Source of the DNA: Sulfurimicrobium lacus | GTDB taxonomy: Bacteria; Pseudomonadota; Gammaproteobacteria; Burkholderiales; Sulfuricellaceae | Assembly (NCBI RefSeq): GCF_011764585.1 | Contig: NZ_AP022853.1 | Span: 2,339,501 to 2,403,500, forward strand | Length of the DNA: 64,000 nucleotides | Reading direction: 5' to 3' | Shown: positions 1-64,000 of the stretch, in pieces | How positions within the stretch are numbered: the stretch's first letter is position 1 | How the letters are laid out: each line of letters starts with the position of its first letter | Translations under genes and position numbers: made by a program | Notes under the pieces: model-generated | What the model was told of the DNA's origin: nothing | What the model saw: the letters and a program-made list of their open reading frames with translations, nothing else | Databases searched by the model: none

Positions 1-44
1 TACCCGCTTTACACTCGGGCTAAGATTCATTCCCATCCAAACCG

Positions 45-1778
45 ATGACCCAGAAAATGTCCAGCCAGCGTCCTCATTCCTATCTGATCGCCGGCTTTAT
101 CCTTGTCGTGCTGCTCATGTTGAGCCTGGCTGGACTGGGTGCGCAGCGGCTTGAAGTACTGAAAGGTCGTGTCGACTACATTTTGCAGGACCAGATGGTC
201 AAAATCGACCTGACCCACAGGTTGCGCAGCATTACCCGCGAACGCATGATCCGCATGAATCTGATGACCATCACCAGCGACCCCTTTGTGCGCGACCAGA
301 ATTATCAGGAATTTCTTGTGCTGGGCAACCGTTATATTGGAACGCGACACAAGCTTGAGGATCTGGTTAAGGGTGGAACCGAGACTGCCATGCTGGATCA
401 GCTGCGCAACATGAGCATCAACGCCACCCCAATCCAGGAGCGCGTCGTTGAATTGGCCCTGGATAACCATCTGGAGCAGGCTCGCGCATTGCTATTTGAG
501 AAATCCTTGTTAATCCAGCAGGAAATACTGGATCACTGCGATGTGATTCTGACCACATTCGAGCAGTCGAGTCAGTCCGCCATGGAACAGGCCAGACAGA
601 CCTACCAGACAACCTACACCCTGATGATAAACCTGACCACACTGGCGGTGCTGCTCACAGCCGTTATCGGCATGATAGTGGTGCGCCGCATCAAGGCCGA
701 CCGCGGTCAATTGCTGAGTGAAATCGCTGAAAGACGCAAGACCGAACAAGAGCTGCGCCATACCAAGGAAGGGCTGGAGCAGATAATATCCGAACGCACC
801 GCGACATTGCGCGAAAATCTGGAGCGCCTGTCCGAAGCCCAGCGCATCAGTCACATGGGGCACTGGGAGTGGGATATCGTGACCAATGAATTACGCTGGT
901 CAGACGAGATTTATCGCCTGTTCGGTTTGCAACCCACCGGTTTTGGCGCAACGCATGACACCTTCATGGCAGCAGTGCATCCGGAAGATCGACACATGGT
1001 CAACAACAGCGTTGAAAGAGCGCTGCGCAAGGAAGAAAACTATCAGGTCGAACACCGTATCATCTGGCCGGATGGCACCGTACGCCACATGCGCGAGAAA
1101 GGCGAGGTGGCTTTTGACGAGAATGGACAAGCACTACGCATGATCGGTACTGTTCGTGATATCACGGACGAACGTGAAAACGAGCAACGCCTGTGGCATC
1201 TCGCACACCATGATGCCCTGACCGGCCTTCCTAACCGCAGCCTGCTCTATGCCACATTGTCGCAGGCATTGACCCGGGCGAAGCGCAGCGGCAGCAAGGT
1301 GGCCCTGATGCTGTGCGACCTCGACCACTTCAAGTCTATCAATGATCGCTATGGCCATGACGCAGGCGATCAACTCATCGTCGAAGCAGGACGCAGAATC
1401 AAGTCCTGCATCCGGGAAAGCGATGTACTTGCCCGCCTGGGCGGTGACGAATTTACCGTCGTCATGGAAGATGTGCGAGATCCGGAAAATACTCGACAAG
1501 TTGCGCAGAAAATCACCGATGCGCTCAATGCGCCATTTGAACTGTCTGGCGAACACAGCGGGATGATCGGCGTCAGCATCGGTATTGCCCTGTACCCGGA
1601 AGATGCACCCGACATGGATGGGCTGCTGAAAAATGCCGATGTGGCCATACAAAGTAAAAGAGCGTGGCCGCAGCGGTTATTGCCTGTATGCCGCTCAGGA
1701 TTGAACTGGCGGATGACCCGCTGGAATAACATTAAAGCGCTCTTGCGAGAATCAACTATCCCCCGGTTGACGACATAA
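45..1778 (+). CDS. membrane PAS-GGDEF diguanylate cyclase, 3' end frameshifted
   Basis: Probable cyclic-di-GMP synthase in the inner membrane. The N-terminus has a membrane helix (about residues 14-36), a helical periplasmic region, a second helix (about 192-212), a coiled coil, a PAS domain (about 262-375, with HPEDR) and a GGDEF domain with intact RLGGDEF near residue 466. The end is broken. After NADVA (nt 1648) the expected MYKVKERGRSGYCLY reading continues in a second frame, and an extra T at 1701-1702 shifts to a third frame ending ELADDPLE with a stop at 1726-1728. The annotated frame therefore ends in nonsense that overlaps convergent moaA. This is either recent decay or two sequencing errors. 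Start could also be ATG 57. Confidence 0.75.
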   Translation: MTQKMSSQRPHSYLIAGFILVVLLMLSLAGLGAQRLEVLKGRVDYILQDQMVKIDLTHRLRSITRERMIRMNLMTITSDPFVRDQNYQEFLVLGNRYIGTRHKLEDLVKGGTETAMLDQLRNMSINATPIQERVVELALDNHLEQARALLFEKSLLIQQEILDHCDVILTTFEQSSQSAMEQARQTYQTTYTLMINLTTLAVLLTAVIGMIVVRRIKADRGQLLSEIAERRKTEQELRHTKEGLEQIISERTATLRENLERLSEAQRISHMGHWEWDIVTNELRWSDEIYRLFGLQPTGFGATHDTFMAAVHPEDRHMVNNSVERALRKEENYQVEHRIIWPDGTVRHMREKGEVAFDENGQALRMIGTVRDITDERENEQRLWHLAHHDALTGLPNRSLLYATLSQALTRAKRSGSKVALMLCDLDHFKSINDRYGHDAGDQLIVEAGRRIKSCIRESDVLARLGGDEFTVVMEDVRDPENTRQVAQKITDALNAPFELSGEHSGMIGVSIGIALYPEDAPDMDGLLKNADVAIQSKRAWPQRLLPVCRSGLNWRMTRWNNIKALLRESTIPRLTT

Positions 1779-2727
1779 AGCGGATGAGTTGCGTAGGTTG
1801 TTCCTGGAATTCATGTTTGAGCGGCTTGCGCCCGATGCCGTTGAGCAGCGCCTGTTCCAGCTGATCATCGCTGCAGCCGCTGCGCAGCAGGGTCCGCAGG
1901 TCTACCTTGTCGTCCTGGCCCAGGCAGAGATAGAGCGTGCCATCGACGGAGAGACGCACACGGTTGCAGGTGTCGCAGAAGTGTTGTGAGATCGGGGTGA
2001 TGAAGCCGATTTGACAGCGTCCGTCGGGCGACACCAGGTAGCGGGCCGGGCCGCCGCCGGGTACCACGCCGTCCACCAGACCGAAGCGTGCGCGCATTCT
2101 TTCCCGGATCGGGCCAAGTGCGACGAAAGCGGTCTTGCGGCCGGTTTCTCCCACCGGCATGGCTTCGATCAGCCGCAGCACAAAGCGGTGCTCGATGCAG
2201 TAGGCGGCCATTGCATCAATCTCGTCATTGCTCGTGCCAGCCATGGCGACCATGTTGATCTTGATCGGGCCGAACCCCCCGTCCTTGGCGACCATCAGTC
2301 CCTGTAGCACGGTAGCCAGCGCGTCCCGTCCGGTGATGGTGGCGAAGCGTGCAGGGTCGAGGGTATCCAGGCTGACGTTGAGCCGGGTGATGCCGGCAGC
2401 GCGCAGGGACTGAGCGTGTTTTGCCAGTTGGGTGCCGTTGCTGGAAAGGGACAGGTCGGCGATGCCGGGAAGGGAGGAGAGGCGACCGGCGAGCTCGGCC
2501 AGGTTGCGCCGCAGCAGCGGCTCGCCGCCAGTCAGCCGGATCTTGCGCACGCCGAGGCGGGCGAATGCCCCCACTACCCGCTCGATTTCGTCGAACGTCA
2601 GCCAGTTTGCCGGCTCTTCATATCCATTGAAATCTGCCGGCATGCAATAGGTGCAGCGCAGATCGCAGCGGTCGGTGACGGAGAGCCGCAGGTATTCGAT
2701 GCGGCGTCCGTGGCTGTCACATAACAT
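1756..2727 (-). CDS. moaA: GTP 3',8-cyclase MoaA (molybdenum cofactor), copy 1
   Basis: Radical-SAM enzyme that converts GTP to the precursor of cyclic pyranopterin in molybdenum-cofactor synthesis. The 323-residue protein has the SAM cluster motif CDLRCTYC near residue 24, TGGEPLLR, and the C-terminal cluster CDTCNRVRLS followed by a third Cys. It ends in GG. The frame is open further upstream to 3045, but that extension overlaps the TorD-like gene and has no protein-like character, so ATG 2727 is used. It is the last gene of the arx operon and presumably supplies cofactor for ArxA. By eye it is about three-quarters identical to the copy at 14223-15194. Confidence 0.93.
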   Translation of the reverse strand: MLCDSHGRRIEYLRLSVTDRCDLRCTYCMPADFNGYEEPANWLTFDEIERVVGAFARLGVRKIRLTGGEPLLRRNLAELAGRLSSLPGIADLSLSSNGTQLAKHAQSLRAAGITRLNVSLDTLDPARFATITGRDALATVLQGLMVAKDGGFGPIKINMVAMAGTSNDEIDAMAAYCIEHRFVLRLIEAMPVGETGRKTAFVALGPIRERMRARFGLVDGVVPGGGPARYLVSPDGRCQIGFITPISQHFCDTCNRVRLSVDGTLYLCLGQDDKVDLRTLLRSGCSDDQLEQALLNGIGRKPLKHEFQEQPTQLIRFMSSTGG

Positions 2728-2773
2728 GGTGTCTCCCACGAAACACGCCTTCTTCGTAATTGTGCTGGCGGAA

Positions 2774-3649
2774 TCAACGGAAACCGGGCAGATTGAACTC
2801 GGCCTTGCCCGCCGCCCAGCCGCGCGTACCATCGCGGCAATCCGGGCACAGCTCCAGATGATCCGATGGCAGGCCGCTCTGGCGCAGGCGGTCGATGATG
2901 ACTTTGAGATCCCTTGCGGTGGCCACCGGTTTGCCGCACGACTTGCAGGCAACGAGATCGGGCGCTTCCGCGCGCTTGGTGAAATAACGACGCTCCGGTT
3001 TGGCTGCATCGCTGGAGGCGGCCGCAAAGAAAATGCATTGCTCATCGCACAAGGCGGTCTCGATCGCGCCGAGCAGCGCCGAATAGACTGCCGGCAGTTT
3101 GCGTTCGGACTCTGTTTCGGCCACCCGTGCCGCGATTTCCGGCAAGACGCGCTTCAGCAGGCCGCGCACGGCTTCCATGTCGTCGAGCAGGAATTCCAGC
3201 ATTTCGGGTTCAGCCTCTTCTGCTTTATGAATAAGCAGCGCCAGAAATTCCAGGATGGTAGCGACGTGATCCGGGGTGTCGTGCATGTCCGGGGATTGTT
3301 CCACGCCGTGACGGTAGAAGATTTCCGCCAGCATCCTGGTGTTGGCCCCGAGCAGCGTTCCGTCCAGATAGATGCCGGCATTTAGCTTGGCGGGAATGGG
3401 TGGCACCAGGAACAGCGAGCTGTAGGCCGGGAGAAGCGCTTCCGCTTCGATTCGCGTCAGGACTGCGCGCAGTTCCTCGATCTCATCCCCGATGCTCAGA
3501 CCGAGCGTTTCCGCCAGATCCTCCAGGTCGAGGGTCAGATCCTCGCGCAGCGCCCGTGAAAGAATCTCCCCGTGCGGGGGAAGGAGCGCCTGGGCCATAC
3601 ATTGCCAGAGCTCGGCACGGGGAGAAAAACCATTGTTCATCGTATCCAT
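2774..3649 (-). CDS. arxD: TorD/ArxD-family molybdoenzyme chaperone
   Basis: Cytoplasmic chaperone of the TorD/DmsD/NarJ type, expected to bind the TAT signal of ArxA and assist cofactor insertion. The 291-residue protein is all-helical, with the family-like LLPAYSSLFLVPP segment near 95 and a C-terminal zinc-ribbon-like part with CKSCGKP and CPDCRDG. The ribbon is an addition to the usual roughly 200-residue TorD fold. It lies 24 nt after the NrfD-like gene in the same operon, in the position of arxD. The family call is firm; the symbol rests on gene order. Confidence 0.82.
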   Translation of the reverse strand: MDTMNNGFSPRAELWQCMAQALLPPHGEILSRALREDLTLDLEDLAETLGLSIGDEIEELRAVLTRIEAEALLPAYSSLFLVPPIPAKLNAGIYLDGTLLGANTRMLAEIFYRHGVEQSPDMHDTPDHVATILEFLALLIHKAEEAEPEMLEFLLDDMEAVRGLLKRVLPEIAARVAETESERKLPAVYSALLGAIETALCDEQCIFFAAASSDAAKPERRYFTKRAEAPDLVACKSCGKPVATARDLKVIIDRLRQSGLPSDHLELCPDCRDGTRGWAAGKAEFNLPGFR

Positions 3650-3673
3650 GATGTTTATTCCGTCATTGCCCGA

Positions 3674-4903
3674 TTAGCCCTGGGCGAGTTGCCCTGCCAC
3701 GTCCATGCATTCCTTGGGCGCGGCGCAGAGGTTGAACAGGCGCTCGCCGAGGGCATACAGTGCCAGCGCGGTGCTGATACCCACCACCACCAGCGCCCAC
3801 TCGGTCAGGGAGGGCGTGTAGGGCGTCACGCCGTTCATCCAGGTTCCCTTGAACATCGGCACGTTCTGGCCGGCGACGATGAACTGGAGGCGCTCGATGA
3901 ACATGCCGACCAGTACCAGGACGGACGCCGTGACCTGCCATTTCGGCACCTGCTGCATGGAGGGGGACAGCATCATCAGGAACGGCAGCGCCAGGCAAAC
4001 CCACACTTCGAGGTGGAACCAGGGCGCGTGCAGCAGCGCGACAAAGCCTTCCATGCCGTCTATGTTGCTCCACAGCCCCACCCAGATTCGAGTGAGGAGG
4101 AACATCAGAACGATACCGATCAGGGTGGCGAAGACCTTGGGCAACTGGTCGCCCAGCGTCAGCGAACGCAAGGGGGCCGGCACGTTGTTGGGATTGAAGC
4201 CGTAGGCGAGATAGACGCTGACCACGATCGCAGCCGCGCCGGACAAGGCACCCGAGATGATGAAGAACAGCGAGGTGGCGGAACCGAACCACATCGGGCG
4301 CATCGCCATCGAACCGAACAGCAGCCCCAACATGCCGCTCGCCAGTATGACCGCGACGAAGCCGGCATTGCCGATGAAGTGGCTGAACGGGCTGTCCCAG
4401 TCATCCTTCCACATCAGGTAGAACTTGACGATCAGCAGCAACAGGTCGATGGTGTAGAACACCCCCATCCAGAACATTGGGGAATGTATCTGCATGCCGA
4501 GAGGCACCGCCCACAACATGCGGAAAGGATGGCCGAGTTCCAGGGCCAACACCGAAAAACCCGCAATCAGGGTGACGATCGCCAGCCAGATGCAGCGCTT
4601 GGCGACGGGATAGAACTGCTTGAAGCCGAAAACCGTCGACAGCGAGGCGATCAGGGTCAGTCCCGACGAGGTCAGCGCGAAGAAAACATAGGTTGCAATC
4701 GCGCTGCCCCAGTTCACGCCGTCGCTCGATGTATTGAACGCGGCGTGCCCTTCGGTGAACAGCATATAGAACACAAAGGCCAAGCTTACCACCAGCGCCG
4801 CCACCGAGAGTTTCCAGATGGTGGCGGTGACGTGGCTTTCGCCGAACATCTTGAGCGCGCCAGCCACGGCCTCGCTCGGGGTTTTTGGATAAGTGAAGTT
4901 CAT
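3674..4903 (-). CDS. arxC: NrfD/PsrC-type membrane subunit ArxC
   Basis: Integral membrane subunit that should anchor the molybdoenzyme and pass electrons between the Fe-S subunit and the quinone pool. The 409 residues contain about nine to ten hydrophobic helices and the NrfD-type segment LALELGHPFRMLW. ATG 4903 is preceded by a good GGAGGA site, 12 nt after arxB. In the arx order B'-A-B-C-D this is ArxC. A related but shorter protein is encoded at 23479-24336. Confidence 0.87.
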   Translation of the reverse strand: MNFTYPKTPSEAVAGALKMFGESHVTATIWKLSVAALVVSLAFVFYMLFTEGHAAFNTSSDGVNWGSAIATYVFFALTSSGLTLIASLSTVFGFKQFYPVAKRCIWLAIVTLIAGFSVLALELGHPFRMLWAVPLGMQIHSPMFWMGVFYTIDLLLLIVKFYLMWKDDWDSPFSHFIGNAGFVAVILASGMLGLLFGSMAMRPMWFGSATSLFFIISGALSGAAAIVVSVYLAYGFNPNNVPAPLRSLTLGDQLPKVFATLIGIVLMFLLTRIWVGLWSNIDGMEGFVALLHAPWFHLEVWVCLALPFLMMLSPSMQQVPKWQVTASVLVLVGMFIERLQFIVAGQNVPMFKGTWMNGVTPYTPSLTEWALVVVGISTALALYALGERLFNLCAAPKECMDVAGQLAQG

Positions 4904-4915
4904 GATCTTCCTCCG

Positions 4916-5674
4916 TCAGACTTTCTTGTTGATCGCGCGGCTGCTCGGCACCGCGCCGCCATCACCGGTGACGTAATACACCTGCGGCTTGTTGCCCAAC
5001 TGGTCGAGCAGGCGCACGCCGCGTTTGTCGCCGATAATGCGCGAGACATTGCTCTCCGGATTGGACAGGTCGCCGAAGAAACGGGCGCCCGGCGCACAGG
5101 TGACCACGCAGGCCGGCGTGAATTCGCGCAGCTTCGGGTCTTGCGGATCAAGGTCGGGCGTGCCGGGCGGCGCCTTGGAAATGCGGTGGTAACAGAAGGT
5201 GCATTTCGACACCACATCGTGCGGCTGGATACCGACGCCGTGCTTCCAGTCTTCCCGAGCATCCGGCATTTTCCACGGGGGGTTCCACGAGTGATCGTCC
5301 TTGCTCGCATATACCTTGCGCATGTCGGGCGCCACCAGCGGCTTTTCGTCGGTGTAGAAGCGCACGCCATAAGGGCACGCAACCATGCAGTACTTGCAGC
5401 CGATGCACTTGTCCCAGTCCACCAGCACCACGCCGTCCTCCGTCTTGTAGGTGGCGTGCGTCGGGCACACCGCCATGCAGGACGGATTCTCGCAATGCTG
5501 GCAGGGACGCGGGAACCACTTGAGCTGGGCGCTGGGATACGTGCCCTCGCTGAAAAAAATCACGTCCTGCCAATTTTCACCTGGCAGCCGGTTGTTCTCC
5601 ATCCCGCACGCCACGGTGCAGGCCTGGCAGCCAACGCATTTTTCCAGGTCTATAACCATTCCCCACTTAGCCAT
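4916..5674 (-). CDS. arxB: four-cluster ferredoxin subunit ArxB
   Basis: Electron-transfer subunit of the DmsB/PsrB/TtrB type, predicted to hold four [4Fe-4S] clusters on the periplasmic side and link ArxA to ArxC. Cys groups in the 252 residues are CVGCQACTVAC (about 15-25), CQHCENPSCMAVCP (about 59-72), CIGCKYCMVACPYG (about 90-103), and CTFCYHR with CVVTCAPG further on. No signal peptide is visible, so it should be co-exported with ArxA. It sits 21 nt behind arxA. Confidence 0.9.
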   Translation of the reverse strand: MAKWGMVIDLEKCVGCQACTVACGMENNRLPGENWQDVIFFSEGTYPSAQLKWFPRPCQHCENPSCMAVCPTHATYKTEDGVVLVDWDKCIGCKYCMVACPYGVRFYTDEKPLVAPDMRKVYASKDDHSWNPPWKMPDAREDWKHGVGIQPHDVVSKCTFCYHRISKAPPGTPDLDPQDPKLREFTPACVVTCAPGARFFGDLSNPESNVSRIIGDKRGVRLLDQLGNKPQVYYVTGDGGAVPSSRAINKKV

Positions 5675-5695
5675 GATCAGGCCTCCTTAAAGTAT

Positions 5696-8512
5696 CTAAA
5701 CCTTCTCCACAAAGACCTTGGCGCTGTGGTAGCAGCACTGGCCGGAAATCGCATCCGAGACATTGGGCGTCACCTCGTTGGTGCTGCCCGAGACGCCGCT
5801 GTTCTTGGTCCAGCGCCCCATGCCCCAGTGGCCGTGAATCATCGGCAACGCCACGGTGTCCGGGCGGATGCCGTTGTACAAGCGGGCATAAACCTCGATG
5901 GCGCCGACCGAGGACTTGATGCGCACCCGGTCGCCGTCCTTGATGCCACGCTTGGCGGCGGTTTCGGGATGGATTTCGAGATACACCGTCTTCTTGCCAC
6001 CCTGAGTCGGCTGAATGCTGGCCGTGACGTGAGGCAGGTTGCCGCTACGCCCTTCCGCCTGCATGGCGAGTTTCGGGCTGACGAAGTGGAGGTCGCCGCC
6101 ACCGGCATGGTTGGCCGGCAGGTATTGCGGGAAACCAACCATCTCGGCAGGCAGGCCGAATTTCTCCATCAGGTAATGCACGTGATGCTCTTCTTCCAGG
6201 TAGCCCGACTTGAATTCGAACTTGCCCGAGGGGGTTTTCAGCAGCTTTTCCTTCACCGCTTCCTGTGTCATGCGCTTGGAGTAGGACTTGGCGGCCTTGT
6301 CCCATTCGTAGAACTCGCCGCGAATCTGGCGCCACAGATAAGGCTTCTGGAACCAGACGCCCTTCTCCTTCCAGGTTTCGTAGCTGTTTACGCCGTTGTC
6401 GCCGGGTTTTTCCGCGAAAACCGTGGCCATCGCCTTGATGATATTTTCGGTGTTTCCGAGTTTCTTGTAGTACTCGCCCGTCGATCCCTTGATGCGCTTG
6501 CCCAGGTCGATCAGCATGTCGCCGAACACCCGCGTGTCATACAGCGGCTTGACCGCGGGGGTACGGATCATCGAGATCGGATAGCCCTGGAAGGGATAGG
6601 TATCTGCCACCTGCAAGCGCTCAAGATAGGTATGATCAGGCAGGATCAGGTCGGAATACACCGAGGTTTCGTCCGGGAACGGCGAAGTGTTGATGACGAA
6701 AACCTCATTCAGCATCTTTTCCCAAGCCGTGCAGTCCGGACCCGAGAAGATCGGCCCGGTCATGTAGAACATGACGCTGTCCAACTTGTAGGGTTTCGCC
6801 TCGTTATGGTTCTTGGCGACTTCCTGCAACATGTTGCTGACCATCGGCCATTTGTCGGTACCCTTCATGTCGATGCGCGGCTTCTTGCGTTCCGGCGATT
6901 TGGCGTAGTCATCCATGAAGTCGTCGAGATTGACCGGCCACTTACCGGCAGGTGATTTCATCTGGTACGCCATCCCTCCCTCGGCGAACATCGAACCGAC
7001 CAGGGCGTTAAGCGAATGTATCGCCATGCCGCTGTAGGTGCCGTTGGTGTGGGCATGAGCACCGCGTTCGAAGATGGCGATGGCGGGATGGGTGGTGCCG
7101 AATTCGCGTGCCACGTCATGAATGATCTTGGCAGGGATGGTGGTGATCTTTTCGGCCCATTCCGGAGTGCAGTCCTTGAGCACCGCATTCCACCATTGCG
7201 GCAGGCCCAGCACCCACTTCTCTTCGAACAGCGGCTGCCCTGCCTTGATTTCAGATTCCGGTTTTTTCTCTTTATCGAGTGCTTCCCGTTGCTTGCGATC
7301 GGTTTCCTCGGAGAGCGCTTTTTTGGCCTGCTCTTTCTCGAACTTGGCGATCTTTTCCGCAATCGCTTTTTCTGCGACGGGATTGCCCTTGGCCAGAACT
7401 TGTTCCTTGAGGAGCTTCTCGTGGGCCGCTTCAGTCTTGGCCTTTTCGGCCGCGGCTTTTTCCGCCGCGGCCTTGTCAGCTGCAGCCTTGTCAGCTGCGG
7501 CTTTTTCCTTGGCCTGCGCGCGCTTCTGGATGTCTTCATCGGTGAAGACAGCCGCCACGGTTTCGCCTGACTTGAAATGATTAATTCCATCGGCGAAATT
7601 GCCGACAAAAGGTTTGTCCCACAGGCCTTCGGTGAGGAGGACATGGGCGATCGCCAGCGCCATCGCGCCGTCCGTGCCGGGCTTGATCAGCAACGCCCGG
7701 TCGGATGCCGCCGCACCAGTATTCAGATGCACATCGACAAACGTCACCTTGGTTTTGGCTGGCTTGGTGCGCATCACGCCCCATGCCTGCATGTTGCCGT
7801 TGAAGGGGCGGAACGATTCCAGAAAACCGGCACCGAACACCAGCATGTAGTTGGTGTTGGCGTAGTCGTAGGCGTTGTAGCCATGATTACCGTCGAGAAT
7901 TTTCTTGGTTTCCTCGCTGCCGTCGGAGCACATCGACGAGTGGCCGAGGCCAATATTGGGCGAACCATAAAGACTGCTGAGTGTCTGGAGTACACCCACG
8001 TCGGTGGCGCCCCAGCCACGACCGTAAATCAGCCCGAAGCGGTGCGATTCGTTCTTCTCACGCAGATCGTTCATGCGTTTGGCAACGGTGTCCAACGCCT
8101 CGTCCCAGCTAATCGGTACGAATTTCGGGTCTTCGGTGCGTCCCTTTTTTGGATTGGTGCGCTTCATCGGTCCTTTGAAGCGGTCAGCGTTATACAGCAG
8201 GTATTGGCCGTAATGGCCCTTGGGACAGAGCTTGCCCATGGAGAGCGGGTTGTCGAGCGAGCCGAACACCGCATGCACCCGCCCATCGGTGGTGTAAACG
8301 TCGATACCGCAGCGCGCCGGGCACTGGTGACAGAAGCTCTTGGTGATCACTGTCGGCCCACCGGAAGGCGCGGTTGTCGCCTGTGCCTCCGACAGGGTGC
8401 GCAATCCCAGGCCATTGAAACCGACGCCCGCTGCACCAGCCGCGCCAGCAACAGCGCTTGCCTGTAAAAAGCGCCGCCGCGTAATGGCGGTCTTGAGGAA
8501 TTCTAAATCCAT
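5696..8512 (-). CDS. arxA: arsenite oxidase catalytic subunit ArxA (DMSO reductase family)
   Basis: Molybdopterin enzyme of the Arx clade, which oxidises arsenite to arsenate without oxygen. Visible in the 938 residues: a TAT signal with RRRFLQA (12-18), a cluster motif C-x2-C-x3-C-x27-C (Cys61, 64, 68, 96), YGRGWG at 163-168 (the motif reported to separate ArxA from ArrA) and Cys195 in HSSMCS as probable Mo ligand. Residues about 324-427 are an insertion of Ala/Lys/Glu repeats and charged helix not expected in this family. Start at 8512 follows AAGGAG; the frame extends 20 codons upstream without merit. Gene order and divergent arxXSR support the name; an ArrA-like role is less likely. Confidence 0.85.
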   Translation of the reverse strand: MDLEFLKTAITRRRFLQASAVAGAAGAAGVGFNGLGLRTLSEAQATTAPSGGPTVITKSFCHQCPARCGIDVYTTDGRVHAVFGSLDNPLSMGKLCPKGHYGQYLLYNADRFKGPMKRTNPKKGRTEDPKFVPISWDEALDTVAKRMNDLREKNESHRFGLIYGRGWGATDVGVLQTLSSLYGSPNIGLGHSSMCSDGSEETKKILDGNHGYNAYDYANTNYMLVFGAGFLESFRPFNGNMQAWGVMRTKPAKTKVTFVDVHLNTGAAASDRALLIKPGTDGAMALAIAHVLLTEGLWDKPFVGNFADGINHFKSGETVAAVFTDEDIQKRAQAKEKAAADKAAADKAAAEKAAAEKAKTEAAHEKLLKEQVLAKGNPVAEKAIAEKIAKFEKEQAKKALSEETDRKQREALDKEKKPESEIKAGQPLFEEKWVLGLPQWWNAVLKDCTPEWAEKITTIPAKIIHDVAREFGTTHPAIAIFERGAHAHTNGTYSGMAIHSLNALVGSMFAEGGMAYQMKSPAGKWPVNLDDFMDDYAKSPERKKPRIDMKGTDKWPMVSNMLQEVAKNHNEAKPYKLDSVMFYMTGPIFSGPDCTAWEKMLNEVFVINTSPFPDETSVYSDLILPDHTYLERLQVADTYPFQGYPISMIRTPAVKPLYDTRVFGDMLIDLGKRIKGSTGEYYKKLGNTENIIKAMATVFAEKPGDNGVNSYETWKEKGVWFQKPYLWRQIRGEFYEWDKAAKSYSKRMTQEAVKEKLLKTPSGKFEFKSGYLEEEHHVHYLMEKFGLPAEMVGFPQYLPANHAGGGDLHFVSPKLAMQAEGRSGNLPHVTASIQPTQGGKKTVYLEIHPETAAKRGIKDGDRVRIKSSVGAIEVYARLYNGIRPDTVALPMIHGHWGMGRWTKNSGVSGSTNEVTPNVSDAISGQCCYHSAKVFVEKV

Positions 8513-8531
8513 GACGAATCTCCTTCTAAAA

Positions 8532-9761
8532 CTACAGTTCAAGATTTGCTGCGGTTGGTTCGCTCTCTGCAAGACTCATGCCAAACAGGCTTTGCGCCAT
8601 GTTCCGGTTGCCGAGACATGCCGGACAGGTGTCGCCATCACCATGATTCACATAGCTTTTACCGCACATCTGGCAGTCTTTCTGTATAAAAGAATTCAGT
8701 TGCTTTCCATCCCGCGAGTGGAGTGCGGTCGCGTTACCAAACGGCGACATGCTCAAGGCTCCAGTCGGGCAGTGTCGAATGCATAGCCCGCAGGCAAGGC
8801 ATGACTCCGGGTCGAAATGAAGCCCGGCTGACGTTCCGCTTCGCGCAATGGCAAGCGCGCCGCTCGGGCAAACGGCTGCACAAACCCCGTGCAGTAGGCA
8901 GTGTTCAGAGACTGATATATCGGGGAAGAATTTAGCCGACAGGGGCTTTCCCGTCAGCGCGGCGATTGCCGCCAGGTTTGAGGCCATGCGCTTGCGGGTA
9001 TGGTGGATCAGCGGCGAAGCCAGCAGCGCCCCGCGCGTAGTTTTGACCGCCAACCGGGCGACATCCGGCGAGCGCGCGGCGATGGCTGCTTCGGCAGTCC
9101 GCTTGAGCAGTGCACCGAAAAACGCGCGGCGCGGCAAGGGTGTGTTGTCCGCGGTTACGTCCATGGGCAATGACTGCTCCTGCGGCGTCGGCAGGCTGTA
9201 AACAAAGGGGGAACACTCGTCGGGCAATCCAATATCCGTGAGCGTCGCGCGAACCGAATCGACGAGCGCGTTAATCGGCTCACTTCCACCACCTGACGGG
9301 CATGTGGCGCACCAGCCGCGATCGACCAATGCTACGGCGCTGGAGTTTCGCGCCGCTAGGCCGATCAGCGCGGAGAACGAAATTCCCCCCAGACAGGGGA
9401 GTTGTCGCGCTTTCCCTGCCAGCTTGTGCGGCACGCGGCTGCACTCGATGCGCAGCAGCGGCACGGCTTCGCTCTCCGGCAAAGGCTGCAGGAGCGTATC
9501 GAATCCCTCGGCCAGCAGTGCCCCGGACGGGCAAACGGCGGCACACTGGCCGCAGCCCGTGCAAGCTGGCGCCAGTTCCACCACGCCGGCATCCACACGA
9601 ACCGCCTGAACCGGGCAGGCATCCCGGCAGGCTTTGCACTCCGTGCCGCCGGGCCTGAGTTTCAGGCAAGCATCGGCGCAAAACCACACCGACTGATTCG
9701 CGGCAAGCCGCTTGAAACTGGCCTTGCTTTTATTCGGGGTTTTCGAGGTTGTAGCATGCAT
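8532..9761 (-). CDS. polyferredoxin-like Fe-S protein ArxB'
   Basis: Cytoplasmic-type iron-sulfur protein, 409 residues, first gene of the operon and in the place of ArxB' of known arx clusters. Cys-rich motifs include CKACRDACP, CTGCGQCAAVCP, CATCPSG, CLLHGVCAAVCP, CLACGLCIRHCP and a terminal ribbon CQMCGKSY with CPACLG, so at least four clusters are plausible. No signal peptide is seen. A paralogue lies at 16152-17243 in the second operon. Its role is unproven; maturation of, or electron transfer around, the molybdoenzyme is likely. ATG 9761 lies about 22 nt after the predicted transcription start. Confidence 0.8.
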   Translation of the reverse strand: MHATTSKTPNKSKASFKRLAANQSVWFCADACLKLRPGGTECKACRDACPVQAVRVDAGVVELAPACTGCGQCAAVCPSGALLAEGFDTLLQPLPESEAVPLLRIECSRVPHKLAGKARQLPCLGGISFSALIGLAARNSSAVALVDRGWCATCPSGGGSEPINALVDSVRATLTDIGLPDECSPFVYSLPTPQEQSLPMDVTADNTPLPRRAFFGALLKRTAEAAIAARSPDVARLAVKTTRGALLASPLIHHTRKRMASNLAAIAALTGKPLSAKFFPDISVSEHCLLHGVCAAVCPSGALAIARSGTSAGLHFDPESCLACGLCIRHCPTGALSMSPFGNATALHSRDGKQLNSFIQKDCQMCGKSYVNHGDGDTCPACLGNRNMAQSLFGMSLAESEPTAANLEL

Positions 9762-9793
9762 AATTGGAACTCGGTGATTACCGAATTGCCCTA

Positions 9794-9809
9794 TGCAAGG
9801 TATGTACCA
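9794..9809 (-). promoter_or_regulatory. sigma-54 promoter of the arx operon
   Basis: Read on the minus strand this is TGGTACATACCTTGCA. GG and GC are exactly 10 nt apart, matching TGGCACG-N4-TTGCW at all key positions except one base. It would start transcription about 22 nt before the 9761 ATG. The adjacent arxR encodes a sigma-54 activator. Confidence 0.8.
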
Positions 9810-9896
9810 TCACGATTAGACATCCCACGCGACTTGCCTAACCACCGGAAAGAATCTATCTTTCACCCGCTATCCGTAAAGCCCAACAAGATGGCG

Positions 9897-9941
9897 TTAC
9901 CATTTTGCGACCACATTTAACATGCCGTTACCAAAATGGAA
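9897..9941. promoter_or_regulatory. paired operator-like sites in arx divergent region
   Basis: Two copies of TTACC followed by four A/T bases lie at 9897-9910 (TTACCATTTTGCGA) and 9928-9941 (TTACCAAAATGGAA). Their starts are 31 bp apart, three helical turns. They lie about 90-130 bp upstream of the sigma-54 promoter. The same half-sites with better symmetry occur at 25226-25271. They are proposed enhancer sites for ArxR. Confidence 0.55.
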
Positions 9942-9958
9942 CATCAGGAGGACAGACC

Positions 9959-10798
9959 ATGCATCGCCGAACTTTTCTTGCCTTGCCGCTTTTGCTGGCG
10001 GCGAGAACATCACTCGGGGCCGACAAGCCGCTGCGCGTCGGAATGACGCCTGCCTTTCTGCATGACCAGCTTGCACTGCTGGCGGCATGGCAAAACTATT
10101 TGCAACAAACGCTGAAACGTCCGGTGGAGTTCGTTCAACGCGACCGTTATCGCGAGATGATGGATTTATTGCAGCAAAACAAGATCGATTTCGCCTGGGT
10201 ATGCGATTACCCCTACGTTTCGATGGGGAACCAGGTCAGGTTGCTTGCCGTCCCGGTCAATCAGGGCAAGCCGATTTACCGTTCCTACCTGATCGTTCCC
10301 GCGAAGGACACTCACACCCGTTCCATCGAGGACCTGAAAGGCGCGGTATTTGCCTACGCCGATCCACTGTCGAACACGGGCTATCTGGCGCCACGATTCG
10401 AGATCAAGCAGGCGGGCTACGACACGGCGACGTTTTTCCGCCGCACTTTTTTCACCTGGTCCCATCGCAAGGCGATCGAGGCCGTTGCAAGCGGGCTGGC
10501 CCAAGGGGCGGCGGTAGACAGTTATGTATGGCAGTCTCTTGAAAAGGTAAATCCCAAGCTGACCGCCAGAACGCGCGTGGTAAGGCAATCCGAAGCTTTC
10601 GGATTCCCGCCGTTCGTGGCGAATCGCAGTGTCAGCCAGGCGGATTTCGACGCCATGCGCGCAGCGCTCCTGAACATGAGCCACAACCCCGCCGGACAGG
10701 CATTGCTGGCAAAGCTGAATCTGGACGGCTTTATTGCCGGTTCTCCCGATCTCTATAAAAGCGTTGCCCTCATGGCTGCTTCCTTCGGTCAGCCCTGA
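9959..10798 (+). CDS. arxX: periplasmic oxyanion-binding protein ArxX (PhnD-like)
   Basis: Periplasmic binding protein of the PhnD/AioX type that should sense arsenite and signal to the kinase encoded next. The 279 residues start with a signal sequence (MHRRTFLALPLLLAARTSLGA) and contain the two-lobe fold with YRSYLIVP and GFPPFVA. Cys82 in WVCDYPYV is shared with the paralogue at 25312 and is a candidate for the metal-binding Cys known in AioX. ATG 9959 follows AGGAGG. The stop overlaps the kinase start by one base (TGATG). Confidence 0.83.
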   Translation: MHRRTFLALPLLLAARTSLGADKPLRVGMTPAFLHDQLALLAAWQNYLQQTLKRPVEFVQRDRYREMMDLLQQNKIDFAWVCDYPYVSMGNQVRLLAVPVNQGKPIYRSYLIVPAKDTHTRSIEDLKGAVFAYADPLSNTGYLAPRFEIKQAGYDTATFFRRTFFTWSHRKAIEAVASGLAQGAAVDSYVWQSLEKVNPKLTARTRVVRQSEAFGFPPFVANRSVSQADFDAMRAALLNMSHNPAGQALLAKLNLDGFIAGSPDLYKSVALMAASFGQP

Positions 10799-12255
10799 TG
10801 TTCTTCAACCTGAGCCTGCGTTTCAAACTGCCGCTGTGGGGCAGCTTGCTGATCGTCATCACCGCCTTGACGCTGTCGCTGACCTTCATGGGACAGGCCT
10901 ACGACGATCTGAAACAGGACGTGCTGCGCAGTTCCGAAGACCTCGGGCTGACCATGTCGCGCGCGCTTATACCGCTGATGTTGCACGACGATATGTGGCT
11001 GGCTTTCGAAATGGTCTCCCTGCCCTTCCAGGAAAACTCCCATACCGATGGAATGCACGCCGAGAGCCTGATCGTGCTTGACCCCGAAAGGCGGGTGTAT
11101 GTTTCGTCTCTTCCGGAACGCTATCCGGTTTTAGCCGAGCTTCCCACCCTCGGGCGGGAATTCGCCTACGTCGACAAGTCTCTTGGGACATTGCAGGAAG
11201 GCGAATCCAAGGTGCTGGAACCGCCGGACTCGTCCCGCCTGTTCATCGTCCTGCCCATCATCGCTGACGGTGTGACGCTCGGGACATTGCTGGTGGTGCA
11301 CGACACCTCGTCCTTCTGGTTCCGCTTCTTGCGCCTTGCCGACCGGGCGCTGTGGATCACGCTGATCGTCCTGGGCGTATTGCTGCCCATCAACTGGTAC
11401 TGGGGGCAACGCATGACGCGGCCGCTCTCGTTGCTGGCGCAGCACATGGAAACCATCCACCATCAGCTGCCGGAGGCGCTGGAACCTGGCATCTACGAGT
11501 ACGGCGACGAATTGGGAAGGCTCTACAAGGCCTTTGCCGAGATGGTGGCGCAACTCAAGGAAAAGGCCCTGCTGGAAAAGCAGATGATCCAGTCCGAGCG
11601 CATGGCTGCGGTGGGGCGTTTCACCGCCAGTATCGCCCATGAGATCAACAACCCGCTGGGCGGCATGTTTAACGCCATCAGCACACTTAAGCGGCACGTT
11701 TCGCTCGACCCCGTCGCGCAAATGACGGTTTCCCACCTCGAACGGGGCCTGCAGCAAATCCGCGACACCGTTGCCGCCCTGCTGGTGGAAGCCAAGCTGA
11801 AAAGCCGCTTCCTTATCCGCCAGGATTTCGACGACGTGCGCCTGCTGGTCACTCACGAGGCGCACAAGAAGCACGTCGAGCTTGCCTGGTCAATCGCCAC
11901 GGATGAATCGTTGCCGCTGGCGTCCACGCTGGTGCGGCAGATTCTCATCAACCTGTTGCTCAACGCGATCCAGGCTGCTTCGGATGGCGGGCACGTATCG
12001 CTGCGCGCGGCCATGGACGGGGACAATCTGCTAATCCGCGTGGAAAACGATGGCAAGATGCTGACGCCCGAACAAATGGGTACCCTGTTCGAGCCGTTCT
12101 CGCGCTTCAGCGAGCAAGGGAACGGGCTGGGCCTGTGGATCATTTACCAGATCGTGCAGCAACTAAAAGGAACCGTTACTGCTGGTACCGATGCCGGCAT
12201 CACGCATTTTCTTGTTTTGCTTCCGCTGACTGAACAGAAGGATGGGAATGTCTAA
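10798..12255 (+). CDS. arxS: sensor histidine kinase ArxS
   Basis: Inner-membrane kinase partner of ArxX. The 485 residues have a helix near 11-33, a periplasmic sensor part, a second helix near 180-200, a HAMP-like linker with coiled coil, the H-box SIAHEINNPLGG (about 278), and an ATPase part with NLLLNAIQAA and GNGLGLWI. It is translationally coupled to arxX and overlaps arxR, so the three should be made together. It is closely similar to the kinase at 26169-27617. Confidence 0.85.
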   Translation: MFFNLSLRFKLPLWGSLLIVITALTLSLTFMGQAYDDLKQDVLRSSEDLGLTMSRALIPLMLHDDMWLAFEMVSLPFQENSHTDGMHAESLIVLDPERRVYVSSLPERYPVLAELPTLGREFAYVDKSLGTLQEGESKVLEPPDSSRLFIVLPIIADGVTLGTLLVVHDTSSFWFRFLRLADRALWITLIVLGVLLPINWYWGQRMTRPLSLLAQHMETIHHQLPEALEPGIYEYGDELGRLYKAFAEMVAQLKEKALLEKQMIQSERMAAVGRFTASIAHEINNPLGGMFNAISTLKRHVSLDPVAQMTVSHLERGLQQIRDTVAALLVEAKLKSRFLIRQDFDDVRLLVTHEAHKKHVELAWSIATDESLPLASTLVRQILINLLLNAIQAASDGGHVSLRAAMDGDNLLIRVENDGKMLTPEQMGTLFEPFSRFSEQGNGLGLWIIYQIVQQLKGTVTAGTDAGITHFLVLLPLTEQKDGNV

Positions 12256-13558
12256 GCAAATCTGCCTCATCGAGGACGATGAGATCATGGGCGAAACACT
12301 CCTGGTTCGCCTGACCCTTGAAGGCTTTTCCTGCGATTGGTACCAGAGGGGACAGGAGGCCTTGGCCGCGCTCAAGGATAAAAACTACAATCTGGTGATC
12401 AGCGACATCCGCTTGCCGGACATCAGCGGCGACACCCTGTTCCGCCAATTGCGGGAAGCCCATGCCGCCATTCCACCATTCATTTTCATCACCGGCTTCT
12501 CCGATATTGAAACAGCGGTGGAACTTCTCAAGCTGGGCGCTCAGGATTACCTGACCAAACCGTTCGATCTGGACGCGCTGGTGGAAAAGGCGCGCGCTAT
12601 CCTCGGCGAAGCGGAGGCGGAAACCGGCGTATCGCTGGGCGTCTCACCCGCCATGCGCCATATCGAAGCGATGTTGCCCAAACTGGCCGCCGGCAACACG
12701 TCGGTGCTGATTACGGGAGAATCGGGGGTAGGCAAGGAGCGGGTTGCCCTCGCGCTGCATCGCCTGGCGCACGAAAACCGGCCATTTGTCGCGGTGAACT
12801 GCGGCGCGCTGACGGAAACGCTGCTGGAAGCCGAGTTGTTCGGGTATGAAAAAGGCGCCTTCACCGGCGCCCAGCGCACCAAGAAAGGCGTGTTCGAGCA
12901 GGCGGATGGAGGGACACTGTTTCTCGACGAAATCGGCGACATGCCTTTATCGATGCAGATCAAGGTGCTGCGCTCGATCCAGGAACGCACCATTGTCCGG
13001 GTTGGCGGCGAGACCGCCATCCCGGTTAATTTCCGGCTGATTTGCGCAACCCACCGGGACTTGAAGGCCATGGTGGAGGCCGGAGAGTTTCGCGAAGACC
13101 TCTATTACCGCGTCACAGTCATCAGCTTGCGGATTCCGCCCTTGCGGGAACGCAAGGAAGACATCTTGTGGATGGCGCACCGTTTCCTCGCAGACCTGTC
13201 GGCGCAGCACGACGGTGAGATATTTGTCTTGCAGCCCTCAACCGAACGCGCACTGCTTGACTATCGCTGGCCAGGAAACATCCGGGAACTCAAACATGCC
13301 CTGGAACGCGCCTGCGTCCTCACCGAAGGGCGGGCTCTCTCGCCGGACGCCGTTTTCGAGCGCCCCGCGAGGAGCGAAATCGCAGCCTCGAACAAGCTTT
13401 CCGCACTGGACGATTATCTGGCCGAAAGCGAGCGCAAATACATTCTGGACGCGCTGGAAAAACACAACTGGCAGATTCAAATCTGCGCCGCCGCGCTCGG
13501 CATTAGCCGCAAGAACTTATGGCAGAAGATGCGCAGGCTCAATATCAGCCGAGAGTAA
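12248..13558 (+). CDS. arxR: sigma-54-dependent response regulator ArxR (NtrC family)
   Basis: Activator of the sigma-54 promoter at 9794-9809. The 436 residues have a receiver domain (EDDE near 10, phospho-acceptor in SDIRLPD near 53, K in LTKPFD), an AAA+ domain with GESGVGKE and the sigma-54 loop GAFTGAQ, and a C-terminal Fis-type helix-turn-helix (LGISRKNLWQKM). ATG 12248 is preferred to 12242 because it is better spaced from AAGGA. The 3' end overlaps the convergent gene at 13545 by 14 nt. Confidence 0.88.
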   Translation: MSKQICLIEDDEIMGETLLVRLTLEGFSCDWYQRGQEALAALKDKNYNLVISDIRLPDISGDTLFRQLREAHAAIPPFIFITGFSDIETAVELLKLGAQDYLTKPFDLDALVEKARAILGEAEAETGVSLGVSPAMRHIEAMLPKLAAGNTSVLITGESGVGKERVALALHRLAHENRPFVAVNCGALTETLLEAELFGYEKGAFTGAQRTKKGVFEQADGGTLFLDEIGDMPLSMQIKVLRSIQERTIVRVGGETAIPVNFRLICATHRDLKAMVEAGEFREDLYYRVTVISLRIPPLRERKEDILWMAHRFLADLSAQHDGEIFVLQPSTERALLDYRWPGNIRELKHALERACVLTEGRALSPDAVFERPARSEIAASNKLSALDDYLAESERKYILDALEKHNWQIQICAAALGISRKNLWQKMRRLNISRE

Positions 13559-13946
13559 CCCCACCTTGGCGCACCAGTTCCGATTGATGAGCCGCCACCC
13601 GATCCACCGCATCATCAACGGAAAGTCCCGCCTCCACTCCGTCCATGATCATGCGCTGCAAAATGGCGCCGAGCATTTCGACATTGGCCTTGCCATGCTC
13701 CCGTAGCGCGCGCAGAAACATTACAGTATTGTTGTCCTGAAACCGCTCCTCGAATTCGTCGTAGTCCTTGCCTGTGGCAAGCCAGTAGCAGAGATCGTAT
13801 GCCAGGCTGAAAACCGGCTCCAGTTGTTCCTGACCGAGTCCCGGTATGTTCAGCCCCACTTCCTGCATCAGGTCATGTCGGAACTCGTCCAGTCCATAGC
13901 CCGCTTCGCCTTTTACCACCTGCTGTGGCGTGAATTCCCATTCCAT
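13545..13946 (-). CDS. conserved hypothetical protein, 133 aa
   Basis: I do not recognise this family. It is an acidic, mostly helical protein beginning MEWEFTPQQVVKGEAGYG, without membrane segments, signal peptide or Cys clusters. It is the last gene of the second molybdoenzyme operon, 19 nt after moaD. The first 29 bp of the gene recur exactly at 15215-15243 ahead of moaA copy 2. Its place suggests a role in maturation of the enzyme or its cofactor, but nothing in the sequence proves it. Confidence 0.7.
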   Translation of the reverse strand: MEWEFTPQQVVKGEAGYGLDEFRHDLMQEVGLNIPGLGQEQLEPVFSLAYDLCYWLATGKDYDEFEERFQDNNTVMFLRALREHGKANVEMLGAILQRMIMDGVEAGLSVDDAVDRVAAHQSELVRQGGVTLG

Positions 13947-13965
13947 GATGATTTCCTTCTGTCAG

Positions 13966-14220
13966 TTAACCGCCGGTGACCGGTGGAAAAAAGGCCACCT
14001 CGTCGCCATCGTTGATCGGCAGCGCGGACGACGCCATTTCCTGGTTCACCGCGCAGCGCAGGGCATTGTTCGTGACCAGCCGGGACCATTCGCCACCGCG
14101 GGATGCCAGGTGGGCGCGAAGTTCGGCGACCGTCACGACCGAGCCCGGCAGCGCGGTTTTTTCCTCGGATAGCCCCAGCGCGTCGCGCAGCGAGGCAAAA
14201 TACAAAAGTTTAATGGCCAT
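13966..14220 (-). CDS. moaD: molybdopterin synthase sulfur carrier MoaD
   Basis: Small ubiquitin-like protein that carries the sulfur for molybdopterin synthesis as a C-terminal thiocarboxylate. The 84 residues start MAIKLLYFASLRDALG and end FFPPVTGG; the terminal GG is the functional signature. ATG 14220 lies 2 nt after the moaA stop. The frame is open upstream to 14394 but that part overlaps moaA. MoaE, its partner, is not in the window. Confidence 0.92.
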   Translation of the reverse strand: MAIKLLYFASLRDALGLSEEKTALPGSVVTVAELRAHLASRGGEWSRLVTNNALRCAVNQEMASSALPINDGDEVAFFPPVTGG

Positions 14221-14222
14221 GA

Positions 14223-15194
14223 CTAACCTCCGGTCGATGACATGAAGCGTATGACCTTGGCTGGGTCTTCGCCGAATTCGTGTTTGAAAGGCTTGCGCCC
14301 GATGCCTTCGAGCAGCGCGGATTGCAGTTGCGCGTCGCTGCATCCGGCGCGCAGCAGGGTTCCCAAATTCACACTGTCGTTGTCGCCAAGACAAGGATAA
14401 AGGGTTCCGTCCACACCCAGACGCACGCGATTGCAGGTTTCGCAGAAATGCTGGGACATGGGCGTAATGAAACCGATCTGGAATCGCCGATCCGGGGACA
14501 CCAGGTACTTGGCTGGCCCACCTCCGGGTACGATGCCGTCCACCAGGCCAAAACGCGCGCGCAGGCGTTCCCGGATCGGGCCAAGCGGGATGAATCCTGT
14601 GTTTCTGCCCGTTTGCCCGACCGGCATGGTTTCGATCAGGCGCAACACGAACCCCTGTTCGCCGCAGTAGGCTACCATGGCGTCGATTTCGTCGTCGCTA
14701 ACCCCCGGCATCACCACCATGTTGATCTTGATCGGGCCAAAACCCTCCTCCCTTGCGGCCCTCAGGCCATCCAGCACGAACGCGAGAGCATCTCGTTTGG
14801 TGATTGCGGCGAAGCGGACCGGGTCGAGCGAGTCGAGGCTGACGTTGAGCCTGCTAATGCCGGCTTTGCGCAGCGCCTGGGCGTGTCTGGCCAACTGAGT
14901 GGCATTGGTGGAAAGCGACAAGTCCTCGATGCCGGGCAGTGCGGCAAGACGACAGGCCAGATCCGGAAGGTTGCGGCGCAACAGCGGCTCGCCGCCGGTT
15001 ACCCGGATGCGCCGCACGCCCAGGCGGCCAAACGCCCCCACCACGCGCTCGATTTCGTCGAAGTTCAGCCAGTTAGCCGGCTCCTCGTAACCCTTGAATC
15101 CCTCCGGCATGCAGTAGGCGCAGCGCAAATCGCAGCGGTCGGTAACGGACAGCCGCAGGTATTCGATTCGACGTCCGTGTCTGTCATACAACAT
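14223..15194 (-). CDS. moaA: GTP 3',8-cyclase MoaA, copy 2
   Basis: Same family and length (323 residues) as the protein at 1756-2727, with CDLRCAYC, TGGEPLLR, CETCNRVRLG plus a third Cys, and a terminal GG. It forms a moaA-moaD pair inside the second molybdoenzyme operon. Translation may be coupled to the 19-residue ORF at 15184-15243, whose stop lies just inside this gene. Each module thus brings its own cofactor gene. Confidence 0.93.
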   Translation of the reverse strand: MLYDRHGRRIEYLRLSVTDRCDLRCAYCMPEGFKGYEEPANWLNFDEIERVVGAFGRLGVRRIRVTGGEPLLRRNLPDLACRLAALPGIEDLSLSTNATQLARHAQALRKAGISRLNVSLDSLDPVRFAAITKRDALAFVLDGLRAAREEGFGPIKINMVVMPGVSDDEIDAMVAYCGEQGFVLRLIETMPVGQTGRNTGFIPLGPIRERLRARFGLVDGIVPGGGPAKYLVSPDRRFQIGFITPMSQHFCETCNRVRLGVDGTLYPCLGDNDSVNLGTLLRAGCSDAQLQSALLEGIGRKPFKHEFGEDPAKVIRFMSSTGG

Positions 15195-15243
15195 AGGCTT
15201 TCACCCTCTTCACTACCTGCTGTGGCGTGAATTCCCATTCCAT
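15184..15243 (-). CDS. 19-residue leader ORF or duplicated gene start
   Basis: A short frame MEWEFTPQQVVKRVKAYVV begins at 15243 behind GGAGGTGAA and stops 11 nt inside moaA copy 2. Its first 29 bp are identical to the start of the 133-residue gene at 13946. It is either the remnant of a duplication or a real leader peptide coupling translation to moaA. Both readings fit; only the sequence identity is certain. Confidence 0.4.
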   Translation of the reverse strand: MEWEFTPQQVVKRVKAYVV

Positions 15244-15277
15244 TTCACCTCCTCAGCCTATCTTTAAGATACGGTTT

Positions 15278-15604
15278 TCAAGTCTTCTCCGCTCGCCCTG
15301 GAATGCATTCGATCATCAGGTTGTTTTCGTTGGCGAACTCCTTCAGAAAGCGAAAGCCAGTCGGCTCGCGCTTTCTCAGCCTGACATCCACCAGCAGGGC
15401 ACGCGCGCCCCTAGCCATGACCGGCCTCACGTAAGGGGAATACCTGAACGATCGGTCCTGACTAAAAGTAGAGTACAACCCCGCCAGCCTGTCGATCCAG
15501 TCGCCCGGTCTGAAGGCGTGTCCCGAGCGGGTTACACCGAGAATCAGGATGGCGCCGGGTTGATCCGACCAATCCGCCTCCCCGGTGTTCCTGTTCTTCT
15601 TCAT
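15278..15604 (-). CDS. DUF3579 family protein
   Basis: A 108-residue cytoplasmic protein matching the DUF3579 pattern: an ILGVTRSGHAFRPGDWIDRLAG start, then YSPYVRPV. The family occurs mostly in betaproteobacteria and has no assigned function. Its ATG overlaps the stop of the TusA-like gene (ATGA), so the two are translationally coupled. Confidence 0.78.
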   Translation of the reverse strand: MKKNRNTGEADWSDQPGAILILGVTRSGHAFRPGDWIDRLAGLYSTFSQDRSFRYSPYVRPVMARGARALLVDVRLRKREPTGFRFLKEFANENNLMIECIPGRAEKT

Positions 15605-16089
15605 CCCTTACGGATGAAGAAAGTCCATACGCCCGGCCCGGTTTCCAGGGTGTCCAACAACACGTTTCCGGTCGCCGCACACCAAGTTCCGACCTCATCC
15701 CGGGTGGAACTACAGGTGCTGACGAGTTTCATGATTTGCCCCTGCACCATGGTGTTGAAAAATCTTCTCGCCTCGATCACCGGCCCGGGGCAGACCATGC
15801 CAGTCACATCCAGCGTCACATGAGGCATGAGCGCCGCCTTTTTTCCTTTGCGCACGTAGTACTCGGTCACGCCTTCAGTGCTCTTTTCGGAACGAACGAC
15901 CTCGTTCCCCGTCGCCTTCGCCCAGGAAAACAGGTCATCCCGTGTGCCGGGGCAATTGGATTTCAGCAGCAGCACTTCGCCGGTTTTCATATCATCCAGT
16001 ACCCGTTTCGCGCCCAGCAAGGGATGTGGGCATACCAGGCCCGTCATATCCACGACGATATTTGGTTTGATCAGTGTCTCGTTTCCCAT
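15601..16089 (-). CDS. tandem two-domain TusA-like sulfur carrier
   Basis: The 162 residues hold two TusA/SirA domains. The first has LVCPHPLL with Cys20 and the second MVCPGPVI with Cys100; each also keeps a second conserved Cys (SNCPGT, STCSST). Single TusA proteins are about 80 residues and pass persulfide sulfur between proteins, so a head-to-tail double carrier is notable. ATG 16089 follows AGGAGA. Next to a rhodanese and a molybdoenzyme, a role in sulfur delivery to or from the substrate or cofactor is inferred. Confidence 0.85.
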   Translation of the reverse strand: MGNETLIKPNIVVDMTGLVCPHPLLGAKRVLDDMKTGEVLLLKSNCPGTRDDLFSWAKATGNEVVRSEKSTEGVTEYYVRKGKKAALMPHVTLDVTGMVCPGPVIEARRFFNTMVQGQIMKLVSTCSSTRDEVGTWCAATGNVLLDTLETGPGVWTFFIRKG

Positions 16090-16151
16090 TTCTGCCAATC
16101 TCCTTCTATTTGTAATCGTCCAAACCACCTCCACTCGCAGCGAACTCCGAT

Positions 16152-17243
16152 TCAGCCGAAAAGCGACGCAAAGTCCTGGTCGTCCCCCTCGCAGATCGGG
16201 CAGATGTCAGCTGGCGCGGGCGAGATGAAGAAGCGGTCGCAGCGAGTGCAGCGCTGTTTGCCCAGAGCATGCAGGGTCATCGCTTCGGCTGCCTTGGCAA
16301 GATTTTCCATCTCATCCTTGAAATACAAAACATGGGGCTGGCACACCTCGACGCACACGCCGCAACCGACGCAGCGCGTGAACTCGAACCCCAGGCTCCA
16401 GGCCGTGCCGCTTTCCCTGATCTGCATCGCGCCGGTGGGGCAGGCGCGGGCGCAGGCTTCGCAGGCGGTGCAGCCGGGCCGGATGGCAACCTGCGCAGCG
16501 AGCAGGGCGGCATGGCTGGGCAAGGGCACAGGCAATTCCTGTGGCGTGTTGAACAGAATTTGCAGCAATTCCCGCCCTGCGGTGGAAAACGGCGCGGCGA
16601 AACGGATCGCCTTGAGGGGGATGGGCTGCGCCTCGCTTGCTGAAACCGGGCGCGTCAACTGGTCGGCGCCGCGCCCAACGAAGCGGCGGAACAGGTGGCG
16701 GCGGGAGGGGTTGTGCCCAGTCTTGACTAGTTCGGCTTCGCGTTCATCAGGCACGGAAATATCGGCCCACTTGTCGTTGCCGACAACGCGCCGCAGCGTC
16801 TCGACCGCCTCCAGATGGAGGCCCAGCCTGCCCTCTCCCCGCGCGCCATGTGGACATTCGGCGCAATGTTGCGTGCCGGCCAGCGTGACGGCAATGCCGC
16901 GGCTGGCGAGATAAGCCAGCATCGCCGCATCCAGGGCGCCCAGGCAGGGCACGATTTCGTCGCCCTGAAGTTCGGAAGGCGCGCAGGCGAAGCGCACTTC
17001 GGGCTGTTTGACGGCGCGCTTCAGCACCTCGATGCGGGGCAGATTGTCAGCCAGCAGCGCCTCGGTGGGGCAGGCAGCAGCACACAACGCGCAGTTCTGG
17101 CACGCCGCGGTGCGAATTGTGACGCCCTCGTCGTTCAGCTCAAGCGCTTCGTGAGGACAGGCGTCGGCGCAACGGCTGCATGCGCTGTAACGGTAGCGGT
17201 AACGGGTGCAGCGGCTGGCGCGGTATTCGGGCTGGGTCAGCAT
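16152..17243 (-). CDS. polyferredoxin-like Fe-S protein, ArxB' paralogue
   Basis: A 363-residue iron-sulfur protein with CSRCADACP, CQNCALCAAACP, HCAECPHG, CTACEACARACP, CVGCGVCVEVC and a terminal CTRCDRF/CPIC ribbon. The layout matches the protein at 8532-9761, so both modules carry this unusual subunit. No signal peptide is evident. It lies 3 nt behind the rhodanese-like gene. It may transfer electrons or help build the enzyme; the function is unproven. Confidence 0.82.
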   Translation of the reverse strand: MLTQPEYRASRCTRYRYRYSACSRCADACPHEALELNDEGVTIRTAACQNCALCAAACPTEALLADNLPRIEVLKRAVKQPEVRFACAPSELQGDEIVPCLGALDAAMLAYLASRGIAVTLAGTQHCAECPHGARGEGRLGLHLEAVETLRRVVGNDKWADISVPDEREAELVKTGHNPSRRHLFRRFVGRGADQLTRPVSASEAQPIPLKAIRFAAPFSTAGRELLQILFNTPQELPVPLPSHAALLAAQVAIRPGCTACEACARACPTGAMQIRESGTAWSLGFEFTRCVGCGVCVEVCQPHVLYFKDEMENLAKAAEAMTLHALGKQRCTRCDRFFISPAPADICPICEGDDQDFASLFG

Positions 17244-17246
17244 GGA

Positions 17247-17678
17247 TTACTTGTATTCATGCAGCGCCTGCCCCTGCTCGCAGGTATTGCTGGGGATGGT
17301 GAAGTTCTGCGGCATGATGGTTTCAGCGGTTTTGCCACCGCCCTCCTTCGCCTGTCGCCACGCGGCGTATCCGCCTTTTACCGCATACACATCCTGCCCA
17401 CTTTTTCTGGAGACACTTTGGGCAGTTTCCATCGCCTGCCGGTCGCTATCCCCCACCACCAGCGCATACCCGCCCGGCTTGGGCTTGACGCCTTCCTTGT
17501 AGATCACGGCGAAGGGAATGGGTTGTTGCTTGCGCGGACCTTCGCCGCGCGCGTCGATGATGCAGCAGGGCTGGTTTTTTTTCAGCATTTCCACGAGCTG
17601 GGCGCTGTCCAGCAACGCGGCGGTAGCGGCCCATGCCGGCGCTGACAACGCACACATCAAAGCCAGCAGCCTTTTCAT
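17247..17678 (-). CDS. exported rhodanese-like protein without catalytic Cys
   Basis: A 143-residue protein with a signal peptide (cleavage near AWA-A, residue 17) and a rhodanese-like fold: IIDARGEG near 42 and VYAVKGGYAAWRQA near 97. The loop that should hold the catalytic Cys reads LVVGDSDRQAM, so classical sulfurtransferase chemistry is unlikely. Two other Cys pairs (CC near 39, Cys near 133) remain. It is coupled to the HisA-like gene through an ATGA overlap. A binding or redox role is possible. Confidence 0.78.
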   Translation of the reverse strand: MKRLLALMCALSAPAWAATAALLDSAQLVEMLKKNQPCCIIDARGEGPRKQQPIPFAVIYKEGVKPKPGGYALVVGDSDRQAMETAQSVSRKSGQDVYAVKGGYAAWRQAKEGGGKTAETIMPQNFTIPSNTCEQGQALHEYK

Positions 17679-18373
17679 GCCGCCTCCTCCATCGCTGTCT
17701 CAATCGCTGGCTCCAGCGCCTGACGCAAGGCCAGCATCGCCGCTTCGTCGCATGTGTCCGGGACGACGATCTGCCTTGCCTGGCCGTAAATCACCCAAGG
17801 GAGCAGATTCGCCGCCGGGTCAGCCACGGGCGTCAGCCACAGGCGGGACTCGTACTGTTCCACCAGTTCGGCGCACAGGTTGAGGTCAGTGTCGTCAGCG
17901 ATGTCCACCCCGAGCAGTGCCAGCTCAGCGCCGCGATCCAGCATCTGCCCCAGCCACCAGCCGGCGTCGGTGCCGCTGCGCGCGCCGTCGCTGGTCAGCA
18001 CTTCCCAGGCGGGTTTAACTTGGGAAGGCGTGATGCATTTGAAATCGGCATTGGAATACAAATCCAGCGACCAGCTGACCTCCACGCGTTGCGCGGGAAC
18101 CCACACCCCCACTTTACCGGGCCCGAACTCCCCTGCCAGAGCCTCGATCAGGCTGCCGTCCAGCAAGGCGGCCTCGCCCACCAGCACCCGCTGTGCGCCA
18201 CGTGCCAGCAGCTCGCGGACGCGTTCCCTGCCTCCGCTCCGTAGCACCACCGATACCTGGGCTAGATCATCGGGTAGGGTAGTGCAGTCAAAAAGAAAAA
18301 CGGGCTCGGCAAAAGGACCATCTTCTGAACCAGCCCAGCGGCAAAGCGTGATTTCGGGTGCGGAATCGTTCAT
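17675..18373 (-). CDS. HisA/HisF-like protein, function unknown
   Basis: A 232-residue protein with features of the HisA TIM barrel: LFDCTTL near 28, VVLRSGGRERVRELLARGAQRVLVGEAAL (HisA-like GG..R..L..G...V..G) and a later LLGVDIADD. No other histidine gene is nearby and the phosphate-binding ends look degenerate, so a role in histidine synthesis is unlikely. It overlaps neighbours by ATGA on both sides. The frame is open upstream to 18886 but that part is a shadow of other genes. Confidence 0.62.
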   Translation of the reverse strand: MNDSAPEITLCRWAGSEDGPFAEPVFLFDCTTLPDDLAQVSVVLRSGGRERVRELLARGAQRVLVGEAALLDGSLIEALAGEFGPGKVGVWVPAQRVEVSWSLDLYSNADFKCITPSQVKPAWEVLTSDGARSGTDAGWWLGQMLDRGAELALLGVDIADDTDLNLCAELVEQYESRLWLTPVADPAANLLPWVIYGQARQIVVPDTCDEAAMLALRQALEPAIETAMEEAA

Positions 18374-18771
18374 CAATTGATCACCTGGTATGCCAGTTTG
18401 TTGAAAACGAAGGGCTGCATGGGGCAGTCGGCCTCGTGCTCCAGCCCTTCCAGCAGCGGCCGCAGGGTGTGCAGGGTTTCCAGCACCGGCGCCACTTCCA
18501 GCCCCCGGTATACCGGCAGGAACCGCGCCAGCCGCGCCAAGCCATCTTCGGCGAGCAGCGCCGCGCCGTCCTGATTGTGGTTCTGGGTGAAATAGAACGC
18601 CAGCGCGGCGAATGCGAGGCCCTGCAGAAATTGCGCATCGGGGTCCTCGTGCCCGGCCGGCCGGGTCTGGATCTGGTAGTTCCAGCGCTCGCCCAGCCAG
18701 TCGTGGACAGCGCCGAAGTTGTTGGCGTTCCACAGCAGCTCCAGTTCGTCCCAGGCGAATTCGTGATTCAT
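18373..18771 (-). CDS. DUF309-like helical protein
   Basis: A 132-residue helical protein resembling DUF309, with LLWNANNFGAVHDWLGERW near 12 and FLQGLAFAALAFYF near 47 followed by GAALL. The family usually has an E-HE-x2-E-x2-W motif; here part of it is changed (AVHDWLGERW). It is coupled by ATGA overlap to the TorD-like gene upstream and the HisA-like gene downstream. Function in the operon is unknown. Confidence 0.6.
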   Translation of the reverse strand: MNHEFAWDELELLWNANNFGAVHDWLGERWNYQIQTRPAGHEDPDAQFLQGLAFAALAFYFTQNHNQDGAALLAEDGLARLARFLPVYRGLEVAPVLETLHTLRPLLEGLEHEADCPMQPFVFNKLAYQVIN

Positions 18772-19547
18772 GCGATGGCCCTTTTTTCGTCTTTGCCGTG
18801 CTCGCAGCCGCCGCACACCGGCTCGTTGGGATTGAACAGGACCTGGATTTCGCTTTTCGGCACCACTTCCCGGCCGCCGTCGACATCGTCCACCCGCACT
18901 TTCAGTAGCGCCAGCTCCGCCTCGGCAAAATCGCGCAACAGGCGGGCGATCTCGCGGTAGAAGGAGTGCTCCGTCACACGCTCCAGCAGCGTCGAGTAGC
19001 CGCGCACCCAGCGCCCCAGATGAATGGCCCAGAAACGTTTGATTTCCTTTTCCAGCGGCCCGGCGGCAGTTGCGTCGTCGCCCTCCAGCGCCTCCGCCAG
19101 CCGCTCCAGCAGGGCCGCGACGAAGGACAACTCGATCCCGAGTTGGTCCTCGAACACGGCGAAACGGCCCGGTTGCAGCTCGAAACCGCAACGCTGGTAG
19201 ATCGCCTTCACCTCGTGATAAGGCTCCTGTTGAAAACGCCCGGTGAGGCGCGACGACTCCACCGGCGGGCACCCGCCGGCGGTGGTAAAGAGGGTGGCAT
19301 ATTCGCAAGCCAAAACATCCTGAAGCTCGCCCAAGGGAACATCGGTAAAGTCCGCGTCGAAATGCAAGCCGAGTTCGGCCAGTTCAGCCAGCGCCTGCGG
19401 CGCACGCAGGGCGGCCAGGTAAGCGCCGCCCGGCTCCTCGACGAATGCGCCCGCCAGTAACTGGTAGTAACCGGCGCGGGCGCGCAATTCCAGAGGGGAT
19501 AGGCTGTCTTCCATGTGTTCAATTAAGACTGCGTTCTGATTCTGCAT
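18768..19547 (-). CDS. TorD-family molybdoenzyme chaperone
   Basis: A 259-residue all-helical chaperone of the TorD/DmsD type, with CEYATLFTTAGGCPPVESS near 92 and EDQLGIELSFVAALLERLA near 143. It ends in a CGGCEHGKDEK segment. It should act on the TAT-exported catalytic subunit encoded at 20815-23460. It is a different branch from the chaperone at 2774-3649. A terminator-like hairpin lies just upstream. Confidence 0.85.
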   Translation of the reverse strand: MQNQNAVLIEHMEDSLSPLELRARAGYYQLLAGAFVEEPGGAYLAALRAPQALAELAELGLHFDADFTDVPLGELQDVLACEYATLFTTAGGCPPVESSRLTGRFQQEPYHEVKAIYQRCGFELQPGRFAVFEDQLGIELSFVAALLERLAEALEGDDATAAGPLEKEIKRFWAIHLGRWVRGYSTLLERVTEHSFYREIARLLRDFAEAELALLKVRVDDVDGGREVVPKSEIQVLFNPNEPVCGGCEHGKDEKRAIA

Positions 19548-19559
19548 GGTGATCCTCTC

Positions 19560-19602
19560 AAAAAATCCCGGTCAAGAAAAACGATGAACTTCATGACCGG
19601 GA
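19560..19602 (-). terminator. intrinsic terminator or attenuator inside operon
   Basis: On the minus strand a 9-bp stem (TCCCGGTCA paired with TGACCGGGA) with a 19-nt loop is followed directly by six T. It lies between the porin gene and the TorD gene, so it probably reduces expression of the downstream genes relative to the enzyme and porin. Confidence 0.7.
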
Positions 19603-19628
19603 CACTCCGCACGGTTGAAGGTTGTCGC

Positions 19629-20717
19629 TCAGCGTGGCCAGAGGCCCACGTCGAACTTGTAAACCACGCCGACCGAGATCGCCGAGGGGCTACCTGCTAT
19701 TCCTGGCACGCCCTGGTCTCCATGGCCCCAATCAAACGCGCTGTAAGACGCGCCCGTGTCGTTCCTGGTCTTGGCATAGGCGACATAAAGCGTAGTGCTC
19801 TTGTCCCAAGCATGGTCATAGCCCACCGCCCACTGCTTGGCGCCACTGTCAGGCGTGTTGTTCAGGTTACCCGCGCTGGCATACTGCACCTTGACCGTCC
19901 CGCTGCTCCCCACTTTTGCAGCAGCGCCCAGCGTGTACTTGTTGCGGTCTGCGTTCGACACGCCCCCGATGGCAGTTTCCCGCTGCCAGCCCCCACCCAC
20001 ATTGAACGCGCCGAAATCGTAGCTCGCCGTAATGGCGTCGGTTTTGTGGTCGGGTGTGCCCGCCACTCCTGAGCCGAAGTTACCGTAGGCAGCCCCCAGC
20101 TTGAGCCCACCTTTCACGTAGTCGCCCTTGGCGATGTAGGATTTGGCGTTGGTGCCGCCCTGGTTCGGCACATAGGTCAACCCGAGGGAAAAGCCGCCAA
20201 AGTCGGGCGTGCGGTAGTACGCGGCATGATCAGCGCGGCCCGGCAGGCCGTCGCCGCCGCAGATGTTGCCCAAATCACCCACTTGATCGCCAAACAGGTT
20301 GTAGTCGTAGAGCCACTGGTTTAATGCAGGCAGACGGCCCAGCATAACAGTGCCAAAGCCGCCCTTCAACCCGACGAACGAGTCGCGGGCACGGGTGAAA
20401 ATCTGCCCGTTGGAGTTGGCGCCGCCGTTGCCGTCACCTGTGCCATTGCCGGTGAGATCCACGCCTGATTCGTATTGGAAAAGAACGGCGAGTCCATTGC
20501 CTAGGTCATGACTGCCCTTGAAACCGAGACGAGATGAGTTGCTGTGAAGGTAGTCGCTTGAGCTGGAGCCATTGTTAATGCTGTCAGCGGACATGTGGCC
20601 GACACCGTAGACCGACAGATCCAGCGCCCATACGGGCGTGCCAAGTGTCGCGCCCACTGCCATTGCAACGACCAGTTGCTTCATACCCAAAACTTGAGTT
20701 TTTTTGATACCGGACAT
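19629..20717 (-). CDS. gram-negative outer-membrane porin
   Basis: A 362-residue general porin of the betaproteobacterial type (Porin_4): signal peptide ending VWA-L, then LDLSVYGVGHMSAD, NSSRLGFKGSHDLGNG and alternating beta strands. ATG 20717 follows GGGAGAG. The last strand VGVVYKF is followed by DVGLWPR, so the usual terminal Phe is not the last residue. Lying between the catalytic subunit and its chaperone, it may admit the enzyme's substrate to the periplasm. Confidence 0.9.
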   Translation of the reverse strand: MSGIKKTQVLGMKQLVVAMAVGATLGTPVWALDLSVYGVGHMSADSINNGSSSSDYLHSNSSRLGFKGSHDLGNGLAVLFQYESGVDLTGNGTGDGNGGANSNGQIFTRARDSFVGLKGGFGTVMLGRLPALNQWLYDYNLFGDQVGDLGNICGGDGLPGRADHAAYYRTPDFGGFSLGLTYVPNQGGTNAKSYIAKGDYVKGGLKLGAAYGNFGSGVAGTPDHKTDAITASYDFGAFNVGGGWQRETAIGGVSNADRNKYTLGAAAKVGSSGTVKVQYASAGNLNNTPDSGAKQWAVGYDHAWDKSTTLYVAYAKTRNDTGASYSAFDWGHGDQGVPGIAGSPSAISVGVVYKFDVGLWPR

Positions 20718-20814
20718 AATTTCTCTCCCATTCCGTTTAGCTAAAAACAATCCCGTGGCATATCAATGGGCTAGGGTTTTCTATTCCCGATCCCTCAACC
20801 CAAGCTACAAAACC

Positions 20815-23460
20815 TCAATGGCCGCCGCCCTCCTTGTGCCTGACGCTCTCCGGTCCGCCCCAGGAGGCCATCTCCGGATGCATCTTGCGGTGCAGGTCGC
20901 CGGTGTAGGCGTAGCGCATGGTTTCCTTGTAGGCTTCCACGTGCTTGTCCCATGATGCCTGGACGTCGCCGTACTTGTCGTTGGGTCCGGCCTTGGTCAC
21001 CTTGACCACGGTGTCGAACCATCCCTGGGAGCCGCCGATGGGGTCGACCACTACCGGAATGATCTGGTTGGGGTGGACGCCCTTGTCCTCCCACCACACG
21101 TTGTTCAGGTCCGGGTCGTCCTGCGCGCCCCAGGCGCCACCCTTCTCGCTCTTCAGCTTGAGCTGGGCCAGCCTGCCATAGGCCCAGTGTCCGAATGCCG
21201 TCGGTATGGCCACCACCTTGGGATGAATGCCCTCGAACACATAGGCCTTGGTGACCATGTGGCCGACCTTGCTTTCCACCCGCACCAGGTCGCCGGTTTT
21301 TATGCCCAGCTTCTTGCCGGTCTCGGTGTTCATCCACACCGGATTGCTGTGCATGATCTCGGCCAGCCACTTCACCGCCGCGGTGCGCGACTGCTTGTGG
21401 ACGTTGATCTTGTAGGTGGTGAGGATCATTTCGTCGTCCTTCATCTCCTTGTGCCAGGGGATCTGCTTGAAGGTCGGCATGGGGTTGAAGCCAAAATCCG
21501 CCCACTCGTCCACGCGCACGTTGATGATCCGATTCTTGGTCGGGAAGCCGGCGTAGTTCTTGCCCTTGCGCTGGACGCCGATGGTCTTGCCGTTTTTCAC
21601 GATGGCGCCGCCCTTCTCGACCACCGCGCCGGTCATGTCGGCGGAAGACAGTTCCTTCTTGTGCAGGCCGTATTCGGGCTGGATTTCGCGCCCGGTCTTG
21701 TCCACGATCTTGCCGGTGCCCGGGTCGAGCTTGCCGTAAATCGGGAACACGCCGTGCTTTTTGAGGAAATCCAGGCCGCCCACTTCCTTCAACCCCGGCA
21801 CATTGTCGAAGTGCTGGCGCATGTAGTCCTCGCCGTCCTTGAAGTTCCAGTACTGCTTCATGCCGCGTTTGCCGTCCGGGTCCAGCTTGTGAATGATGTC
21901 GCGCATCATGATGCGGTTCTCGCGCGATTCGCCGAGCGACTTGATCACCGGCTGGCGAATGCCCAGCCACGGCCACAGGGAATTGGGCATGGACTCCGGC
22001 TCCCAGCGCTCGAGATAGGGGCAGTCGGGCAGGATGATGTCGGCCAGCGCCGTTTCCTCGCCCATGAAAGGGCTCATGGAAACGTAGAACGGAATCAGTT
22101 TCTCGTCACGGTACAGCTTGCCCCACACCGCGTCCGACCCCGGGTTGGTGTACACCGCGTTGTCCTGGTAGGAGAAATAGACGTTGATCTTCTGCTTGCC
22201 CTCGGCAATCCAGAACGGCGTGAGGTGGCTCACCTTGTGGTGAGCCAGGGGGTAATCCGGATGGTCGGCGATCCAGGAGTGCTTGGCAGGCTTGGGCGGT
22301 TCCGGCTGAGGTTGCGGCCAGCCCATGCCGCGCGGCATGCAGTAGCCGCCGCGCACCTCGATATTGCCGGTCATGATCGGCAGCATCATGGTGGCTTTCT
22401 CGTTATAGGAGCCATACAGGTGCTTGGCCGGGCCGCGGTAGGTGTAAGTCGTCGCGGGCTTGGTGGTGGCGAACTCGCGCGCGATGCGCTCGATCGTTTC
22501 CACCGGCACGCCAGACAGCTTGGAGGCCCATTCCGGCGTGAATTGCTGGTAATGCGCCTTCAGTTCCGCCACCGTGACATTGGTCCAGGTTTCGATGAAA
22601 TCGCTGTCCTGCAGGTCGTCACGCAGGATGACGTGCCCAAGGGCGAGCGCCACCGCCCCGTCGGTGCCGGGAAACACCGGGATCCACTCGTCCGAGCGGC
22701 CGGCTGTGTTGGACAGCCGCACGTCGAAAGTGACGAGTTTGGCCTTGTTGTCGGCCATGCCGTCGGCCAGGCGCTGCGAGTACGGGTTGTGGAAATAGGC
22801 CGCTTCCATGAGATTGGAACCGAAGTTGAGGATGTATTTGGCGTTGGCGAAGTCCGGAGTTTCGATGTCCGGTCCCCAGGTGGGCTCCATGCCGATCTTC
22901 TTGGAGGACTCGCACACCGAAGTGTGGTTCATGACGGTAGCCGAGCCCAGGGTATTCATGAAACGGTCGATGACGCCGCCGGAGCGGTTGCGACCGTACT
23001 TCAGCATGATGGTGTTGGGGTCTTCCTTGAGCGCCGCATCCAGCTTCTGCGCAATCTCGGTCAGCGCCTCGTCCCAGGTGATGCGCTTCCACTTGCCCTC
23101 GCCGCGTTTACCGACGCGCTTCAGCGGGTAGAGGATGCGGTCCGGGTCATAGCTGTACCACATACCAGAATTACCCTTGGCGCACAGCCGGCCGCGCGTG
23201 GAGACGTGCTCCGGGTTGCCTTCCAGCTTGACGATGCGGCCGTTCTCCACGTAAGCCATGGCACCGTCCTGGATGTTGCAGACGTGGCAAGTAATGGGGA
23301 TCGCCTTGCGTTCGGTGTAATTCACCGGGCTGAAATCCTTGCCGCCCAATTCAACTTCCATTGCCTTGAGCAACTTGGGTGAAGCCGCCGCCGCGGCCGT
23401 GGTAGCGGCGCTGGCCTGGAGGAAGGTGCGGCGCGAAATCTTGAAATTCAACATGTCCAT
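20815..23460 (-). CDS. DMSO-reductase-family molybdoenzyme, unknown substrate
   Basis: Catalytic subunit, 881 residues, with TAT signal SRRTFLQA (9-16). The N-terminal cluster motif is C-x2-C-x3-D-x27-C: Cys58, Cys61, Asp65, Cys93, so the third Cys is replaced by Asp. Cys183 in HTSVCES is the probable Mo ligand, which places it with PsrA/PhsA/TtrA/Arr/Arx-type enzymes. The position of GRGWG in ArxA reads GRNRSG here (156-161), so it is not a second ArxA. Expected periplasmic. Substrate might be a sulfur, selenium, arsenic or antimony compound; none can be proven from the sequence. Confidence 0.88.
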   Translation of the reverse strand: MDMLNFKISRRTFLQASAATTAAAAASPKLLKAMEVELGGKDFSPVNYTERKAIPITCHVCNIQDGAMAYVENGRIVKLEGNPEHVSTRGRLCAKGNSGMWYSYDPDRILYPLKRVGKRGEGKWKRITWDEALTEIAQKLDAALKEDPNTIMLKYGRNRSGGVIDRFMNTLGSATVMNHTSVCESSKKIGMEPTWGPDIETPDFANAKYILNFGSNLMEAAYFHNPYSQRLADGMADNKAKLVTFDVRLSNTAGRSDEWIPVFPGTDGAVALALGHVILRDDLQDSDFIETWTNVTVAELKAHYQQFTPEWASKLSGVPVETIERIAREFATTKPATTYTYRGPAKHLYGSYNEKATMMLPIMTGNIEVRGGYCMPRGMGWPQPQPEPPKPAKHSWIADHPDYPLAHHKVSHLTPFWIAEGKQKINVYFSYQDNAVYTNPGSDAVWGKLYRDEKLIPFYVSMSPFMGEETALADIILPDCPYLERWEPESMPNSLWPWLGIRQPVIKSLGESRENRIMMRDIIHKLDPDGKRGMKQYWNFKDGEDYMRQHFDNVPGLKEVGGLDFLKKHGVFPIYGKLDPGTGKIVDKTGREIQPEYGLHKKELSSADMTGAVVEKGGAIVKNGKTIGVQRKGKNYAGFPTKNRIINVRVDEWADFGFNPMPTFKQIPWHKEMKDDEMILTTYKINVHKQSRTAAVKWLAEIMHSNPVWMNTETGKKLGIKTGDLVRVESKVGHMVTKAYVFEGIHPKVVAIPTAFGHWAYGRLAQLKLKSEKGGAWGAQDDPDLNNVWWEDKGVHPNQIIPVVVDPIGGSQGWFDTVVKVTKAGPNDKYGDVQASWDKHVEAYKETMRYAYTGDLHRKMHPEMASWGGPESVRHKEGGGH

Positions 23461-23478
23461 TTTCTGGTTTCCTCGTTC

Positions 23479-24336
23479 TTAGAAATAGGTCTGCACGATC
23501 TGGCCGCCGACCAGGATCGAGTAGCGCAAGGCCATGCCACCCACCAGCAACAGCAGGGCGGCAAGCATCACACCCCCCTGCTGGCGCCCGAACGGCGCGA
23601 GCAGGAGCAGGATGGGCGCGGCGGTGCCGAGCAGGATGCCGACCCCGATGAAGATGCCGCCCAGTGCGCCGCTGGTCATGAACATGAAAGTCAGTTCCTG
23701 GCCGGTGCCGCCATAGGCGGTGGTACCCAGCAGCGAGATGAGCATGGCGGCCACCGCGCCGGCAGACCACAGCATGAAGCGACGCAGCATGACGAGCAGT
23801 TTTTCATTCGTCCCAGCCAGGAAAGACGCCACCGCAGCTCCGGATACCAGCGACAGGGCGACAAACAGGATCGGCATCAGCGGCGTGTTCCACACCGGGC
23901 GATTCTGGTGCACGGTGAGGTCGAAGCCGGTGTAGATCGGCAGGCCCAAAGCCAGCAGCGAACCCAGCACCGCCAGCTTGCGGCTCAAGCCTTCGTCGTT
24001 CTTGCGCATCATGAAGAAGTAAGCCACCGACACCGCGCCGAACGAGAGCAGGTTGAGCCCGCCCCAGGCCAATGGCGAGGTGAAGTTGAGGTAGGCCGGA
24101 TTCATGATATTCAGGAAACGCGCCGGTTTCGACAGGTCACCGATCAGCAGCAAGCCGCTCACCGCCAGCAGCACGAACGAGAGATAGAATGCGCTGGAAC
24201 GCAGGGTCTTGAATTCCTCGCGGTACCAGGACAGCGTGGACATGAAGAACAGCGCCGCCGAAATGCCGATGGTGAAGAAGTAAATCGAATAGGTACTCGA
24301 CCACGGCATGTGATGGAAAATATTGAAGTCACCCAT
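23479..24336 (-). CDS. NrfD/PsrC-type membrane subunit
   Basis: A 285-residue membrane protein with about eight helices and the NrfD-like signature LLIGDLSKPARFLNIMNP. It should connect the periplasmic enzyme with quinones. It lies 18 nt before the catalytic gene and 9 nt after the Fe-S subunit gene, giving order B-C-A, unlike A-B-C in the arx operon. It is shorter than ArxC. Confidence 0.88.
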   Translation of the reverse strand: MGDFNIFHHMPWSSTYSIYFFTIGISAALFFMSTLSWYREEFKTLRSSAFYLSFVLLAVSGLLLIGDLSKPARFLNIMNPAYLNFTSPLAWGGLNLLSFGAVSVAYFFMMRKNDEGLSRKLAVLGSLLALGLPIYTGFDLTVHQNRPVWNTPLMPILFVALSLVSGAAVASFLAGTNEKLLVMLRRFMLWSAGAVAAMLISLLGTTAYGGTGQELTFMFMTSGALGGIFIGVGILLGTAAPILLLLAPFGRQQGGVMLAALLLLVGGMALRYSILVGGQIVQTYF

Positions 24337-24345
24337 GATTCGCTC

Positions 24346-25053
24346 CTATCCCTGATGATTCTTGTTGAACGCCTGACGGTCCTGCTCCAGGACGTCCAGC
24401 GGGTTGTAAACGGCGCGGCCAAACTCAGAATTGTTACGATCCAGGCCGATGTAGAACACATGCGGCTTGGTCCCTTCCTCGGGACGCAGCACCTGGGTCG
24501 GCAGGGTGGACACCAGCCGCGCGACCTCGCTGGCGGGATCGTTGAGGTCGCCGAAAATGCGCGCGCGACCGATGCAGGTCACCACGCAGGCCGGTGCCAG
24601 ACCCTGTGTTACCCGGTGGTGACAGAAGGTGCACTTGTCCACCACGCTGGTAATGTCGGTATAGGTGCGGCTCTTGGGCAGCATGAAACGGGCGTTGTAG
24701 GGACAGGACGCCATGCAGGCCTTGCAGCCGATGCAGCGGTCGTAGTGCTGAAGCACGAAGCCGCCGTCTTCCACCTTGTAGGTGGCCCCAACCGGACAGG
24801 CACGCACACATGGCGGATCGTCACAGTGGTTGCACAGGCGCGGCATGAAATGCTTGCGCACGTTGGGATAGATGCCCACCACCTTGTAGGGCACCCAGGT
24901 TCTAAAAACGCCCACCGGGACATCGAACTCCGCCTTGCACGCGGTCATACAGCCGTCGCAGCCGATACAGCGACGCAGGTCGATCACCATGGCGTAGCGC
25001 CTCTTGCCTGGCACGCCGCGGGTTTCGATGGAAGACAAGCGCAATTCGCTCAT
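24346..25053 (-). CDS. four-cluster ferredoxin subunit (PsrB/TtrB-like)
   Basis: A 235-residue Fe-S subunit with CIGCDGCMTACKAE, CNHCDDPPCVRACPVG, CIGCKACMASCPYN, and CTFCHHR plus CVVTCIGRA, enough for four [4Fe-4S] clusters. ATG 25053 follows GGAGGAG; the upstream extension to 25161 is not protein-like. It is the first gene of the second operon. The predicted sigma-54 start lies about 95 nt upstream. Confidence 0.9.
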   Translation of the reverse strand: MSELRLSSIETRGVPGKRRYAMVIDLRRCIGCDGCMTACKAEFDVPVGVFRTWVPYKVVGIYPNVRKHFMPRLCNHCDDPPCVRACPVGATYKVEDGGFVLQHYDRCIGCKACMASCPYNARFMLPKSRTYTDITSVVDKCTFCHHRVTQGLAPACVVTCIGRARIFGDLNDPASEVARLVSTLPTQVLRPEEGTKPHVFYIGLDRNNSEFGRAVYNPLDVLEQDRQAFNKNHQG

Positions 25054-25157
25054 GGTTTTTGGTCTCCTCCTAGATTCCATTCCGGCCCGCCTTGATGCAC
25101 TCATCGCCACTGGCGGGCAGCCATAACCCCACATTCTTTGTGGTTGCCTTTCCATGA

Positions 25158-25172
25158 GCACTTCCCGTGCCA
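25158..25172 (-). promoter_or_regulatory. sigma-54 promoter of second molybdoenzyme operon
   Basis: On the minus strand TGGCACGGGAAGTGC: the -24 element TGGCACG is exact, GG and GC are 10 nt apart, and the -12 element is GTGC rather than TTGC. It faces the 25053 gene, giving a leader of about 95 nt. Confidence 0.75.
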
Positions 25173-25225
25173 GACAACATCACTTTGTTTATTAATGATA
25201 TTTAATCCAATGGCACGAAAAGTCA

Positions 25226-25271
25226 TTACCTTTCGGTTACAACTAGCGATTTGTGTATTACCATTTGGTAA
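25226..25271. promoter_or_regulatory. paired palindromic operators TTACC-N4-GGTAA
   Basis: TTACC-TTTC-GGTTA at 25226-25239 and TTACC-ATTT-GGTAA at 25258-25271. Their starts are 32 bp apart, about three helical turns. They sit about 55-115 bp upstream of the sigma-54 promoter, a usual place for NtrC-type enhancer sites. Related sites occur at 9897-9941. Confidence 0.62.
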
Positions 25272-25311
25272 ACATCGGCAGCCGTATCCAAATCCAGATG
25301 AGGAATGAAAC

Positions 25312-26172
25312 ATGTCGAGGAGGAAATTTTGCGCAACACTGGCCGTGTGTGCGCTGGCACCCAAGGCATTCGCCGCCGGGATGCCCGCCGAGCGGCCCAC
25401 GCTGCGCATCGGCCTTACCCCCGTTTTTCTCGACGATGAGGCCATTTTCCTGGAGGCCTGGCGTGTTTACCTGACCAAGAAGCTGCAACGTCCGGTGGTT
25501 TTCGTGCAGCGCGGCAGCTACCGTGAAATCGTCGAACTGCTGGGCAAAAACCAGCTCGACGCGGCGTGGCTTTGCGGTTTTCCTTTCGTGCGCCACGAAC
25601 AACTACTCAAGCTCCTGGCCGTACCGCTGTTCCAGGGCAAGCCACTCTACCGCTCCTATCTCATTGTCCCTGCCGACGACACGCGCACCAGAACCTTGCT
25701 CGATTTGCGCGGCAAGTCATTCGCCTATTCCGACCCGGATTCGAACTCCGGTTTTCTCTATACCCAGTTCAGCTTGGCGCAGATCAGGGAACGCTCGGAT
25801 GTCTTCTTTTCCCGCACTTTCTACACCTGGGCACACCGCAAGGTAGTGGACGCCGTCGCGGTAAAAATGGCGCAGGGTGGCGCGGTTGACGGCTATGTGT
25901 GGGAAACCTTGCGCCACTCCCATCCGGAACTCACAGCCAGAACTCGCGTAGTGGAGCAATCTCCCGAATTCGGCTTTCCGCCCTTTGTCGCCCGGAAATC
26001 ACTGCCCGAAACTGATTTCGCAGCGTTGCGGCAGGTCCTGATCGCCATGCGCGACGACGTGGAAGGCAATAAATTGCTGGCCCAGCTCAATCTGGATGGC
26101 TTCGTGCCGGGTGATCGCAAGTTATTTGACGGTATCGCGCGCATGTCTGAGAAGGTGGAACACCGCCCATGA
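25312..26172 (+). CDS. periplasmic PhnD-like sensor protein, ArxX paralogue
   Basis: A 286-residue binding protein with an N-terminal export signal (MSRRKFCATLAVCAL, cleavage near AFAA). It keeps WLCGFPFV with Cys88 aligned to Cys82 of ArxX, plus YRSYLIVP and FGFPPFVARK. It should report the ligand of this module to the kinase next to it; the ligand could differ from arsenite. Its stop overlaps the kinase start by ATGA. Confidence 0.82.
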   Translation: MSRRKFCATLAVCALAPKAFAAGMPAERPTLRIGLTPVFLDDEAIFLEAWRVYLTKKLQRPVVFVQRGSYREIVELLGKNQLDAAWLCGFPFVRHEQLLKLLAVPLFQGKPLYRSYLIVPADDTRTRTLLDLRGKSFAYSDPDSNSGFLYTQFSLAQIRERSDVFFSRTFYTWAHRKVVDAVAVKMAQGGAVDGYVWETLRHSHPELTARTRVVEQSPEFGFPPFVARKSLPETDFAALRQVLIAMRDDVEGNKLLAQLNLDGFVPGDRKLFDGIARMSEKVEHRP

Positions 26173-27617
26173 AGCACTTCCTGCGCGACCTCAGCCTGCG
26201 CTACAAGATCCCCCTGCGGGTACTCATGCTCGCCAGCATCACAGCCTTCCTGGTAACAGCGTCCATCCTGTTCCGGGTCTATGACGAAACGCGCAACGAC
26301 CTGCTGCGTCACGCAGAAAGCATGGGGCGGGTGCTGGCCAACACGCTGGTTGGCCCCATCACCCATGATGACGTGTGGCGCGCGTACGAGATCATCAACT
26401 CCCCTTTCCAGAGCGGAGGCCAGGATCAGACCCAGATCGCGGAAACCATCCTGGTGCTGGACACCAAGGGCCAAATCTATGCGTCTACCCGTCCGGCCCA
26501 GTATCCCATGCTGGCTGACCCGGGTCGGATCGATCCGGAATATGCCGCGATAAGCGAGATAGCGACAGACCGGAACGATGCCAAACCGGCTGTCATCGAC
26601 CTCCCCAATTCCAGCAGGCTGTTCGTCGCCATCCCCGTCACATCCGGAGGGGCACGCCTGGGAACCCTGGTCATGGGGTATTCCAAGAGTCTGTTCATGC
26701 CCCGCTTCATCGGCATTGCCCAGCGTGCTGCACTGATGACCCTGCTGGCGCTGGCGGTGCTGCTGCCCATCGCGTGGTACTGGGGCAACCGCATGGCCGG
26801 GCCACTGGTCCGGCTAGCCTCTTGCATGGACCAGATCGGGCCGAACGTGCCGGAACATCTCCACTGCGACCTGTTTGAATCGCACGACGAAATCGGCCGC
26901 GCCGGCGCTTCGTTCAAACGCATGCTGAAGGAGCTCAAGGACAAGGAGAGACTGGAACAGGAAATGATGATCAGCGAGCGGCTGGCGGCAGTGGGCCGGC
27001 TTTCCGCTGGGATCGCCCACGAAATCAACAACCCCCTGGGCGGCATGCTCAACACCATCAGCACCTACAAGAAGCATGGCTCGGACGACCCGCGCACGCT
27101 GAAAACACTGTCCATGCTGGAACGCGGCCTCACCCAGATCAAGGACACCGTTGCTGCCCTGCTGGTGGAAGCCAAGGTGGAAAGCCATCCGCTATCGCGC
27201 CGCGACATCGAGGACACTCGCACCCTGGTGGCCGCTGAAGCTGCCGGAAAAGGGGTTGAACTGGCGTGGGAAAACGACATCACCACCGCTTTGCCACTCC
27301 CCTCCACGCTGGTGCGGCAGATTCTCATCAATCTGCTCCTCAACGCCATCCGCGCCGCGGACAAGCGCGTCGAGTGCCTGGTTTACCGCGACAGCCGCAG
27401 CTTCACCCTAGCGGTTAAAAACGACGGCGCCCACATCGAGGAGGACGACATGCCCTACCTGTTCGAGCCTTTTTCCCGCCTCAGCCGAAACGGCCACGGC
27501 CTGGGCCTGTGGGTCACCTACCAGATCGCGCGCCAGTTGAACGGCGGCATCGTGGTCGAAAGCGACCCCGGCGAAACCAGGTTCGCCGTCACCCTACCCT
27601 TGCAGGAAGAATCATGA
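26169..27617 (+). CDS. sensor histidine kinase, ArxS paralogue
   Basis: Inner-membrane kinase, 482 residues: helix near 15-37, periplasmic sensor region, second helix near 180-200, HAMP-like linker, H-box GIAHEINNPLGG near 282, and ATPase motifs NLLLNAIRAA and GHGLGLWV. It is coupled by ATGA overlaps to the binding-protein gene and the regulator gene. Close similarity to ArxS suggests the two modules arose by duplication. Confidence 0.86.
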   Translation: MKHFLRDLSLRYKIPLRVLMLASITAFLVTASILFRVYDETRNDLLRHAESMGRVLANTLVGPITHDDVWRAYEIINSPFQSGGQDQTQIAETILVLDTKGQIYASTRPAQYPMLADPGRIDPEYAAISEIATDRNDAKPAVIDLPNSSRLFVAIPVTSGGARLGTLVMGYSKSLFMPRFIGIAQRAALMTLLALAVLLPIAWYWGNRMAGPLVRLASCMDQIGPNVPEHLHCDLFESHDEIGRAGASFKRMLKELKDKERLEQEMMISERLAAVGRLSAGIAHEINNPLGGMLNTISTYKKHGSDDPRTLKTLSMLERGLTQIKDTVAALLVEAKVESHPLSRRDIEDTRTLVAAEAAGKGVELAWENDITTALPLPSTLVRQILINLLLNAIRAADKRVECLVYRDSRSFTLAVKNDGAHIEEDDMPYLFEPFSRLSRNGHGLGLWVTYQIARQLNGGIVVESDPGETRFAVTLPLQEES

Positions 27618-28939
27618 GTAACCCTACAATCCCTTTTCTGTGTCTGATCGAGGACGATGAGATCATGGGCGAATCCCTTCTTGACCGCTTCGAGCTGGAA
27701 GGGTACCGGGTGGACTGGCACCGTACTGCCCAGTCGGCCTTGGCCGCTGTCGGGGACAAAGATTATGCGGCCGTGGTGAGCGACATCCGTCTGCCCGACG
27801 GCAGCGGAGAGGAAATCTTTATCCGCCTGCTGGAACGCGGTCTCAGCCTGCCCCCGTTTCTCTTCATCACCGGCCACGGCTCGATCGACCGCGCCGTGGC
27901 GCTGCTCAAACTGGGCGCCGCCGATTACATCACCAAGCCCTTCGACCTTGACCAACTGGTGGAAAAGGTGGGCGCCCTGTGCGGCAACCGCGTCTCCCCA
28001 TGCGAGGAGGACAACTGCCGCCTGGGCATCTCGCCGGCCATGCGCAAGATCGCGCAGACTCTGCCTCGCCTTGCCCTGCATGCACCCACCCTGCTCATCA
28101 CCGGAGAATCCGGCGTAGGCAAGGAGGTGATCGCACGGGAAATCCACCGCCTCGACCCGAGCACCACCATCCGGCCATTCGTCGCGGTCAATTGCGCCGC
28201 AATCAGTGAATCGCTGCTGGAAGCCGAACTGTTCGGCCATGAAAAGGGGGCGTTCACCGGGGCGACACGCGCACGCAAAGGGGTGTTTGAACAGGCCGAC
28301 GGCGGCACCCTGTTTCTCGACGAAATCGGCGATACGCCGCTGTCCATGCAGGTCAAGTTGCTGCGTGCCGTCCAGGAGCGAAAAATCGTGCGCGTCGGCG
28401 GCAACACCGAAATTGCCGTCAATCTCCGCCTGATCTGCGCCACCCACCGTGACCTGCGCAAGATGGTCGAGGAAGGCGCTTTTCGCGAAGACCTGTATTA
28501 CCGCATCCACGTCATTCAAATCAAGGTTCCTCCGCTGCGGGAACGGCGCGAGGACATCCTGTGGTTCGCCCAGCGTTTTTTGGAGGAACAGGCGGCCAAG
28601 GGAGAACGCAAGCAGCTTTCACGATCCGGTGAAGAAGCCTTGCTTGGCCACGCCTGGCCGGGCAACATTCGCGAGCTTCGCCATGCCATCGAACGCGCCT
28701 CGATTCTCACTCCCGGCCCGCTGCTGGAGCCTGAAGCCTTATTCGAGGAAGGAGAGCAGCCAGCGCCGGTGGACAATAAAGAACTAGGCAGCTACCTGCA
28801 AGGTTGCGAAGAGCGATACATCCGCGATGCCTTGGCGCGCAACGACGGCCACCTCGGCCGTACTGCGGAAAGTCTCGGCATCAGCCGCAAGAATTTGTGG
28901 GAAAAGATGAAAAAACTCGAAATTTCTTCGATAGGGTAA
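27614..28939 (+). CDS. sigma-54-dependent response regulator, ArxR paralogue
   Basis: A 441-residue NtrC-type activator: receiver (EDDE near 13, SDIRLPDGSG near 58, ITKPFD), AAA+ domain with GESGVGKE and GAFTGATR, and Fis-type helix-turn-helix LGISRKNLWEKM. ATG 27614 overlaps the kinase stop (ATGA); the longer open frame from 27509 is not used. It is the probable activator of the promoter at 25158-25172. Confidence 0.88.
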   Translation: MSNPTIPFLCLIEDDEIMGESLLDRFELEGYRVDWHRTAQSALAAVGDKDYAAVVSDIRLPDGSGEEIFIRLLERGLSLPPFLFITGHGSIDRAVALLKLGAADYITKPFDLDQLVEKVGALCGNRVSPCEEDNCRLGISPAMRKIAQTLPRLALHAPTLLITGESGVGKEVIAREIHRLDPSTTIRPFVAVNCAAISESLLEAELFGHEKGAFTGATRARKGVFEQADGGTLFLDEIGDTPLSMQVKLLRAVQERKIVRVGGNTEIAVNLRLICATHRDLRKMVEEGAFREDLYYRIHVIQIKVPPLRERREDILWFAQRFLEEQAAKGERKQLSRSGEEALLGHAWPGNIRELRHAIERASILTPGPLLEPEALFEEGEQPAPVDNKELGSYLQGCEERYIRDALARNDGHLGRTAESLGISRKNLWEKMKKLEISSIG

Positions 28940-29018
28940 TCAATTTGACGTGTCTCGCCTGCATGGCTGCCGGCCAACTCTACTGACCGCCAGATTCTTA
29001 CCCTTCGCCTCGCTCCGT

Positions 29019-29225
29019 TTATGTAACCCTCACCCGCTTGCATTTGCTGCAAACCTCAACGGACCCAGTCAGCGTTTGCCCCGAATAAACCCAATCATGC
29101 GGCCCGCCATCACACACTGTTGCGTCAGCCTCGGCGCGCATCTGCGCCCCGATCTTACTGAGTCGCAAATACTCAGCCAAGAGAGCCGCGTTTTTTGCTT
29201 CCTTTGATTTATATTTGTTGCTCAT
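29019..29225 (-). CDS. small zinc-ribbon-like protein, 68 aa
   Basis: A short basic protein, MSNKYKSKEAKN to CKRVRVT, with CDGGPHDW and EVCSKCKRVR that could bind one zinc. ATG 29225 follows GGAGG at good distance, and the sequence reads as coding. The family is not recognised. It stands alone in a lower-GC stretch between the regulator and the stress island. Confidence 0.55.
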   Translation of the reverse strand: MSNKYKSKEAKNAALLAEYLRLSKIGAQMRAEADATVCDGGPHDWVYSGQTLTGSVEVCSKCKRVRVT

Positions 29226-29518
29226 CACGCCTCCGTGCCGCCTGTTTGACATCATTAATTTTGAGCTTTTATGTTCGATACTGGCAGCCCCCATGCGCGA
29301 TACAGCCAGTATGATTATTTAGGGGATAGCTATAGTTATCAAACATGGCAGACAATAAAGTCTTGACCATATTGCTCGTGGGCGATGGTATGGTAACTGC
29401 CGCTGGAAATTTAGCGGGTGCATTGCGCTTCGTCGGGCGTGCTGATGATGCCGATTGTATTGGCCCACGCCACCATTTATGATGCTCCTATCAAGTATTC
29501 ATTTAGAAATTTCGACCA

Positions 29519-30028
29519 TTACGATGTGGGCCAAGTGAAAAGATATGCTCGCTCGGACTCCAGAAATAAGTTTCCTCTTGATGGCATTGTGATTCTCGTT
29601 TTGTATGGTACCGCCCCGTTGAAGATCGCATTCAACCAGGATTGAATATCATCAATATGGGCCAATGCCTCCTCGTAAAGAAGATCCTCGATTAGCCCCT
29701 TAAGGTCAGGATCAAGTACCAGCCTTGCTATGGAATCATAAAAGGGTGTTAAATAAATCTGTTGGTCGGGCGAATTCCGGCGGTCATGTGAGGGTGCTAC
29801 ATAGCCATGTTTGTGAAGGTCCTTTGCACAGTAGAAATAACGCAACCACTTGTTTTTGCGCTGATGATGTGAATCTTCCTCAAGCGAAAAATCTGTCCAA
29901 GTACTTCGCAACTGACTCGCGGCAAGGCCGGATGGTGTAATTATCCGCCACGTCAGAGACAATCTCGGCCATGAGTCAATTTCCACTACCAGCAAATATC
30001 TCCATTCTGAAGATGATAAACGCCACAA
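29519..30028 (-). CDS. hypothetical protein, up to 169 aa
   Basis: An open frame with protein-like composition, especially after residue 50 (RYFYCAKDLHKHGY and LIEDLLYEEALAHIDDIQ). No known domain, signal or membrane segment is seen and the start is uncertain, since no good ribosome site stands out. The lower GC content differs from the operons on the left, so it may be acquired or decaying. Confidence 0.35.
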   Translation of the reverse strand: MWRLSSSEWRYLLVVEIDSWPRLSLTWRIITPSGLAASQLRSTWTDFSLEEDSHHQRKNKWLRYFYCAKDLHKHGYVAPSHDRRNSPDQQIYLTPFYDSIARLVLDPDLKGLIEDLLYEEALAHIDDIQSWLNAIFNGAVPYKTRITMPSRGNLFLESERAYLFTWPTS

Positions 30029-30470
30029 GGAAACAGAACAAAAACACCGTATCGGCTGGTAGTCACCACCTACGGTTGGGTTCTTCTTCGAACCACGCTG
30101 AGTAGGGTCGGGCTAGTGAGCTCGGACAGAGTGATAAGTATAGCTTTGCTCAACCCAGCGGCAGTTTAACTTCCGTATCCGGCAACTGTGGCGCTGGTCG
30201 CGCCATGGCGTTTCCCTTGGGGTTACGCTCGGCGTATTCTTCGGCTTATTGATTACGATGTAGAAAAAGCGGACACAAGCCAAGATGGCCGACAGCAAGA
30301 TCGAGTTTTGCGAAGAAGGTGCTGACCTGTGGTGTGCCGCCTCGGGCGTGGCCAAGAATCTCGGAGCGTCCATGCCACTGTATCGCCGGATTCCTGAGTC
30401 GACGCATGCCGAACGCGAGTGCAAGCCGTTCTATCTATTTGGAGATTTTCTTAAGCGAAGGAGGATGTAA
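30029..30470. other. intergenic stretch without supported gene
   Basis: About 440 nt between the hypothetical gene and the universal stress gene. A small open frame at 30285-30470 (61 codons) ends against the next start but has no convincing family or ribosome site. AAGGAGG just before 30471 belongs to the stress gene. Confidence 0.4.
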
Positions 30471-31364
30471 ATGGTTCGGATAAAACGCATTATCGTAGCC
30501 ACCGATTTCTCGCTCCGAGCTGCGCTCGCTGTGCGACGAGCCGCCCTGCTTGCCGCTCAGCACGGTGCAGAATTGCATCTGCTTCACGTGATCGACACTT
30601 TCTACTTGGGGATGCTGCGCCAACTGGCGCCGATGGAGCCAATCGCCGAGGAGCAGCGACTGCTTCGGTGGGCTGGTTCTGAATTGGCGCGTCGCGCTGA
30701 GCAATTGCGAGCCGAGCATGGCGTTGATAGCCAATGCCATGTCGCCACCGGTCACGCGCATGAAGAAATCAACCGCCATGCTGAATCCCTGCAGGCCGAC
30801 ATGATTGTAATAGGCGCACAAGGGGAAAATTTCATTCGCGAGATATTCTTCGGCTCCACTACGATGAAATCCCTGTTCAAGGGACAACGACCCACGCTCG
30901 CCGTACGGACAAAAGCCACGGAGGCCTATCAGCAGGTTCTGGTGCCGACAAATTTTTCGCCCTCATCGCACCAGGCACTGCTGATGGCGCTCAAGGTCGC
31001 TCCAAAGGCGGCGATCAGCCTCCTGCACGTGTGCGAGATGCCCTCCCCAGAGAATATGCGCACTGCCGGCATCGATGAAAGCTCAATTCAAGCCTACCGC
31101 ACCAAGACACTTGACGATGCCCAAGCGACAATGTCCGGGATAATTGCCGACTGCGGCGTGGAACGCGATGACGTGGAAATCGTCGTTGAATTTGGTTACC
31201 CACCTGCGGTGATAAAGGAAAAGGCGCAGTCCTTCGGCGCTGACCTGCTGGTCATCGGCAAGGGTGGGAAAGCGGGACACCAGGAAGTGCTGCTGAGTTC
31301 AGTTGCAAAACATGTCATGTACGAAACGGAAGGCGATATCTTGCTCGTTGATGCGGGGCGCTAG
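30471..31364 (+). CDS. tandem-domain universal stress protein
   Basis: Cytoplasmic UspA-type protein, 297 residues, with two Usp domains. The first starts KRIIVATDFSLRAALAVRRA and has DMIVIGAQGENFIREIFFGST; the second starts QVLVPTNFSPSSHQAL and has DLLVIGKGGKAGHQEVLLSS. The G-x2-G-x9-G-S type nucleotide loop is recognisable in both. ATG 30471 follows AAGGAGG. It opens the block of stress and ion-transport genes. Confidence 0.9.
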   Translation: MVRIKRIIVATDFSLRAALAVRRAALLAAQHGAELHLLHVIDTFYLGMLRQLAPMEPIAEEQRLLRWAGSELARRAEQLRAEHGVDSQCHVATGHAHEEINRHAESLQADMIVIGAQGENFIREIFFGSTTMKSLFKGQRPTLAVRTKATEAYQQVLVPTNFSPSSHQALLMALKVAPKAAISLLHVCEMPSPENMRTAGIDESSIQAYRTKTLDDAQATMSGIIADCGVERDDVEIVVEFGYPPAVIKEKAQSFGADLLVIGKGGKAGHQEVLLSSVAKHVMYETEGDILLVDAGR

Positions 31365-31525
31365 AAACCTGCTAGGGCGTGCTAGCACTAATTTCGCGTC
31401 TGCAACGGAGGCAATCTGGGATGCCGCCCGCGAAGCAAGGCGCGCGGTTGTGTCGCCCAAAACATGCGGCTTGCGACATGGGAAAACGCCAAAATCGCCC
31501 CGTACATAACGATGCACATCCATTT

Positions 31526-33145
31526 TCAATGATCTACAGGGAAATTCGGCAAGATCTGTGTGCGGCGGAATGCAGCTTGGCCCCGTTCACGCTCTTCATC
31601 TTTTTGCCCAGGGGCTGGGTATATCACGGTTTTCTCCGTTTCGAAACCAGCCTCTACCAGCCACGCGGCAACAATTTCTGCGCGCTTGGATGCCAGCCCG
31701 GCAGAGGCCCTGCCTTTCTCTCCAAGACTGGCGTAGCCAACCACGTCAACCCGTTTCAAACCCCAGCGTTGAAGCGCCCATTGCACCGTTCGCAATTTAT
31801 CCAGACTGACCGGATCAAGCTCGGCCTCGCCACTGTCAAAATTGACCACAGGGAGCCCCCTCAAGGGCGGAACAAGCCGCATTTCCCACCCCGGAAACTT
31901 GCTTTGCAGATCACGCTCCGCGTTGTACAGTGTTTGAAGGTTGCCAGCGTAGCTATCGGCCAACTGCAAGGTAGCCGATTTGCGAACGGAGTCAATTTCT
32001 GACATTGAAATCGGCAGTGGGAATACTTGCCTAAGATACTGCTCAATTAACTGGGTCTCTGTAAGGGGCGGCGGCTGGACGGGCAGGGGCGTCACTGGAT
32101 TGGCGATGACAGACGGCTTCTGAGCCGCTTGTTCAGCGGAGCCGATGACAACCTGGTCCAGTTGAAAGTGAACAGGCTTTCCAAGTGCCTGGCGTAGCGC
32201 GGCCTGCATGCGATCGGGGGCGCCTTCGTCATATTTCGGCACAAGGGCCACCGCACCCACAAGGACATTTCCGTTGTCCGCGTAGTTTACTTGCAGCTTG
32301 TCCATTCGCATGCCTCTAGCAACCATGTCTTCGCGCAGCACATCCGTAGCACGCTTCAACGCAAGCGATTTGGATACGCTTTCATTGAGCGTATCCACCA
32401 ATGGAACCGAGAGCAGCGCCAGCACAGCACCGGCAGCCAGCGTCTTCCATAAAAGTTCCCTGGGCGCCTGCAGGTTGCCGAACCCGTACCAGATCGCCAT
32501 GCCCGCTACGCTGAAGGCTATGGCCAGCATATTGGTGAGAAACAGGAAGAACGACCCGCTGAATACTTGCATGTCTGCGGCGGCCAGCCCATAACCCGCT
32601 GTTGCAAGGGGCGGCATCAAGGCCGTGGCAATCGCAACGCCCGCCACCGCTCCGATTTGCTGACGCATCACGGCATAGCCGGCAACCATGCCAGAGCATA
32701 CCGCCACCAGAAGATCGAACAGGTTTGGATTGGTACGCGCCATGATTTCCGGCGTGGGAGAAATGTATGGGGAGAGTTTGACAATGACTGCCGAGATGAC
32801 CAGTGCACCCAGCACACCTGCCACAATTGCTTTCCCGCTTCGGATTGCACGCAGCACATCGGTTTCCGCGATGGCGAACCCGAGCAGCACGATGGGCCCC
32901 ATCAACGGCGCAATCAGCATCGCACCGATAATCACGGCAACTGAATTGAGCAACAGGCCCAGCGTAGCGATGGCGCAGGAAAGGAAAACCAGAAATATAT
33001 ACGAATAGCTTAATCCGCCCTCCTCAAAAACCCGCCTACGGGTGACATCGCGGTCGACATCTCGCAGATGTCGTCGCCACCATAGGATTAAGAGTCGAGA
33101 AAGTTTCTGCCTGAGCGAAGCACGGTCTGTTGGCTCATGATTCAT
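31526..33145 (-). CDS. DUF389 membrane protein fused to OmpA-like domain
   Basis: A 539-residue protein. Residues about 45-260 hold the DUF389 membrane domain with several helices (AVIIGAMLIAPLMGPIV, ATALMPPLATAGYGLA). The C-terminal part (about 430-525) looks like an OmpA/MotB peptidoglycan-binding domain: PVVNFDSGEAELDP, VDVVGYASLGEKG and SKRAEIVAAWLVEAGF. Fusion of the two would place an inner-membrane protein in contact with the cell wall. Function of DUF389 is not known. Confidence 0.8.
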   Translation of the reverse strand: MNHEPTDRASLRQKLSRLLILWWRRHLRDVDRDVTRRRVFEEGGLSYSYIFLVFLSCAIATLGLLLNSVAVIIGAMLIAPLMGPIVLLGFAIAETDVLRAIRSGKAIVAGVLGALVISAVIVKLSPYISPTPEIMARTNPNLFDLLVAVCSGMVAGYAVMRQQIGAVAGVAIATALMPPLATAGYGLAAADMQVFSGSFFLFLTNMLAIAFSVAGMAIWYGFGNLQAPRELLWKTLAAGAVLALLSVPLVDTLNESVSKSLALKRATDVLREDMVARGMRMDKLQVNYADNGNVLVGAVALVPKYDEGAPDRMQAALRQALGKPVHFQLDQVVIGSAEQAAQKPSVIANPVTPLPVQPPPLTETQLIEQYLRQVFPLPISMSEIDSVRKSATLQLADSYAGNLQTLYNAERDLQSKFPGWEMRLVPPLRGLPVVNFDSGEAELDPVSLDKLRTVQWALQRWGLKRVDVVGYASLGEKGRASAGLASKRAEIVAAWLVEAGFETEKTVIYPAPGQKDEERERGQAAFRRTQILPNFPVDH

Positions 33146-33440
33146 CAGGACCCTTCGTTAAAAAAGATGGGAACATCGCGAACCCCCCGTATAAACAGAA
33201 AACCGGCTTAACCAGAAACCTGGCAGCAAGCCTCTGGGAGGTCATCATTCCTGCCTGTGTGCGGGAAGCTCATTTCAGTCGAGACTGCCTCACAAGAATA
33301 TAATCAACGACTAATCTACGTAAAGCTCAACTGATGAATGGTGGCGGTGAGTTCTGCACGCATGGGGAAACTCCAGTCTGTCATATGCGTTTCAGACGAC
33401 AAACTTTGTTTGTCTGTTCCTCTAATTACGAAGCACTACG

Positions 33441-34976
33441 TTAGCCCAATCGGTCATCCGCCAAATGGTAATGCGGATCTTCGCCCACGTTGATTTCCAC
33501 CATGTCCTTGGCTTTTTCCAGCACCTCCAGGCAATCCGGGCTGAGGTGGCGCAGGTGCAGGCGCTTGCCGGCCTGTTGATAGCGCGTGGCGAGGCTGTCG
33601 ATGGCCTCGACGGCGGAATGGTCCTTGACGCGGGCACGGCGGAATTCCACCACCACCTCGTCCGGGTCGTCCTTGGGGTTGAACAGGGTCTGGAATTGCG
33701 CCACCGAGGCGAAAAACAGGGTGCCCTCCAGTTCGTAGACTTTCCAGCCCTTGTCGTCAAGATAGGTCTGCACGTTGATGTGCTTGGCGTGCTGCCAGGC
33801 GAATACCAGAGCGGAGATGATGACGCCGGTGACCACGGCAATGGCCAGATCGGTGAACACGGTAATCACCGTGACCGCGACCACCACGAAAGCGTCGCTC
33901 TTCGGTACCTTGCACATGGCGGTGAAGCTGCCCCATTCGAAAGTTTTTTCCGAGACCATGAACATCAGGCCGATCAGCGCGGCGAGCGGAATCATCGCGA
34001 TCCACTTTGAAGCGAACAGGATGAACGACAGCAAAAACAGCGCGGCGGCGATGCCTGAGAGGCGCTGGGTGGCGCCGTTGCTGACGTTGATCATGCTCTG
34101 GCCGATCATGGCGCAGCCACCCATGCCGCCGAAAAAGCCGGTGACGATGTTGGCAGAGCCCTGGGCCACGCACTCCCGGTTGGGCTTGCCGCGCGTGTCG
34201 GTCATTTCGTCGATCAGGTTCAGCGTCAGCAGGGATTCGATCAGGCCGATGGCGGCGAGTATCAGACTGTAGGGAAAGATGATCTTGAGGGTTTCCCAGG
34301 TCAGCGGCACGTTGGGCAAGTGGAACTGCGGCAGGCCCCCCTCGATGGAAGCCATGTCGCCCACGGTCTTGGTGTCGATGCCGGCGAAGATTACCAGCAG
34401 GGAAACCGCGACGATGCCGGCCAGGGTGGAGGGGATGGCTTTGGTGAAACGCGGCAGCAGATAGATGATGGCCAGGGTCAGCGCGATCAGGCCCAGCATG
34501 GTGTAGAGCGGGGCGCCCGTCATCCAGGTCAGCGTGCCATCCGGCCCCGATATTTTGAAATGTCCCAGTTGCGCCAGAAAGATCACGATGGCCAGGCCGT
34601 TGACGAAACCCAGCATCACCGGGAACGGCACCATGCGGATGAACTTGCCCAGCTTCAGCAGGCCGAAGGCGATTTGCAGCAAGCCCGTCAGCACCACGGT
34701 GGCGAATAGATATTCAACGCCATGCTGTACCACGAGCGCCACCATTACCACCGCCAGCGCGCCGGTGGCGCCGGAGATCATGCCGGGCCTGCCGCCGAAA
34801 GCAGCGGTAATGAGGCTGACAATAAAGGCGGCATAGAGGCCAGTGAGCGGGTGTACGTGGGCCACGAAGGCGAAGGCGATCGCCTCCGGCACCAGCGCCA
34901 GGGCGACGGTCAGGCCACTCAAGGTGCAGAGCTTAAGGCGGGAAAGAGTGAAATTCGAGCAACTGCTTGCGTTCAT
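33441..34976 (-). CDS. SulP-family anion transporter with STAS domain
   Basis: A 511-residue inner-membrane transporter with about ten or more helices (GLTVALALVPEAIAFAFVAHVHPLTGLYAAF, GGMGGCAMIGQSMINV) and a C-terminal STAS domain from about residue 410. SulP proteins carry sulfate, bicarbonate or other anions; the substrate cannot be chosen here. ATG 34976 is used. An 8-bp hairpin (35007-35028) lies in the upstream region. Confidence 0.88.
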   Translation of the reverse strand: MNASSCSNFTLSRLKLCTLSGLTVALALVPEAIAFAFVAHVHPLTGLYAAFIVSLITAAFGGRPGMISGATGALAVVMVALVVQHGVEYLFATVVLTGLLQIAFGLLKLGKFIRMVPFPVMLGFVNGLAIVIFLAQLGHFKISGPDGTLTWMTGAPLYTMLGLIALTLAIIYLLPRFTKAIPSTLAGIVAVSLLVIFAGIDTKTVGDMASIEGGLPQFHLPNVPLTWETLKIIFPYSLILAAIGLIESLLTLNLIDEMTDTRGKPNRECVAQGSANIVTGFFGGMGGCAMIGQSMINVSNGATQRLSGIAAALFLLSFILFASKWIAMIPLAALIGLMFMVSEKTFEWGSFTAMCKVPKSDAFVVVAVTVITVFTDLAIAVVTGVIISALVFAWQHAKHINVQTYLDDKGWKVYELEGTLFFASVAQFQTLFNPKDDPDEVVVEFRRARVKDHSAVEAIDSLATRYQQAGKRLHLRHLSPDCLEVLEKAKDMVEINVGEDPHYHLADDRLG

Positions 34977-35006
34977 GTAAGACAATCCAATAAAAATGCA
35001 TTCCCT

Positions 35007-35028
35007 CGCCCCATAAGAGAATGGGGCG
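35007..35028. repeat. 8-bp inverted repeat upstream of SulP gene
   Basis: CGCCCCAT-AAGAGA-ATGGGGCG, a perfect hairpin between the divergent SulP and antiporter genes. For the minus strand the T-run precedes rather than follows the stem, so it is not a standard terminator of the SulP transcript. It may be a 5' leader structure or operator. Confidence 0.5.
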
Positions 35029-35240
35029 AAAACAGATCCAGTTGAGCTGGGGTCGGTAAGACGGTAAAAACCGGAAAGGAAGCGAACTACATTGGAATTA
35101 GGTGGCCAACAGGAGCGGTATTGATTTTGCGAATTCTACCATGCTCCTGTGTTTCGAAGAAAACGCGACGTGGATGCCCCTCTTTGCGCCAGGATTAGTC
35201 GACACTGGCGTGGTATAAAGTCGCACTAGACGTGTCACAA

Positions 35241-36488
35241 ATGAGCACGATGGAAACACAAACATTTTTTCTATATCTGCTGGGTATTCTGCTGTCCGCG
35301 AGAGTTTTTGCGGAACTGGCGGTGCGCCTGAAGGCACCGGCCGTGATCGGCGAATTGATTGCCGGCGTCGTGCTCGGGCCAAGTCTGCTCGGCTGGATCG
35401 AGCCGGTCCAGGTGATCAAATTGCTGGCAGAAATCGGCATCATTTTGCTTCTGTTCGAAGTCGGCCTGGAAACCGATGTGACGCGCCTCGCTCGCTCCGG
35501 AGCCAAATCGGTTGCCGTCGCCATCAGCGGTTTTGTGCTGCCATTCCTGCTCGGATACGCTGCGAGCCGCTGGATCTTTGGGCTGGATGCCCTGACGGCG
35601 GCATTTATCGGCGGAACCCTGACTGCCACCAGCATCGGCATTACCGTGCGCGTGCTCGCGGATCTCAACCGGCAACGCAGCCATGAGGCCCAGGTGATCC
35701 TGGGCGCGGCAGTTCTGGACGACGTGCTTGGCGTGCTGCTCCTGGCCTTGCTATACGAATTTTCCGTCGGCGGGGGCGTCAGCCTGGTCAACTTCGGCAA
35801 AGTCCTGTTATTCGTCTCCACTTTTTTTGTGCTGGCTCCGGCCTCCGCGAAAATCATGTCTTTGGTGATCCGCCGCTTCGACAAAAAAAGCGAGATACCC
35901 GGCCTGATCCCCACCGCCATCGTTTCGCTGGTGCTGTTCTTCGCGTGGCTGGCCCATGCCATCGGCGCACCGGAATTGCTGGGTGGATTCGCGGCGGGCC
36001 TCGCCCTTTCGCGGCGGTTCTTCCTGCCTTTCGGCACGGCTCTGCACAGCAATCCGATCTTCTCCGAGCGCATCGAAAGGCAGATGAAACCCATTGTTCA
36101 CCTGTTCACGCCGATATTCTTTGTCATGGTGGGGCTGTCTCTTAACCTCAGGGAAGTTGACTGGGGCTCCGGCTTTATCTGGAGCTTTTCAATGCTTCTT
36201 CTGGCTGTAGCCGTGCTCGGCAAACTTGCCAGCGCGTTCCTGGTGCGCGAAACAACGCTCACGCGGCTCGCCATCGGCTTTTCCATGATCCCGCGGGGAG
36301 AAGTGGGGCTGATTTTCGCCGAACTTGGGCGCGTGAGCGGCATTTTCACCAACGATGTCTATGCCGGCATGATCATCGTCATCGCCCTGACTACCGTTTT
36401 GCCGCCATTCGCTTTGAAATGGCTCTATTCCCGCCACGGCCAGAATATCGGGAAACGGAATCCGGGCGAGGATGGCGAGGTGCAATGA
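35241..36488 (+). CDS. CPA2-family cation/proton antiporter
   Basis: Inner-membrane antiporter of the KefB/NapA type, 415 residues from ATG 35241 (GTG 35232 and ATG 35250 are alternatives). It has about twelve helices and family-like stretches: PAVIGELIAGVVLGPSLLGW, ILLLFEVGLETD and ILGAAVLDDVLGVLLLA with the paired Asp. No TrkA-N domain follows. The next gene, a kinase, begins 1 nt after the stop. Confidence 0.87.
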   Translation: MSTMETQTFFLYLLGILLSARVFAELAVRLKAPAVIGELIAGVVLGPSLLGWIEPVQVIKLLAEIGIILLLFEVGLETDVTRLARSGAKSVAVAISGFVLPFLLGYAASRWIFGLDALTAAFIGGTLTATSIGITVRVLADLNRQRSHEAQVILGAAVLDDVLGVLLLALLYEFSVGGGVSLVNFGKVLLFVSTFFVLAPASAKIMSLVIRRFDKKSEIPGLIPTAIVSLVLFFAWLAHAIGAPELLGGFAAGLALSRRFFLPFGTALHSNPIFSERIERQMKPIVHLFTPIFFVMVGLSLNLREVDWGSGFIWSFSMLLLAVAVLGKLASAFLVRETTLTRLAIGFSMIPRGEVGLIFAELGRVSGIFTNDVYAGMIIVIALTTVLPPFALKWLYSRHGQNIGKRNPGEDGEVQ

Positions 36489-36489
36489 C

Positions 36490-38076
36490 ATGAGATCCTG
36501 GCAGCTTTTCGCCGGTTACCTGATCTTGTACGTGTTTATGGACTGGGCGAGCTACATCCATCCCGTCCTGCCGCTCGCCATTACCCCCTGGAACCCGCCG
36601 CCAGGACTCAGCCTCGCATTCCTGCTGTTGTATGGTGTTCGGCAGTGGCCGGCCCTGTTTATCGCCGCGCTGCTGGCCGAAATATTCGTGCGCGACATCC
36701 CTGCACCACTCCCCTATCTGGCTGCATCCTCGCTGCTGCTGACAGTCTGCTACACCGGCGCAGCAGCCCTTCTCCTCGGCCCGCTGCGCTTCGACACTAA
36801 ATTTTCCAGCCTGCGCGACCTGTCGTTGCTGCTTGCCGTGGCGCTGGGCGGAACACTGCTGGCTTCCCTGGCATACGTTTCCACCTATGCCGCGGCCGGC
36901 CTGGTGCCAACGCAACAGTTCATGACCAACATCCTGCGTTTCTGGGTAGGCGACGTAATCGGCATCATGGTCGCCGCCCCGCTGATTCTCTCCCTGGCCG
37001 CCCATCAAACCGGCATCCGTTCCATCAGCGCGAGGGAAATCATGGCACAGGCGGCAAGTCTCGCCCTGGCGCTCTGGGTGATTTTTGGCCTGGCATTTAC
37101 CGACGAATTCAAGTTCTTCTACCTGCTGTTTCTCCCCCTGATCTGGATCGCCATGCGGCACGGCGTCCGGGGCGCGACACTGGCCATTCTCGGAACGCAG
37201 CTCGGATTGATCGTTGCGTTCCAGACGGGTGAGCACAAAGCCACCGCGGTCATTGAACTTCAGCTGCTCATGCTGGCTCTGGCAATCACCGGACTTTATT
37301 TGGGCATGGCCGTTACCAGCCGCCGGCTGCTGGAAGAGCGCCTGCAAGCGCAGCAAGCCGAACTGGATCGCGCACTGCGCTTTGCTGCCGCCGGCGAGAT
37401 GACTTCTGCCGTGGCGCATGAACTGAACCAGCCGCTTTCAGCGCTGACCAGCTATCTGCGTTCCTGCCAGCTATTGCTCACCCAGCCGGAAACGCAGCAC
37501 GCCCTGCTGGCGGATACAATGGAGAAAACCGTTGGCGAAGCCCGCCGCGCCGGACAGGTGGTACACCGCCTGCGCAATTTTTATCGCTGGGGCATCGTCC
37601 AGCTCCAGCAAATATCCGTATTGCCCTTCCTGCAGGAAGGCATCATCCCGCTGCTTAATCGCGCCGAGCGGCACAACATTTCGCTGCGTATTTCCTGTCC
37701 GCAAACCTTGCCCGATATCCGGGCGGACCGGGTGCAACTGGAAACCGTGCTGCACAACCTGGTGTTCAATTCGATCGATGCCATTGACGGGGCCAGGAGT
37801 GCTCGCGGGGAGATCGTCATTGAGGCGGCTGAATTTACTGCCGATGACATTTGCATCTGCGTCTCGGATAGCGGTCCTGGCGTCTCGCAAGAAATGCAGC
37901 CACATATTTTCGAAGCCTTCGCTACCGGCAAAATAGACGGCACCGGATTGGGGCTCGCGATCAGCCGTTCCATGATTGAAGCAAATCACGGCAAAATATG
38001 GTTGGATAATTCATATGCGGCCGGTGCACGCTTTTGCTTCAGCGTCCCGCTGAACACACAGACAGGAAACACATGA
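36490..38076 (+). CDS. MASE1 membrane histidine kinase
   Basis: A 528-residue kinase. The first about 280 residues form a MASE1 sensor with about eight helices (ITPWNPPPGLSLAFLLLYG, FWVGDVIGIMVAAPLIL). The H-box is SAVAHELNQPLSALTSYL near 317 and the ATPase part has NLVFNSIDAI and GTGLGLAISRSMIE. FixL/DctB-like kinase core. The gene overlaps its regulator by ATGA and follows an antiporter gene, so they may be co-transcribed. Confidence 0.88.
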   Translation: MRSWQLFAGYLILYVFMDWASYIHPVLPLAITPWNPPPGLSLAFLLLYGVRQWPALFIAALLAEIFVRDIPAPLPYLAASSLLLTVCYTGAAALLLGPLRFDTKFSSLRDLSLLLAVALGGTLLASLAYVSTYAAAGLVPTQQFMTNILRFWVGDVIGIMVAAPLILSLAAHQTGIRSISAREIMAQAASLALALWVIFGLAFTDEFKFFYLLFLPLIWIAMRHGVRGATLAILGTQLGLIVAFQTGEHKATAVIELQLLMLALAITGLYLGMAVTSRRLLEERLQAQQAELDRALRFAAAGEMTSAVAHELNQPLSALTSYLRSCQLLLTQPETQHALLADTMEKTVGEARRAGQVVHRLRNFYRWGIVQLQQISVLPFLQEGIIPLLNRAERHNISLRISCPQTLPDIRADRVQLETVLHNLVFNSIDAIDGARSARGEIVIEAAEFTADDICICVSDSGPGVSQEMQPHIFEAFATGKIDGTGLGLAISRSMIEANHGKIWLDNSYAAGARFCFSVPLNTQTGNT

Positions 38077-38693
38077 CTGACCCTACGATTTTCATTGTGG
38101 ACGACGACGCGTCCGTCCGGGATTCGCTCTCCCTGCTGCTGGGGCTGAAAGGCTATGCGACCCGCAGCTTCGCCTCGGCGGAAGACTTTCTCTCCACCTG
38201 CCAGCCCGACTGGCATGGCTGCCTTTTGCTGGATATCCGCATGCCGGGAATGAAAGGCCTGGAGCTGCAGCAGCACCTGATTTCCCGCCAGATATTCCTG
38301 CCCATCATTTTCATCACGGGCCATGGCGACGTGGCTGCGACACGCGCCGCGCTCAAGGCCGGCGCGGCCGATTTTCTCGAAAAGCCGCTGGACGACCGGC
38401 TGCTGCTCACGGCGATCGCCGATGCGCTGAAAAGCAGCGCTCATCAACGTGATGAAGCGGCGGTTGCACAGGAGATCATGGACCGGATATCACGGCTGAC
38501 CGCACGCGAGCGCGAAGTAATGGAGAAAGTCACCCTCGGCGAGCCCAACCGGGAAATCGCCCGGCGACTTGGCATCAGCCCGCGCACGGTGGAAGTCTAC
38601 AAAGCGCGCATGATGGAAAAAATGCGGACGCAGAGCCTGCCTGAACTGGTTCGCTTGGTCCTCAGCATTAAAACAAGCGAGCCATCGGATTAG
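38073..38693 (+). CDS. FixJ-family response regulator
   Basis: A 206-residue regulator: receiver domain (VDDDASVRDS, LLLDIRMPGMKG with phospho-Asp near 54, LEKPLDD) and a LuxR-type helix-turn-helix (LTAREREVMEKVTLGEPNREIARRLGISPRTVEVYKARMM). It pairs with the MASE1 kinase. A perfect palindrome 43 nt after its stop could be its binding site for the downstream genes. Confidence 0.9.
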   Translation: MTDPTIFIVDDDASVRDSLSLLLGLKGYATRSFASAEDFLSTCQPDWHGCLLLDIRMPGMKGLELQQHLISRQIFLPIIFITGHGDVAATRAALKAGAADFLEKPLDDRLLLTAIADALKSSAHQRDEAAVAQEIMDRISRLTAREREVMEKVTLGEPNREIARRLGISPRTVEVYKARMMEKMRTQSLPELVRLVLSIKTSEPSD

Positions 38694-38735
38694 GGCGCGC
38701 TTCTTTCTCCGCCTGCAGCGCAATCCACACCGAAA

Positions 38736-38752
38736 GTAAGGGATTCCCTTAC
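38736..38752. promoter_or_regulatory. palindromic operator candidate for FixJ-like regulator
   Basis: GTAAGGGA-T-TCCCTTAC is a perfect 8-1-8 inverted repeat in the 316-nt gap between the regulator gene and the CBS gene. Nothing else in that gap reads as coding. The size and symmetry suit a dimeric regulator, and the nearest candidate is the FixJ-like protein encoded immediately upstream. Confidence 0.5.
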
Positions 38753-39009
38753 GCGTACCCCCGAATTTCCTCCCCTCCTCCATGGAACTATCATTGAACC
38801 ATAGCGATAGCCATTGAAATGCTGCTCGCGGCGCCCGTTCCAACTCAGGTGCCACGATGCGAGTAAAACGAGATAAAAAGCCGCCCAATCCATTCGATAT
38901 ACCTGAACATCACCCACTCTGGTTTGCCACGCGGAAACGGGGTTCGACGAATACCTGAATCGTGTTGGCCGTGCCTCGCAAAGGCAAGGCTGCACATCAA
39001 AGACCAATC

Positions 39010-39471
39010 ATGAGCATCCAATCCATTCCCTACTGTCCTCCGACCATCGGCATTCTTCCCGAGACGAGCCTGCTGGATGCGCTCAAGCTGATGCTGGAAA
39101 AGCAGATCAATCATGTGCCATTGCGCGACGGCAATGGGAAATTTGCCGGCATCGTCAGCACCCAGGCCATCCTTTCCGAACTGATTCCGGCCAGTGCCCG
39201 GGTCGAGCACGGCTTGTCCGACCTGAAGTTTGCCGGGGACGCCACACGGCTGCTTTCGTCCCGCCTGCACGATCTGGAGCACCGTACTGTCGGCGAATTT
39301 GCCTGGAAAAATGTGCCGGTGCTGAACGAAGACTGCCCGGTCCTGGAGGCGGCCCTGCTGCTCAGCCAGAGCAACGCTCCGCTGCCGGTGATCGGCAAGG
39401 ACGGCACGCTGCTTGGCATGCTCAGCCGACGCACCCTGCTTGACTATCTCGTGCAGCAGGCAGGCATCTGA
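39010..39471 (+). CDS. CBS-domain pair protein
   Basis: A 153-residue cytoplasmic protein made of two CBS motifs (ILPETSLLDALKLMLEKQINHVPLRDGNGKFAGIVS and VPVLNEDCPVLEAALLLSQSNAPLPVIGKDGTLLGMLS). Such pairs bind adenine nucleotides and regulate partners, often transporters. It ends 1 nt before the NhaD-like antiporter, which makes that protein a likely partner. Confidence 0.87.
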   Translation: MSIQSIPYCPPTIGILPETSLLDALKLMLEKQINHVPLRDGNGKFAGIVSTQAILSELIPASARVEHGLSDLKFAGDATRLLSSRLHDLEHRTVGEFAWKNVPVLNEDCPVLEAALLLSQSNAPLPVIGKDGTLLGMLSRRTLLDYLVQQAGI

Positions 39472-39472
39472 A

Positions 39473-40810
39473 ATGCACGGCGCTGTTTCCACCACCCAGG
39501 TGATCCTGGGACTAAGCCCGCTCGCCGTGTCGCTCGCGGTGTTCGTGCTGACCTACGCCGCCATCGTCACCGAAACGATCAACCGCTCCATCATCGCCTT
39601 GCTGGGCGCGGGGCTGATGATTTTCTCCGGCGTGCTGCAACAGAGCGAGGCCGTGGCAGGCATCGATTTCAACACCATCAGCCTGCTCACCGGGATGATG
39701 GTGCTGGTGGCGATCACCCAGAAGAGCGGAGTGTTCCAGTGCGTTGCCATCGTTGTGGCGAAATGGGTGAAGGCCGACCCCTGGGGCCTGCTGGTGATGC
39801 TCGCCGTAATCACGGCGGTATTTTCCGCCCTGCTCGACAATGTCACCACGGTGCTCCTGATCGTGCCGGTAGCCTTGCTCATTACCGACTCGCTCAGAGT
39901 GTCTCCCTACCCCTACCTGTTCTCCATCATATTCGCCTCCAACATCGGCGGCACCGCCACGCTGATCGGCGACCCGCCCAACATCATGATCGGCTCGGCG
40001 GTCGGACTGACCTTCACCGATTTTCTGCTGAACCTGGCACCGATTGCTGTGATCATTTTCGCCCTTACCCTGATCCCGATCTATCTGATATGGGGCCGCA
40101 AGATGCGCGCCGCGCCGGAAGACCGGGCGCAAGTCATGGCGTTCGACGCCAAGGCGGCCATTACCGACTCCCTCCTGCTCAAGCAATCTCTTGCGGTGAT
40201 CGGGCTGGTGATCGCGGGCTTCGTCATGGCTCACCACATCGGTCAGCAACCCGGCACCATCGCCATGTTTGGCGCCGCATTCCTGCTCTTGTTGCGCGTT
40301 TTCGGGAAAGACTCGGAAGAACAGACTCATGAGACACATCGCACCTGGGGCGAAGTGGAATGGGTGACGATCTTCTTTTTCGTCGGCCTGTTCGTGGTGG
40401 TGGCCGGCGTGGAAAAGGCCGGTGCGCTCGACCTGCTGGCCGGAGAGCTTCTGGGTCTGACCGGCGGCGATTTTCCCACTACAGCAATTACCATCCTGTG
40501 GGTCTCGGCGATATTTTCCGCTGTCGTCGACAACATACCTTTCGTCGCCACCATGATTCCCGTCATCCAGAAAATGGAACCGGTGTTCGGCGTGGACAAA
40601 CTGGCCACCCTGTGGTGGTCCTTGGCGCTGGGCGCCTGCCTGGGCGGCAACGGCAGCCTGGTCGGGGCAAGCGCCAACCTGGTGGTGGCGGGTTTCGCCG
40701 AGCGCGCCGGCCAGCCGATCCGCTTTTTGCCGTTCATTCTCATGGCCTTTCCGCTAATGTTGGCCAGCATCGCGGTGGCCAGCCTGTATCTTTACCTACG
40801 CTATCTGTAA
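39473..40810 (+). CDS. NhaD/ArsB-type ion transporter
   Basis: A 445-residue membrane protein of the IT superfamily with about twelve helices and the repeated signature FSALLDNVTTVLLIVPVA and FSAVVDNIPFVATMIPV, plus SNIGGTATLIGDPPNIMIGSA. It fits NhaD-type sodium/proton antiporters and ArsB-type arsenite carriers; the sequence alone does not settle which. No other ars gene is next to it, so NhaD is preferred. Confidence 0.82.
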   Translation: MHGAVSTTQVILGLSPLAVSLAVFVLTYAAIVTETINRSIIALLGAGLMIFSGVLQQSEAVAGIDFNTISLLTGMMVLVAITQKSGVFQCVAIVVAKWVKADPWGLLVMLAVITAVFSALLDNVTTVLLIVPVALLITDSLRVSPYPYLFSIIFASNIGGTATLIGDPPNIMIGSAVGLTFTDFLLNLAPIAVIIFALTLIPIYLIWGRKMRAAPEDRAQVMAFDAKAAITDSLLLKQSLAVIGLVIAGFVMAHHIGQQPGTIAMFGAAFLLLLRVFGKDSEEQTHETHRTWGEVEWVTIFFFVGLFVVVAGVEKAGALDLLAGELLGLTGGDFPTTAITILWVSAIFSAVVDNIPFVATMIPVIQKMEPVFGVDKLATLWWSLALGACLGGNGSLVGASANLVVAGFAERAGQPIRFLPFILMAFPLMLASIAVASLYLYLRYL

Positions 40811-40823
40811 ATATCGATTGCTT

Positions 40824-41198
40824 ATGAAAAAACACTATTTCTTCGCCATTGTCGCCTGCATCGGACTGATGTTTTCCGCCGCACCCGCAATGGCATGCGA
40901 CCTTGTCCACGATGGGCAATGCGCGGGAGCCAGACTGGTAGGAGCCAAGCTTCAGGGCAAAAACCTTGAGAGGGCGAATTTTATGGGCGCCAACCTGAGT
41001 TTCGCCGCTCTTGCCAGTACCAATTTAAGCGGTGCCGACCTGAGAGGCGCCAACCTGAAACACGCCCGCCAGCGCGGCGCCGGACGCTTCACACGAAGCG
41101 TTGACGTTCAGTCTTCAACTGGTCTCACTCCTGGGAGAATTCATATCTCTTTCCGAGCAAATTCATTTCCAGGTCAATCCGCATCGAAACGATCGTAG
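40824..41198 (+). CDS. exported pentapeptide-repeat protein, C-end possibly frameshifted
   Basis: A signal peptide (MKKHYFFAIVACIGLMFSAAPAMA-C) is followed by pentapeptide repeats A(N/D)LxG: GAKLQGKNLERANFMGANL to ADLRGANLKHA. After about residue 78 the repeat stops and the remaining 45 residues (RQRGAGRFTRSVDV onward) look unrelated, as if by frameshift or truncation. The gene lies 13 nt after the antiporter gene. Confidence 0.6.
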   Translation: MKKHYFFAIVACIGLMFSAAPAMACDLVHDGQCAGARLVGAKLQGKNLERANFMGANLSFAALASTNLSGADLRGANLKHARQRGAGRFTRSVDVQSSTGLTPGRIHISFRANSFPGQSASKRS

Positions 41199-41258
41199 AA
41201 ACTTTAATGAAAAGGGTGACTCCATAAAAGGAGAAAGTCTCAGCGGGGAGCGCGAACT

Positions 41259-42125
41259 TTGAAAAAAATCACCAAAGCAGTATTCCCGGTCGCCGGTTTT
41301 GGCAGCCGGTTTCTGCCCGCCACCAAGGCCAGCCCCAAGGAGATGATGCCGGTCGTGGATAAACCGCTGATCCAGTACGCGGTGGAAGAAGCCGTGGCGG
41401 CCGGGATCACCGACATGGTATTCATCACCGGGCGCAACAAGCGCACGATAGAAGACCATTTCGACATGGCTTACGAAGTGGAAGCGGAGCTCGCAGCGCG
41501 TGGCAAAACCGAGTTGCTGCGCGCGGTGCAGGATGTCGTCCCGAAACACGTGAACTGCATCTACATCCGGCAGTCGGAGCCGCTTGGGCTGGGCCATGCC
41601 GTACTGTGCGCGCAACCGGTGGTCCAGGATGAAGCGTTCGCGGTGATACTTGCGGACGATCTGATCGATGCCGAACCACCCGTCATCAAACAAATGGGCT
41701 ACGTGTTTGCAACCCATCAATGTTCTGTCCTGGGCGTACAAGAGGTCGCTCGCGAACATACCGGGCAATACGGGATCGTCAGCGCGACCAATCTGGTGCC
41801 AGGCGTGGAAAAGGTGCATGGGCTCGTCGAAAAGCCGCGCCCCGAAGAGGCTCCCTCCAACTTGGCCGTAGTGGGGCGCTACATCCTTACGCCGCGAATT
41901 TTTCATCACCTGGCGCAAGTTCACGCCGGGGCCGGCGGCGAAATCCAGCTCACTGACGGCATAGCCGCGCTGCTGCGGGAAGAAAAACTGCTGGCCTACC
42001 ATTTCAGCGGCACGCGCTACGATTGCGGTTCGAAGCTGGGATACCTCAAGGCGCAGGTTGCTTTCGGCTTGAAGCATGAAGATTTGCAGGAAGAATTTTC
42101 CGCCTACCTGGCAGCGCTGCAATAA
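41259..42125 (+). CDS. galU: UTP-glucose-1-phosphate uridylyltransferase GalU
   Basis: Makes UDP-glucose from UTP and glucose 1-phosphate. The 288 residues contain [43 protein letters not shown], and [19 protein letters not shown], all typical of GalU. It starts with TTG behind GGGAG. It heads the compatible-solute operon and would supply the sugar donor for the glycosyltransferases downstream. Confidence 0.95.
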
Positions 42126-42141
42126 GCACCGAGTGGGGAAA

Positions 42142-44340
42142 ATGAAAAAAACAGTCATATTCAGCGATCTCGACGGAACGCTGCTCGACGCGAAGAATTA
42201 TTGTTTTGATGACGCGCTACCGGCACTGAGCCTGCTCCAGGAACGGGCCATTCCGCTGATACTCTGCTCCAGCAAAACCCGCATGGAAATCGAAGCCTAC
42301 CGACTGAGTATGCGCAATGAGCACCCGTTCATATCCGAGAACGGTGGCGGCATCTTCATTCCGCAGGGCTATTTCTCAACGCCGGTTAAAGCCACGAAAA
42401 TTAACGGCTATCAGCTCATCACGCTCGGCATGCCTTATGCGGAAATCAGAAGCCGCTTTGTCGCGCTCAGGAAAAGATTCGGGACACAGGTGCGCGGCTT
42501 TGGCGACATGACTGCACAGGAAGTCGCCGAATTGACTGGCCTTTCATGCGACGAAGCCACTTTGGCAAAGCAGCGAGATTTCGACGAACCCTTCGTTTTC
42601 GACGGAGCGCCCGACGAACATTTCCTGCAAGCCATAATAGACACCGGGCTGCACTGGACCCAGGGGCGGATATTCCACATCCTGGGCAAACACGACAAAG
42701 GCCGTGCCGTGGAAATTCTCATGAAACTTTACCGGCAGGAGCTAGGCGCAATCACCAGCGTCGGCCTGGGCGATGGATTTAACGACCTGCCGATGCTCCA
42801 GGAAGTCGACCGTCCGGTGCTGATCCGCCACGAGGACCGCAGTTTTGACCCTCGCATCGTCATGGCCGGCCTGGTGAAAACGCAGAGCCCCGGCCCGCGG
42901 GGCTGGAACGAAGCGGTGCTGCAGCTGCTGTCAGCCGCGGAGACGACGCCGCAAGCGGTGTTGGGCAGTATTTTCAGCGCTGCCATTGCGGCGGTCGATC
43001 CTTACCAGGCGGTGCTCAACGCCGCAAAACTTGAGCATGAATGCCTGACCGTCGCCGACGCCGTTTACCGGCTTGATACTTTTAGCCGCATTCTCGTGGT
43101 CGGTGCGGGCAAGGCCACCGCGCGCATGGCACTGGCCATCGAACATTTGCTTGGAGCGCGAATTTCGGATGGGCTGATCATCGTAAAGAATGGCCACACG
43201 GCAGGACTTGCCATGGTTGAACAGATAGAGGCTTCCCACCCGGTGCCGAACCAGGCCGGGGTGGAGGGCGCTCAGCGCATACTGGAAATGGTGCGGGGCG
43301 CCGGCGAGAAGACGCTGGTGATCTGCCTGCTCTCGGGCGGTGCGTCGGCCCTGCTGGTTGCCCCCGTCGCGGGCGTCACGCTGCAGGACAAGCAGGAAGT
43401 GACCGCCCTGCTGCTGAAAGCGGGCGCGACCATCGGCGAATTGAACGCCGTGCGCAAACATCTCTCGGCGGTCAAGGGCGGCAGACTGGCGCGGGCCGCC
43501 TGCCCGGCGCAGATGATGACACTGATTCTTTCCGACGTGATCGGTGACCGGCTCGACGTCATCGCTTCCGGGCCGACGGCGCCAGACGGTTCGAGCTTTG
43601 CCGACGCCTGTTCGGTAATCGAAAAATACGGGCTGATGGAAAAAATACCCGTACGCGTCACGGATTATCTGCAGCGGGGTGCCGCCGGTCTGGAAGCCGA
43701 AACGGTGAAAGACGGCGACGCCTGTCTGAGCGCAACCCGCAACGTGATTGTCGGCGGCAGCCGCCAGGCGCTGGCGGCGGCGCAGGAAAAATCGCGACAA
43801 CTCGGATTTGCGGCAGAGATCGTCACGTCTGAACTGCAGGGCGAAGCGCGCGATGCCGCAGGTTTCCTGGCACATACTGCACGCATGACGCAAGACGGCA
43901 TGAACTCGGACGAGCGCCGCTGCCTGCTGTTCGGCGGCGAAACCACGGTCACCGTCAGGGGGACAGGAAAAGGCGGCCGGAACCAGGAGCTGGCACTGGC
44001 GTTTGCCCTGGAGGCTGAAGGCAGACAAGGAATTTCCCTGCTTTCCGCCGGCACGGACGGCAACGACGGACCGACCGATGCGGCGGGCGCGTTGGTCGAC
44101 GGCCGCACCGCCGAACGCGCGCGCCGGCTTGGCATGGAGCCGGCCGCATATCTTGCGGAAAACGATTCCTATGGGTTTTTTCAACGCTTCGACGCCTTGT
44201 CAGGGACGCGCAGCCATTTCATGACCGGACCGACGGGAACGAACGTCATGGACCTCCAGATCATCCTGCTGGAAGGAAACGACGCCGAGCATGCGAACGC
44301 GAACAGAGATAAAAAACCGGAAGGACGACCCACAACATGA
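42142..44340 (+). CDS. fusion: glycosyl-3-phosphoglycerate phosphatase + glycerate 2-kinase
   Basis: A 732-residue two-enzyme fusion. Residues 1-270 are an HAD phosphatase of the mannosyl/glucosyl-3-phosphoglycerate type: FSDLDGTLLD, CSSKTRMEIE, SENGGGIFIP and GLGDGFNDLPML. Residues about 275-710 are a GckA/TtuD (MOFRL) glycerate kinase: LLSGGASALL, GELNAVRKHLSAVKGG, GGETTVTVRGTGKGGRNQEL and SAGTDGNDGPTDAAG. The first releases phosphate from glucosyl-3-phosphoglycerate; the second phosphorylates free glycerate, perhaps for recovery of the solute. It overlaps the next gene by ATGA. Each domain is usually a separate gene. Confidence 0.88.
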   Translation: MKKTVIFSDLDGTLLDAKNYCFDDALPALSLLQERAIPLILCSSKTRMEIEAYRLSMRNEHPFISENGGGIFIPQGYFSTPVKATKINGYQLITLGMPYAEIRSRFVALRKRFGTQVRGFGDMTAQEVAELTGLSCDEATLAKQRDFDEPFVFDGAPDEHFLQAIIDTGLHWTQGRIFHILGKHDKGRAVEILMKLYRQELGAITSVGLGDGFNDLPMLQEVDRPVLIRHEDRSFDPRIVMAGLVKTQSPGPRGWNEAVLQLLSAAETTPQAVLGSIFSAAIAAVDPYQAVLNAAKLEHECLTVADAVYRLDTFSRILVVGAGKATARMALAIEHLLGARISDGLIIVKNGHTAGLAMVEQIEASHPVPNQAGVEGAQRILEMVRGAGEKTLVICLLSGGASALLVAPVAGVTLQDKQEVTALLLKAGATIGELNAVRKHLSAVKGGRLARAACPAQMMTLILSDVIGDRLDVIASGPTAPDGSSFADACSVIEKYGLMEKIPVRVTDYLQRGAAGLEAETVKDGDACLSATRNVIVGGSRQALAAAQEKSRQLGFAAEIVTSELQGEARDAAGFLAHTARMTQDGMNSDERRCLLFGGETTVTVRGTGKGGRNQELALAFALEAEGRQGISLLSAGTDGNDGPTDAAGALVDGRTAERARRLGMEPAAYLAENDSYGFFQRFDALSGTRSHFMTGPTGTNVMDLQIILLEGNDAEHANANRDKKPEGRPTT

Positions 44341-45596
44341 ATGACATTTCCTTCAGAACGGAAGTGCACGAACAGATCGGGAAGATCGGGTCTGCCGACA
44401 TCGTCGTCGGCATTCCCAGCTTCAACAATGCGCGCACCATCGGCCACGTCGTGCGCGCGGTTCAGGCCGGTCTGGCCAAGTATTTTCCCGACCACAAGGC
44501 GGTGATCGTGAACTCCGACGGCGGTTCCAGCGACGGCACCACGGACGTGGTGCAGAACACTTCGGTCGATGATTTCAGCGCCATCTTGCTCCATCACCGC
44601 ATCCTGCCCATCTCCAAGATCGCCTTCCCTTATTCCGGCATACCCGGTAAGGGGAGCGCCTTTCGCAGTATTTTCGAAATCGCCCAGACGCTGGGTGCAA
44701 AGGCCTGCGTGGTGGTCGATTCGGATCTCCGAAGCATCACGCCGGAGTGGATCGAACTGCTGGTGAAGCCGGTGCTGGAAGGGGGCTTCGATTACGTGGC
44801 CCCGCTTTACCACCGCCACAAGTTCGACGGAACCATTACCAACAGCATCGTCTACCCGCTTACCCGCGCGCTCTACGGCAAGCGAGTACGGCAGCCCATC
44901 GGCGGTGATTTCGGCTTTTCCGGCCGGCTGGCGCAGTTCTACCTGACCAAGGACGTGTGGCAAACCGATGTCGCGCGCTTCGGCATCGACATATGGATGA
45001 CCACGACGGCCATCGCGAACGGCTTCAAGGTCGCCCAGTCCTTTCTCGGCGCCAAGATTCACGACGCCAAGGACCCCGGTGCCGACCTGAGCAGCATGCT
45101 CTATCAGGTGGTGAGCGCCACCTTCGAGCTGATGGAGGGCTATGCTGAAGTATGGACGCCCATCCGCGGATCCGCGCCAGCAACGACCTTCGGCTTCGAA
45201 TACACGGTGGGGCTCGAACAGGTCAACGTCAATACCGCCAGGATGCTGAACCTGTTCCGCGAGGGCCTTAAAAACCTCAGCGAGATCTGGCTCGATATCC
45301 TCGGCACCGGGGACTTCAGGGAAGTGGAACGGCTGGGCACCCTGGCCGATGGCGAGTTCTCCTTTCCCATCGGGTTGTGGACAAGGGTCATCTATGATTA
45401 CGCCATTGCTTTCCACCAGAAAAAAATGTCGCCGGAACACCTGATCAAGTCCCTGACCCCGCTTTATCTCGGGAAAACCGCATCGTTCATTCTGTCAGCG
45501 GAACACATGGAGGGGTATGAGGCGGAGGCCGAGATCGAAAAACTTTGCCTCGAATTCGAAAACAACAAGGATTACCTGGTAACCAGCTGGAAATAA
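44337..45596 (+). CDS. GT2/GT81-like glycosyltransferase
   Basis: A 419-residue cytoplasmic transferase: GT-A fold with IVVGIPSFNNARTIGHVV, VNSDGGSSDGTTDV and the metal-binding VVDSDLRS near 126, then a long helical C-terminal region. No membrane helices. In the glucosylglycerate operon it may add a second hexose to make a diglucosyl solute, or be an alternative synthase. Linked by ATGA overlap to the phosphatase-kinase fusion. Exact acceptor unknown. Confidence 0.72.
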   Translation: MNDISFRTEVHEQIGKIGSADIVVGIPSFNNARTIGHVVRAVQAGLAKYFPDHKAVIVNSDGGSSDGTTDVVQNTSVDDFSAILLHHRILPISKIAFPYSGIPGKGSAFRSIFEIAQTLGAKACVVVDSDLRSITPEWIELLVKPVLEGGFDYVAPLYHRHKFDGTITNSIVYPLTRALYGKRVRQPIGGDFGFSGRLAQFYLTKDVWQTDVARFGIDIWMTTTAIANGFKVAQSFLGAKIHDAKDPGADLSSMLYQVVSATFELMEGYAEVWTPIRGSAPATTFGFEYTVGLEQVNVNTARMLNLFREGLKNLSEIWLDILGTGDFREVERLGTLADGEFSFPIGLWTRVIYDYAIAFHQKKMSPEHLIKSLTPLYLGKTASFILSAEHMEGYEAEAEIEKLCLEFENNKDYLVTSWK

Positions 45597-45613
45597 CTTT
45601 TAAGGAGATAAAC

Positions 45614-46318
45614 ATGATGGATTTTCTGAACCTGATATTCGACCCCCTGGAAGAGGTATTTCTGAAGTTCAAAATGTTTTTGCCCAATCTTTTGGCCATG
45701 CTTGTCATCACCGCGCTGGGCATCGTTCTGGCTCGGCTCATCAAAGTCATGCTGGTAAAATCCCTGGTGGCCATCAACTTCGACAGCTGGTCCGACCGGA
45801 TGGGATTTACCACCCTGATGCGCAAGGGGGATCTCTGGGCCAAACCTTCCGCCACCCTCGGGGCCATCATCTTCTGGTTGCTGATCATCCTCACCCTGAT
45901 GATCGGCCTGAGCGCCCTCAAAGTCCCGGCGATCGACAATCTGGTCGAACAGGTATTCAGTTATATGCCCCGCGCTTTTTCCGCCGCCGTGATCCTGATC
46001 ATCGGCTACGTGCTGACCGGCTTTATCAGCCAAGGGGTATTGATCGCCGCGGTAAACAGCGGTTATCACTACGCCAAACTGATCGCCGAGGCCATCCGCA
46101 CCCTGTTGATGGTGTTGATTCTGGCGATGGCCATGGAACAGCTACAGATCGCGCCGAGCATCGTACTCGCCGCCTTCTCGATCATTTTCGGTGGAATTGT
46201 GATAGCGCTCTCGATTTCCTTCGGTGTGGGTGGTATCGATGCGGCGCGGCGGATGATCGAAAGAGAAGGCGCGGAAAAACGTGCTGAAGAGCCACGTGAC
46301 GATATCGAACACATCTAG
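45614..46318 (+). CDS. MscS-like small membrane protein (TM-helix repeat)
   Basis: A 234-residue inner-membrane protein with four to five helices, resembling the transmembrane part of mechanosensitive channels but without the MscS cytoplasmic vestibule. ATG 45614 follows TAAGGAG. Placed between two glycosyltransferase genes of a solute operon, it may release or sense solute under osmotic change. That role is inferred from position only. Confidence 0.7.
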   Translation: MMDFLNLIFDPLEEVFLKFKMFLPNLLAMLVITALGIVLARLIKVMLVKSLVAINFDSWSDRMGFTTLMRKGDLWAKPSATLGAIIFWLLIILTLMIGLSALKVPAIDNLVEQVFSYMPRAFSAAVILIIGYVLTGFISQGVLIAAVNSGYHYAKLIAEAIRTLLMVLILAMAMEQLQIAPSIVLAAFSIIFGGIVIALSISFGVGGIDAARRMIEREGAEKRAEEPRDDIEHI

Positions 46319-46332
46319 ACGGGAGATCAATC

Positions 46333-47541
46333 ATGTCCGATTTTTATCAGTCAGGCATCATCACGACACTTCATCAGCTTGGCAATCCCTCGCTGGAGAG
46401 GCTGGAGTCCGAGTTGAACGGCTTCGCGAAAACCAGGCCCGTGGCCCTGGTATTGCCGGCGCTGTATTCGGAGTTCGAGGGGCCGGCCATGCCGGGAATC
46501 GTCCAGGAACTCGCCAAGGTAAAGTATCTGAACGAAATCGTTCTGGTACTGGACAAGGCCTCGGAAAAAGATTTTCAGCGCGTAAAAGAGTTCATGTCGC
46601 CGATATCGACTGAGGTCAAGATCATCCACAACGATGGGAAAAGGGTAAGCGAAATATATGAAACCTTCGCCCGCAACGGATTCAACGTGGGCGAGCGCGG
46701 CAAGGGGCGCTCGGCGTGGCTTGCCTACGGCTACGTGCTGGCGCGCGGACGCTCCGACGTCATCGCCCTGCACGATTGCGACATCGTCACCTACAGCCGC
46801 GAACTGCTGGCGCGGCTGTGCTACCCCGTGGTCAATCCGAGCCTGGACTACGTGTTCTGCAAGGGGTATTACAGCCGGATATCTAGCAAAATGAATGGGC
46901 GCGTTACCCGCCTATTGGTGACACCGCTGGTCAGGGCTCTCGGTCAGCTCATCGGGCCGCATGATTTTCTCGCATTCCTCGACAGCTTCCGCTATCCCCT
47001 GGCAGGGGAATTCTGCATGATCACGGATCTCGCCCGGGTGAACCGGATCCCGTGGGATTGGGGACTGGAGGTGGGCTCACTGGCCGAGGTACACCGCAAC
47101 TATTCGCCACGCCGTGTTTGTCAGGTGGACATCGCCGCGAACTACGACCACAAACATCAAATTCTTTCCGCCGATGATGCAAGCAAAGGTTTGATGAAAA
47201 TGACCGTGGATATCTGCAAATCCATCTTCAGGACTTTGGCATCGGAAGGCGTGGTGTTTTCGGACGGCCTCTTCAAATCCTTGCTCGTATCCTATCTGCG
47301 GCAGGCAGAGGATACGATCATGAAGTACGAAGCGGATGCTGCCATCAACGGCCTCAAGTTCGACCGCCACGAGGAAGCAATGGCGGTGGAAGCTTTTACC
47401 CGGGCCATCGCCATGGCAACGCAGGTATTCATGGAAAATCCGATGACCACGCCGCTCATTCCGAACTGGAACCGGGTGACCTCAGCCATTCCGGGCATTT
47501 TCGACATGCTAAAAATGGCCGTGGACGCGGATAACCAGTAA
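46333..47541 (+). CDS. gpgS: glucosyl-3-phosphoglycerate synthase-like (GpgS, GT81)
   Basis: A 402-residue transferase with LVLPALYSEFEGPAMPGIVQ, GRSAWLAYGYVLARG and the signature VIALHDCDIVTYSRELLARLCYPV, typical of GpgS enzymes that join UDP-glucose or another NDP-glucose to 3-phosphoglycerate. Its product is the substrate of the phosphatase domain encoded at 42142. It ends the solute operon. Mannosyl transfer is possible, but galU in the operon favours glucose. Confidence 0.82.
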   Translation: MSDFYQSGIITTLHQLGNPSLERLESELNGFAKTRPVALVLPALYSEFEGPAMPGIVQELAKVKYLNEIVLVLDKASEKDFQRVKEFMSPISTEVKIIHNDGKRVSEIYETFARNGFNVGERGKGRSAWLAYGYVLARGRSDVIALHDCDIVTYSRELLARLCYPVVNPSLDYVFCKGYYSRISSKMNGRVTRLLVTPLVRALGQLIGPHDFLAFLDSFRYPLAGEFCMITDLARVNRIPWDWGLEVGSLAEVHRNYSPRRVCQVDIAANYDHKHQILSADDASKGLMKMTVDICKSIFRTLASEGVVFSDGLFKSLLVSYLRQAEDTIMKYEADAAINGLKFDRHEEAMAVEAFTRAIAMATQVFMENPMTTPLIPNWNRVTSAIPGIFDMLKMAVDADNQ

Positions 47542-47656
47542 GACCATGTGGGACAGGTTCTGCCGGGCCCTGGCGGTTTAGGGAAGCACTCTTGCGCGCC
47601 AGGTCCCTCTCCGATCTTTCCGTTTGATTAATCGCCGTGATGACAACACAGTTGGT

Positions 47657-47722
47657 TCATTGTTCAAAGCTGCGTCCTAGTTCTTCGATGGCGAACACGA
47701 TGCCGGCCAAGGGTGTGTTGAA
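47657..47722 (-). pseudogene. fragment of a ClC chloride-channel gene
   Basis: Reads FNTPLAGIVFAIEELGRSFEQ then stop, matching the FNTPLAGIAFAIEELSRSFEH segment of the full ClC protein encoded at 60298-61596. No other channel sequence could be recognised around it, so only a 66-nt piece is certain. It lies in the gene-poor stretch 47542-47845, which otherwise shows nothing supported. Confidence 0.7.
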
Positions 47723-47845
47723 AAATCAATCTCCGGAACTAACGGGGCCACTATCCTACCTGCGCACCTTGCGGATATTTGAGCAGCAAGAAGTAGACGA
47801 CTGCAATGGGCCGGGCGGACAATCATCGTGCTTCGTCAAAGGTAA

Positions 47846-48328
47846 TTAGTGACAACATTTTTTGTTGTCAACTTCAAGACTGCTGATTTCGATTTCTTCC
47901 AAATTGTTGATCCAAGACAACTTAAGGCGATCGATCCAGCCTCCGCCGAGATTAGCCCCTATAGATGCTAATTTATCCGCTATCTGCTCGGCGGTTACTT
48001 GTATAAGGTCATACTTGATTGTGAGTTTGTCGCCTTCAATGGAAACTTCAAGTATTCCCATCATTTCACGCAAAGCGTTCATTACTTGTTCGGCCTGTCC
48101 CGCATCAAACGGATCCGATAGCAAAAGGCGACGACGCTTGATGACTTGTTTCCCCTCCTGTGCGGGCGCTTTGTGCCCGGGAAATCCAATGTATAAACGT
48201 GGATTCGCTAGAAATCGTTCCTTGCACTGAGCCGAACAGAAAGCATAATGACCGCCTGCGTATTCTGCGGCAAATGAGGTGGATGAGACTTTCATATGGC
48301 AAACGGGGTCTTCGATAATTTCGTTCAT
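47846..48328 (-). CDS. YHS-domain metal-associated protein
   Basis: A 160-residue protein: YHS domain at the N-terminus (DPVCHMKV near 7, HYAFCSAQCKERFLANPRLYIG), then a domain resembling a heavy-metal-associated fold without its Cys pair (LREMMGILEVSIEGDKLTIKYD), ending KKCCH. YHS domains are often the N-terminal part of copper or zinc ATPases. ATG 48328 follows AAAAGGAG. Next to an ATPase fragment (48414-48573), it may be part of a former metal-resistance locus. Confidence 0.77.
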   Translation of the reverse strand: MNEIIEDPVCHMKVSSTSFAAEYAGGHYAFCSAQCKERFLANPRLYIGFPGHKAPAQEGKQVIKRRRLLLSDPFDAGQAEQVMNALREMMGILEVSIEGDKLTIKYDLIQVTAEQIADKLASIGANLGGGWIDRLKLSWINNLEEIEISSLEVDNKKCCH

Positions 48329-48413
48329 TGATGCATCTCCTTTTAGATTTATGGATCAGTTTCAGACGGTCCTTGCGGGAACAAGCGTCCATTCAGTCAC
48401 TGCGATGCTTGGT

Positions 48414-48573
48414 TAAGCGTTGACCGTGGTTGCCTGCCTCATGCGTAGTGCCCGGACGATCCCCCGCAGATCGCCCTTTATCAGGGTAATGCTGGCGCTT
48501 GCCATGACCACATCGGGCCGGTACCCATAGCGATACCCACTTGAGCCAGGGCCAGAACTGGGGCGTCATTGCG
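48414..48573 (-). pseudogene. remnant of a heavy-metal P-type ATPase
   Basis: Reads NDAPVLALAQVGIAMGTG, then after a frameshift DVVMASASITLIKGDLRGIVRALRM, matching the hinge and next segment of copper-type P1B ATPases. The stop is at 48414. It begins exactly where the aquaporin gene ends, so the aquaporin was probably joined to this site by recombination. Confidence 0.75.
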
Positions 48574-49399
48574 AACTGCCTCGCTCCTGTTCACACGTCG
48601 GCTTCGAATCATCGGCGCCGAGCAAACCTTGTGCCGCCAGCGTACCGGAAGTGGTGGGCTCGCCCTTGAGTATCCACTCGAAGACAACGCCTATCAGCGC
48701 GCCGAGGAGCGGCCCCGCCACATAGATCCACGCGGTGCCAAGGTCGCCGCGCACCAAGTCCGGCGCCAGCGATCGCACCGGATTCATCGAAGCGCCACTG
48801 ATCGGCGCCGCCCAAAGACCCGCCAGGGCGATATATCCACCTACCGCGATGGCGCCGTTGGCGCCGATCTGGCGCGCCCCGGCGGCCGTGCCCAGGATCG
48901 TGTTCACCAATCCGGTCGTCAACACCACTTCCATCGCCAATGCTGTCCCGTTGCCAATGCCGCTGCCCGGCACCGTTGCGCCCAGCGCGCCGACAGTGCC
49001 GAACAAAGCCCTGAGGAAGAGCACCGCTGCGACACCTCCGATCATCTGTGCCAGGACGTAACCCGGGACCCGACGCCAGGGGAAGTTGCGTCGTACCGCG
49101 AATGCCAGGGTGACAGCGGGGTTCAAATGCGCCCCGCTCACTGTGCCCATGAAGTAGATGATCGCCATCACCATGAGCCCGGGCGCCACCACGATCATGC
49201 CGGGGGTGACGGTACCGCCGCTCCTGGCAGCAACCACACCTCCGCCCGCGGCGACGAGAACCAGCAGGAACGTGCCCCAAGCCTCGGCGAAAAGACGACG
49301 CCACTCGTGCGCCGGATCCAGAAAATCGGGGGACACCTGCTTCTGGACCATCCGCTCCTGCTGCGCAGCTTTATGCCGGTTTTTGCGTAATAAAGTCAT
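48566..49399 (-). CDS. MIP-family aquaporin/glycerol channel
   Basis: A 277-residue channel with six helices. The first pore motif is HLNPAVT; the second reads SMNPVRS, with Val for Ala (NPV). It has an N-terminal basic extension and a C-terminal tail. Water, glycerol or a neutral hydride such as arsenous acid could pass; the sequence does not decide. The 3' end runs into the ATPase remnant. Confidence 0.87.
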   Translation of the reverse strand: MTLLRKNRHKAAQQERMVQKQVSPDFLDPAHEWRRLFAEAWGTFLLVLVAAGGGVVAARSGGTVTPGMIVVAPGLMVMAIIYFMGTVSGAHLNPAVTLAFAVRRNFPWRRVPGYVLAQMIGGVAAVLFLRALFGTVGALGATVPGSGIGNGTALAMEVVLTTGLVNTILGTAAGARQIGANGAIAVGGYIALAGLWAAPISGASMNPVRSLAPDLVRGDLGTAWIYVAGPLLGALIGVVFEWILKGEPTTSGTLAAQGLLGADDSKPTCEQERGSSQ

Positions 49400-49422
49400 G
49401 CACGCCTCGGTTGGTTGCTACA

Positions 49423-50298
49423 TCAGCCTTGCTTCGCAAGCCGTTGGCGGATCGACAACAACTCCTGGCGGCGTTTTGCGTCGGTTTTGGGGTAGCGCAT
49501 TTTTAGCGCCTTGAATGTATCGAGAATAACCCGGGAAACGATCAGCCGAGCGTTCTCCTTGTCGTCGGCGGGCACCACATACCAAGACGCATTTTTGGTA
49601 CTCGTCGCGCTCAGGCAGTCTTCATAGGCCTGCATGTACTGACCCCAGAATTTCCGCTCCTCAATGTCGGCAAGACTGAATTTCCAGTTTTTTTCGGGCT
49701 CGTCGATGCGGTCGAGAAAGCGCTTGCGTTGCTCTTCCTCTGAAAGGTGAAGGAAAAATTTTATAATCCTTGTGCCGTTGCGATAAAGATGGTTCTCCAT
49801 ATCCACAATGGAACGGTATCGATCCTGCCAGATGGTTTTCTCGTCGATCATCCCATCCGGCAGACCCTGGCCTTGGAGAATCTCCGGGTGCACGCGCACG
49901 ATCAACACCTCCTCGTAATAGGATCGGTTGAAAATACCGATCCGGCCGCGTTCCGGCAGATCGCGCGTTGTGCGCCACAGAAAATCGTGCTCCAGTTCAG
50001 CGGCGCTCGGATGTTTGAAGCTGAACACCTGGCACCCCTGGGGATTGACGCCGGACATGACGTGGCGGATAGCGCCGTCCTTGCCGGCCGCGTCCATGGC
50101 CTGAAAAATCACCAGCACCGCATAACGGTTGGATGCATAGTGAAGTCGTTGCAGCGCGCTTAGCTCCGCCACCTGTTCTTCGAGGAGTTCTTGATACTGC
50201 TCCTTCGACTTGTAAACGGGCTTCACCAGCGTCGGCCACTTCTTGAGCCTGACCCTTTCGCCTTCCTTAACGCGAAAATCCTTTGGATTGATTTTCAT
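49423..50298 (-). CDS. ppk2: PPK2-family polyphosphate kinase
   Basis: A 291-residue nucleotide phosphotransferase that uses polyphosphate as donor. Walker [12 protein letters not shown] near 68, [16 protein letters not shown], the [21 protein letters not shown] segment and [18 protein letters not shown] identify PPK2. Length suits the class acting on ADP or AMP. ATG 50298 has better spacing from AAGG than 50304. Confidence 0.93.
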
Positions 50299-50334
50299 GA
50301 CCATCCTTTTTCGTCGTTCGCAAAAAATCGTACG

Positions 50335-51570
50335 TTACTCGGCACCACCCACATTGCGGGCCACCTTGCCGATGCTAAGACCCTGAACCAGGATCGAGAA
50401 CACCACGACCGCGTAGGTCAGCGCCAGCACCAGATCGCGCTGCGGGCCACTGGGCAGCGAAAGTGCCAGCGCGACCGAAATGCCGCCGCGCAATCCGCCC
50501 CAGGTGAGCACCTGCAACGCGCCCTGCGGCAACTTGAACACCCGGCCCAACAAGCTGACTGGCACGCCCACCGAGATCAGCCGCGCCGCCAGGGTGATTG
50601 CAATCACCGCTGCCGCCGCCAGCGCCAGGCTGGCCGAGAATTTGATCAGGATCACTTCCAGGCCGATCAACACGAACAACACCGCATTGAGCATCGAATC
50701 CAGCAACTCCCAGAACATGTCCAGATGTTCGCGCGTCTTGTCCGACATCGCCTGCGCGCGGCCGTGATTGCCGATGATCAGCCCGGCCACCACCATCGCC
50801 AGCGGGCCGGACACATGCAGGTTGTCCGCCAGGGCATATCCGCCAAGTACGGCTGCCAGCGTGATCAGCACCTCTTCCTGATAGCTGTCGATGCTCTTCA
50901 GCATGAGGTACGTCACATACCCGAGTACCAATCCGAACGCGATACCGCCGCCCCCTTCCTCAAGCAGCAACATGGCACCGCGCGCCGCAGTCGGGGCTTC
51001 GCCACTGGCCACCATTGCCAGCAGCAGCGAAAACAGCACCACGCCGACACCGTCATTGAACAGCGACTCGCCGGCGATAACGATTTCCAGACTCTTGGGC
51101 GCGCCGGCCGACTTCAGTATGCCCATGACGGCGATCGGATCGGTGGGCGAAATCAGTGCACCGAAGATCAGGCAGTACGACAGGGGCAGCGCGATACCGG
51201 TGTACGGCAGTGTCGCCCACAGGCCGAACCCGACCAGCAACGTCGAAGCCAGCGTACCGAAAACCGCCAATATGCCGACCTGCCATTTATAGGATTTCAA
51301 CTCGCTCAAATCGACATGCAGCGCGCCGGCAAACAGCAGGAGCGACAGCATTCCCTGCATCAGCACTTCCGAAAAATCGACTGACGAAAGCAGCGAAACC
51401 TCATAATCGTGCAAGGCGCCAAAGCCGAGTTTGTCCAGCCCGAACAGCGCGAACGAAAGCATCAAGGCAATGCCCATGACGCCGATCGTGGTCGGCAGGC
51501 CGATAAACCGGTGGTTCAGATAGGACATTAGTGCTGTCAATACAAGGCAAGAAACGGCAACGTCGAACAT
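50335..51570 (-). CDS. CPA1-family sodium/proton antiporter
   Basis: A 411-residue membrane antiporter with about twelve helices and NhaP-type signatures: LLFAGALHVDLSEL, LIFGALISPTDPIAVMGILK and GESLFNDGVGVVLFS. No large cytoplasmic domain follows. It is the third antiporter-type gene in this window and lies beside PPK2 and a proton ATPase, which suggests joint control of pH and sodium. Confidence 0.9.
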   Translation of the reverse strand: MFDVAVSCLVLTALMSYLNHRFIGLPTTIGVMGIALMLSFALFGLDKLGFGALHDYEVSLLSSVDFSEVLMQGMLSLLLFAGALHVDLSELKSYKWQVGILAVFGTLASTLLVGFGLWATLPYTGIALPLSYCLIFGALISPTDPIAVMGILKSAGAPKSLEIVIAGESLFNDGVGVVLFSLLLAMVASGEAPTAARGAMLLLEEGGGGIAFGLVLGYVTYLMLKSIDSYQEEVLITLAAVLGGYALADNLHVSGPLAMVVAGLIIGNHGRAQAMSDKTREHLDMFWELLDSMLNAVLFVLIGLEVILIKFSASLALAAAAVIAITLAARLISVGVPVSLLGRVFKLPQGALQVLTWGGLRGGISVALALSLPSGPQRDLVLALTYAVVVFSILVQGLSIGKVARNVGGAE

Positions 51571-51661
51571 GAATGATGTATCCCTGCGGTTATTTATTCG
51601 TACTGGATTATATTCGGCTGAGGCCGCACAAAGGTGTCGGTGCCGCCTTTACCCGTTTCGC

Positions 51662-54265
51662 CTAATCTTTCCGAATCTCGCGCTCCGCCTGGAGCCAGTC
51701 CTGAACCGAGTGTCCGTCGCGGCGGCCATGCTGCTCGTATAGTTCATAAGCACGCTTGGCGCTCTGCGGTGTCGCATCGACCGACTTCATGGCCAACAGG
51801 GGTGTTTTGGTTGGATCAAAGACTTTATAGGCAAGCAGTTTCAGGCGGTCGTTGACCAGGAACCAAACCAGCGCATAGCCCCATACGAACGCCGCCCAGC
51901 CCCAGCCGAGTGGCGTCATGAATACACCGTAAACCGCGATCAGGGTCGCGACTATTTGCGTACCGAGCACCGCCACCCACAAAATCCGCGCCGGGCGGAT
52001 GGACCAGAACGGGCCGCGCGTGCGCGTCAGGAAGATGGTCAGATGCCCCGCCACCGACAGCTTCAGGTACATCAGCGTCTGGATGTGCGCACGGTCCAGG
52101 TGAAAAACGCGCTCGCCGAGGTAAAACAGGCCAAAGGCGGAGACCACCCCGATGATCCCCAGCGCGGTGGATATCCCCAGTACCATGTGCATGTTCCATG
52201 CCTCGGGCTTGTCCTTGTAATGAACGTTGTCATAGGCGATGGACAGGATCGCCCCGTCGTTGAGCAACGCCAGCATCACGATCATCACGGCGGTCACCGG
52301 GTAGAAGTTGAACACCAGGATCGACAAGGTCATGAACAACAGCACGCGTAGCGTCTCGGCAATGCGGTAGATCGCATAGCTGTTCATGCGCTGGAAGATT
52401 CTCCGGCTCTCCTTGATCGCGTCGATGATCACCGACAGGCCGGAAGTCATCAGCACGATGGACGCCGCAGCGCGTGCCGCATCCGTTGCACCCGATACCG
52501 CGATGCCACAATCGGCCTTCTTCAGCGCGGGCGCATCGTTCACCCCGTCGCCTGTCATGCCGACGATGTGCCCGCTTTTTTGCAGGACATCGATTATGTG
52601 GAACTTGTGTTCGGGGAACACCTGTGCGAAGCCGTCTGCTTTTTCGATCGACTCCGCCAACTGCGCTGTCTCGTGATGTTTGGTGTCGCCGAAGCTGCTG
52701 GCATCGAGGATATTTGTGCCCATCCCTAATGTCCTGGCGGTTTCCCGAGCGATGGCCAGCGCATCGCCCGTTACCATCTTGACCTTTACGCCCATCTCGC
52801 GAGCGGTCGCGATGGTCGCTTTGGCTTCTTCCCGAGGCGGGTCGGACAAGGGCAATACTCCCAGAAACTGCCACGCACCCTCTCCATCGGCCCGCGCCAC
52901 GCCCAGCGAGCGGAAGCCGCGTGCCGCGAATTCGTCGACGGCTTTATCGACGGCAACCTTTACCTCGTCGGCATTGTCCGACAATTCCAGGATTACCTGC
53001 GGCGCGCCCTTGGTCACCTTGAACTGGTTTCCGTCCGGGCCCTTGACGCTGGCTTCGGTGCGCTTATGCACCGGGTCGAATGGCATGAAATGGACGATCT
53101 CGTAGCCATTCAAGGCCTGATCGTCTTTCAGGCCGCCCAGCACGGCCAGGTCAATGGTGTCCTTGTTGTCGGCGCGCGAAGCCAGCGCTGCATTGAGGAT
53201 GACCTGATCGACGGGAATGCCGCTGACGCTGAACGGATCGCCCAGCGTCAGCTTGTTCTGGGTCAGGGTGCCGGTCTTGTCCGAGCACAGCACGTCCACC
53301 CCCGCCAATTCCTCGATGGCAGCCAGGCGTGTCACGATCGCCTCTTTCTTGGCCAGCAGGCGCGCGCCGACCGCCATGGTCACCGACAGCACCGTGGGCA
53401 TCGCTACGGGAATCGCGGCCACCGTCAGCACCAGCGCGAACTGCAGGGTGGTGAGGATCGGGTCGCCGCGAAACAGCGCAACGGTAATAATCACCGCCAC
53501 CAAGGTCACCGCGAGAATGATCAGGTAATTGCCGATCTTCAGCACCGCACGCTGGAAATGGCTGGCTGTCTGCGCGCCCTGTACCAGTTGCGCGGTCTTG
53601 CCGAAGTAGGTGTTCGATCCCGTGGCATACACCAGCGCATCGATTTCGCCGGTGCGGATGATCGAACCCGAGAACACCGCATCGCCGGACTGGTGCGTGA
53701 CGGGCAGCGACTCTCCCGTCAGCGCGGACTGATCCACCTCTAACGGGTCGCCCTCCAGCAAGCGCGCATCTGCCGGCACGATGTCGCCGAGACGCAGGTG
53801 GATGACGTCGCCAGGCACCAGGTCACGTGCCACGGGGCTGGTCCACTTGCCGTCGCGTTTCACCTGAGCCTTGACCGCCAGCTTGGCCTTCAGCGCGGCG
53901 ATGGCGTTGCCCGCCTGATGTTCTTCCCAGAATCCGACCACGGCGTTGGCCACGAGCAGCAGGAGAATGATGCCGAAGTCCGGCCAATGTTGGGCGACCG
54001 CCGAAAGGATCACGGCTGCTTCGATCATCCACGGGATCGGCCCCCAGAAATAACTGAGGAATTTCAGGAAGGCATTGGTTTTCTTCTCTTCGAGCTCGTT
54101 CGGGCCATATTGGGTCAGCCGCTTCTGTGCCTCTGCCTGACTGAGGCCATCCGGCGACGCCCCCAATTTTGATAGCAGTTCCGGCATGGGCAGGGATTTG
54201 AGGTCATCCTTCGCGTCAGGCTTCGGTTCAGCAGCCTTGGGCTGGTCGGTATTGGGTTTCATCAT
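51662..54265 (-). CDS. P3A-type proton-pumping ATPase with DUF2934-like tail
   Basis: Plasma-membrane H+-ATPase of the yeast PMA1/archaeal type, 867 residues. Motifs: TGESLPVTH, the phosphorylation site CSDKTGTLTQNK near 330, TGDALAIA and GMTGDGVNDAPALKKAD, plus AAIPVAMPTVLSV in the membrane domain. The last 35 residues (RAYELYEQHGRRDGHSVQDWLQAEREI) match the DUF2934 pattern and recur on the unrelated copper ATPase at 55447. Expels protons at the cost of ATP. Confidence 0.9.
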   Translation of the reverse strand: MMKPNTDQPKAAEPKPDAKDDLKSLPMPELLSKLGASPDGLSQAEAQKRLTQYGPNELEEKKTNAFLKFLSYFWGPIPWMIEAAVILSAVAQHWPDFGIILLLLVANAVVGFWEEHQAGNAIAALKAKLAVKAQVKRDGKWTSPVARDLVPGDVIHLRLGDIVPADARLLEGDPLEVDQSALTGESLPVTHQSGDAVFSGSIIRTGEIDALVYATGSNTYFGKTAQLVQGAQTASHFQRAVLKIGNYLIILAVTLVAVIITVALFRGDPILTTLQFALVLTVAAIPVAMPTVLSVTMAVGARLLAKKEAIVTRLAAIEELAGVDVLCSDKTGTLTQNKLTLGDPFSVSGIPVDQVILNAALASRADNKDTIDLAVLGGLKDDQALNGYEIVHFMPFDPVHKRTEASVKGPDGNQFKVTKGAPQVILELSDNADEVKVAVDKAVDEFAARGFRSLGVARADGEGAWQFLGVLPLSDPPREEAKATIATAREMGVKVKMVTGDALAIARETARTLGMGTNILDASSFGDTKHHETAQLAESIEKADGFAQVFPEHKFHIIDVLQKSGHIVGMTGDGVNDAPALKKADCGIAVSGATDAARAAASIVLMTSGLSVIIDAIKESRRIFQRMNSYAIYRIAETLRVLLFMTLSILVFNFYPVTAVMIVMLALLNDGAILSIAYDNVHYKDKPEAWNMHMVLGISTALGIIGVVSAFGLFYLGERVFHLDRAHIQTLMYLKLSVAGHLTIFLTRTRGPFWSIRPARILWVAVLGTQIVATLIAVYGVFMTPLGWGWAAFVWGYALVWFLVNDRLKLLAYKVFDPTKTPLLAMKSVDATPQSAKRAYELYEQHGRRDGHSVQDWLQAEREIRKD

Positions 54266-54348
54266 CGGTATGCCTTATCGTGCGGGACCGAGCACGCCCA
54301 TGTCTTTGCCAACTGGCGTTAAATCCGCGCCGTTCGCGCGCCAGGGCG

Positions 54349-54711
54349 CTATGCCTCGTCCACCCACTTCCGCGCCTCGGCGGCATCGGCGTGATCGAAG
54401 TATCGGATCTTCGCTTTTGTGAACGGCTTGCCGAACGTCGCCATGGCGTGTTGCCACTGCTTTTCCCCGACCATCGCAATGCGTTCGATGTCGGCGAAGT
54501 GTTCGACGCCGAATTTGAAGTCTTCCCAGGCCGCGCTGGCTTCCCAGCCGTGAAAATCGGTCATGTCGAACAATATGCGCAACTTCCCGTGCTGCCGCAC
54601 GAGCCGTTCGACGGCTGGCACAAATTGTTCGTAATCCGCCTTTACCAGCTTTCCGCTGACGTGAACGACGAGCAGCTTGCCGCCGTTTTCTTCATTGAGC
54701 TGCATGGACAT
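54349..54711 (-). CDS. STAS/SpoIIAA-like protein (DUF3478)
   Basis: A 120-residue cytoplasmic protein of the SpoIIAA-like STAS fold: LLVVHVSGKLVKADYEQFVPAVERLV, ILFDMTDFHGWEASAAWEDFKFG and RIAMVGEKQWQHAM. The phosphorylatable Ser of true anti-anti-sigma factors is not evident. ATG 54711 follows AAAGGAG. It precedes the proton ATPase gene in the same direction. Confidence 0.84.
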   Translation of the reverse strand: MSMQLNEENGGKLLVVHVSGKLVKADYEQFVPAVERLVRQHGKLRILFDMTDFHGWEASAAWEDFKFGVEHFADIERIAMVGEKQWQHAMATFGKPFTKAKIRYFDHADAAEARKWVDEA

Positions 54712-54763
54712 TTCGGACTCCTTTGAGTTGATTCAGGTTATCAACATTCCACGGATATTATTT

Positions 54764-54985
54764 TCATATCTTGTCCCGGTTTAAGGTCGCTTGCCTTTTT
54801 CCGAAGATTTCAGCCACCAGCGGAACAGTGGTGGCGATTCCCACCGCGAGCAGAGTCCAGCCTACGGCACGGCGTTGTTCGGGATTCAATCGGTCGGCGA
54901 GCAGCAACGCGACGCCCGCTCCAGCCGCTGCGCGCGTTCCGACGATTAATCCGAGTTCCGGAACGCTTAATGTTATTTGTTTCAT
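54764..54985 (-). CDS. small membrane protein, 73 aa
   Basis: A 73-residue protein with one or two hydrophobic helices (LGLIVGTRAAAGAGVALLLADRL and AVGWTLLAVGIATTVPLVAEI). The family is not recognised. ATG 54985 is preceded by AAGAGAGGTG. It lies between two ATPase genes on the same strand. Confidence 0.62.
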   Translation of the reverse strand: MKQITLSVPELGLIVGTRAAAGAGVALLLADRLNPEQRRAVGWTLLAVGIATTVPLVAEIFGKRQATLNRDKI

Positions 54986-55010
54986 CGTGCACCTCTCTTT
55001 TTTGAGATTG

Positions 55011-55136
55011 TCACTTTCTGCGAGTGATGGCAACAATGCCAACAATGATTAAAATCACGATCAGTATCGTCAATAATCCACCACCCCCACCCATGTAACC
55101 CGTTCCCCAGTTTCCCATCCAGTTACCTTGCATCAT
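55011..55136 (-). CDS. 41-aa glycine-rich single-span membrane protein
   Basis: MMQGNWMGNWGTGYMGGGGG is followed by one helix (LLTILIVILIIVGIVAI) and RRK. The Met/Trp/Gly-rich start resembles the Met-rich start of the cytochrome at 57973 and could contact copper. It follows the copper ATPase gene on the same strand. Start is ATG 55136. Confidence 0.55.
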   Translation of the reverse strand: MMQGNWMGNWGTGYMGGGGGLLTILIVILIIVGIVAITRRK

Positions 55137-55446
55137 GGTTATCACCTTTAATAATAGTAATCGCGGCCTATCTGCATTGCAGTACACGTCAATTATCAAC
55201 TTTTCTGCACAAAGCTCCGTGCGCTGACGCACACGAAGCAGTAAAAATCGATTTTGCGCAGTGCAATTAGCGATTCACTGGGCGAGTTTATTGTCGTCGG
55301 GTGAATCGAGACAGCAAGGGGTCCAATTCGCGCCCAGCGCCCAGCGCCCAGCGCCCAGCACCGAGCCCCATGCTGCATTACCAGTCCGCGAGATGGAAAC
55401 TGCGGATCGTCGAGAGATGCTTACCTTGTTTCATGGTGCGGAATCG
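55137..55446. other. gap without gene between small membrane protein and CopB-type ATPase
   Basis: About 310 nt with no supported coding frame. Its only clear feature is the run of 7-bp repeats at 55331-55358. Confidence 0.45.
55331..55358. repeat. 7-bp tandem repeat, four copies
   Basis: Four exact copies of CGCCCAG in the intergenic stretch, followed by a diverged copy (CACCGAG). Copy number may vary between strains. Confidence 0.85.
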
Positions 55447-57654
55447 TTAATTCGTACCACCTTGCTTTAAGTCATTTTGAGGTCCATCTTTTTGTATCTC
55501 ATGTTCTGCCTGCAACCAGTCCTGCTCAGCATGGCCATTCAGATGACCGTCCCGCTCGTACAGCTCATAGGCCCGCTTGGCGATCTGTTCATGAGTACCG
55601 CCACTTTTCGCATCTTCCGACTTCGCAGCAGTTCCATCGGATGCACGGGATATACTAAGTAAGCGTGCGTTGATGGCGACAATCACTGTACTCGCCGCCA
55701 TCAGCGCAGCACCCAATGCGGGAGATAGAATCACGCCCCAGGCGTAAAGTGCTCCGGCTGCCAGCGGGATAGCGAAAGCGTTATAACCGGTAGCCCAAAT
55801 AAGATTCTGGATCATCTTGCTATAGGTGGCCTTGGAAAGTTTGAGAAGGGCCACGACGTCTAATGGATTACTCCGTACCAGGATGATGTCGGCGGTTTCG
55901 ACCGCCACATCGGAGCCAGCCCCGATGGCGATGCCCAAATCCGCCTGCGCCAGCGCAGGCGCATCGTTCACGCCATCTCCGGTCATGGCCACCAATATCC
56001 CACGGGACTGGACTTCTTTGACCTTAGCTGCTTTATCCTGGGGCAGGACTTCGGCGAAATATTCGTCCAGCCCGACCTGGTCCGATACCCATTGGGCGAC
56101 CTGTTTGTTGTCCCCAGTGAGCATCATGCACTTGATACCCATTGCCTTGAGCGCGGAGATAGCCTGCTTCGACTCGGGACGGATAATATCGGCTAGGGCA
56201 ATTGCCCCTTTCAACTGGCCGTCAATCAGAACAAATACGACTGTTTTGCCTTGCGCTTTGAGATCTTCCACGCGCTTGTCGGTCATAGCTATGTTCTGTT
56301 CCTGCAGAAATCCCGGGCTCACCACCTTGAGCTCTTTTCCGTCGACCTTGGCCTCGGCACCTTTACCTGCAATGCCTTTGAAATTTTCAATGGGCAATTT
56401 ATTTTCGAAAGATGAAGCAATGGCCTTGGCGATGGGGTGCTCGGAATTGGCTTCCACCGAGGCCGCATATTGATGCAGGGTGTCTTCGTTGATGTCCTGC
56501 GAGAACAGCAGGGTATCGGTCACGCCAAAGCGGCCCTCGGTAAGAGTGCCAGTCTTGTCGAAAATAATCGCCTGAATTTTCCGGGCGCGCTCGAACGCGG
56601 GTCGATTGCGAATCAGCAATCCATTGCTTGCAGCAAGTGCCGTGGAGACAGCCACCACTAGCGGCACGGCCAGCCCCAAGGCATGAGGACAGGTGATGAC
56701 CATGACCGTCACGGCGCGCTCGATGGCAAAGGACAGTTCCTTGCCCATGACGCCCAGCCAGATAAAGAAGGTAATCGCACCGCCGCTCAGGGCTATGATG
56801 GTGAGCCACATCGCCGCCGTGTTGGCCAGATCCTGGGTCTTCGATTTGCTTTCCTGAGCCTGTTTGACCAAGTCAATCACTTGCGACAGAAACGAATCCT
56901 TGCCGGTCCCTTTGACCGCAATGGTCAGCGAACCTTCGCCGTTGATGGCGCCGCCGATGACCTTGTCGTTGGCCTTTTTGGTAACCGGCGTTGATTCTCC
57001 TGTGAGCATGGCTTCATTGACCGCGCTTTCGCCCTCGGTGATGACCCCGTCGGCGGGAATCTTCTCGCCTGGCTTGATCAGGACCTTGTCATCTACTGCC
57101 AGTTCACTCAGTGGCACGTCCTTCACGCTGCCGTCGGGCATGAGTTTGTGGGCGTCGGAGGGCATGAGTTTTGCCAATTCCTCCAGAGCCTTTGATGCGC
57201 CCATCACCGATCTCATCTCGATCCAGTGCCCCAGCAACATAACGTCGACGAGGGTGGCGAGTTCCCAAAAGAATACTTTCCCGGTCAAACCGAACACCAC
57301 CGCGCTGCTATAGGCATAAGCGGTGGTGATGGCGACCGCGACCAGTGTCATCATCCCGGGCTGTTTGGATTTAAGCTCTCCGAACAGACCTTTTAGGAAC
57401 GGCCAGCCGCCATAGAAAAACACCGCGGTAGACAGGCCAAATAGAACGTAGAGATCGCCAGGAAAATGGATGGTCTCACGCAATCCCGCCAGTTCCTGAA
57501 GTAACGGAGAAAGAGCCAGAATTGGCAGGGTCAGGCCCAGCGCAATCCAGAAGCGCTGCCGAAAGTCCGCTGCCATGTGGGCGTGATGATTTTGATGGTC
57601 GTGCTGGAGGTGGTGTTCCGGCGCCATCTCAGGCTTACTTGAATTCGAATCCAT
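55447..57654 (-). CDS. copB: CopB-type P1B copper/silver ATPase
   Basis: A 735-residue metal-exporting ATPase. The N-terminus is His-rich (HHLQHDHQNHHAH) and lacks the Cys-pair domain; the membrane metal site is CPH (ITCPHALGLAVPL), typical of CopB. Other motifs: TGESTPV, FDKTGTLTEG, HPIAKAI and MTGDGVNDAPALAQAD. A DUF2934-like tail (AYELYERDGHLNGHAEQDWLQAEHEI) matches that of the proton ATPase. ATG 57654 follows GAGGAGG. Confidence 0.92.
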   Translation of the reverse strand: MDSNSSKPEMAPEHHLQHDHQNHHAHMAADFRQRFWIALGLTLPILALSPLLQELAGLRETIHFPGDLYVLFGLSTAVFFYGGWPFLKGLFGELKSKQPGMMTLVAVAITTAYAYSSAVVFGLTGKVFFWELATLVDVMLLGHWIEMRSVMGASKALEELAKLMPSDAHKLMPDGSVKDVPLSELAVDDKVLIKPGEKIPADGVITEGESAVNEAMLTGESTPVTKKANDKVIGGAINGEGSLTIAVKGTGKDSFLSQVIDLVKQAQESKSKTQDLANTAAMWLTIIALSGGAITFFIWLGVMGKELSFAIERAVTVMVITCPHALGLAVPLVVAVSTALAASNGLLIRNRPAFERARKIQAIIFDKTGTLTEGRFGVTDTLLFSQDINEDTLHQYAASVEANSEHPIAKAIASSFENKLPIENFKGIAGKGAEAKVDGKELKVVSPGFLQEQNIAMTDKRVEDLKAQGKTVVFVLIDGQLKGAIALADIIRPESKQAISALKAMGIKCMMLTGDNKQVAQWVSDQVGLDEYFAEVLPQDKAAKVKEVQSRGILVAMTGDGVNDAPALAQADLGIAIGAGSDVAVETADIILVRSNPLDVVALLKLSKATYSKMIQNLIWATGYNAFAIPLAAGALYAWGVILSPALGAALMAASTVIVAINARLLSISRASDGTAAKSEDAKSGGTHEQIAKRAYELYERDGHLNGHAEQDWLQAEHEIQKDGPQNDLKQGGTN

Positions 57655-57972
57655 ATTGACGCCTCCTCATGGACCTGAAAAATCAAATGTCCACGTTCCT
57701 GCACCAGACAATCGCAATGTGTGGTCGGAAATACAGGGTTCACGTTGGAGGAAATGATCCAAATGGTGAGTTGTTAGGCTCTTTGGAAATTGTCCCGCAC
57801 ACACAATCTTGTATGTACGCTGTCGCACGTAAGCAGAAAAGCGTGCTTTGTTAGCATGTAGCGGCCATCCATCCAAGTCGTCGCTTGTCAGCTTAAGCAT
57901 CCACATCTCGGCCGATTAGGCCAGCATCCATGAGGCGATGAGCGTCAGAATTGAAGTGGATTGCTAGATTTC
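57655..57972. other. gap without supported gene
   Basis: About 318 nt upstream of the CopB-type gene. I see no family-like frame, terminator or repeat. The promoter of the ATPase gene should lie in its left part. Confidence 0.4.
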
Positions 57973-58452
57973 TTAAAACTCATGCAAATAAATCATGATC
58001 TTCCAAATTTCGTCTGTTTTAAGAGTGTTCTTGAACGGCGGCATTGCCGTCCCTAATGGCACGCCGCCTTCCGCTATCGTCCAGTAAAGGTACCCATCAG
58101 TAGCCATACGCGTCCGACTAAAAGCTGCCAAATTTGCAGGCGGTGGGTTTAGGCTTTTTCCTGCCGCCCCATTTCCTAGCCCCGTAGGCCCATGGCATGC
58201 CGCGCAATTCCGTTCATATAGCCGTTTCCCATCTCCGATGTTCATAGCAGTTCGTTTCAACGGATTCTTTCTAGAGGCGTAAATCGGATCGACACCGTTT
58301 TGCGAGACGAAGCGATGTCTAATCGCGGACATGTTCATCATGCCCCCACCTTGCATCATTCCCCGTCCTTGCATCATGCCCATTTGGCAATATGCCGGTA
58401 CTGACAAGAACACAGTACCCAATATTGCCACCTCGACGAGAAGCTTTCTCAT
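57973..58452 (-). CDS. exported Met-rich class I cytochrome c
   Basis: A 159-residue periplasmic protein: signal peptide ending near PAYC, then a Met/Gly-rich run (MGMMQGRGMMQGGGMMNM), and a cytochrome c domain with haem site CAACHG near 94 and a likely Met ligand in GTAMPPFKNTL. The Met run could bind copper(I). It lies upstream of the copper ATPase on the same strand. Confidence 0.85.
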   Translation of the reverse strand: MRKLLVEVAILGTVFLSVPAYCQMGMMQGRGMMQGGGMMNMSAIRHRFVSQNGVDPIYASRKNPLKRTAMNIGDGKRLYERNCAACHGPTGLGNGAAGKSLNPPPANLAAFSRTRMATDGYLYWTIAEGGVPLGTAMPPFKNTLKTDEIWKIMIYLHEF

Positions 58453-58746
58453 GTGTCACCTCATATCATTACGATCAGACAGTTAGTAACCCGCTGTGAC
58501 AGTCAAAACATTTCCTTTCATAAAATTGACATGCATAGTACGCAAAGGTTCGCATTCGCTATCGACGCGACACTACTAATTAAAGAATGGGGAAATGCGA
58601 GAAGCGACAAGCTATCAGCCAAGTTATTCCGGCGGCTTAACGTGCTTGAAGGCGGCCTAAGTATTGTATGTGGCGTAAGCGTTCAAACTTTCGAGTCCGC
58701 TGGGTTTGGCTGGCTATGCCTACCAGAGTTTTGTGGAATTACTCAA

Positions 58747-59283
58747 TCAAATGTCAGATAAGGGCTTCGTAGCAGCAGCTTCGTCTTTGAGTTGCATTAT
58801 CGCGATAAGCACATCCATGTTGGCGATGAGACTCTTGAGAGCATCATCCGGCAGTCGTTGCAGGGCATCCGGCAACACCCCCATCATTGGTTTTGGCGCG
58901 CGTGCCACCAATTCGTCTCCCTGTTTGGTTAAATACAGGCAGACCACCCGCTGATCCATTCCGCGCTCTTTCCTTATCAGCCCCTTTCTTTCAAGTTCAC
59001 CCACAAGATTGCTGACTGTGGACTGATGGATCGACATAGCTCGCGCCAATTCCGAGACCCTCAAGCCTGGTAAATCCGCGATTTCCGAGATGGCCCAAAG
59101 CTGTGCACCACTCACGCCGCATTTCGATTCAATGTCCTGAAAATGCTTTTTGACAGTGCTGAATATGATCCGGAATCTTCTTAACGCATTACGAGCGTGC
59201 TCATGATTCAATTCAGAGGCTGTTTTAATTTCTGGGTTAGACCCGTCTGCGGATTCGACTAGACATTTGCTACTCATATACAT
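58747..59283 (-). CDS. MarR-family transcriptional regulator
   Basis: A winged-helix repressor of about 178 residues with SGAQLWAISEIADLPGLRVSELARAMSIHQSTVSNLVGELERKGLIRKERGMDQRVVCLYLTKQG condensed in the centre. Start is ATG 59283 or 59277 behind GGAG; a TTG at 59292 is less likely. A near-palindrome (CAAAT-ATA-ATTTG) at 59290-59302 overlaps the start region and may be an autoregulatory site. Target may be the cytochrome and copper ATPase genes downstream. Confidence 0.87.
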   Translation of the reverse strand: MYMSSKCLVESADGSNPEIKTASELNHEHARNALRRFRIIFSTVKKHFQDIESKCGVSGAQLWAISEIADLPGLRVSELARAMSIHQSTVSNLVGELERKGLIRKERGMDQRVVCLYLTKQGDELVARAPKPMMGVLPDALQRLPDDALKSLIANMDVLIAIMQLKDEAAATKPLSDI

Positions 59284-59320
59284 TTGCTCCAAATATAATT
59301 TGTGGACTATACTTCAACCA

Positions 59321-59423
59321 GCGCTTATCCGGGTGGCCTCTCACAAGCACTATTGTTAGCGGGCAGGGCGCCAACAAGGACGCAACATAGTTGTAATCGT
59401 GAGAGGCAACCGGATAAGTACGC
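59321..59423. repeat. long imperfect inverted repeat between marR-like and pal-like genes
   Basis: Left arm 59321-59344 and right arm 59399-59423 share CTTATCCGG and GCCTCTCAC as inverted copies, separated by a 54-nt centre that is itself partly self-complementary. The whole could fold as a cruciform or a structured RNA. No coding frame fits it. It could be a REP/MITE-like element. Confidence 0.6.
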
Positions 59424-59531
59424 TTCAGGCATAGATGCAACGCAATGAGGTAACCACCTCCAGCTTTGCTGGGGGTAATTTAACGTTTATTTCAAAAGTC
59501 TAAATCAATAAAATCCAGAAGGGGCCGAAAG

Positions 59532-60044
59532 GTGAACAAGTTTTTTCTTGGCATCATCGCGTTCAGCGTACTGACCGGCTGTGCAAGCCAAAGCGCTACA
59601 GAACAGCCAAAGCCTGTGATCAGTAACGCGGCTGCTCAGAAAGGGAGCGAAACCGTAGCTCCACTATCCATTTCGGTGAACCCGTTGAAGGATCCAAACA
59701 ACATCCTCTCGAAGCGTAGCATTTATTATGACTTCGACAGTTCAGTGGTTAAGAATGAGTTCAAACGGCTTATTGAAGCACACGCCAAGTACCTGACTGC
59801 CCACCCAGACGCCAAAGTGACTGTGCAGGGGAACACTGACGAGCGCGGCAGTCGCGAGTACAACATCGCGCTTGGCGACCAGCGCGCGGAGAGCGTGAGG
59901 AAGATGATGAAGGTGCTGGGCGTCCCTGATAAACAAATCGAAGCGGTCAGTTTCGGCAAGGAGAAGCCGAAGGCTAATTGCCACGACGAGTCATGCTGGA
60001 AGGCAAATCGCCGGAGCGACCTTGTGTACCAAGGCGAACAATAG
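59532..60044 (+). CDS. Pal/OmpA-like peptidoglycan-associated lipoprotein
   Basis: A 170-residue outer-membrane lipoprotein: signal with lipobox LTGC (Cys17) and an OmpA-like domain (SIYYDFDSSVVKNEF, VQGNTDERGSREYNIALGDQRAESVRKMM). It ends with NCHDESCWKANRRSDLVY, typical of Pal. Start is GTG 59532. There is no tolB next to it, so it may be an extra Pal-like protein. Confidence 0.87.
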   Translation: MNKFFLGIIAFSVLTGCASQSATEQPKPVISNAAAQKGSETVAPLSISVNPLKDPNNILSKRSIYYDFDSSVVKNEFKRLIEAHAKYLTAHPDAKVTVQGNTDERGSREYNIALGDQRAESVRKMMKVLGVPDKQIEAVSFGKEKPKANCHDESCWKANRRSDLVYQGEQ

Positions 60045-60117
60045 ATAGGTGTTCGTAAATCCTGCCTTGTGTTGTGCGTGACGTCAGCATATTCATAGGT
60101 ATGATAAACAGTAAGTA

Positions 60118-60145
60118 AACGGCGACTTAGTTTGGTCGCCGTTTT
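60118..60145 (+). terminator. intrinsic terminator after pal-like gene
   Basis: AACGGCGAC and GTCGCCGTT form a 9-bp stem with an 8-nt loop, followed by TTT, about 75 nt after the stop codon. Confidence 0.75.
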
Positions 60146-60297
60146 CGATTCTGGGTCCGATTCTTGAACGTTCATTGTGAACCAGACACGGCTTTTTCTA
60201 GTCGAGATGGGCGCTACGTCTTTGAATTTGGGTGTGTTTGGCGATGAATTCCGAAACAGCACTTGGCAAATGCCTTAATTAGGGAAAACCCACGCAC

Positions 60298-61596
60298 ATG
60301 ATTGACCGCGACCACCTGAAAAACCTGCTATCACCGAATGAATGGCTTATGCGCATGGTGTTCTGGTGTGGTGCGCTGGCAGTGGGTGTCGTAGCTGTTC
60401 TATTTGCCATGGGCGCACAGATCACCAACCAGTGGTTTCACCGGATGCTTTCTTTTTCTCCTTGGCTGCCTTTTATAATCATGCCGTCTGGTCTGGCGCT
60501 TTCTGCCTGGCTGACGCGGCGATTCTTCGCGGGCTCCCAAGGCAGCGGTATTCCCCAAACCATCGCAGCCCTGCAAATTCAAGATCAGGAACATGTGAGC
60601 GGCCTGCTGTCATTACGCATCGCTGCGGGGAAGACCATCCTCACCCTCCTGGCGCTTTGCAGTGGCGCCTCGGTGGGTCGCGAAGGTCCCACGGTGCAGA
60701 TCGGCGCATCGATCATGTATTCGCTGCGCCGATTTTCCCACTTCTCATATCCGGACCAGATTAATGGACTGATTCTCGCTGGCGGCGCCGCTGGTGTTGC
60801 TGCGGCGTTCAATACGCCCCTGGCCGGGATTGCGTTTGCCATCGAGGAATTGTCCCGCTCCTTCGAGCATCGTACCAATGGGCTTGTCCTTACCGCCGTG
60901 ATCTTCGCGGGTTTGTCCGCCAACGCAATTCTTGGCAACTATACCTACTTCGGCACGATTTCCACTTCACTCGGCTCGGGTATCGGTTGGCTAGCCGTTA
61001 TCGCGTGTGGAGTGATAGGTGGGCTTTTTGGTGGATTGTTTTCGCGTCTGTTGATAGGCGCCAGCGACGGGTGGGCTGGGAAGACCGGGCGCTGGATGCG
61101 TAAGCATCCTGTCACATTCGCAGCGGCATGTGGAATCGTACTTGCCTGTCTGGGGGTATTGTCAGGCCAGCACACTTATGGCACCGGCTACGATGAGGTA
61201 CGTGACATCCTCGCGCATGGGGATGCCGGCTATCAAAACTATGGCATATACAAGTTCCTGGCGACCCTGGTTTCCTACCTTAGCGGGACACCCGGCGGCT
61301 TGTTTGCACCATCGTTGGCGGTTGGCGCAGGAATTGGAGCCAGTCTTTCTCATTTCATTCCATTCGTCCCCGTCGGCACCGTGATCGTATTGGGCATGGT
61401 CGCCTACTTCACGGGCGTTACTCAGGCGCCGCTAACCTCATTCATCATCGTCATGGAAATGACAGACGATCACAACCTTGTTTTGCCTCTAATGGCAACG
61501 GCGCTGATCGCGCATGGCATTTCACGCATTATTTGCCATGAACCCTTATACAAGGCGCTTGCCGAGCGCTTCGTGCGCCGTGTGGCACAACCATGA
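60298..61596 (+). CDS. clcA: ClC-family chloride channel/transporter
   Basis: A 432-residue membrane protein with the ClC signatures GSGIPQ (residues near 82), GREGPTVQIG near 123 and FNTPLAGIAFAIEEL, plus GGLFAPSLAVGAGIG. No CBS domains follow. The proton Glu of exchangers lies in GREGP. A fragment of a second ClC gene is found at 47657-47722. Confidence 0.92.
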   Translation: MIDRDHLKNLLSPNEWLMRMVFWCGALAVGVVAVLFAMGAQITNQWFHRMLSFSPWLPFIIMPSGLALSAWLTRRFFAGSQGSGIPQTIAALQIQDQEHVSGLLSLRIAAGKTILTLLALCSGASVGREGPTVQIGASIMYSLRRFSHFSYPDQINGLILAGGAAGVAAAFNTPLAGIAFAIEELSRSFEHRTNGLVLTAVIFAGLSANAILGNYTYFGTISTSLGSGIGWLAVIACGVIGGLFGGLFSRLLIGASDGWAGKTGRWMRKHPVTFAAACGIVLACLGVLSGQHTYGTGYDEVRDILAHGDAGYQNYGIYKFLATLVSYLSGTPGGLFAPSLAVGAGIGASLSHFIPFVPVGTVIVLGMVAYFTGVTQAPLTSFIIVMEMTDDHNLVLPLMATALIAHGISRIICHEPLYKALAERFVRRVAQP

Positions 61597-61677
61597 GCTC
61601 GACTCGGAAATAAATTGCACGGGCAACGGCAGGAAACCGTAGTCATTCAGGATATGGGATTCCGAGCATTTGCAAAC

Positions 61678-63432
61678 TCAGTTTCGCCCGACCACGGTCA
61701 ACGCCATGCTAGACCGATAACGTCCAAGAATCGACTTGCACTCCCCCCCCGGATAGTGGAAGGATGCAAGATAATTCGCCCAATCCGGCGTCATGCTTGC
61801 AACCATAAGAGTACTGATTTTGCCATCTTCATCTCGGCTGGATAACCTTGCGTTGCCAAGCCAGAAGCTCCCGGCCAAATCCTCCATGAGGAAATATGCC
61901 CCGGGGCTGTCTGGCGCCAGATTTACCGGATCCTTATAGATAAAACACCCAATTGTTCGTATCCGTCTTGTCGCCAACAGATCAACCCCGGGATAAGCGC
62001 TCGGGGTGGCTTCTTCCGATGTACTCTCGCGAGACCAAGGCTGTAGTTCTTGAGAAAATCTGAGCTGAATATCTTTCTTTTGATTGAATTTTAGCAAGAC
62101 TTCTCGCTGCTCCTGTGAAGCCGTCAAGGCTCGTCTGAAGTCCGCTAGAACCGGCCCTATTTTATCTCGCCACCTCTTGTACGCCTTACCCACACCATCC
62201 TGCACATCACCAATCACAAAAACTGGCGTGGATTGGCCATAGAGCTCCTCCAGATAAGCCTGGATCGCTGGAACCTGGTTAAAGCAATCCTTAACCATCT
62301 GGGGGTTGGCATACCAATCTCCCCCTCCTTTTGCCTCATCGATAAATGACTTCATGACGATTGCTGTATCAAGGTCACTCAGGCCGAGTTTCTTAAGCTT
62401 GACGAATCCAGTGCTGCAGGCATTCGATAAAGCATAACCTTCAGCGACACCAGCTATTTGGAGCAAACTTGGAGACGAGTCATTGAGGAATTGCATAAAG
62501 TTAAGCGAATTGTGCATTGCGTGCATATTAAGGACGTTGCTGGTGGAGAGGCTGTCCGAGGCATACATGTCGTTGGCACCGGTCGATCCCGGATTAAACA
62601 GTGAATTTACATAATTAAAGGTAAGACGTACCGTAAACAGTTTTGTTCGATTGAATTGCGTTGACTTCTGAAGCGTCTTCACAGCCTCATCAGAACTGTC
62701 TGGGAAAGCATCTTTCAGAGTACCTTCCGCGCTGTATATTGGTATTTCAACTGTATGCAAACCACTTCTGAGTTTCTTCCAAGATAGCGGGATGGTTGTC
62801 TTCGCATTGGCCATGCCCTTCAAGAGATTATTCGTGCGGTTCTGTGCTTCTGAAAGTACCGGATTGCCTACTGTTGCGGCAATGCCGCCAATGGCCGATG
62901 CAGCCCCCCCTGTCATCACCAAAGCGGCAGCTCCTAGAACAAGTTTGGCCGAACCGATGTAATCCTGACTGGAATTGCTCGCGCTCTTAACGTTCAACAC
63001 AATGGCCAGTTTGCCTGGATTAAAGGTCGAATAATTTCCAAGCAAAGTAAGTGGAATGACATTAAGTGGCAAAGTACTCAGGGAAGTGCACTCAGAGCCA
63101 TCGTCCCGCCCATCGAATGTCGCGATGGGTATTTCGTTACTGACCTGCTCCCGCGAAAAACCACTGGTGGTGACCGAAAGGACCAACTGCGTCTTTTTGT
63201 CTCCCCAGAACCCACGGCTGGATAATGGAGTGCAGGTGCTTTCCGGAATGACTTCTGACACCACGGATACATAACCATCATTACCGCGCCCGTCTTTTAG
63301 CCACTTGGGCTGCTCTCCAACAGCCATCACGGGATTGGTATCAGGGAAGAAGTAAATTGTTGCTTGTGCGGGGAATGTCGCCCACATGAAGGCCATTAGC
63401 CCAATTACCCACCTCATGCCAGCCGTACTCAT
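61678..63432 (-). CDS. exported hypothetical protein, about 584 aa
   Basis: I do not recognise this protein. It has a signal peptide (MRWVIGLMAFMWATFPAQA-T; start ATG 63432 or 63417), an internal hydrophobic stretch (LVLGAAALVMTGGAASAIGGIAATVG near 175-200), and no Cys-rich, catalytic or repeat motif. Composition is Ser/Asn-rich and GC is lower than in the left part of the window, which suggests acquisition. It is followed by a ClC gene on the opposite strand. Confidence 0.7.
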   Translation of the reverse strand: MSTAGMRWVIGLMAFMWATFPAQATIYFFPDTNPVMAVGEQPKWLKDGRGNDGYVSVVSEVIPESTCTPLSSRGFWGDKKTQLVLSVTTSGFSREQVSNEIPIATFDGRDDGSECTSLSTLPLNVIPLTLLGNYSTFNPGKLAIVLNVKSASNSSQDYIGSAKLVLGAAALVMTGGAASAIGGIAATVGNPVLSEAQNRTNNLLKGMANAKTTIPLSWKKLRSGLHTVEIPIYSAEGTLKDAFPDSSDEAVKTLQKSTQFNRTKLFTVRLTFNYVNSLFNPGSTGANDMYASDSLSTSNVLNMHAMHNSLNFMQFLNDSSPSLLQIAGVAEGYALSNACSTGFVKLKKLGLSDLDTAIVMKSFIDEAKGGGDWYANPQMVKDCFNQVPAIQAYLEELYGQSTPVFVIGDVQDGVGKAYKRWRDKIGPVLADFRRALTASQEQREVLLKFNQKKDIQLRFSQELQPWSRESTSEEATPSAYPGVDLLATRRIRTIGCFIYKDPVNLAPDSPGAYFLMEDLAGSFWLGNARLSSRDEDGKISTLMVASMTPDWANYLASFHYPGGECKSILGRYRSSMALTVVGRN

Positions 63433-63797
63433 TCGTATCGATACACTCCGAAAATAGCCTCGGCTATTGTCACTTATTGACTGTCCTAAGTGCGGTGATG
63501 ATAACTCCAAATATAATTCAGGATAAAAAACTTGCATCGAGCGTGTCCAAAAGTTGCGTAATTCATGAATGCTTGGAATGGATTAGGCCGTTCGGGACGA
63601 TTCCATACCTATGACTGCTGAAGATTCAATATCGGCCGTTGGCGCACTGGATGCCACCGGCAGCAATTGCCGAACTGCTGCCCCATGGCTTTCGGAGCTG
63701 AAGGTTGTCCGCGCGCGTCTAAAAGTACCCAGGCCTGCGCGTTGAATTTTACCCAGGGGCTTTAGGCGCCCGTCATGGGCTGGCCTGTGGATAAGTG

Positions 63798-63824
63798 TAG
63801 CCCAGATTCTCCGAATCTGGGCTA
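63798..63824. terminator. 12-bp hairpin next to istB stop
   Basis: TAGCCCAGATTC-TCC-GAATCTGGGCTA, a perfect stem with a 3-nt loop, 15 nt beyond the istB stop. It probably ends or insulates the transposon transcript; no T-run follows. Confidence 0.5.
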
Positions 63825-63838
63825 TCGTTCGTCTGGTG

Positions 63839-64000
63839 TCAGAACGGCTCCGTGTCTTCGGCTGGCGTTCCGCGTTTTCCCTGTTCCCGAGCCTTGATTC
63901 TCGATTTCGCAGTCTCACTGCTATGTCGGAACCGATACGACTCGTTGCCCGTTTCCACGATGTGACAGTGATGCGTCAACCGGTCCAGGAGCGCCGTCGT
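63839..64000 (-). CDS. istB: IstB-like ATPase of IS21 family, C-terminal part
   Basis: Partial: the 5' part lies beyond the window. The visible end reads [20 protein letters not shown], then [20 protein letters not shown] and a stop at 63839. This is the characteristic C-terminus of the IS21 helper protein IstB, the ATPase that directs transposition. Confidence 0.85.

Follow-up and report, generated by a model that had tools for sequence, protein, structure and literature searches.

On balance, and with modest confidence, we read the region between positions 13545 and 28939 of the window (the whole stretch of 64,000 nucleotides of Sulfurimicrobium lacus DNA that was analysed) as a respiratory module that is complete in itself and responds to arsenic. 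It would be a paralogous version of the arx system with a different molybdoenzyme, of a further lineage, at its centre; this enzyme would most likely oxidise arsenite or thiolated As(III). An AioX/ArxX-type sensor, a kinase and a sigma-54 regulator (25312–28939, forward strand) lie opposite a 14-gene operon (25053–13545, reverse strand) whose products include a molybdoenzyme for export by Tat, together with its Fe-S and NrfD subunits. Next to this operon in the window is an arsenite-oxidising gene cluster of known type (Arx). The unit is found again in 28 named contigs and on one Azoarcus plasmid; since two of the contigs (L041 and L064) come from a single MAG, the 28 contigs represent 27 genomes. 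Culturable carriers include Hydrogenophilus thiooxidans SS56, Herbaspirillum sp. ST 5-3 and Azoarcus sp. KH32C. Its relatives are repeatedly found near arsenic genes, which suggests one more means of exploiting or withstanding arsenic. No paper describing this enzyme module was found in a literature search, and a search for Herbaspirillum 'ST 5-3' with arsenite returned nothing.

The first-pass annotation had described a paralogous sensor, kinase and sigma-54 regulator facing a 14-gene operon. This observation is confirmed, all the genes it named being present in the region, while its interpretation is partly supported.

Organization of the operon and its conserved partners

The operon begins with an Fe-S electron-transfer subunit of the TtrB/DsrO/ArrB type (24346–25053), followed by an NrfD/PsrC-type membrane anchor (23479–24336) and the molybdoenzyme catalytic subunit (20815–23460). 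The divergent regulators, the Tat-exported enzyme, the Fe-S subunit, the NrfD-type anchor, a TorD-type chaperone and an ArxB2-type ferredoxin are features shared with the Arx cluster (arxXSR/arxB2ABCD). The module differs from Arx, however, in its gene order (Fe-S, NrfD, catalytic) and in its additional DUF309, HisA-like, rhodanese-like and 133-aa genes. The small leader ORF noted earlier is a weak candidate: the operon leader contains a 7-codon frame.

Five partners accompany the enzyme in all 24 loci with enough sequence and form the core set. They are the TorD/NarJ-type chaperone (18768–19547; Pfam Nitrate_red_del), a DUF309 protein (18373–18771; barely above the Pfam cut-off), a HisA/HisF-fold barrel protein (17675–18373), a rhodanese-like protein (17247–17678; Pfam Rhodanese) with a signal peptide recognised by eye, and a 363-aa 4Fe-4S ferredoxin (16152–17243; Pfam Fer4), which is a distant paralog of ArxB2 (29%). 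The HisA-like protein falls under the cut-off of Pfam His_biosynth, and its predicted structure (pLDDT 87) matches HisF and HisA with a TM score of about 0.6. In the set of 399 genomes from the order, the 12 that carry an enzyme ortholog (at least 78% identity) are also the 12 with a strong HisA-like match (E <1e-40). Two weak matches in this set look like ordinary hisA instead, one of which (L071) belongs to a series of ORFs whose sizes resemble those of a his operon; a true histidine gene was thus rejected as an identity for the core protein. Catalytic rhodaneses have a Cys in the active loop. The core rhodanese-like protein has none in any of 32 aligned rows, in which two contigs were each entered twice (L056/L072 and L047/L078), and it has a conserved C-terminal [IV]PxxTC motif.

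The remaining genes are more variable. For the outer-membrane porin (19629–20717; Pfam Porin_4), 8 of 29 loci have a match within 10 kb, while the double TusA domain protein (15601–16089; Pfam TusA in two stretches) is found in 3 of the 24 loci and the DUF3579 protein (15278–15604; Pfam DUF3579) in two. MoaA (14223–15194), which acts in molybdenum cofactor synthesis and is 78% identical to the MoaA at 1756–3045, has a match within 10 kb in 7/24 loci, one of them a fragment. The MoaD/ThiS-family protein (13966–14220; Pfam ThiS) has no match in the 24 loci, while the last ORF (13545–13946; 133 aa), which has no Pfam or PDB match, recurs in 20. Clustering of the flanks revealed few common neighbours beyond the regulators and acr3. 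The accessory set proposed at first therefore holds for its five core members and not for TusA and DUF3579. Since neither of these is constant and the rhodanese has no Cys in its active loop, the argument that the sulfur-relay genes reveal the chemistry of the enzyme fails, and a sulfur relay was discarded as the core idea. The lack of a soxB match above cut-off in 8 of 31 enzyme-bearing genomes also counted against it.

The sensor, its kinase and the predicted sigma-54 promoter

The periplasmic sensor (X, 25312–26172), the sensor histidine kinase (S, 26169–27617) and the sigma-54-dependent response regulator (R, 27614–28939) share 53%, 46% and 60% identity with ArxX, ArxS and ArxR next door. 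Among solved structures AioX (6esv) is the best match of the sensor, with 213 bits against 125 for ArrX. The residues of the AioX arsenite pocket (Y88, C106, Y131, S161, S163, H192 and D210) are all kept in 31/31 sensors, a count in which one row is gapped at D210 and the duplicated contigs are included. The seven-residue pocket is that of ArxXSR/AioXSR-type regulation, and binding of arsenite by X is predicted from it. The same residues are also conserved in the arsenate-binding ArrX, a point counted against the arsenic reading, so they do not settle the choice between As(III) and As(V).

This bears on the possibility that the module works in the opposite direction, as a respiratory arsenate (or thioarsenate) reductase, in favour of which a C-terminal GHWAYGR stretch in the catalytic subunit also matches ArrA. 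We regard this as quite unlikely, since the sensor scores much higher with AioX than with ArrX, the catalytic subunit lacks the (R/K)GRY motif of ArrA and reaches 191 bits with the ArrA model (NF041714) against a cut-off of 1600, and an ArxB2-like ferredoxin belongs to the core.

As(III) and Sb(III) are alike in their chemistry, and several genomes have both the module and arx, so that the module may serve another substrate. It is nevertheless improbable that the enzyme oxidises antimonite or acts on some other metalloid and lies in arsenic islands through the joint occurrence of arsenic and antimony: according to an excerpt of PMC5908839, AioX and ArxX do not bind antimonite in ITC, and the pocket residues of the module are identical to theirs.

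A predicted sigma-54-type -24/-12 site, TGGCACGGGAAGTGCT, lies upstream of the operon (25157–25172, reverse strand) with one mismatch, and both its position and its motif are kept in orthologous loci. With up to two mismatches allowed, such a site is predicted upstream in 29 of 33 loci, the duplicated contigs included, against a mean of 2.7 and a maximum of 7 in shuffled sequences. A plain scan of the window yielded 39 occurrences of the motif against 43 expected, hence no excess. The AioX-type sensor with its kept pocket and the predicted promoter before the enzyme operon, which is characteristic of ArxXSR/AioXSR systems, bear out the arx-like pattern of regulation proposed earlier.

The catalytic subunit and its relatives

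The catalytic subunit has GRNRSG at the position of the ArxA motif GRGWG, and positions G156, R157, R159, G161 and G162 of this pocket motif are invariant in 22 aligned orthologs. In a tree of 40 rows, the module's catalytic subunits group together in a separate clade (support 100/100) outside ArxA/ArrA and PhsA/PsrA; the tree took in 12 of the 33 catalytic sequences, contained partial own-genome rows and one wrong-frame ORF (ArxA_L107), and did not include characterised TtrA, SoeA, SrrA, full ArrA or the archaeal arsenate reductase. ArxA groups with ArrA elsewhere in the tree (99/100), and PhsA joins PsrA elsewhere (99/99), a join that the program flags as long branches. The motif and the tree position together exclude a second ArxA, as the first-pass annotation had held from the motif. 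The position outside ArxA/ArrA was counted against the arsenic reading, as was the best solved relative by score, a polysulfide/thiosulfate reductase.

The enzyme appears to be a complex iron-sulfur molybdoenzyme on the basis of the PF04879 molybdopterin Fe4S4 domain (43 bits, above the Pfam cut-off), the Tat signal and the Fe-S and NrfD subunits. The Tat signal RRTFLQA was recognised by eye, and its R10, R11 and F13 are invariant. In complex iron-sulfur molybdoenzymes (Mo/W-bisPGD), the N-terminal Fe-S motif characteristically contains four Cys. In the module enzyme, however, this motif is C-x2-C-x3-D, with Asp in place of the third Cys in 33/33 sequences, duplicated contigs included. The third Cys is present in 22 of 23 comparators (ArxA, ArrA-like and others), the 23rd being the wrong-frame row.

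Characterised families fit the enzyme poorly. ArrA shares the fold, an H-x3-C in the Mo-ligand region and the GHWAYGR stretch, but the module enzyme has YGRN instead of (R/K)GRY and, with its low ArrA score and separate clade, is not ArrA. Its score with the AioA model (TIGR02693) is 37 bits against a cut-off of 359, which leaves it outside AioA. The highest single NCBIfam score, 358 bits, is with PhsA (NF012032), whose cut-off is 694 bits. The Psr/Phs enzymes have the same A-B-NrfD subunit plan, but the module enzyme is set apart from them by its clade, this score and the arsenic-type sensor. A TtrABC tetrathionate reductase was rejected because all three subunits score under cut-off (TtrA 132 of 1750, TtrB 220 of 416 and TtrC 57 of 314 bits); the anchor also matches NrfD under cut-off. 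Nothing beyond this distant subunit similarity speaks for tetrathionate or selenate, two of the substrates suggested at first.

The nearest relatives in the order set are three uncharacterised enzymes of 39–41% identity (L067, L068 and L070), which belong to the same larger clade but have the complete Cys motif. In the 18–20 kb fetched around them, only an Fe-S gene (40–42%) and, in L068, a 29% identical kinase match module proteins. A parallel in idea, likened by description, is a Soe-like second cluster of Thioalkalivibrio, proposed in the excerpted text of PMC6620896 for oxidation of As(III) or thioarsenate as an alternative arsenic-linked molybdoenzyme in sulfur oxidisers. That protein is described there as cytoplasmic and without a Tat signal, whereas the module enzyme has one.

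Linkage to arsenic genes and proposed function

In the order set, arxA occurs in 5 of the 12 module genomes against 13/399 overall, where 0.39 would be expected (hypergeometric P 1.1e-5, genomes being counted as independent and relatedness left uncorrected). It is absent at E 1e-70 from the other seven, which was counted against the arsenic reading. The distance between the enzyme gene and arxA is 9.4–16 kb in five genomes and 42 kb in a sixth, while three genomes carry the two on different contigs. In another genome an ArrA-like gene lies 9.5 kb from the enzyme gene, and on the Azoarcus plasmid one hypothetical gene separates the module from arsC-arsD-arsA-acr3. The arsenite-pump gene acr3 and the enzyme gene are at most 15 kb apart in 7/32 records and at most 50 kb apart in 12/32; in 16/32 the only acr3 found is on a contig from which the enzyme is not known, and in 3/32 acr3 is absent or under cut-off. 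The records with acr3 or arxA on other contigs, and those without an acr3 above cut-off, also counted against the arsenic reading. The metalloid oxyanion envisaged in the first-pass annotation would, judging from the sensor pocket and from linkage to arxA, the arrA-like gene and ars genes, be one of arsenic.

Arsenic might merely signal reducing or toxic conditions, with the enzyme acting on something else or balancing redox, and the separation of its clade from ArxA/ArrA would fit such a regulatory hybrid. This is the least probable of the readings. The module sensors form one coherent group and so do the module enzymes, from which it follows that they have stayed together, and the linkage with arsenic metabolism genes is repeated.

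It is unlikely, too, that sulfur oxidisers have placed an oxidoreductase of sulfur compounds (polysulfide, thiosulfate or tetrathionate) under a borrowed arsenic-type regulator. The PhsA score, the best scores of the Fe-S and NrfD subunits (TtrB and TtrC), the many hosts that are sulfur oxidisers by name and the TusA and rhodanese-like genes of the S. lacus copy agree with it. The scarcity of TusA, the Cys-less rhodanese and the full arsenite pocket of the sensor argue against it, as does soxB, which is absent above cut-off in 8 of 31 enzyme-bearing genomes. For soxB, the sole sulfur gene compared (not dsr, hdr or tetrathionate genes), the distance to the enzyme gene is 15 kb or less in 0/31 and 50 kb or less in 1/31 (G423, about 39 kb), against the higher counts for acr3. 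The sulfur-oxidising hosts, with soxB above cut-off in 23/31, were weighed against the arsenic reading.

For the favoured arsenic-oxidising module, the periplasmic X protein would bind an arsenic oxyanion, most likely arsenite, whereupon the kinase and the sigma-54 regulator would turn on the operon from the -24/-12 promoter. The catalytic subunit, exported by Tat with the help of the TorD-type chaperone, would convert an arsenic species in the periplasm, the most likely reaction being oxidation of arsenite or of thiolated As(III), and the Fe-S subunit and NrfD anchor would carry electrons to or from quinone. The DUF309 protein, the HisA-fold protein, the Cys-less rhodanese, the ferredoxin and the 133-aa ORF would be dedicated partners, perhaps in maturation or electron transfer.

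The literature consulted attributes arsenic respiration to Aio, Arx and Arr, and a passage of PMC7331816 adds an archaeal arsenate reductase related to TtrA. We tentatively suggest, as a possibility that falls somewhat short of being favoured, that arsenic-respiring molybdoenzymes have, besides Aio, Arx and Arr, one more lineage of independent origin, represented by the module and marked by an Asp-containing Fe-S motif and a constant set of partners (DUF309, HisA-fold, Cys-less rhodanese and ferredoxin), possibly for thiolated arsenic in sulfur-rich habitats. If such a lineage exists under the same sensor family, primer surveys of aioA, arxA and arrA overlook some arsenic cycling, especially among the sulfur and iron oxidisers of fresh water. 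The module would then allow a natural experiment on how a single family of sensors gained control over distinct lineages of enzymes, and its unusual Asp-containing Fe-S motif would be worth study.

The module and its inheritance

The module consists of 14 tightly packed genes on the minus strand (25053 to 13545), faced by a sensor, a kinase and a sigma-54 regulator on the plus strand (25312 to 28939), in a host genome of 3.83 Mb that is a single contig. By family models, the operon encodes an Fe-S subunit, an NrfD anchor, a molybdoenzyme (20815..23460, minus strand), a porin and a TorD-type chaperone, followed by DUF309, HisA-like, rhodanese-like, 4Fe-4S, double TusA and DUF3579 proteins; it also has MoaA, MoaD/ThiS and a 133-aa ORF of unknown family. 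The HisA-like protein has a HisF/HisA barrel in its predicted fold. MoaA was assigned because it is 78% identical to a copy at 1756-3045 that Pfam recognises, and each of the two copies (the second at 14223-15194) lies near the end of one molybdoenzyme operon. The last operon gene and arxR of the neighbouring arx (ArxA arsenite oxidase) cluster have convergent ends that overlap by 14 bases (13545-13558).

A search that picks up only close relatives of the catalytic protein found 28 named contigs, belonging to 27 genomes, in a collection covering 84,980 species; according to the record titles, all are from Pseudomonadota. The hosts include Thiobacillus, Sulfuricella, Sulfuritalea, Gallionella, Sideroxydans, Hydrogenophilus, Herbaspirillum and a Bradyrhizobium MAG, among others, and in Azoarcus sp. 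KH32C the module is also found on a plasmid. When the gene set was sought around the enzyme, as the first-pass annotation had proposed, the TorD, DUF309, HisA-like, rhodanese-like and ferredoxin genes were each present in all 24 loci (of 29) that have at least 6.5 kb of downstream sequence (tblastn, E 1e-6). The 133-aa ORF is present in 20 of these. MoaA is matched no further than 10 kb away in seven, one match being a fragment and another lying upstream; double TusA is present in three and DUF3579 in two, and MoaD was matched in none of the 24 at the same threshold. The sensor, kinase and regulator all occur in 22 of the 23 loci with at least 5.5 kb of upstream sequence. Within the order Burkholderiales, catalytic orthologs of at least 78% identity are found in 12 of 399 genomes, and the HisA-like protein (E < 1e-40) in the same 12. 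Since the partner genes co-occur with the enzyme across loci and genomes, the enzyme and its partners are a single inherited unit, to which genes for sulfur transfer and the cofactor have been added locally. The earlier argument for sulfur chemistry from a sulfur relay therefore fails: double TusA has the narrow distribution just given, and the rhodanese-like protein (17247-17678) and its orthologs are without the active-loop Cys, keeping a C-terminal [IV]PxxTC motif in 32 aligned rows.

The catalytic subunit

The catalytic protein scores below every curated cut-off, with 358 of 694 bits for PhsA, 191 of 1600 for ArrA, 37 of 359 for AioA and 132 of 1750 for TtrA. In the 40-row catalytic tree, the 12 sequences from the module group as a clade of their own (100/100); ArxA with ArrA (99/100), PsrA with PhsA (99/99) and a further molybdoenzyme type from arsenic islands are placed elsewhere. 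Possible false joins from long branches were flagged for ArxA with the further type and for PhsA with PsrA, and the module clade was unflagged. Its nearest relatives are a betaproteobacterial clade of 39-41% identity and proteins from Rhodococcus, Thermomicrobium and Natrinema. The pocket motif of the module enzyme, GRNRSG, differs both from the GRGWG of the ArxA rows and from the (R/K)GRY given for ArrA in PMC6549141. An N-terminal C-x2-C-x3-D-G is present in 33 of 33 module sequences, a count in which two contigs are entered twice. The position of its Asp is Cys in 22 of 23 comparators (ArxA in 12 of 13 rows, with one ArrA-like, five further-type, three 40%-clade and one Rhodococcus sequence), the 23rd being a wrong-frame row; in five shortened own-genome rows it is Cys in two and unreadable in three. 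The predicted catalytic model (pLDDT 79) best matches polysulfide reductase and ArrA, which fits the enzyme family and leaves the substrate undecided.

Sensor and promoter

Among solved structures, the module sensor is nearest to AioX (213 bits; ArrX, 125 bits). The seven pocket residues that PMC5908839 gives for AioX/ArxX/ArrX-type sensors are kept, as in AioX, in 31 of 31 orthologs, one of which has a gap at D210. The same paper reports that AioX and ArxX bind arsenite and ArrX arsenate, that antimonite, tetrathionate, thiosulfate, selenate and other tested oxyanions are not bound by AioX and ArxX, and that the pocket residues by themselves are insufficient to tell arsenite from arsenate sensors. 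In a tree of 40 sensors, from which ArrX was left out and in which the bootstrap had not settled and AioX sits on a long branch, 30 module sensors separate from ArxX at 100/99.

Upstream of the Fe-S gene, 29 of 33 loci show a -24/-12 motif when two mismatches are allowed (shuffles: mean 2.7, largest 7), and 11 do so when one is allowed (mean 0.24, largest 3). A scan of the whole window shows no excess of the motif (39 found, 43 expected); its weight rests on its conserved position, 91-132 bp before the start codon in 28 of the 29 loci.

Arsenic genes around the module

The enzyme gene lies 9.4 to 16 kb from arxA in five genomes, namely that of the window, same-genus G018, G040 and G167 from another family, and Herbaspirillum sp. 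ST 5-3, and 42 kb from it in a sixth (G429); in G409, G424 and G430 the two genes are on different contigs. In the Herbaspirillum contig (L117-L119), the module, arx, arsC-D-A-acr3 and aioA lie within about 50 kb. On the plasmid from Azoarcus, a single hypothetical gene lies between the module and arsC-arsD-arsA-acr3, and in G416 an ArrA-like gene (1032 bits, below the 1600-bit cut-off) is about 9.5 kb from the enzyme gene. Of 32 records, 7 have acr3 no more than 15 kb from the enzyme gene and 12 no more than 50 kb from it, counts that are lower bounds since many contigs are short; one further record has it at 67 kb, 16 have it on a contig with no known copy of the enzyme gene, and in three it is absent or below cut-off. 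For soxB, used as a yardstick, the corresponding 15-kb and 50-kb figures are 0 of 31 and 1 of 31 (G423, about 39 kb), and soxB above its cut-off is absent from 8 of the 31 genomes. AioA exceeds its model cut-off in 4 of 36 records with the module. Across the 399 genomes of the order, arxA occurs in 13, including 5 of the 12 module genomes (0.39 expected, P 1.1e-5, uncorrected for kinship). The other seven give no arxA match at E 1e-70, and the module is therefore more than a mere arx appendage.

The module is taken as an arsenic-responsive respiratory unit with its own enzyme lineage. The metalloid guess of the first-pass annotation thus holds for arsenic, given a sensor of the arsenite-binding kind and arsenic genes nearby. 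Given that kind of sensor and an ArxB2-like ferredoxin in the core, the module would most likely oxidise As(III), either as such or in thiolated form. Among the titles and abstract openings listed from the open literature, none describes the module; a description may exist elsewhere in print.

A SulP-type anion transporter gene is located at 33441-34985, with an 85% identical gene near the module in locus L056 (about 21093); on a Sulfuricella plasmid, arx too has a SulP gene nearby (L128:16139-17674). The further molybdoenzyme type (L113:9188-11974, L115:4177-6771, L121:5950-8667, L122:16006-18666 and L123:13700-16402) occupies the same arsenic islands, and its sequences group as a single clade (100/100), separate from both ArrA and the module enzyme. 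It has an ArxB1-like subunit alongside, in some loci also TorD-like and ArxB2-like genes, and at two loci, L113 and L115, an ArxX-type sensor of its own is encoded facing it.
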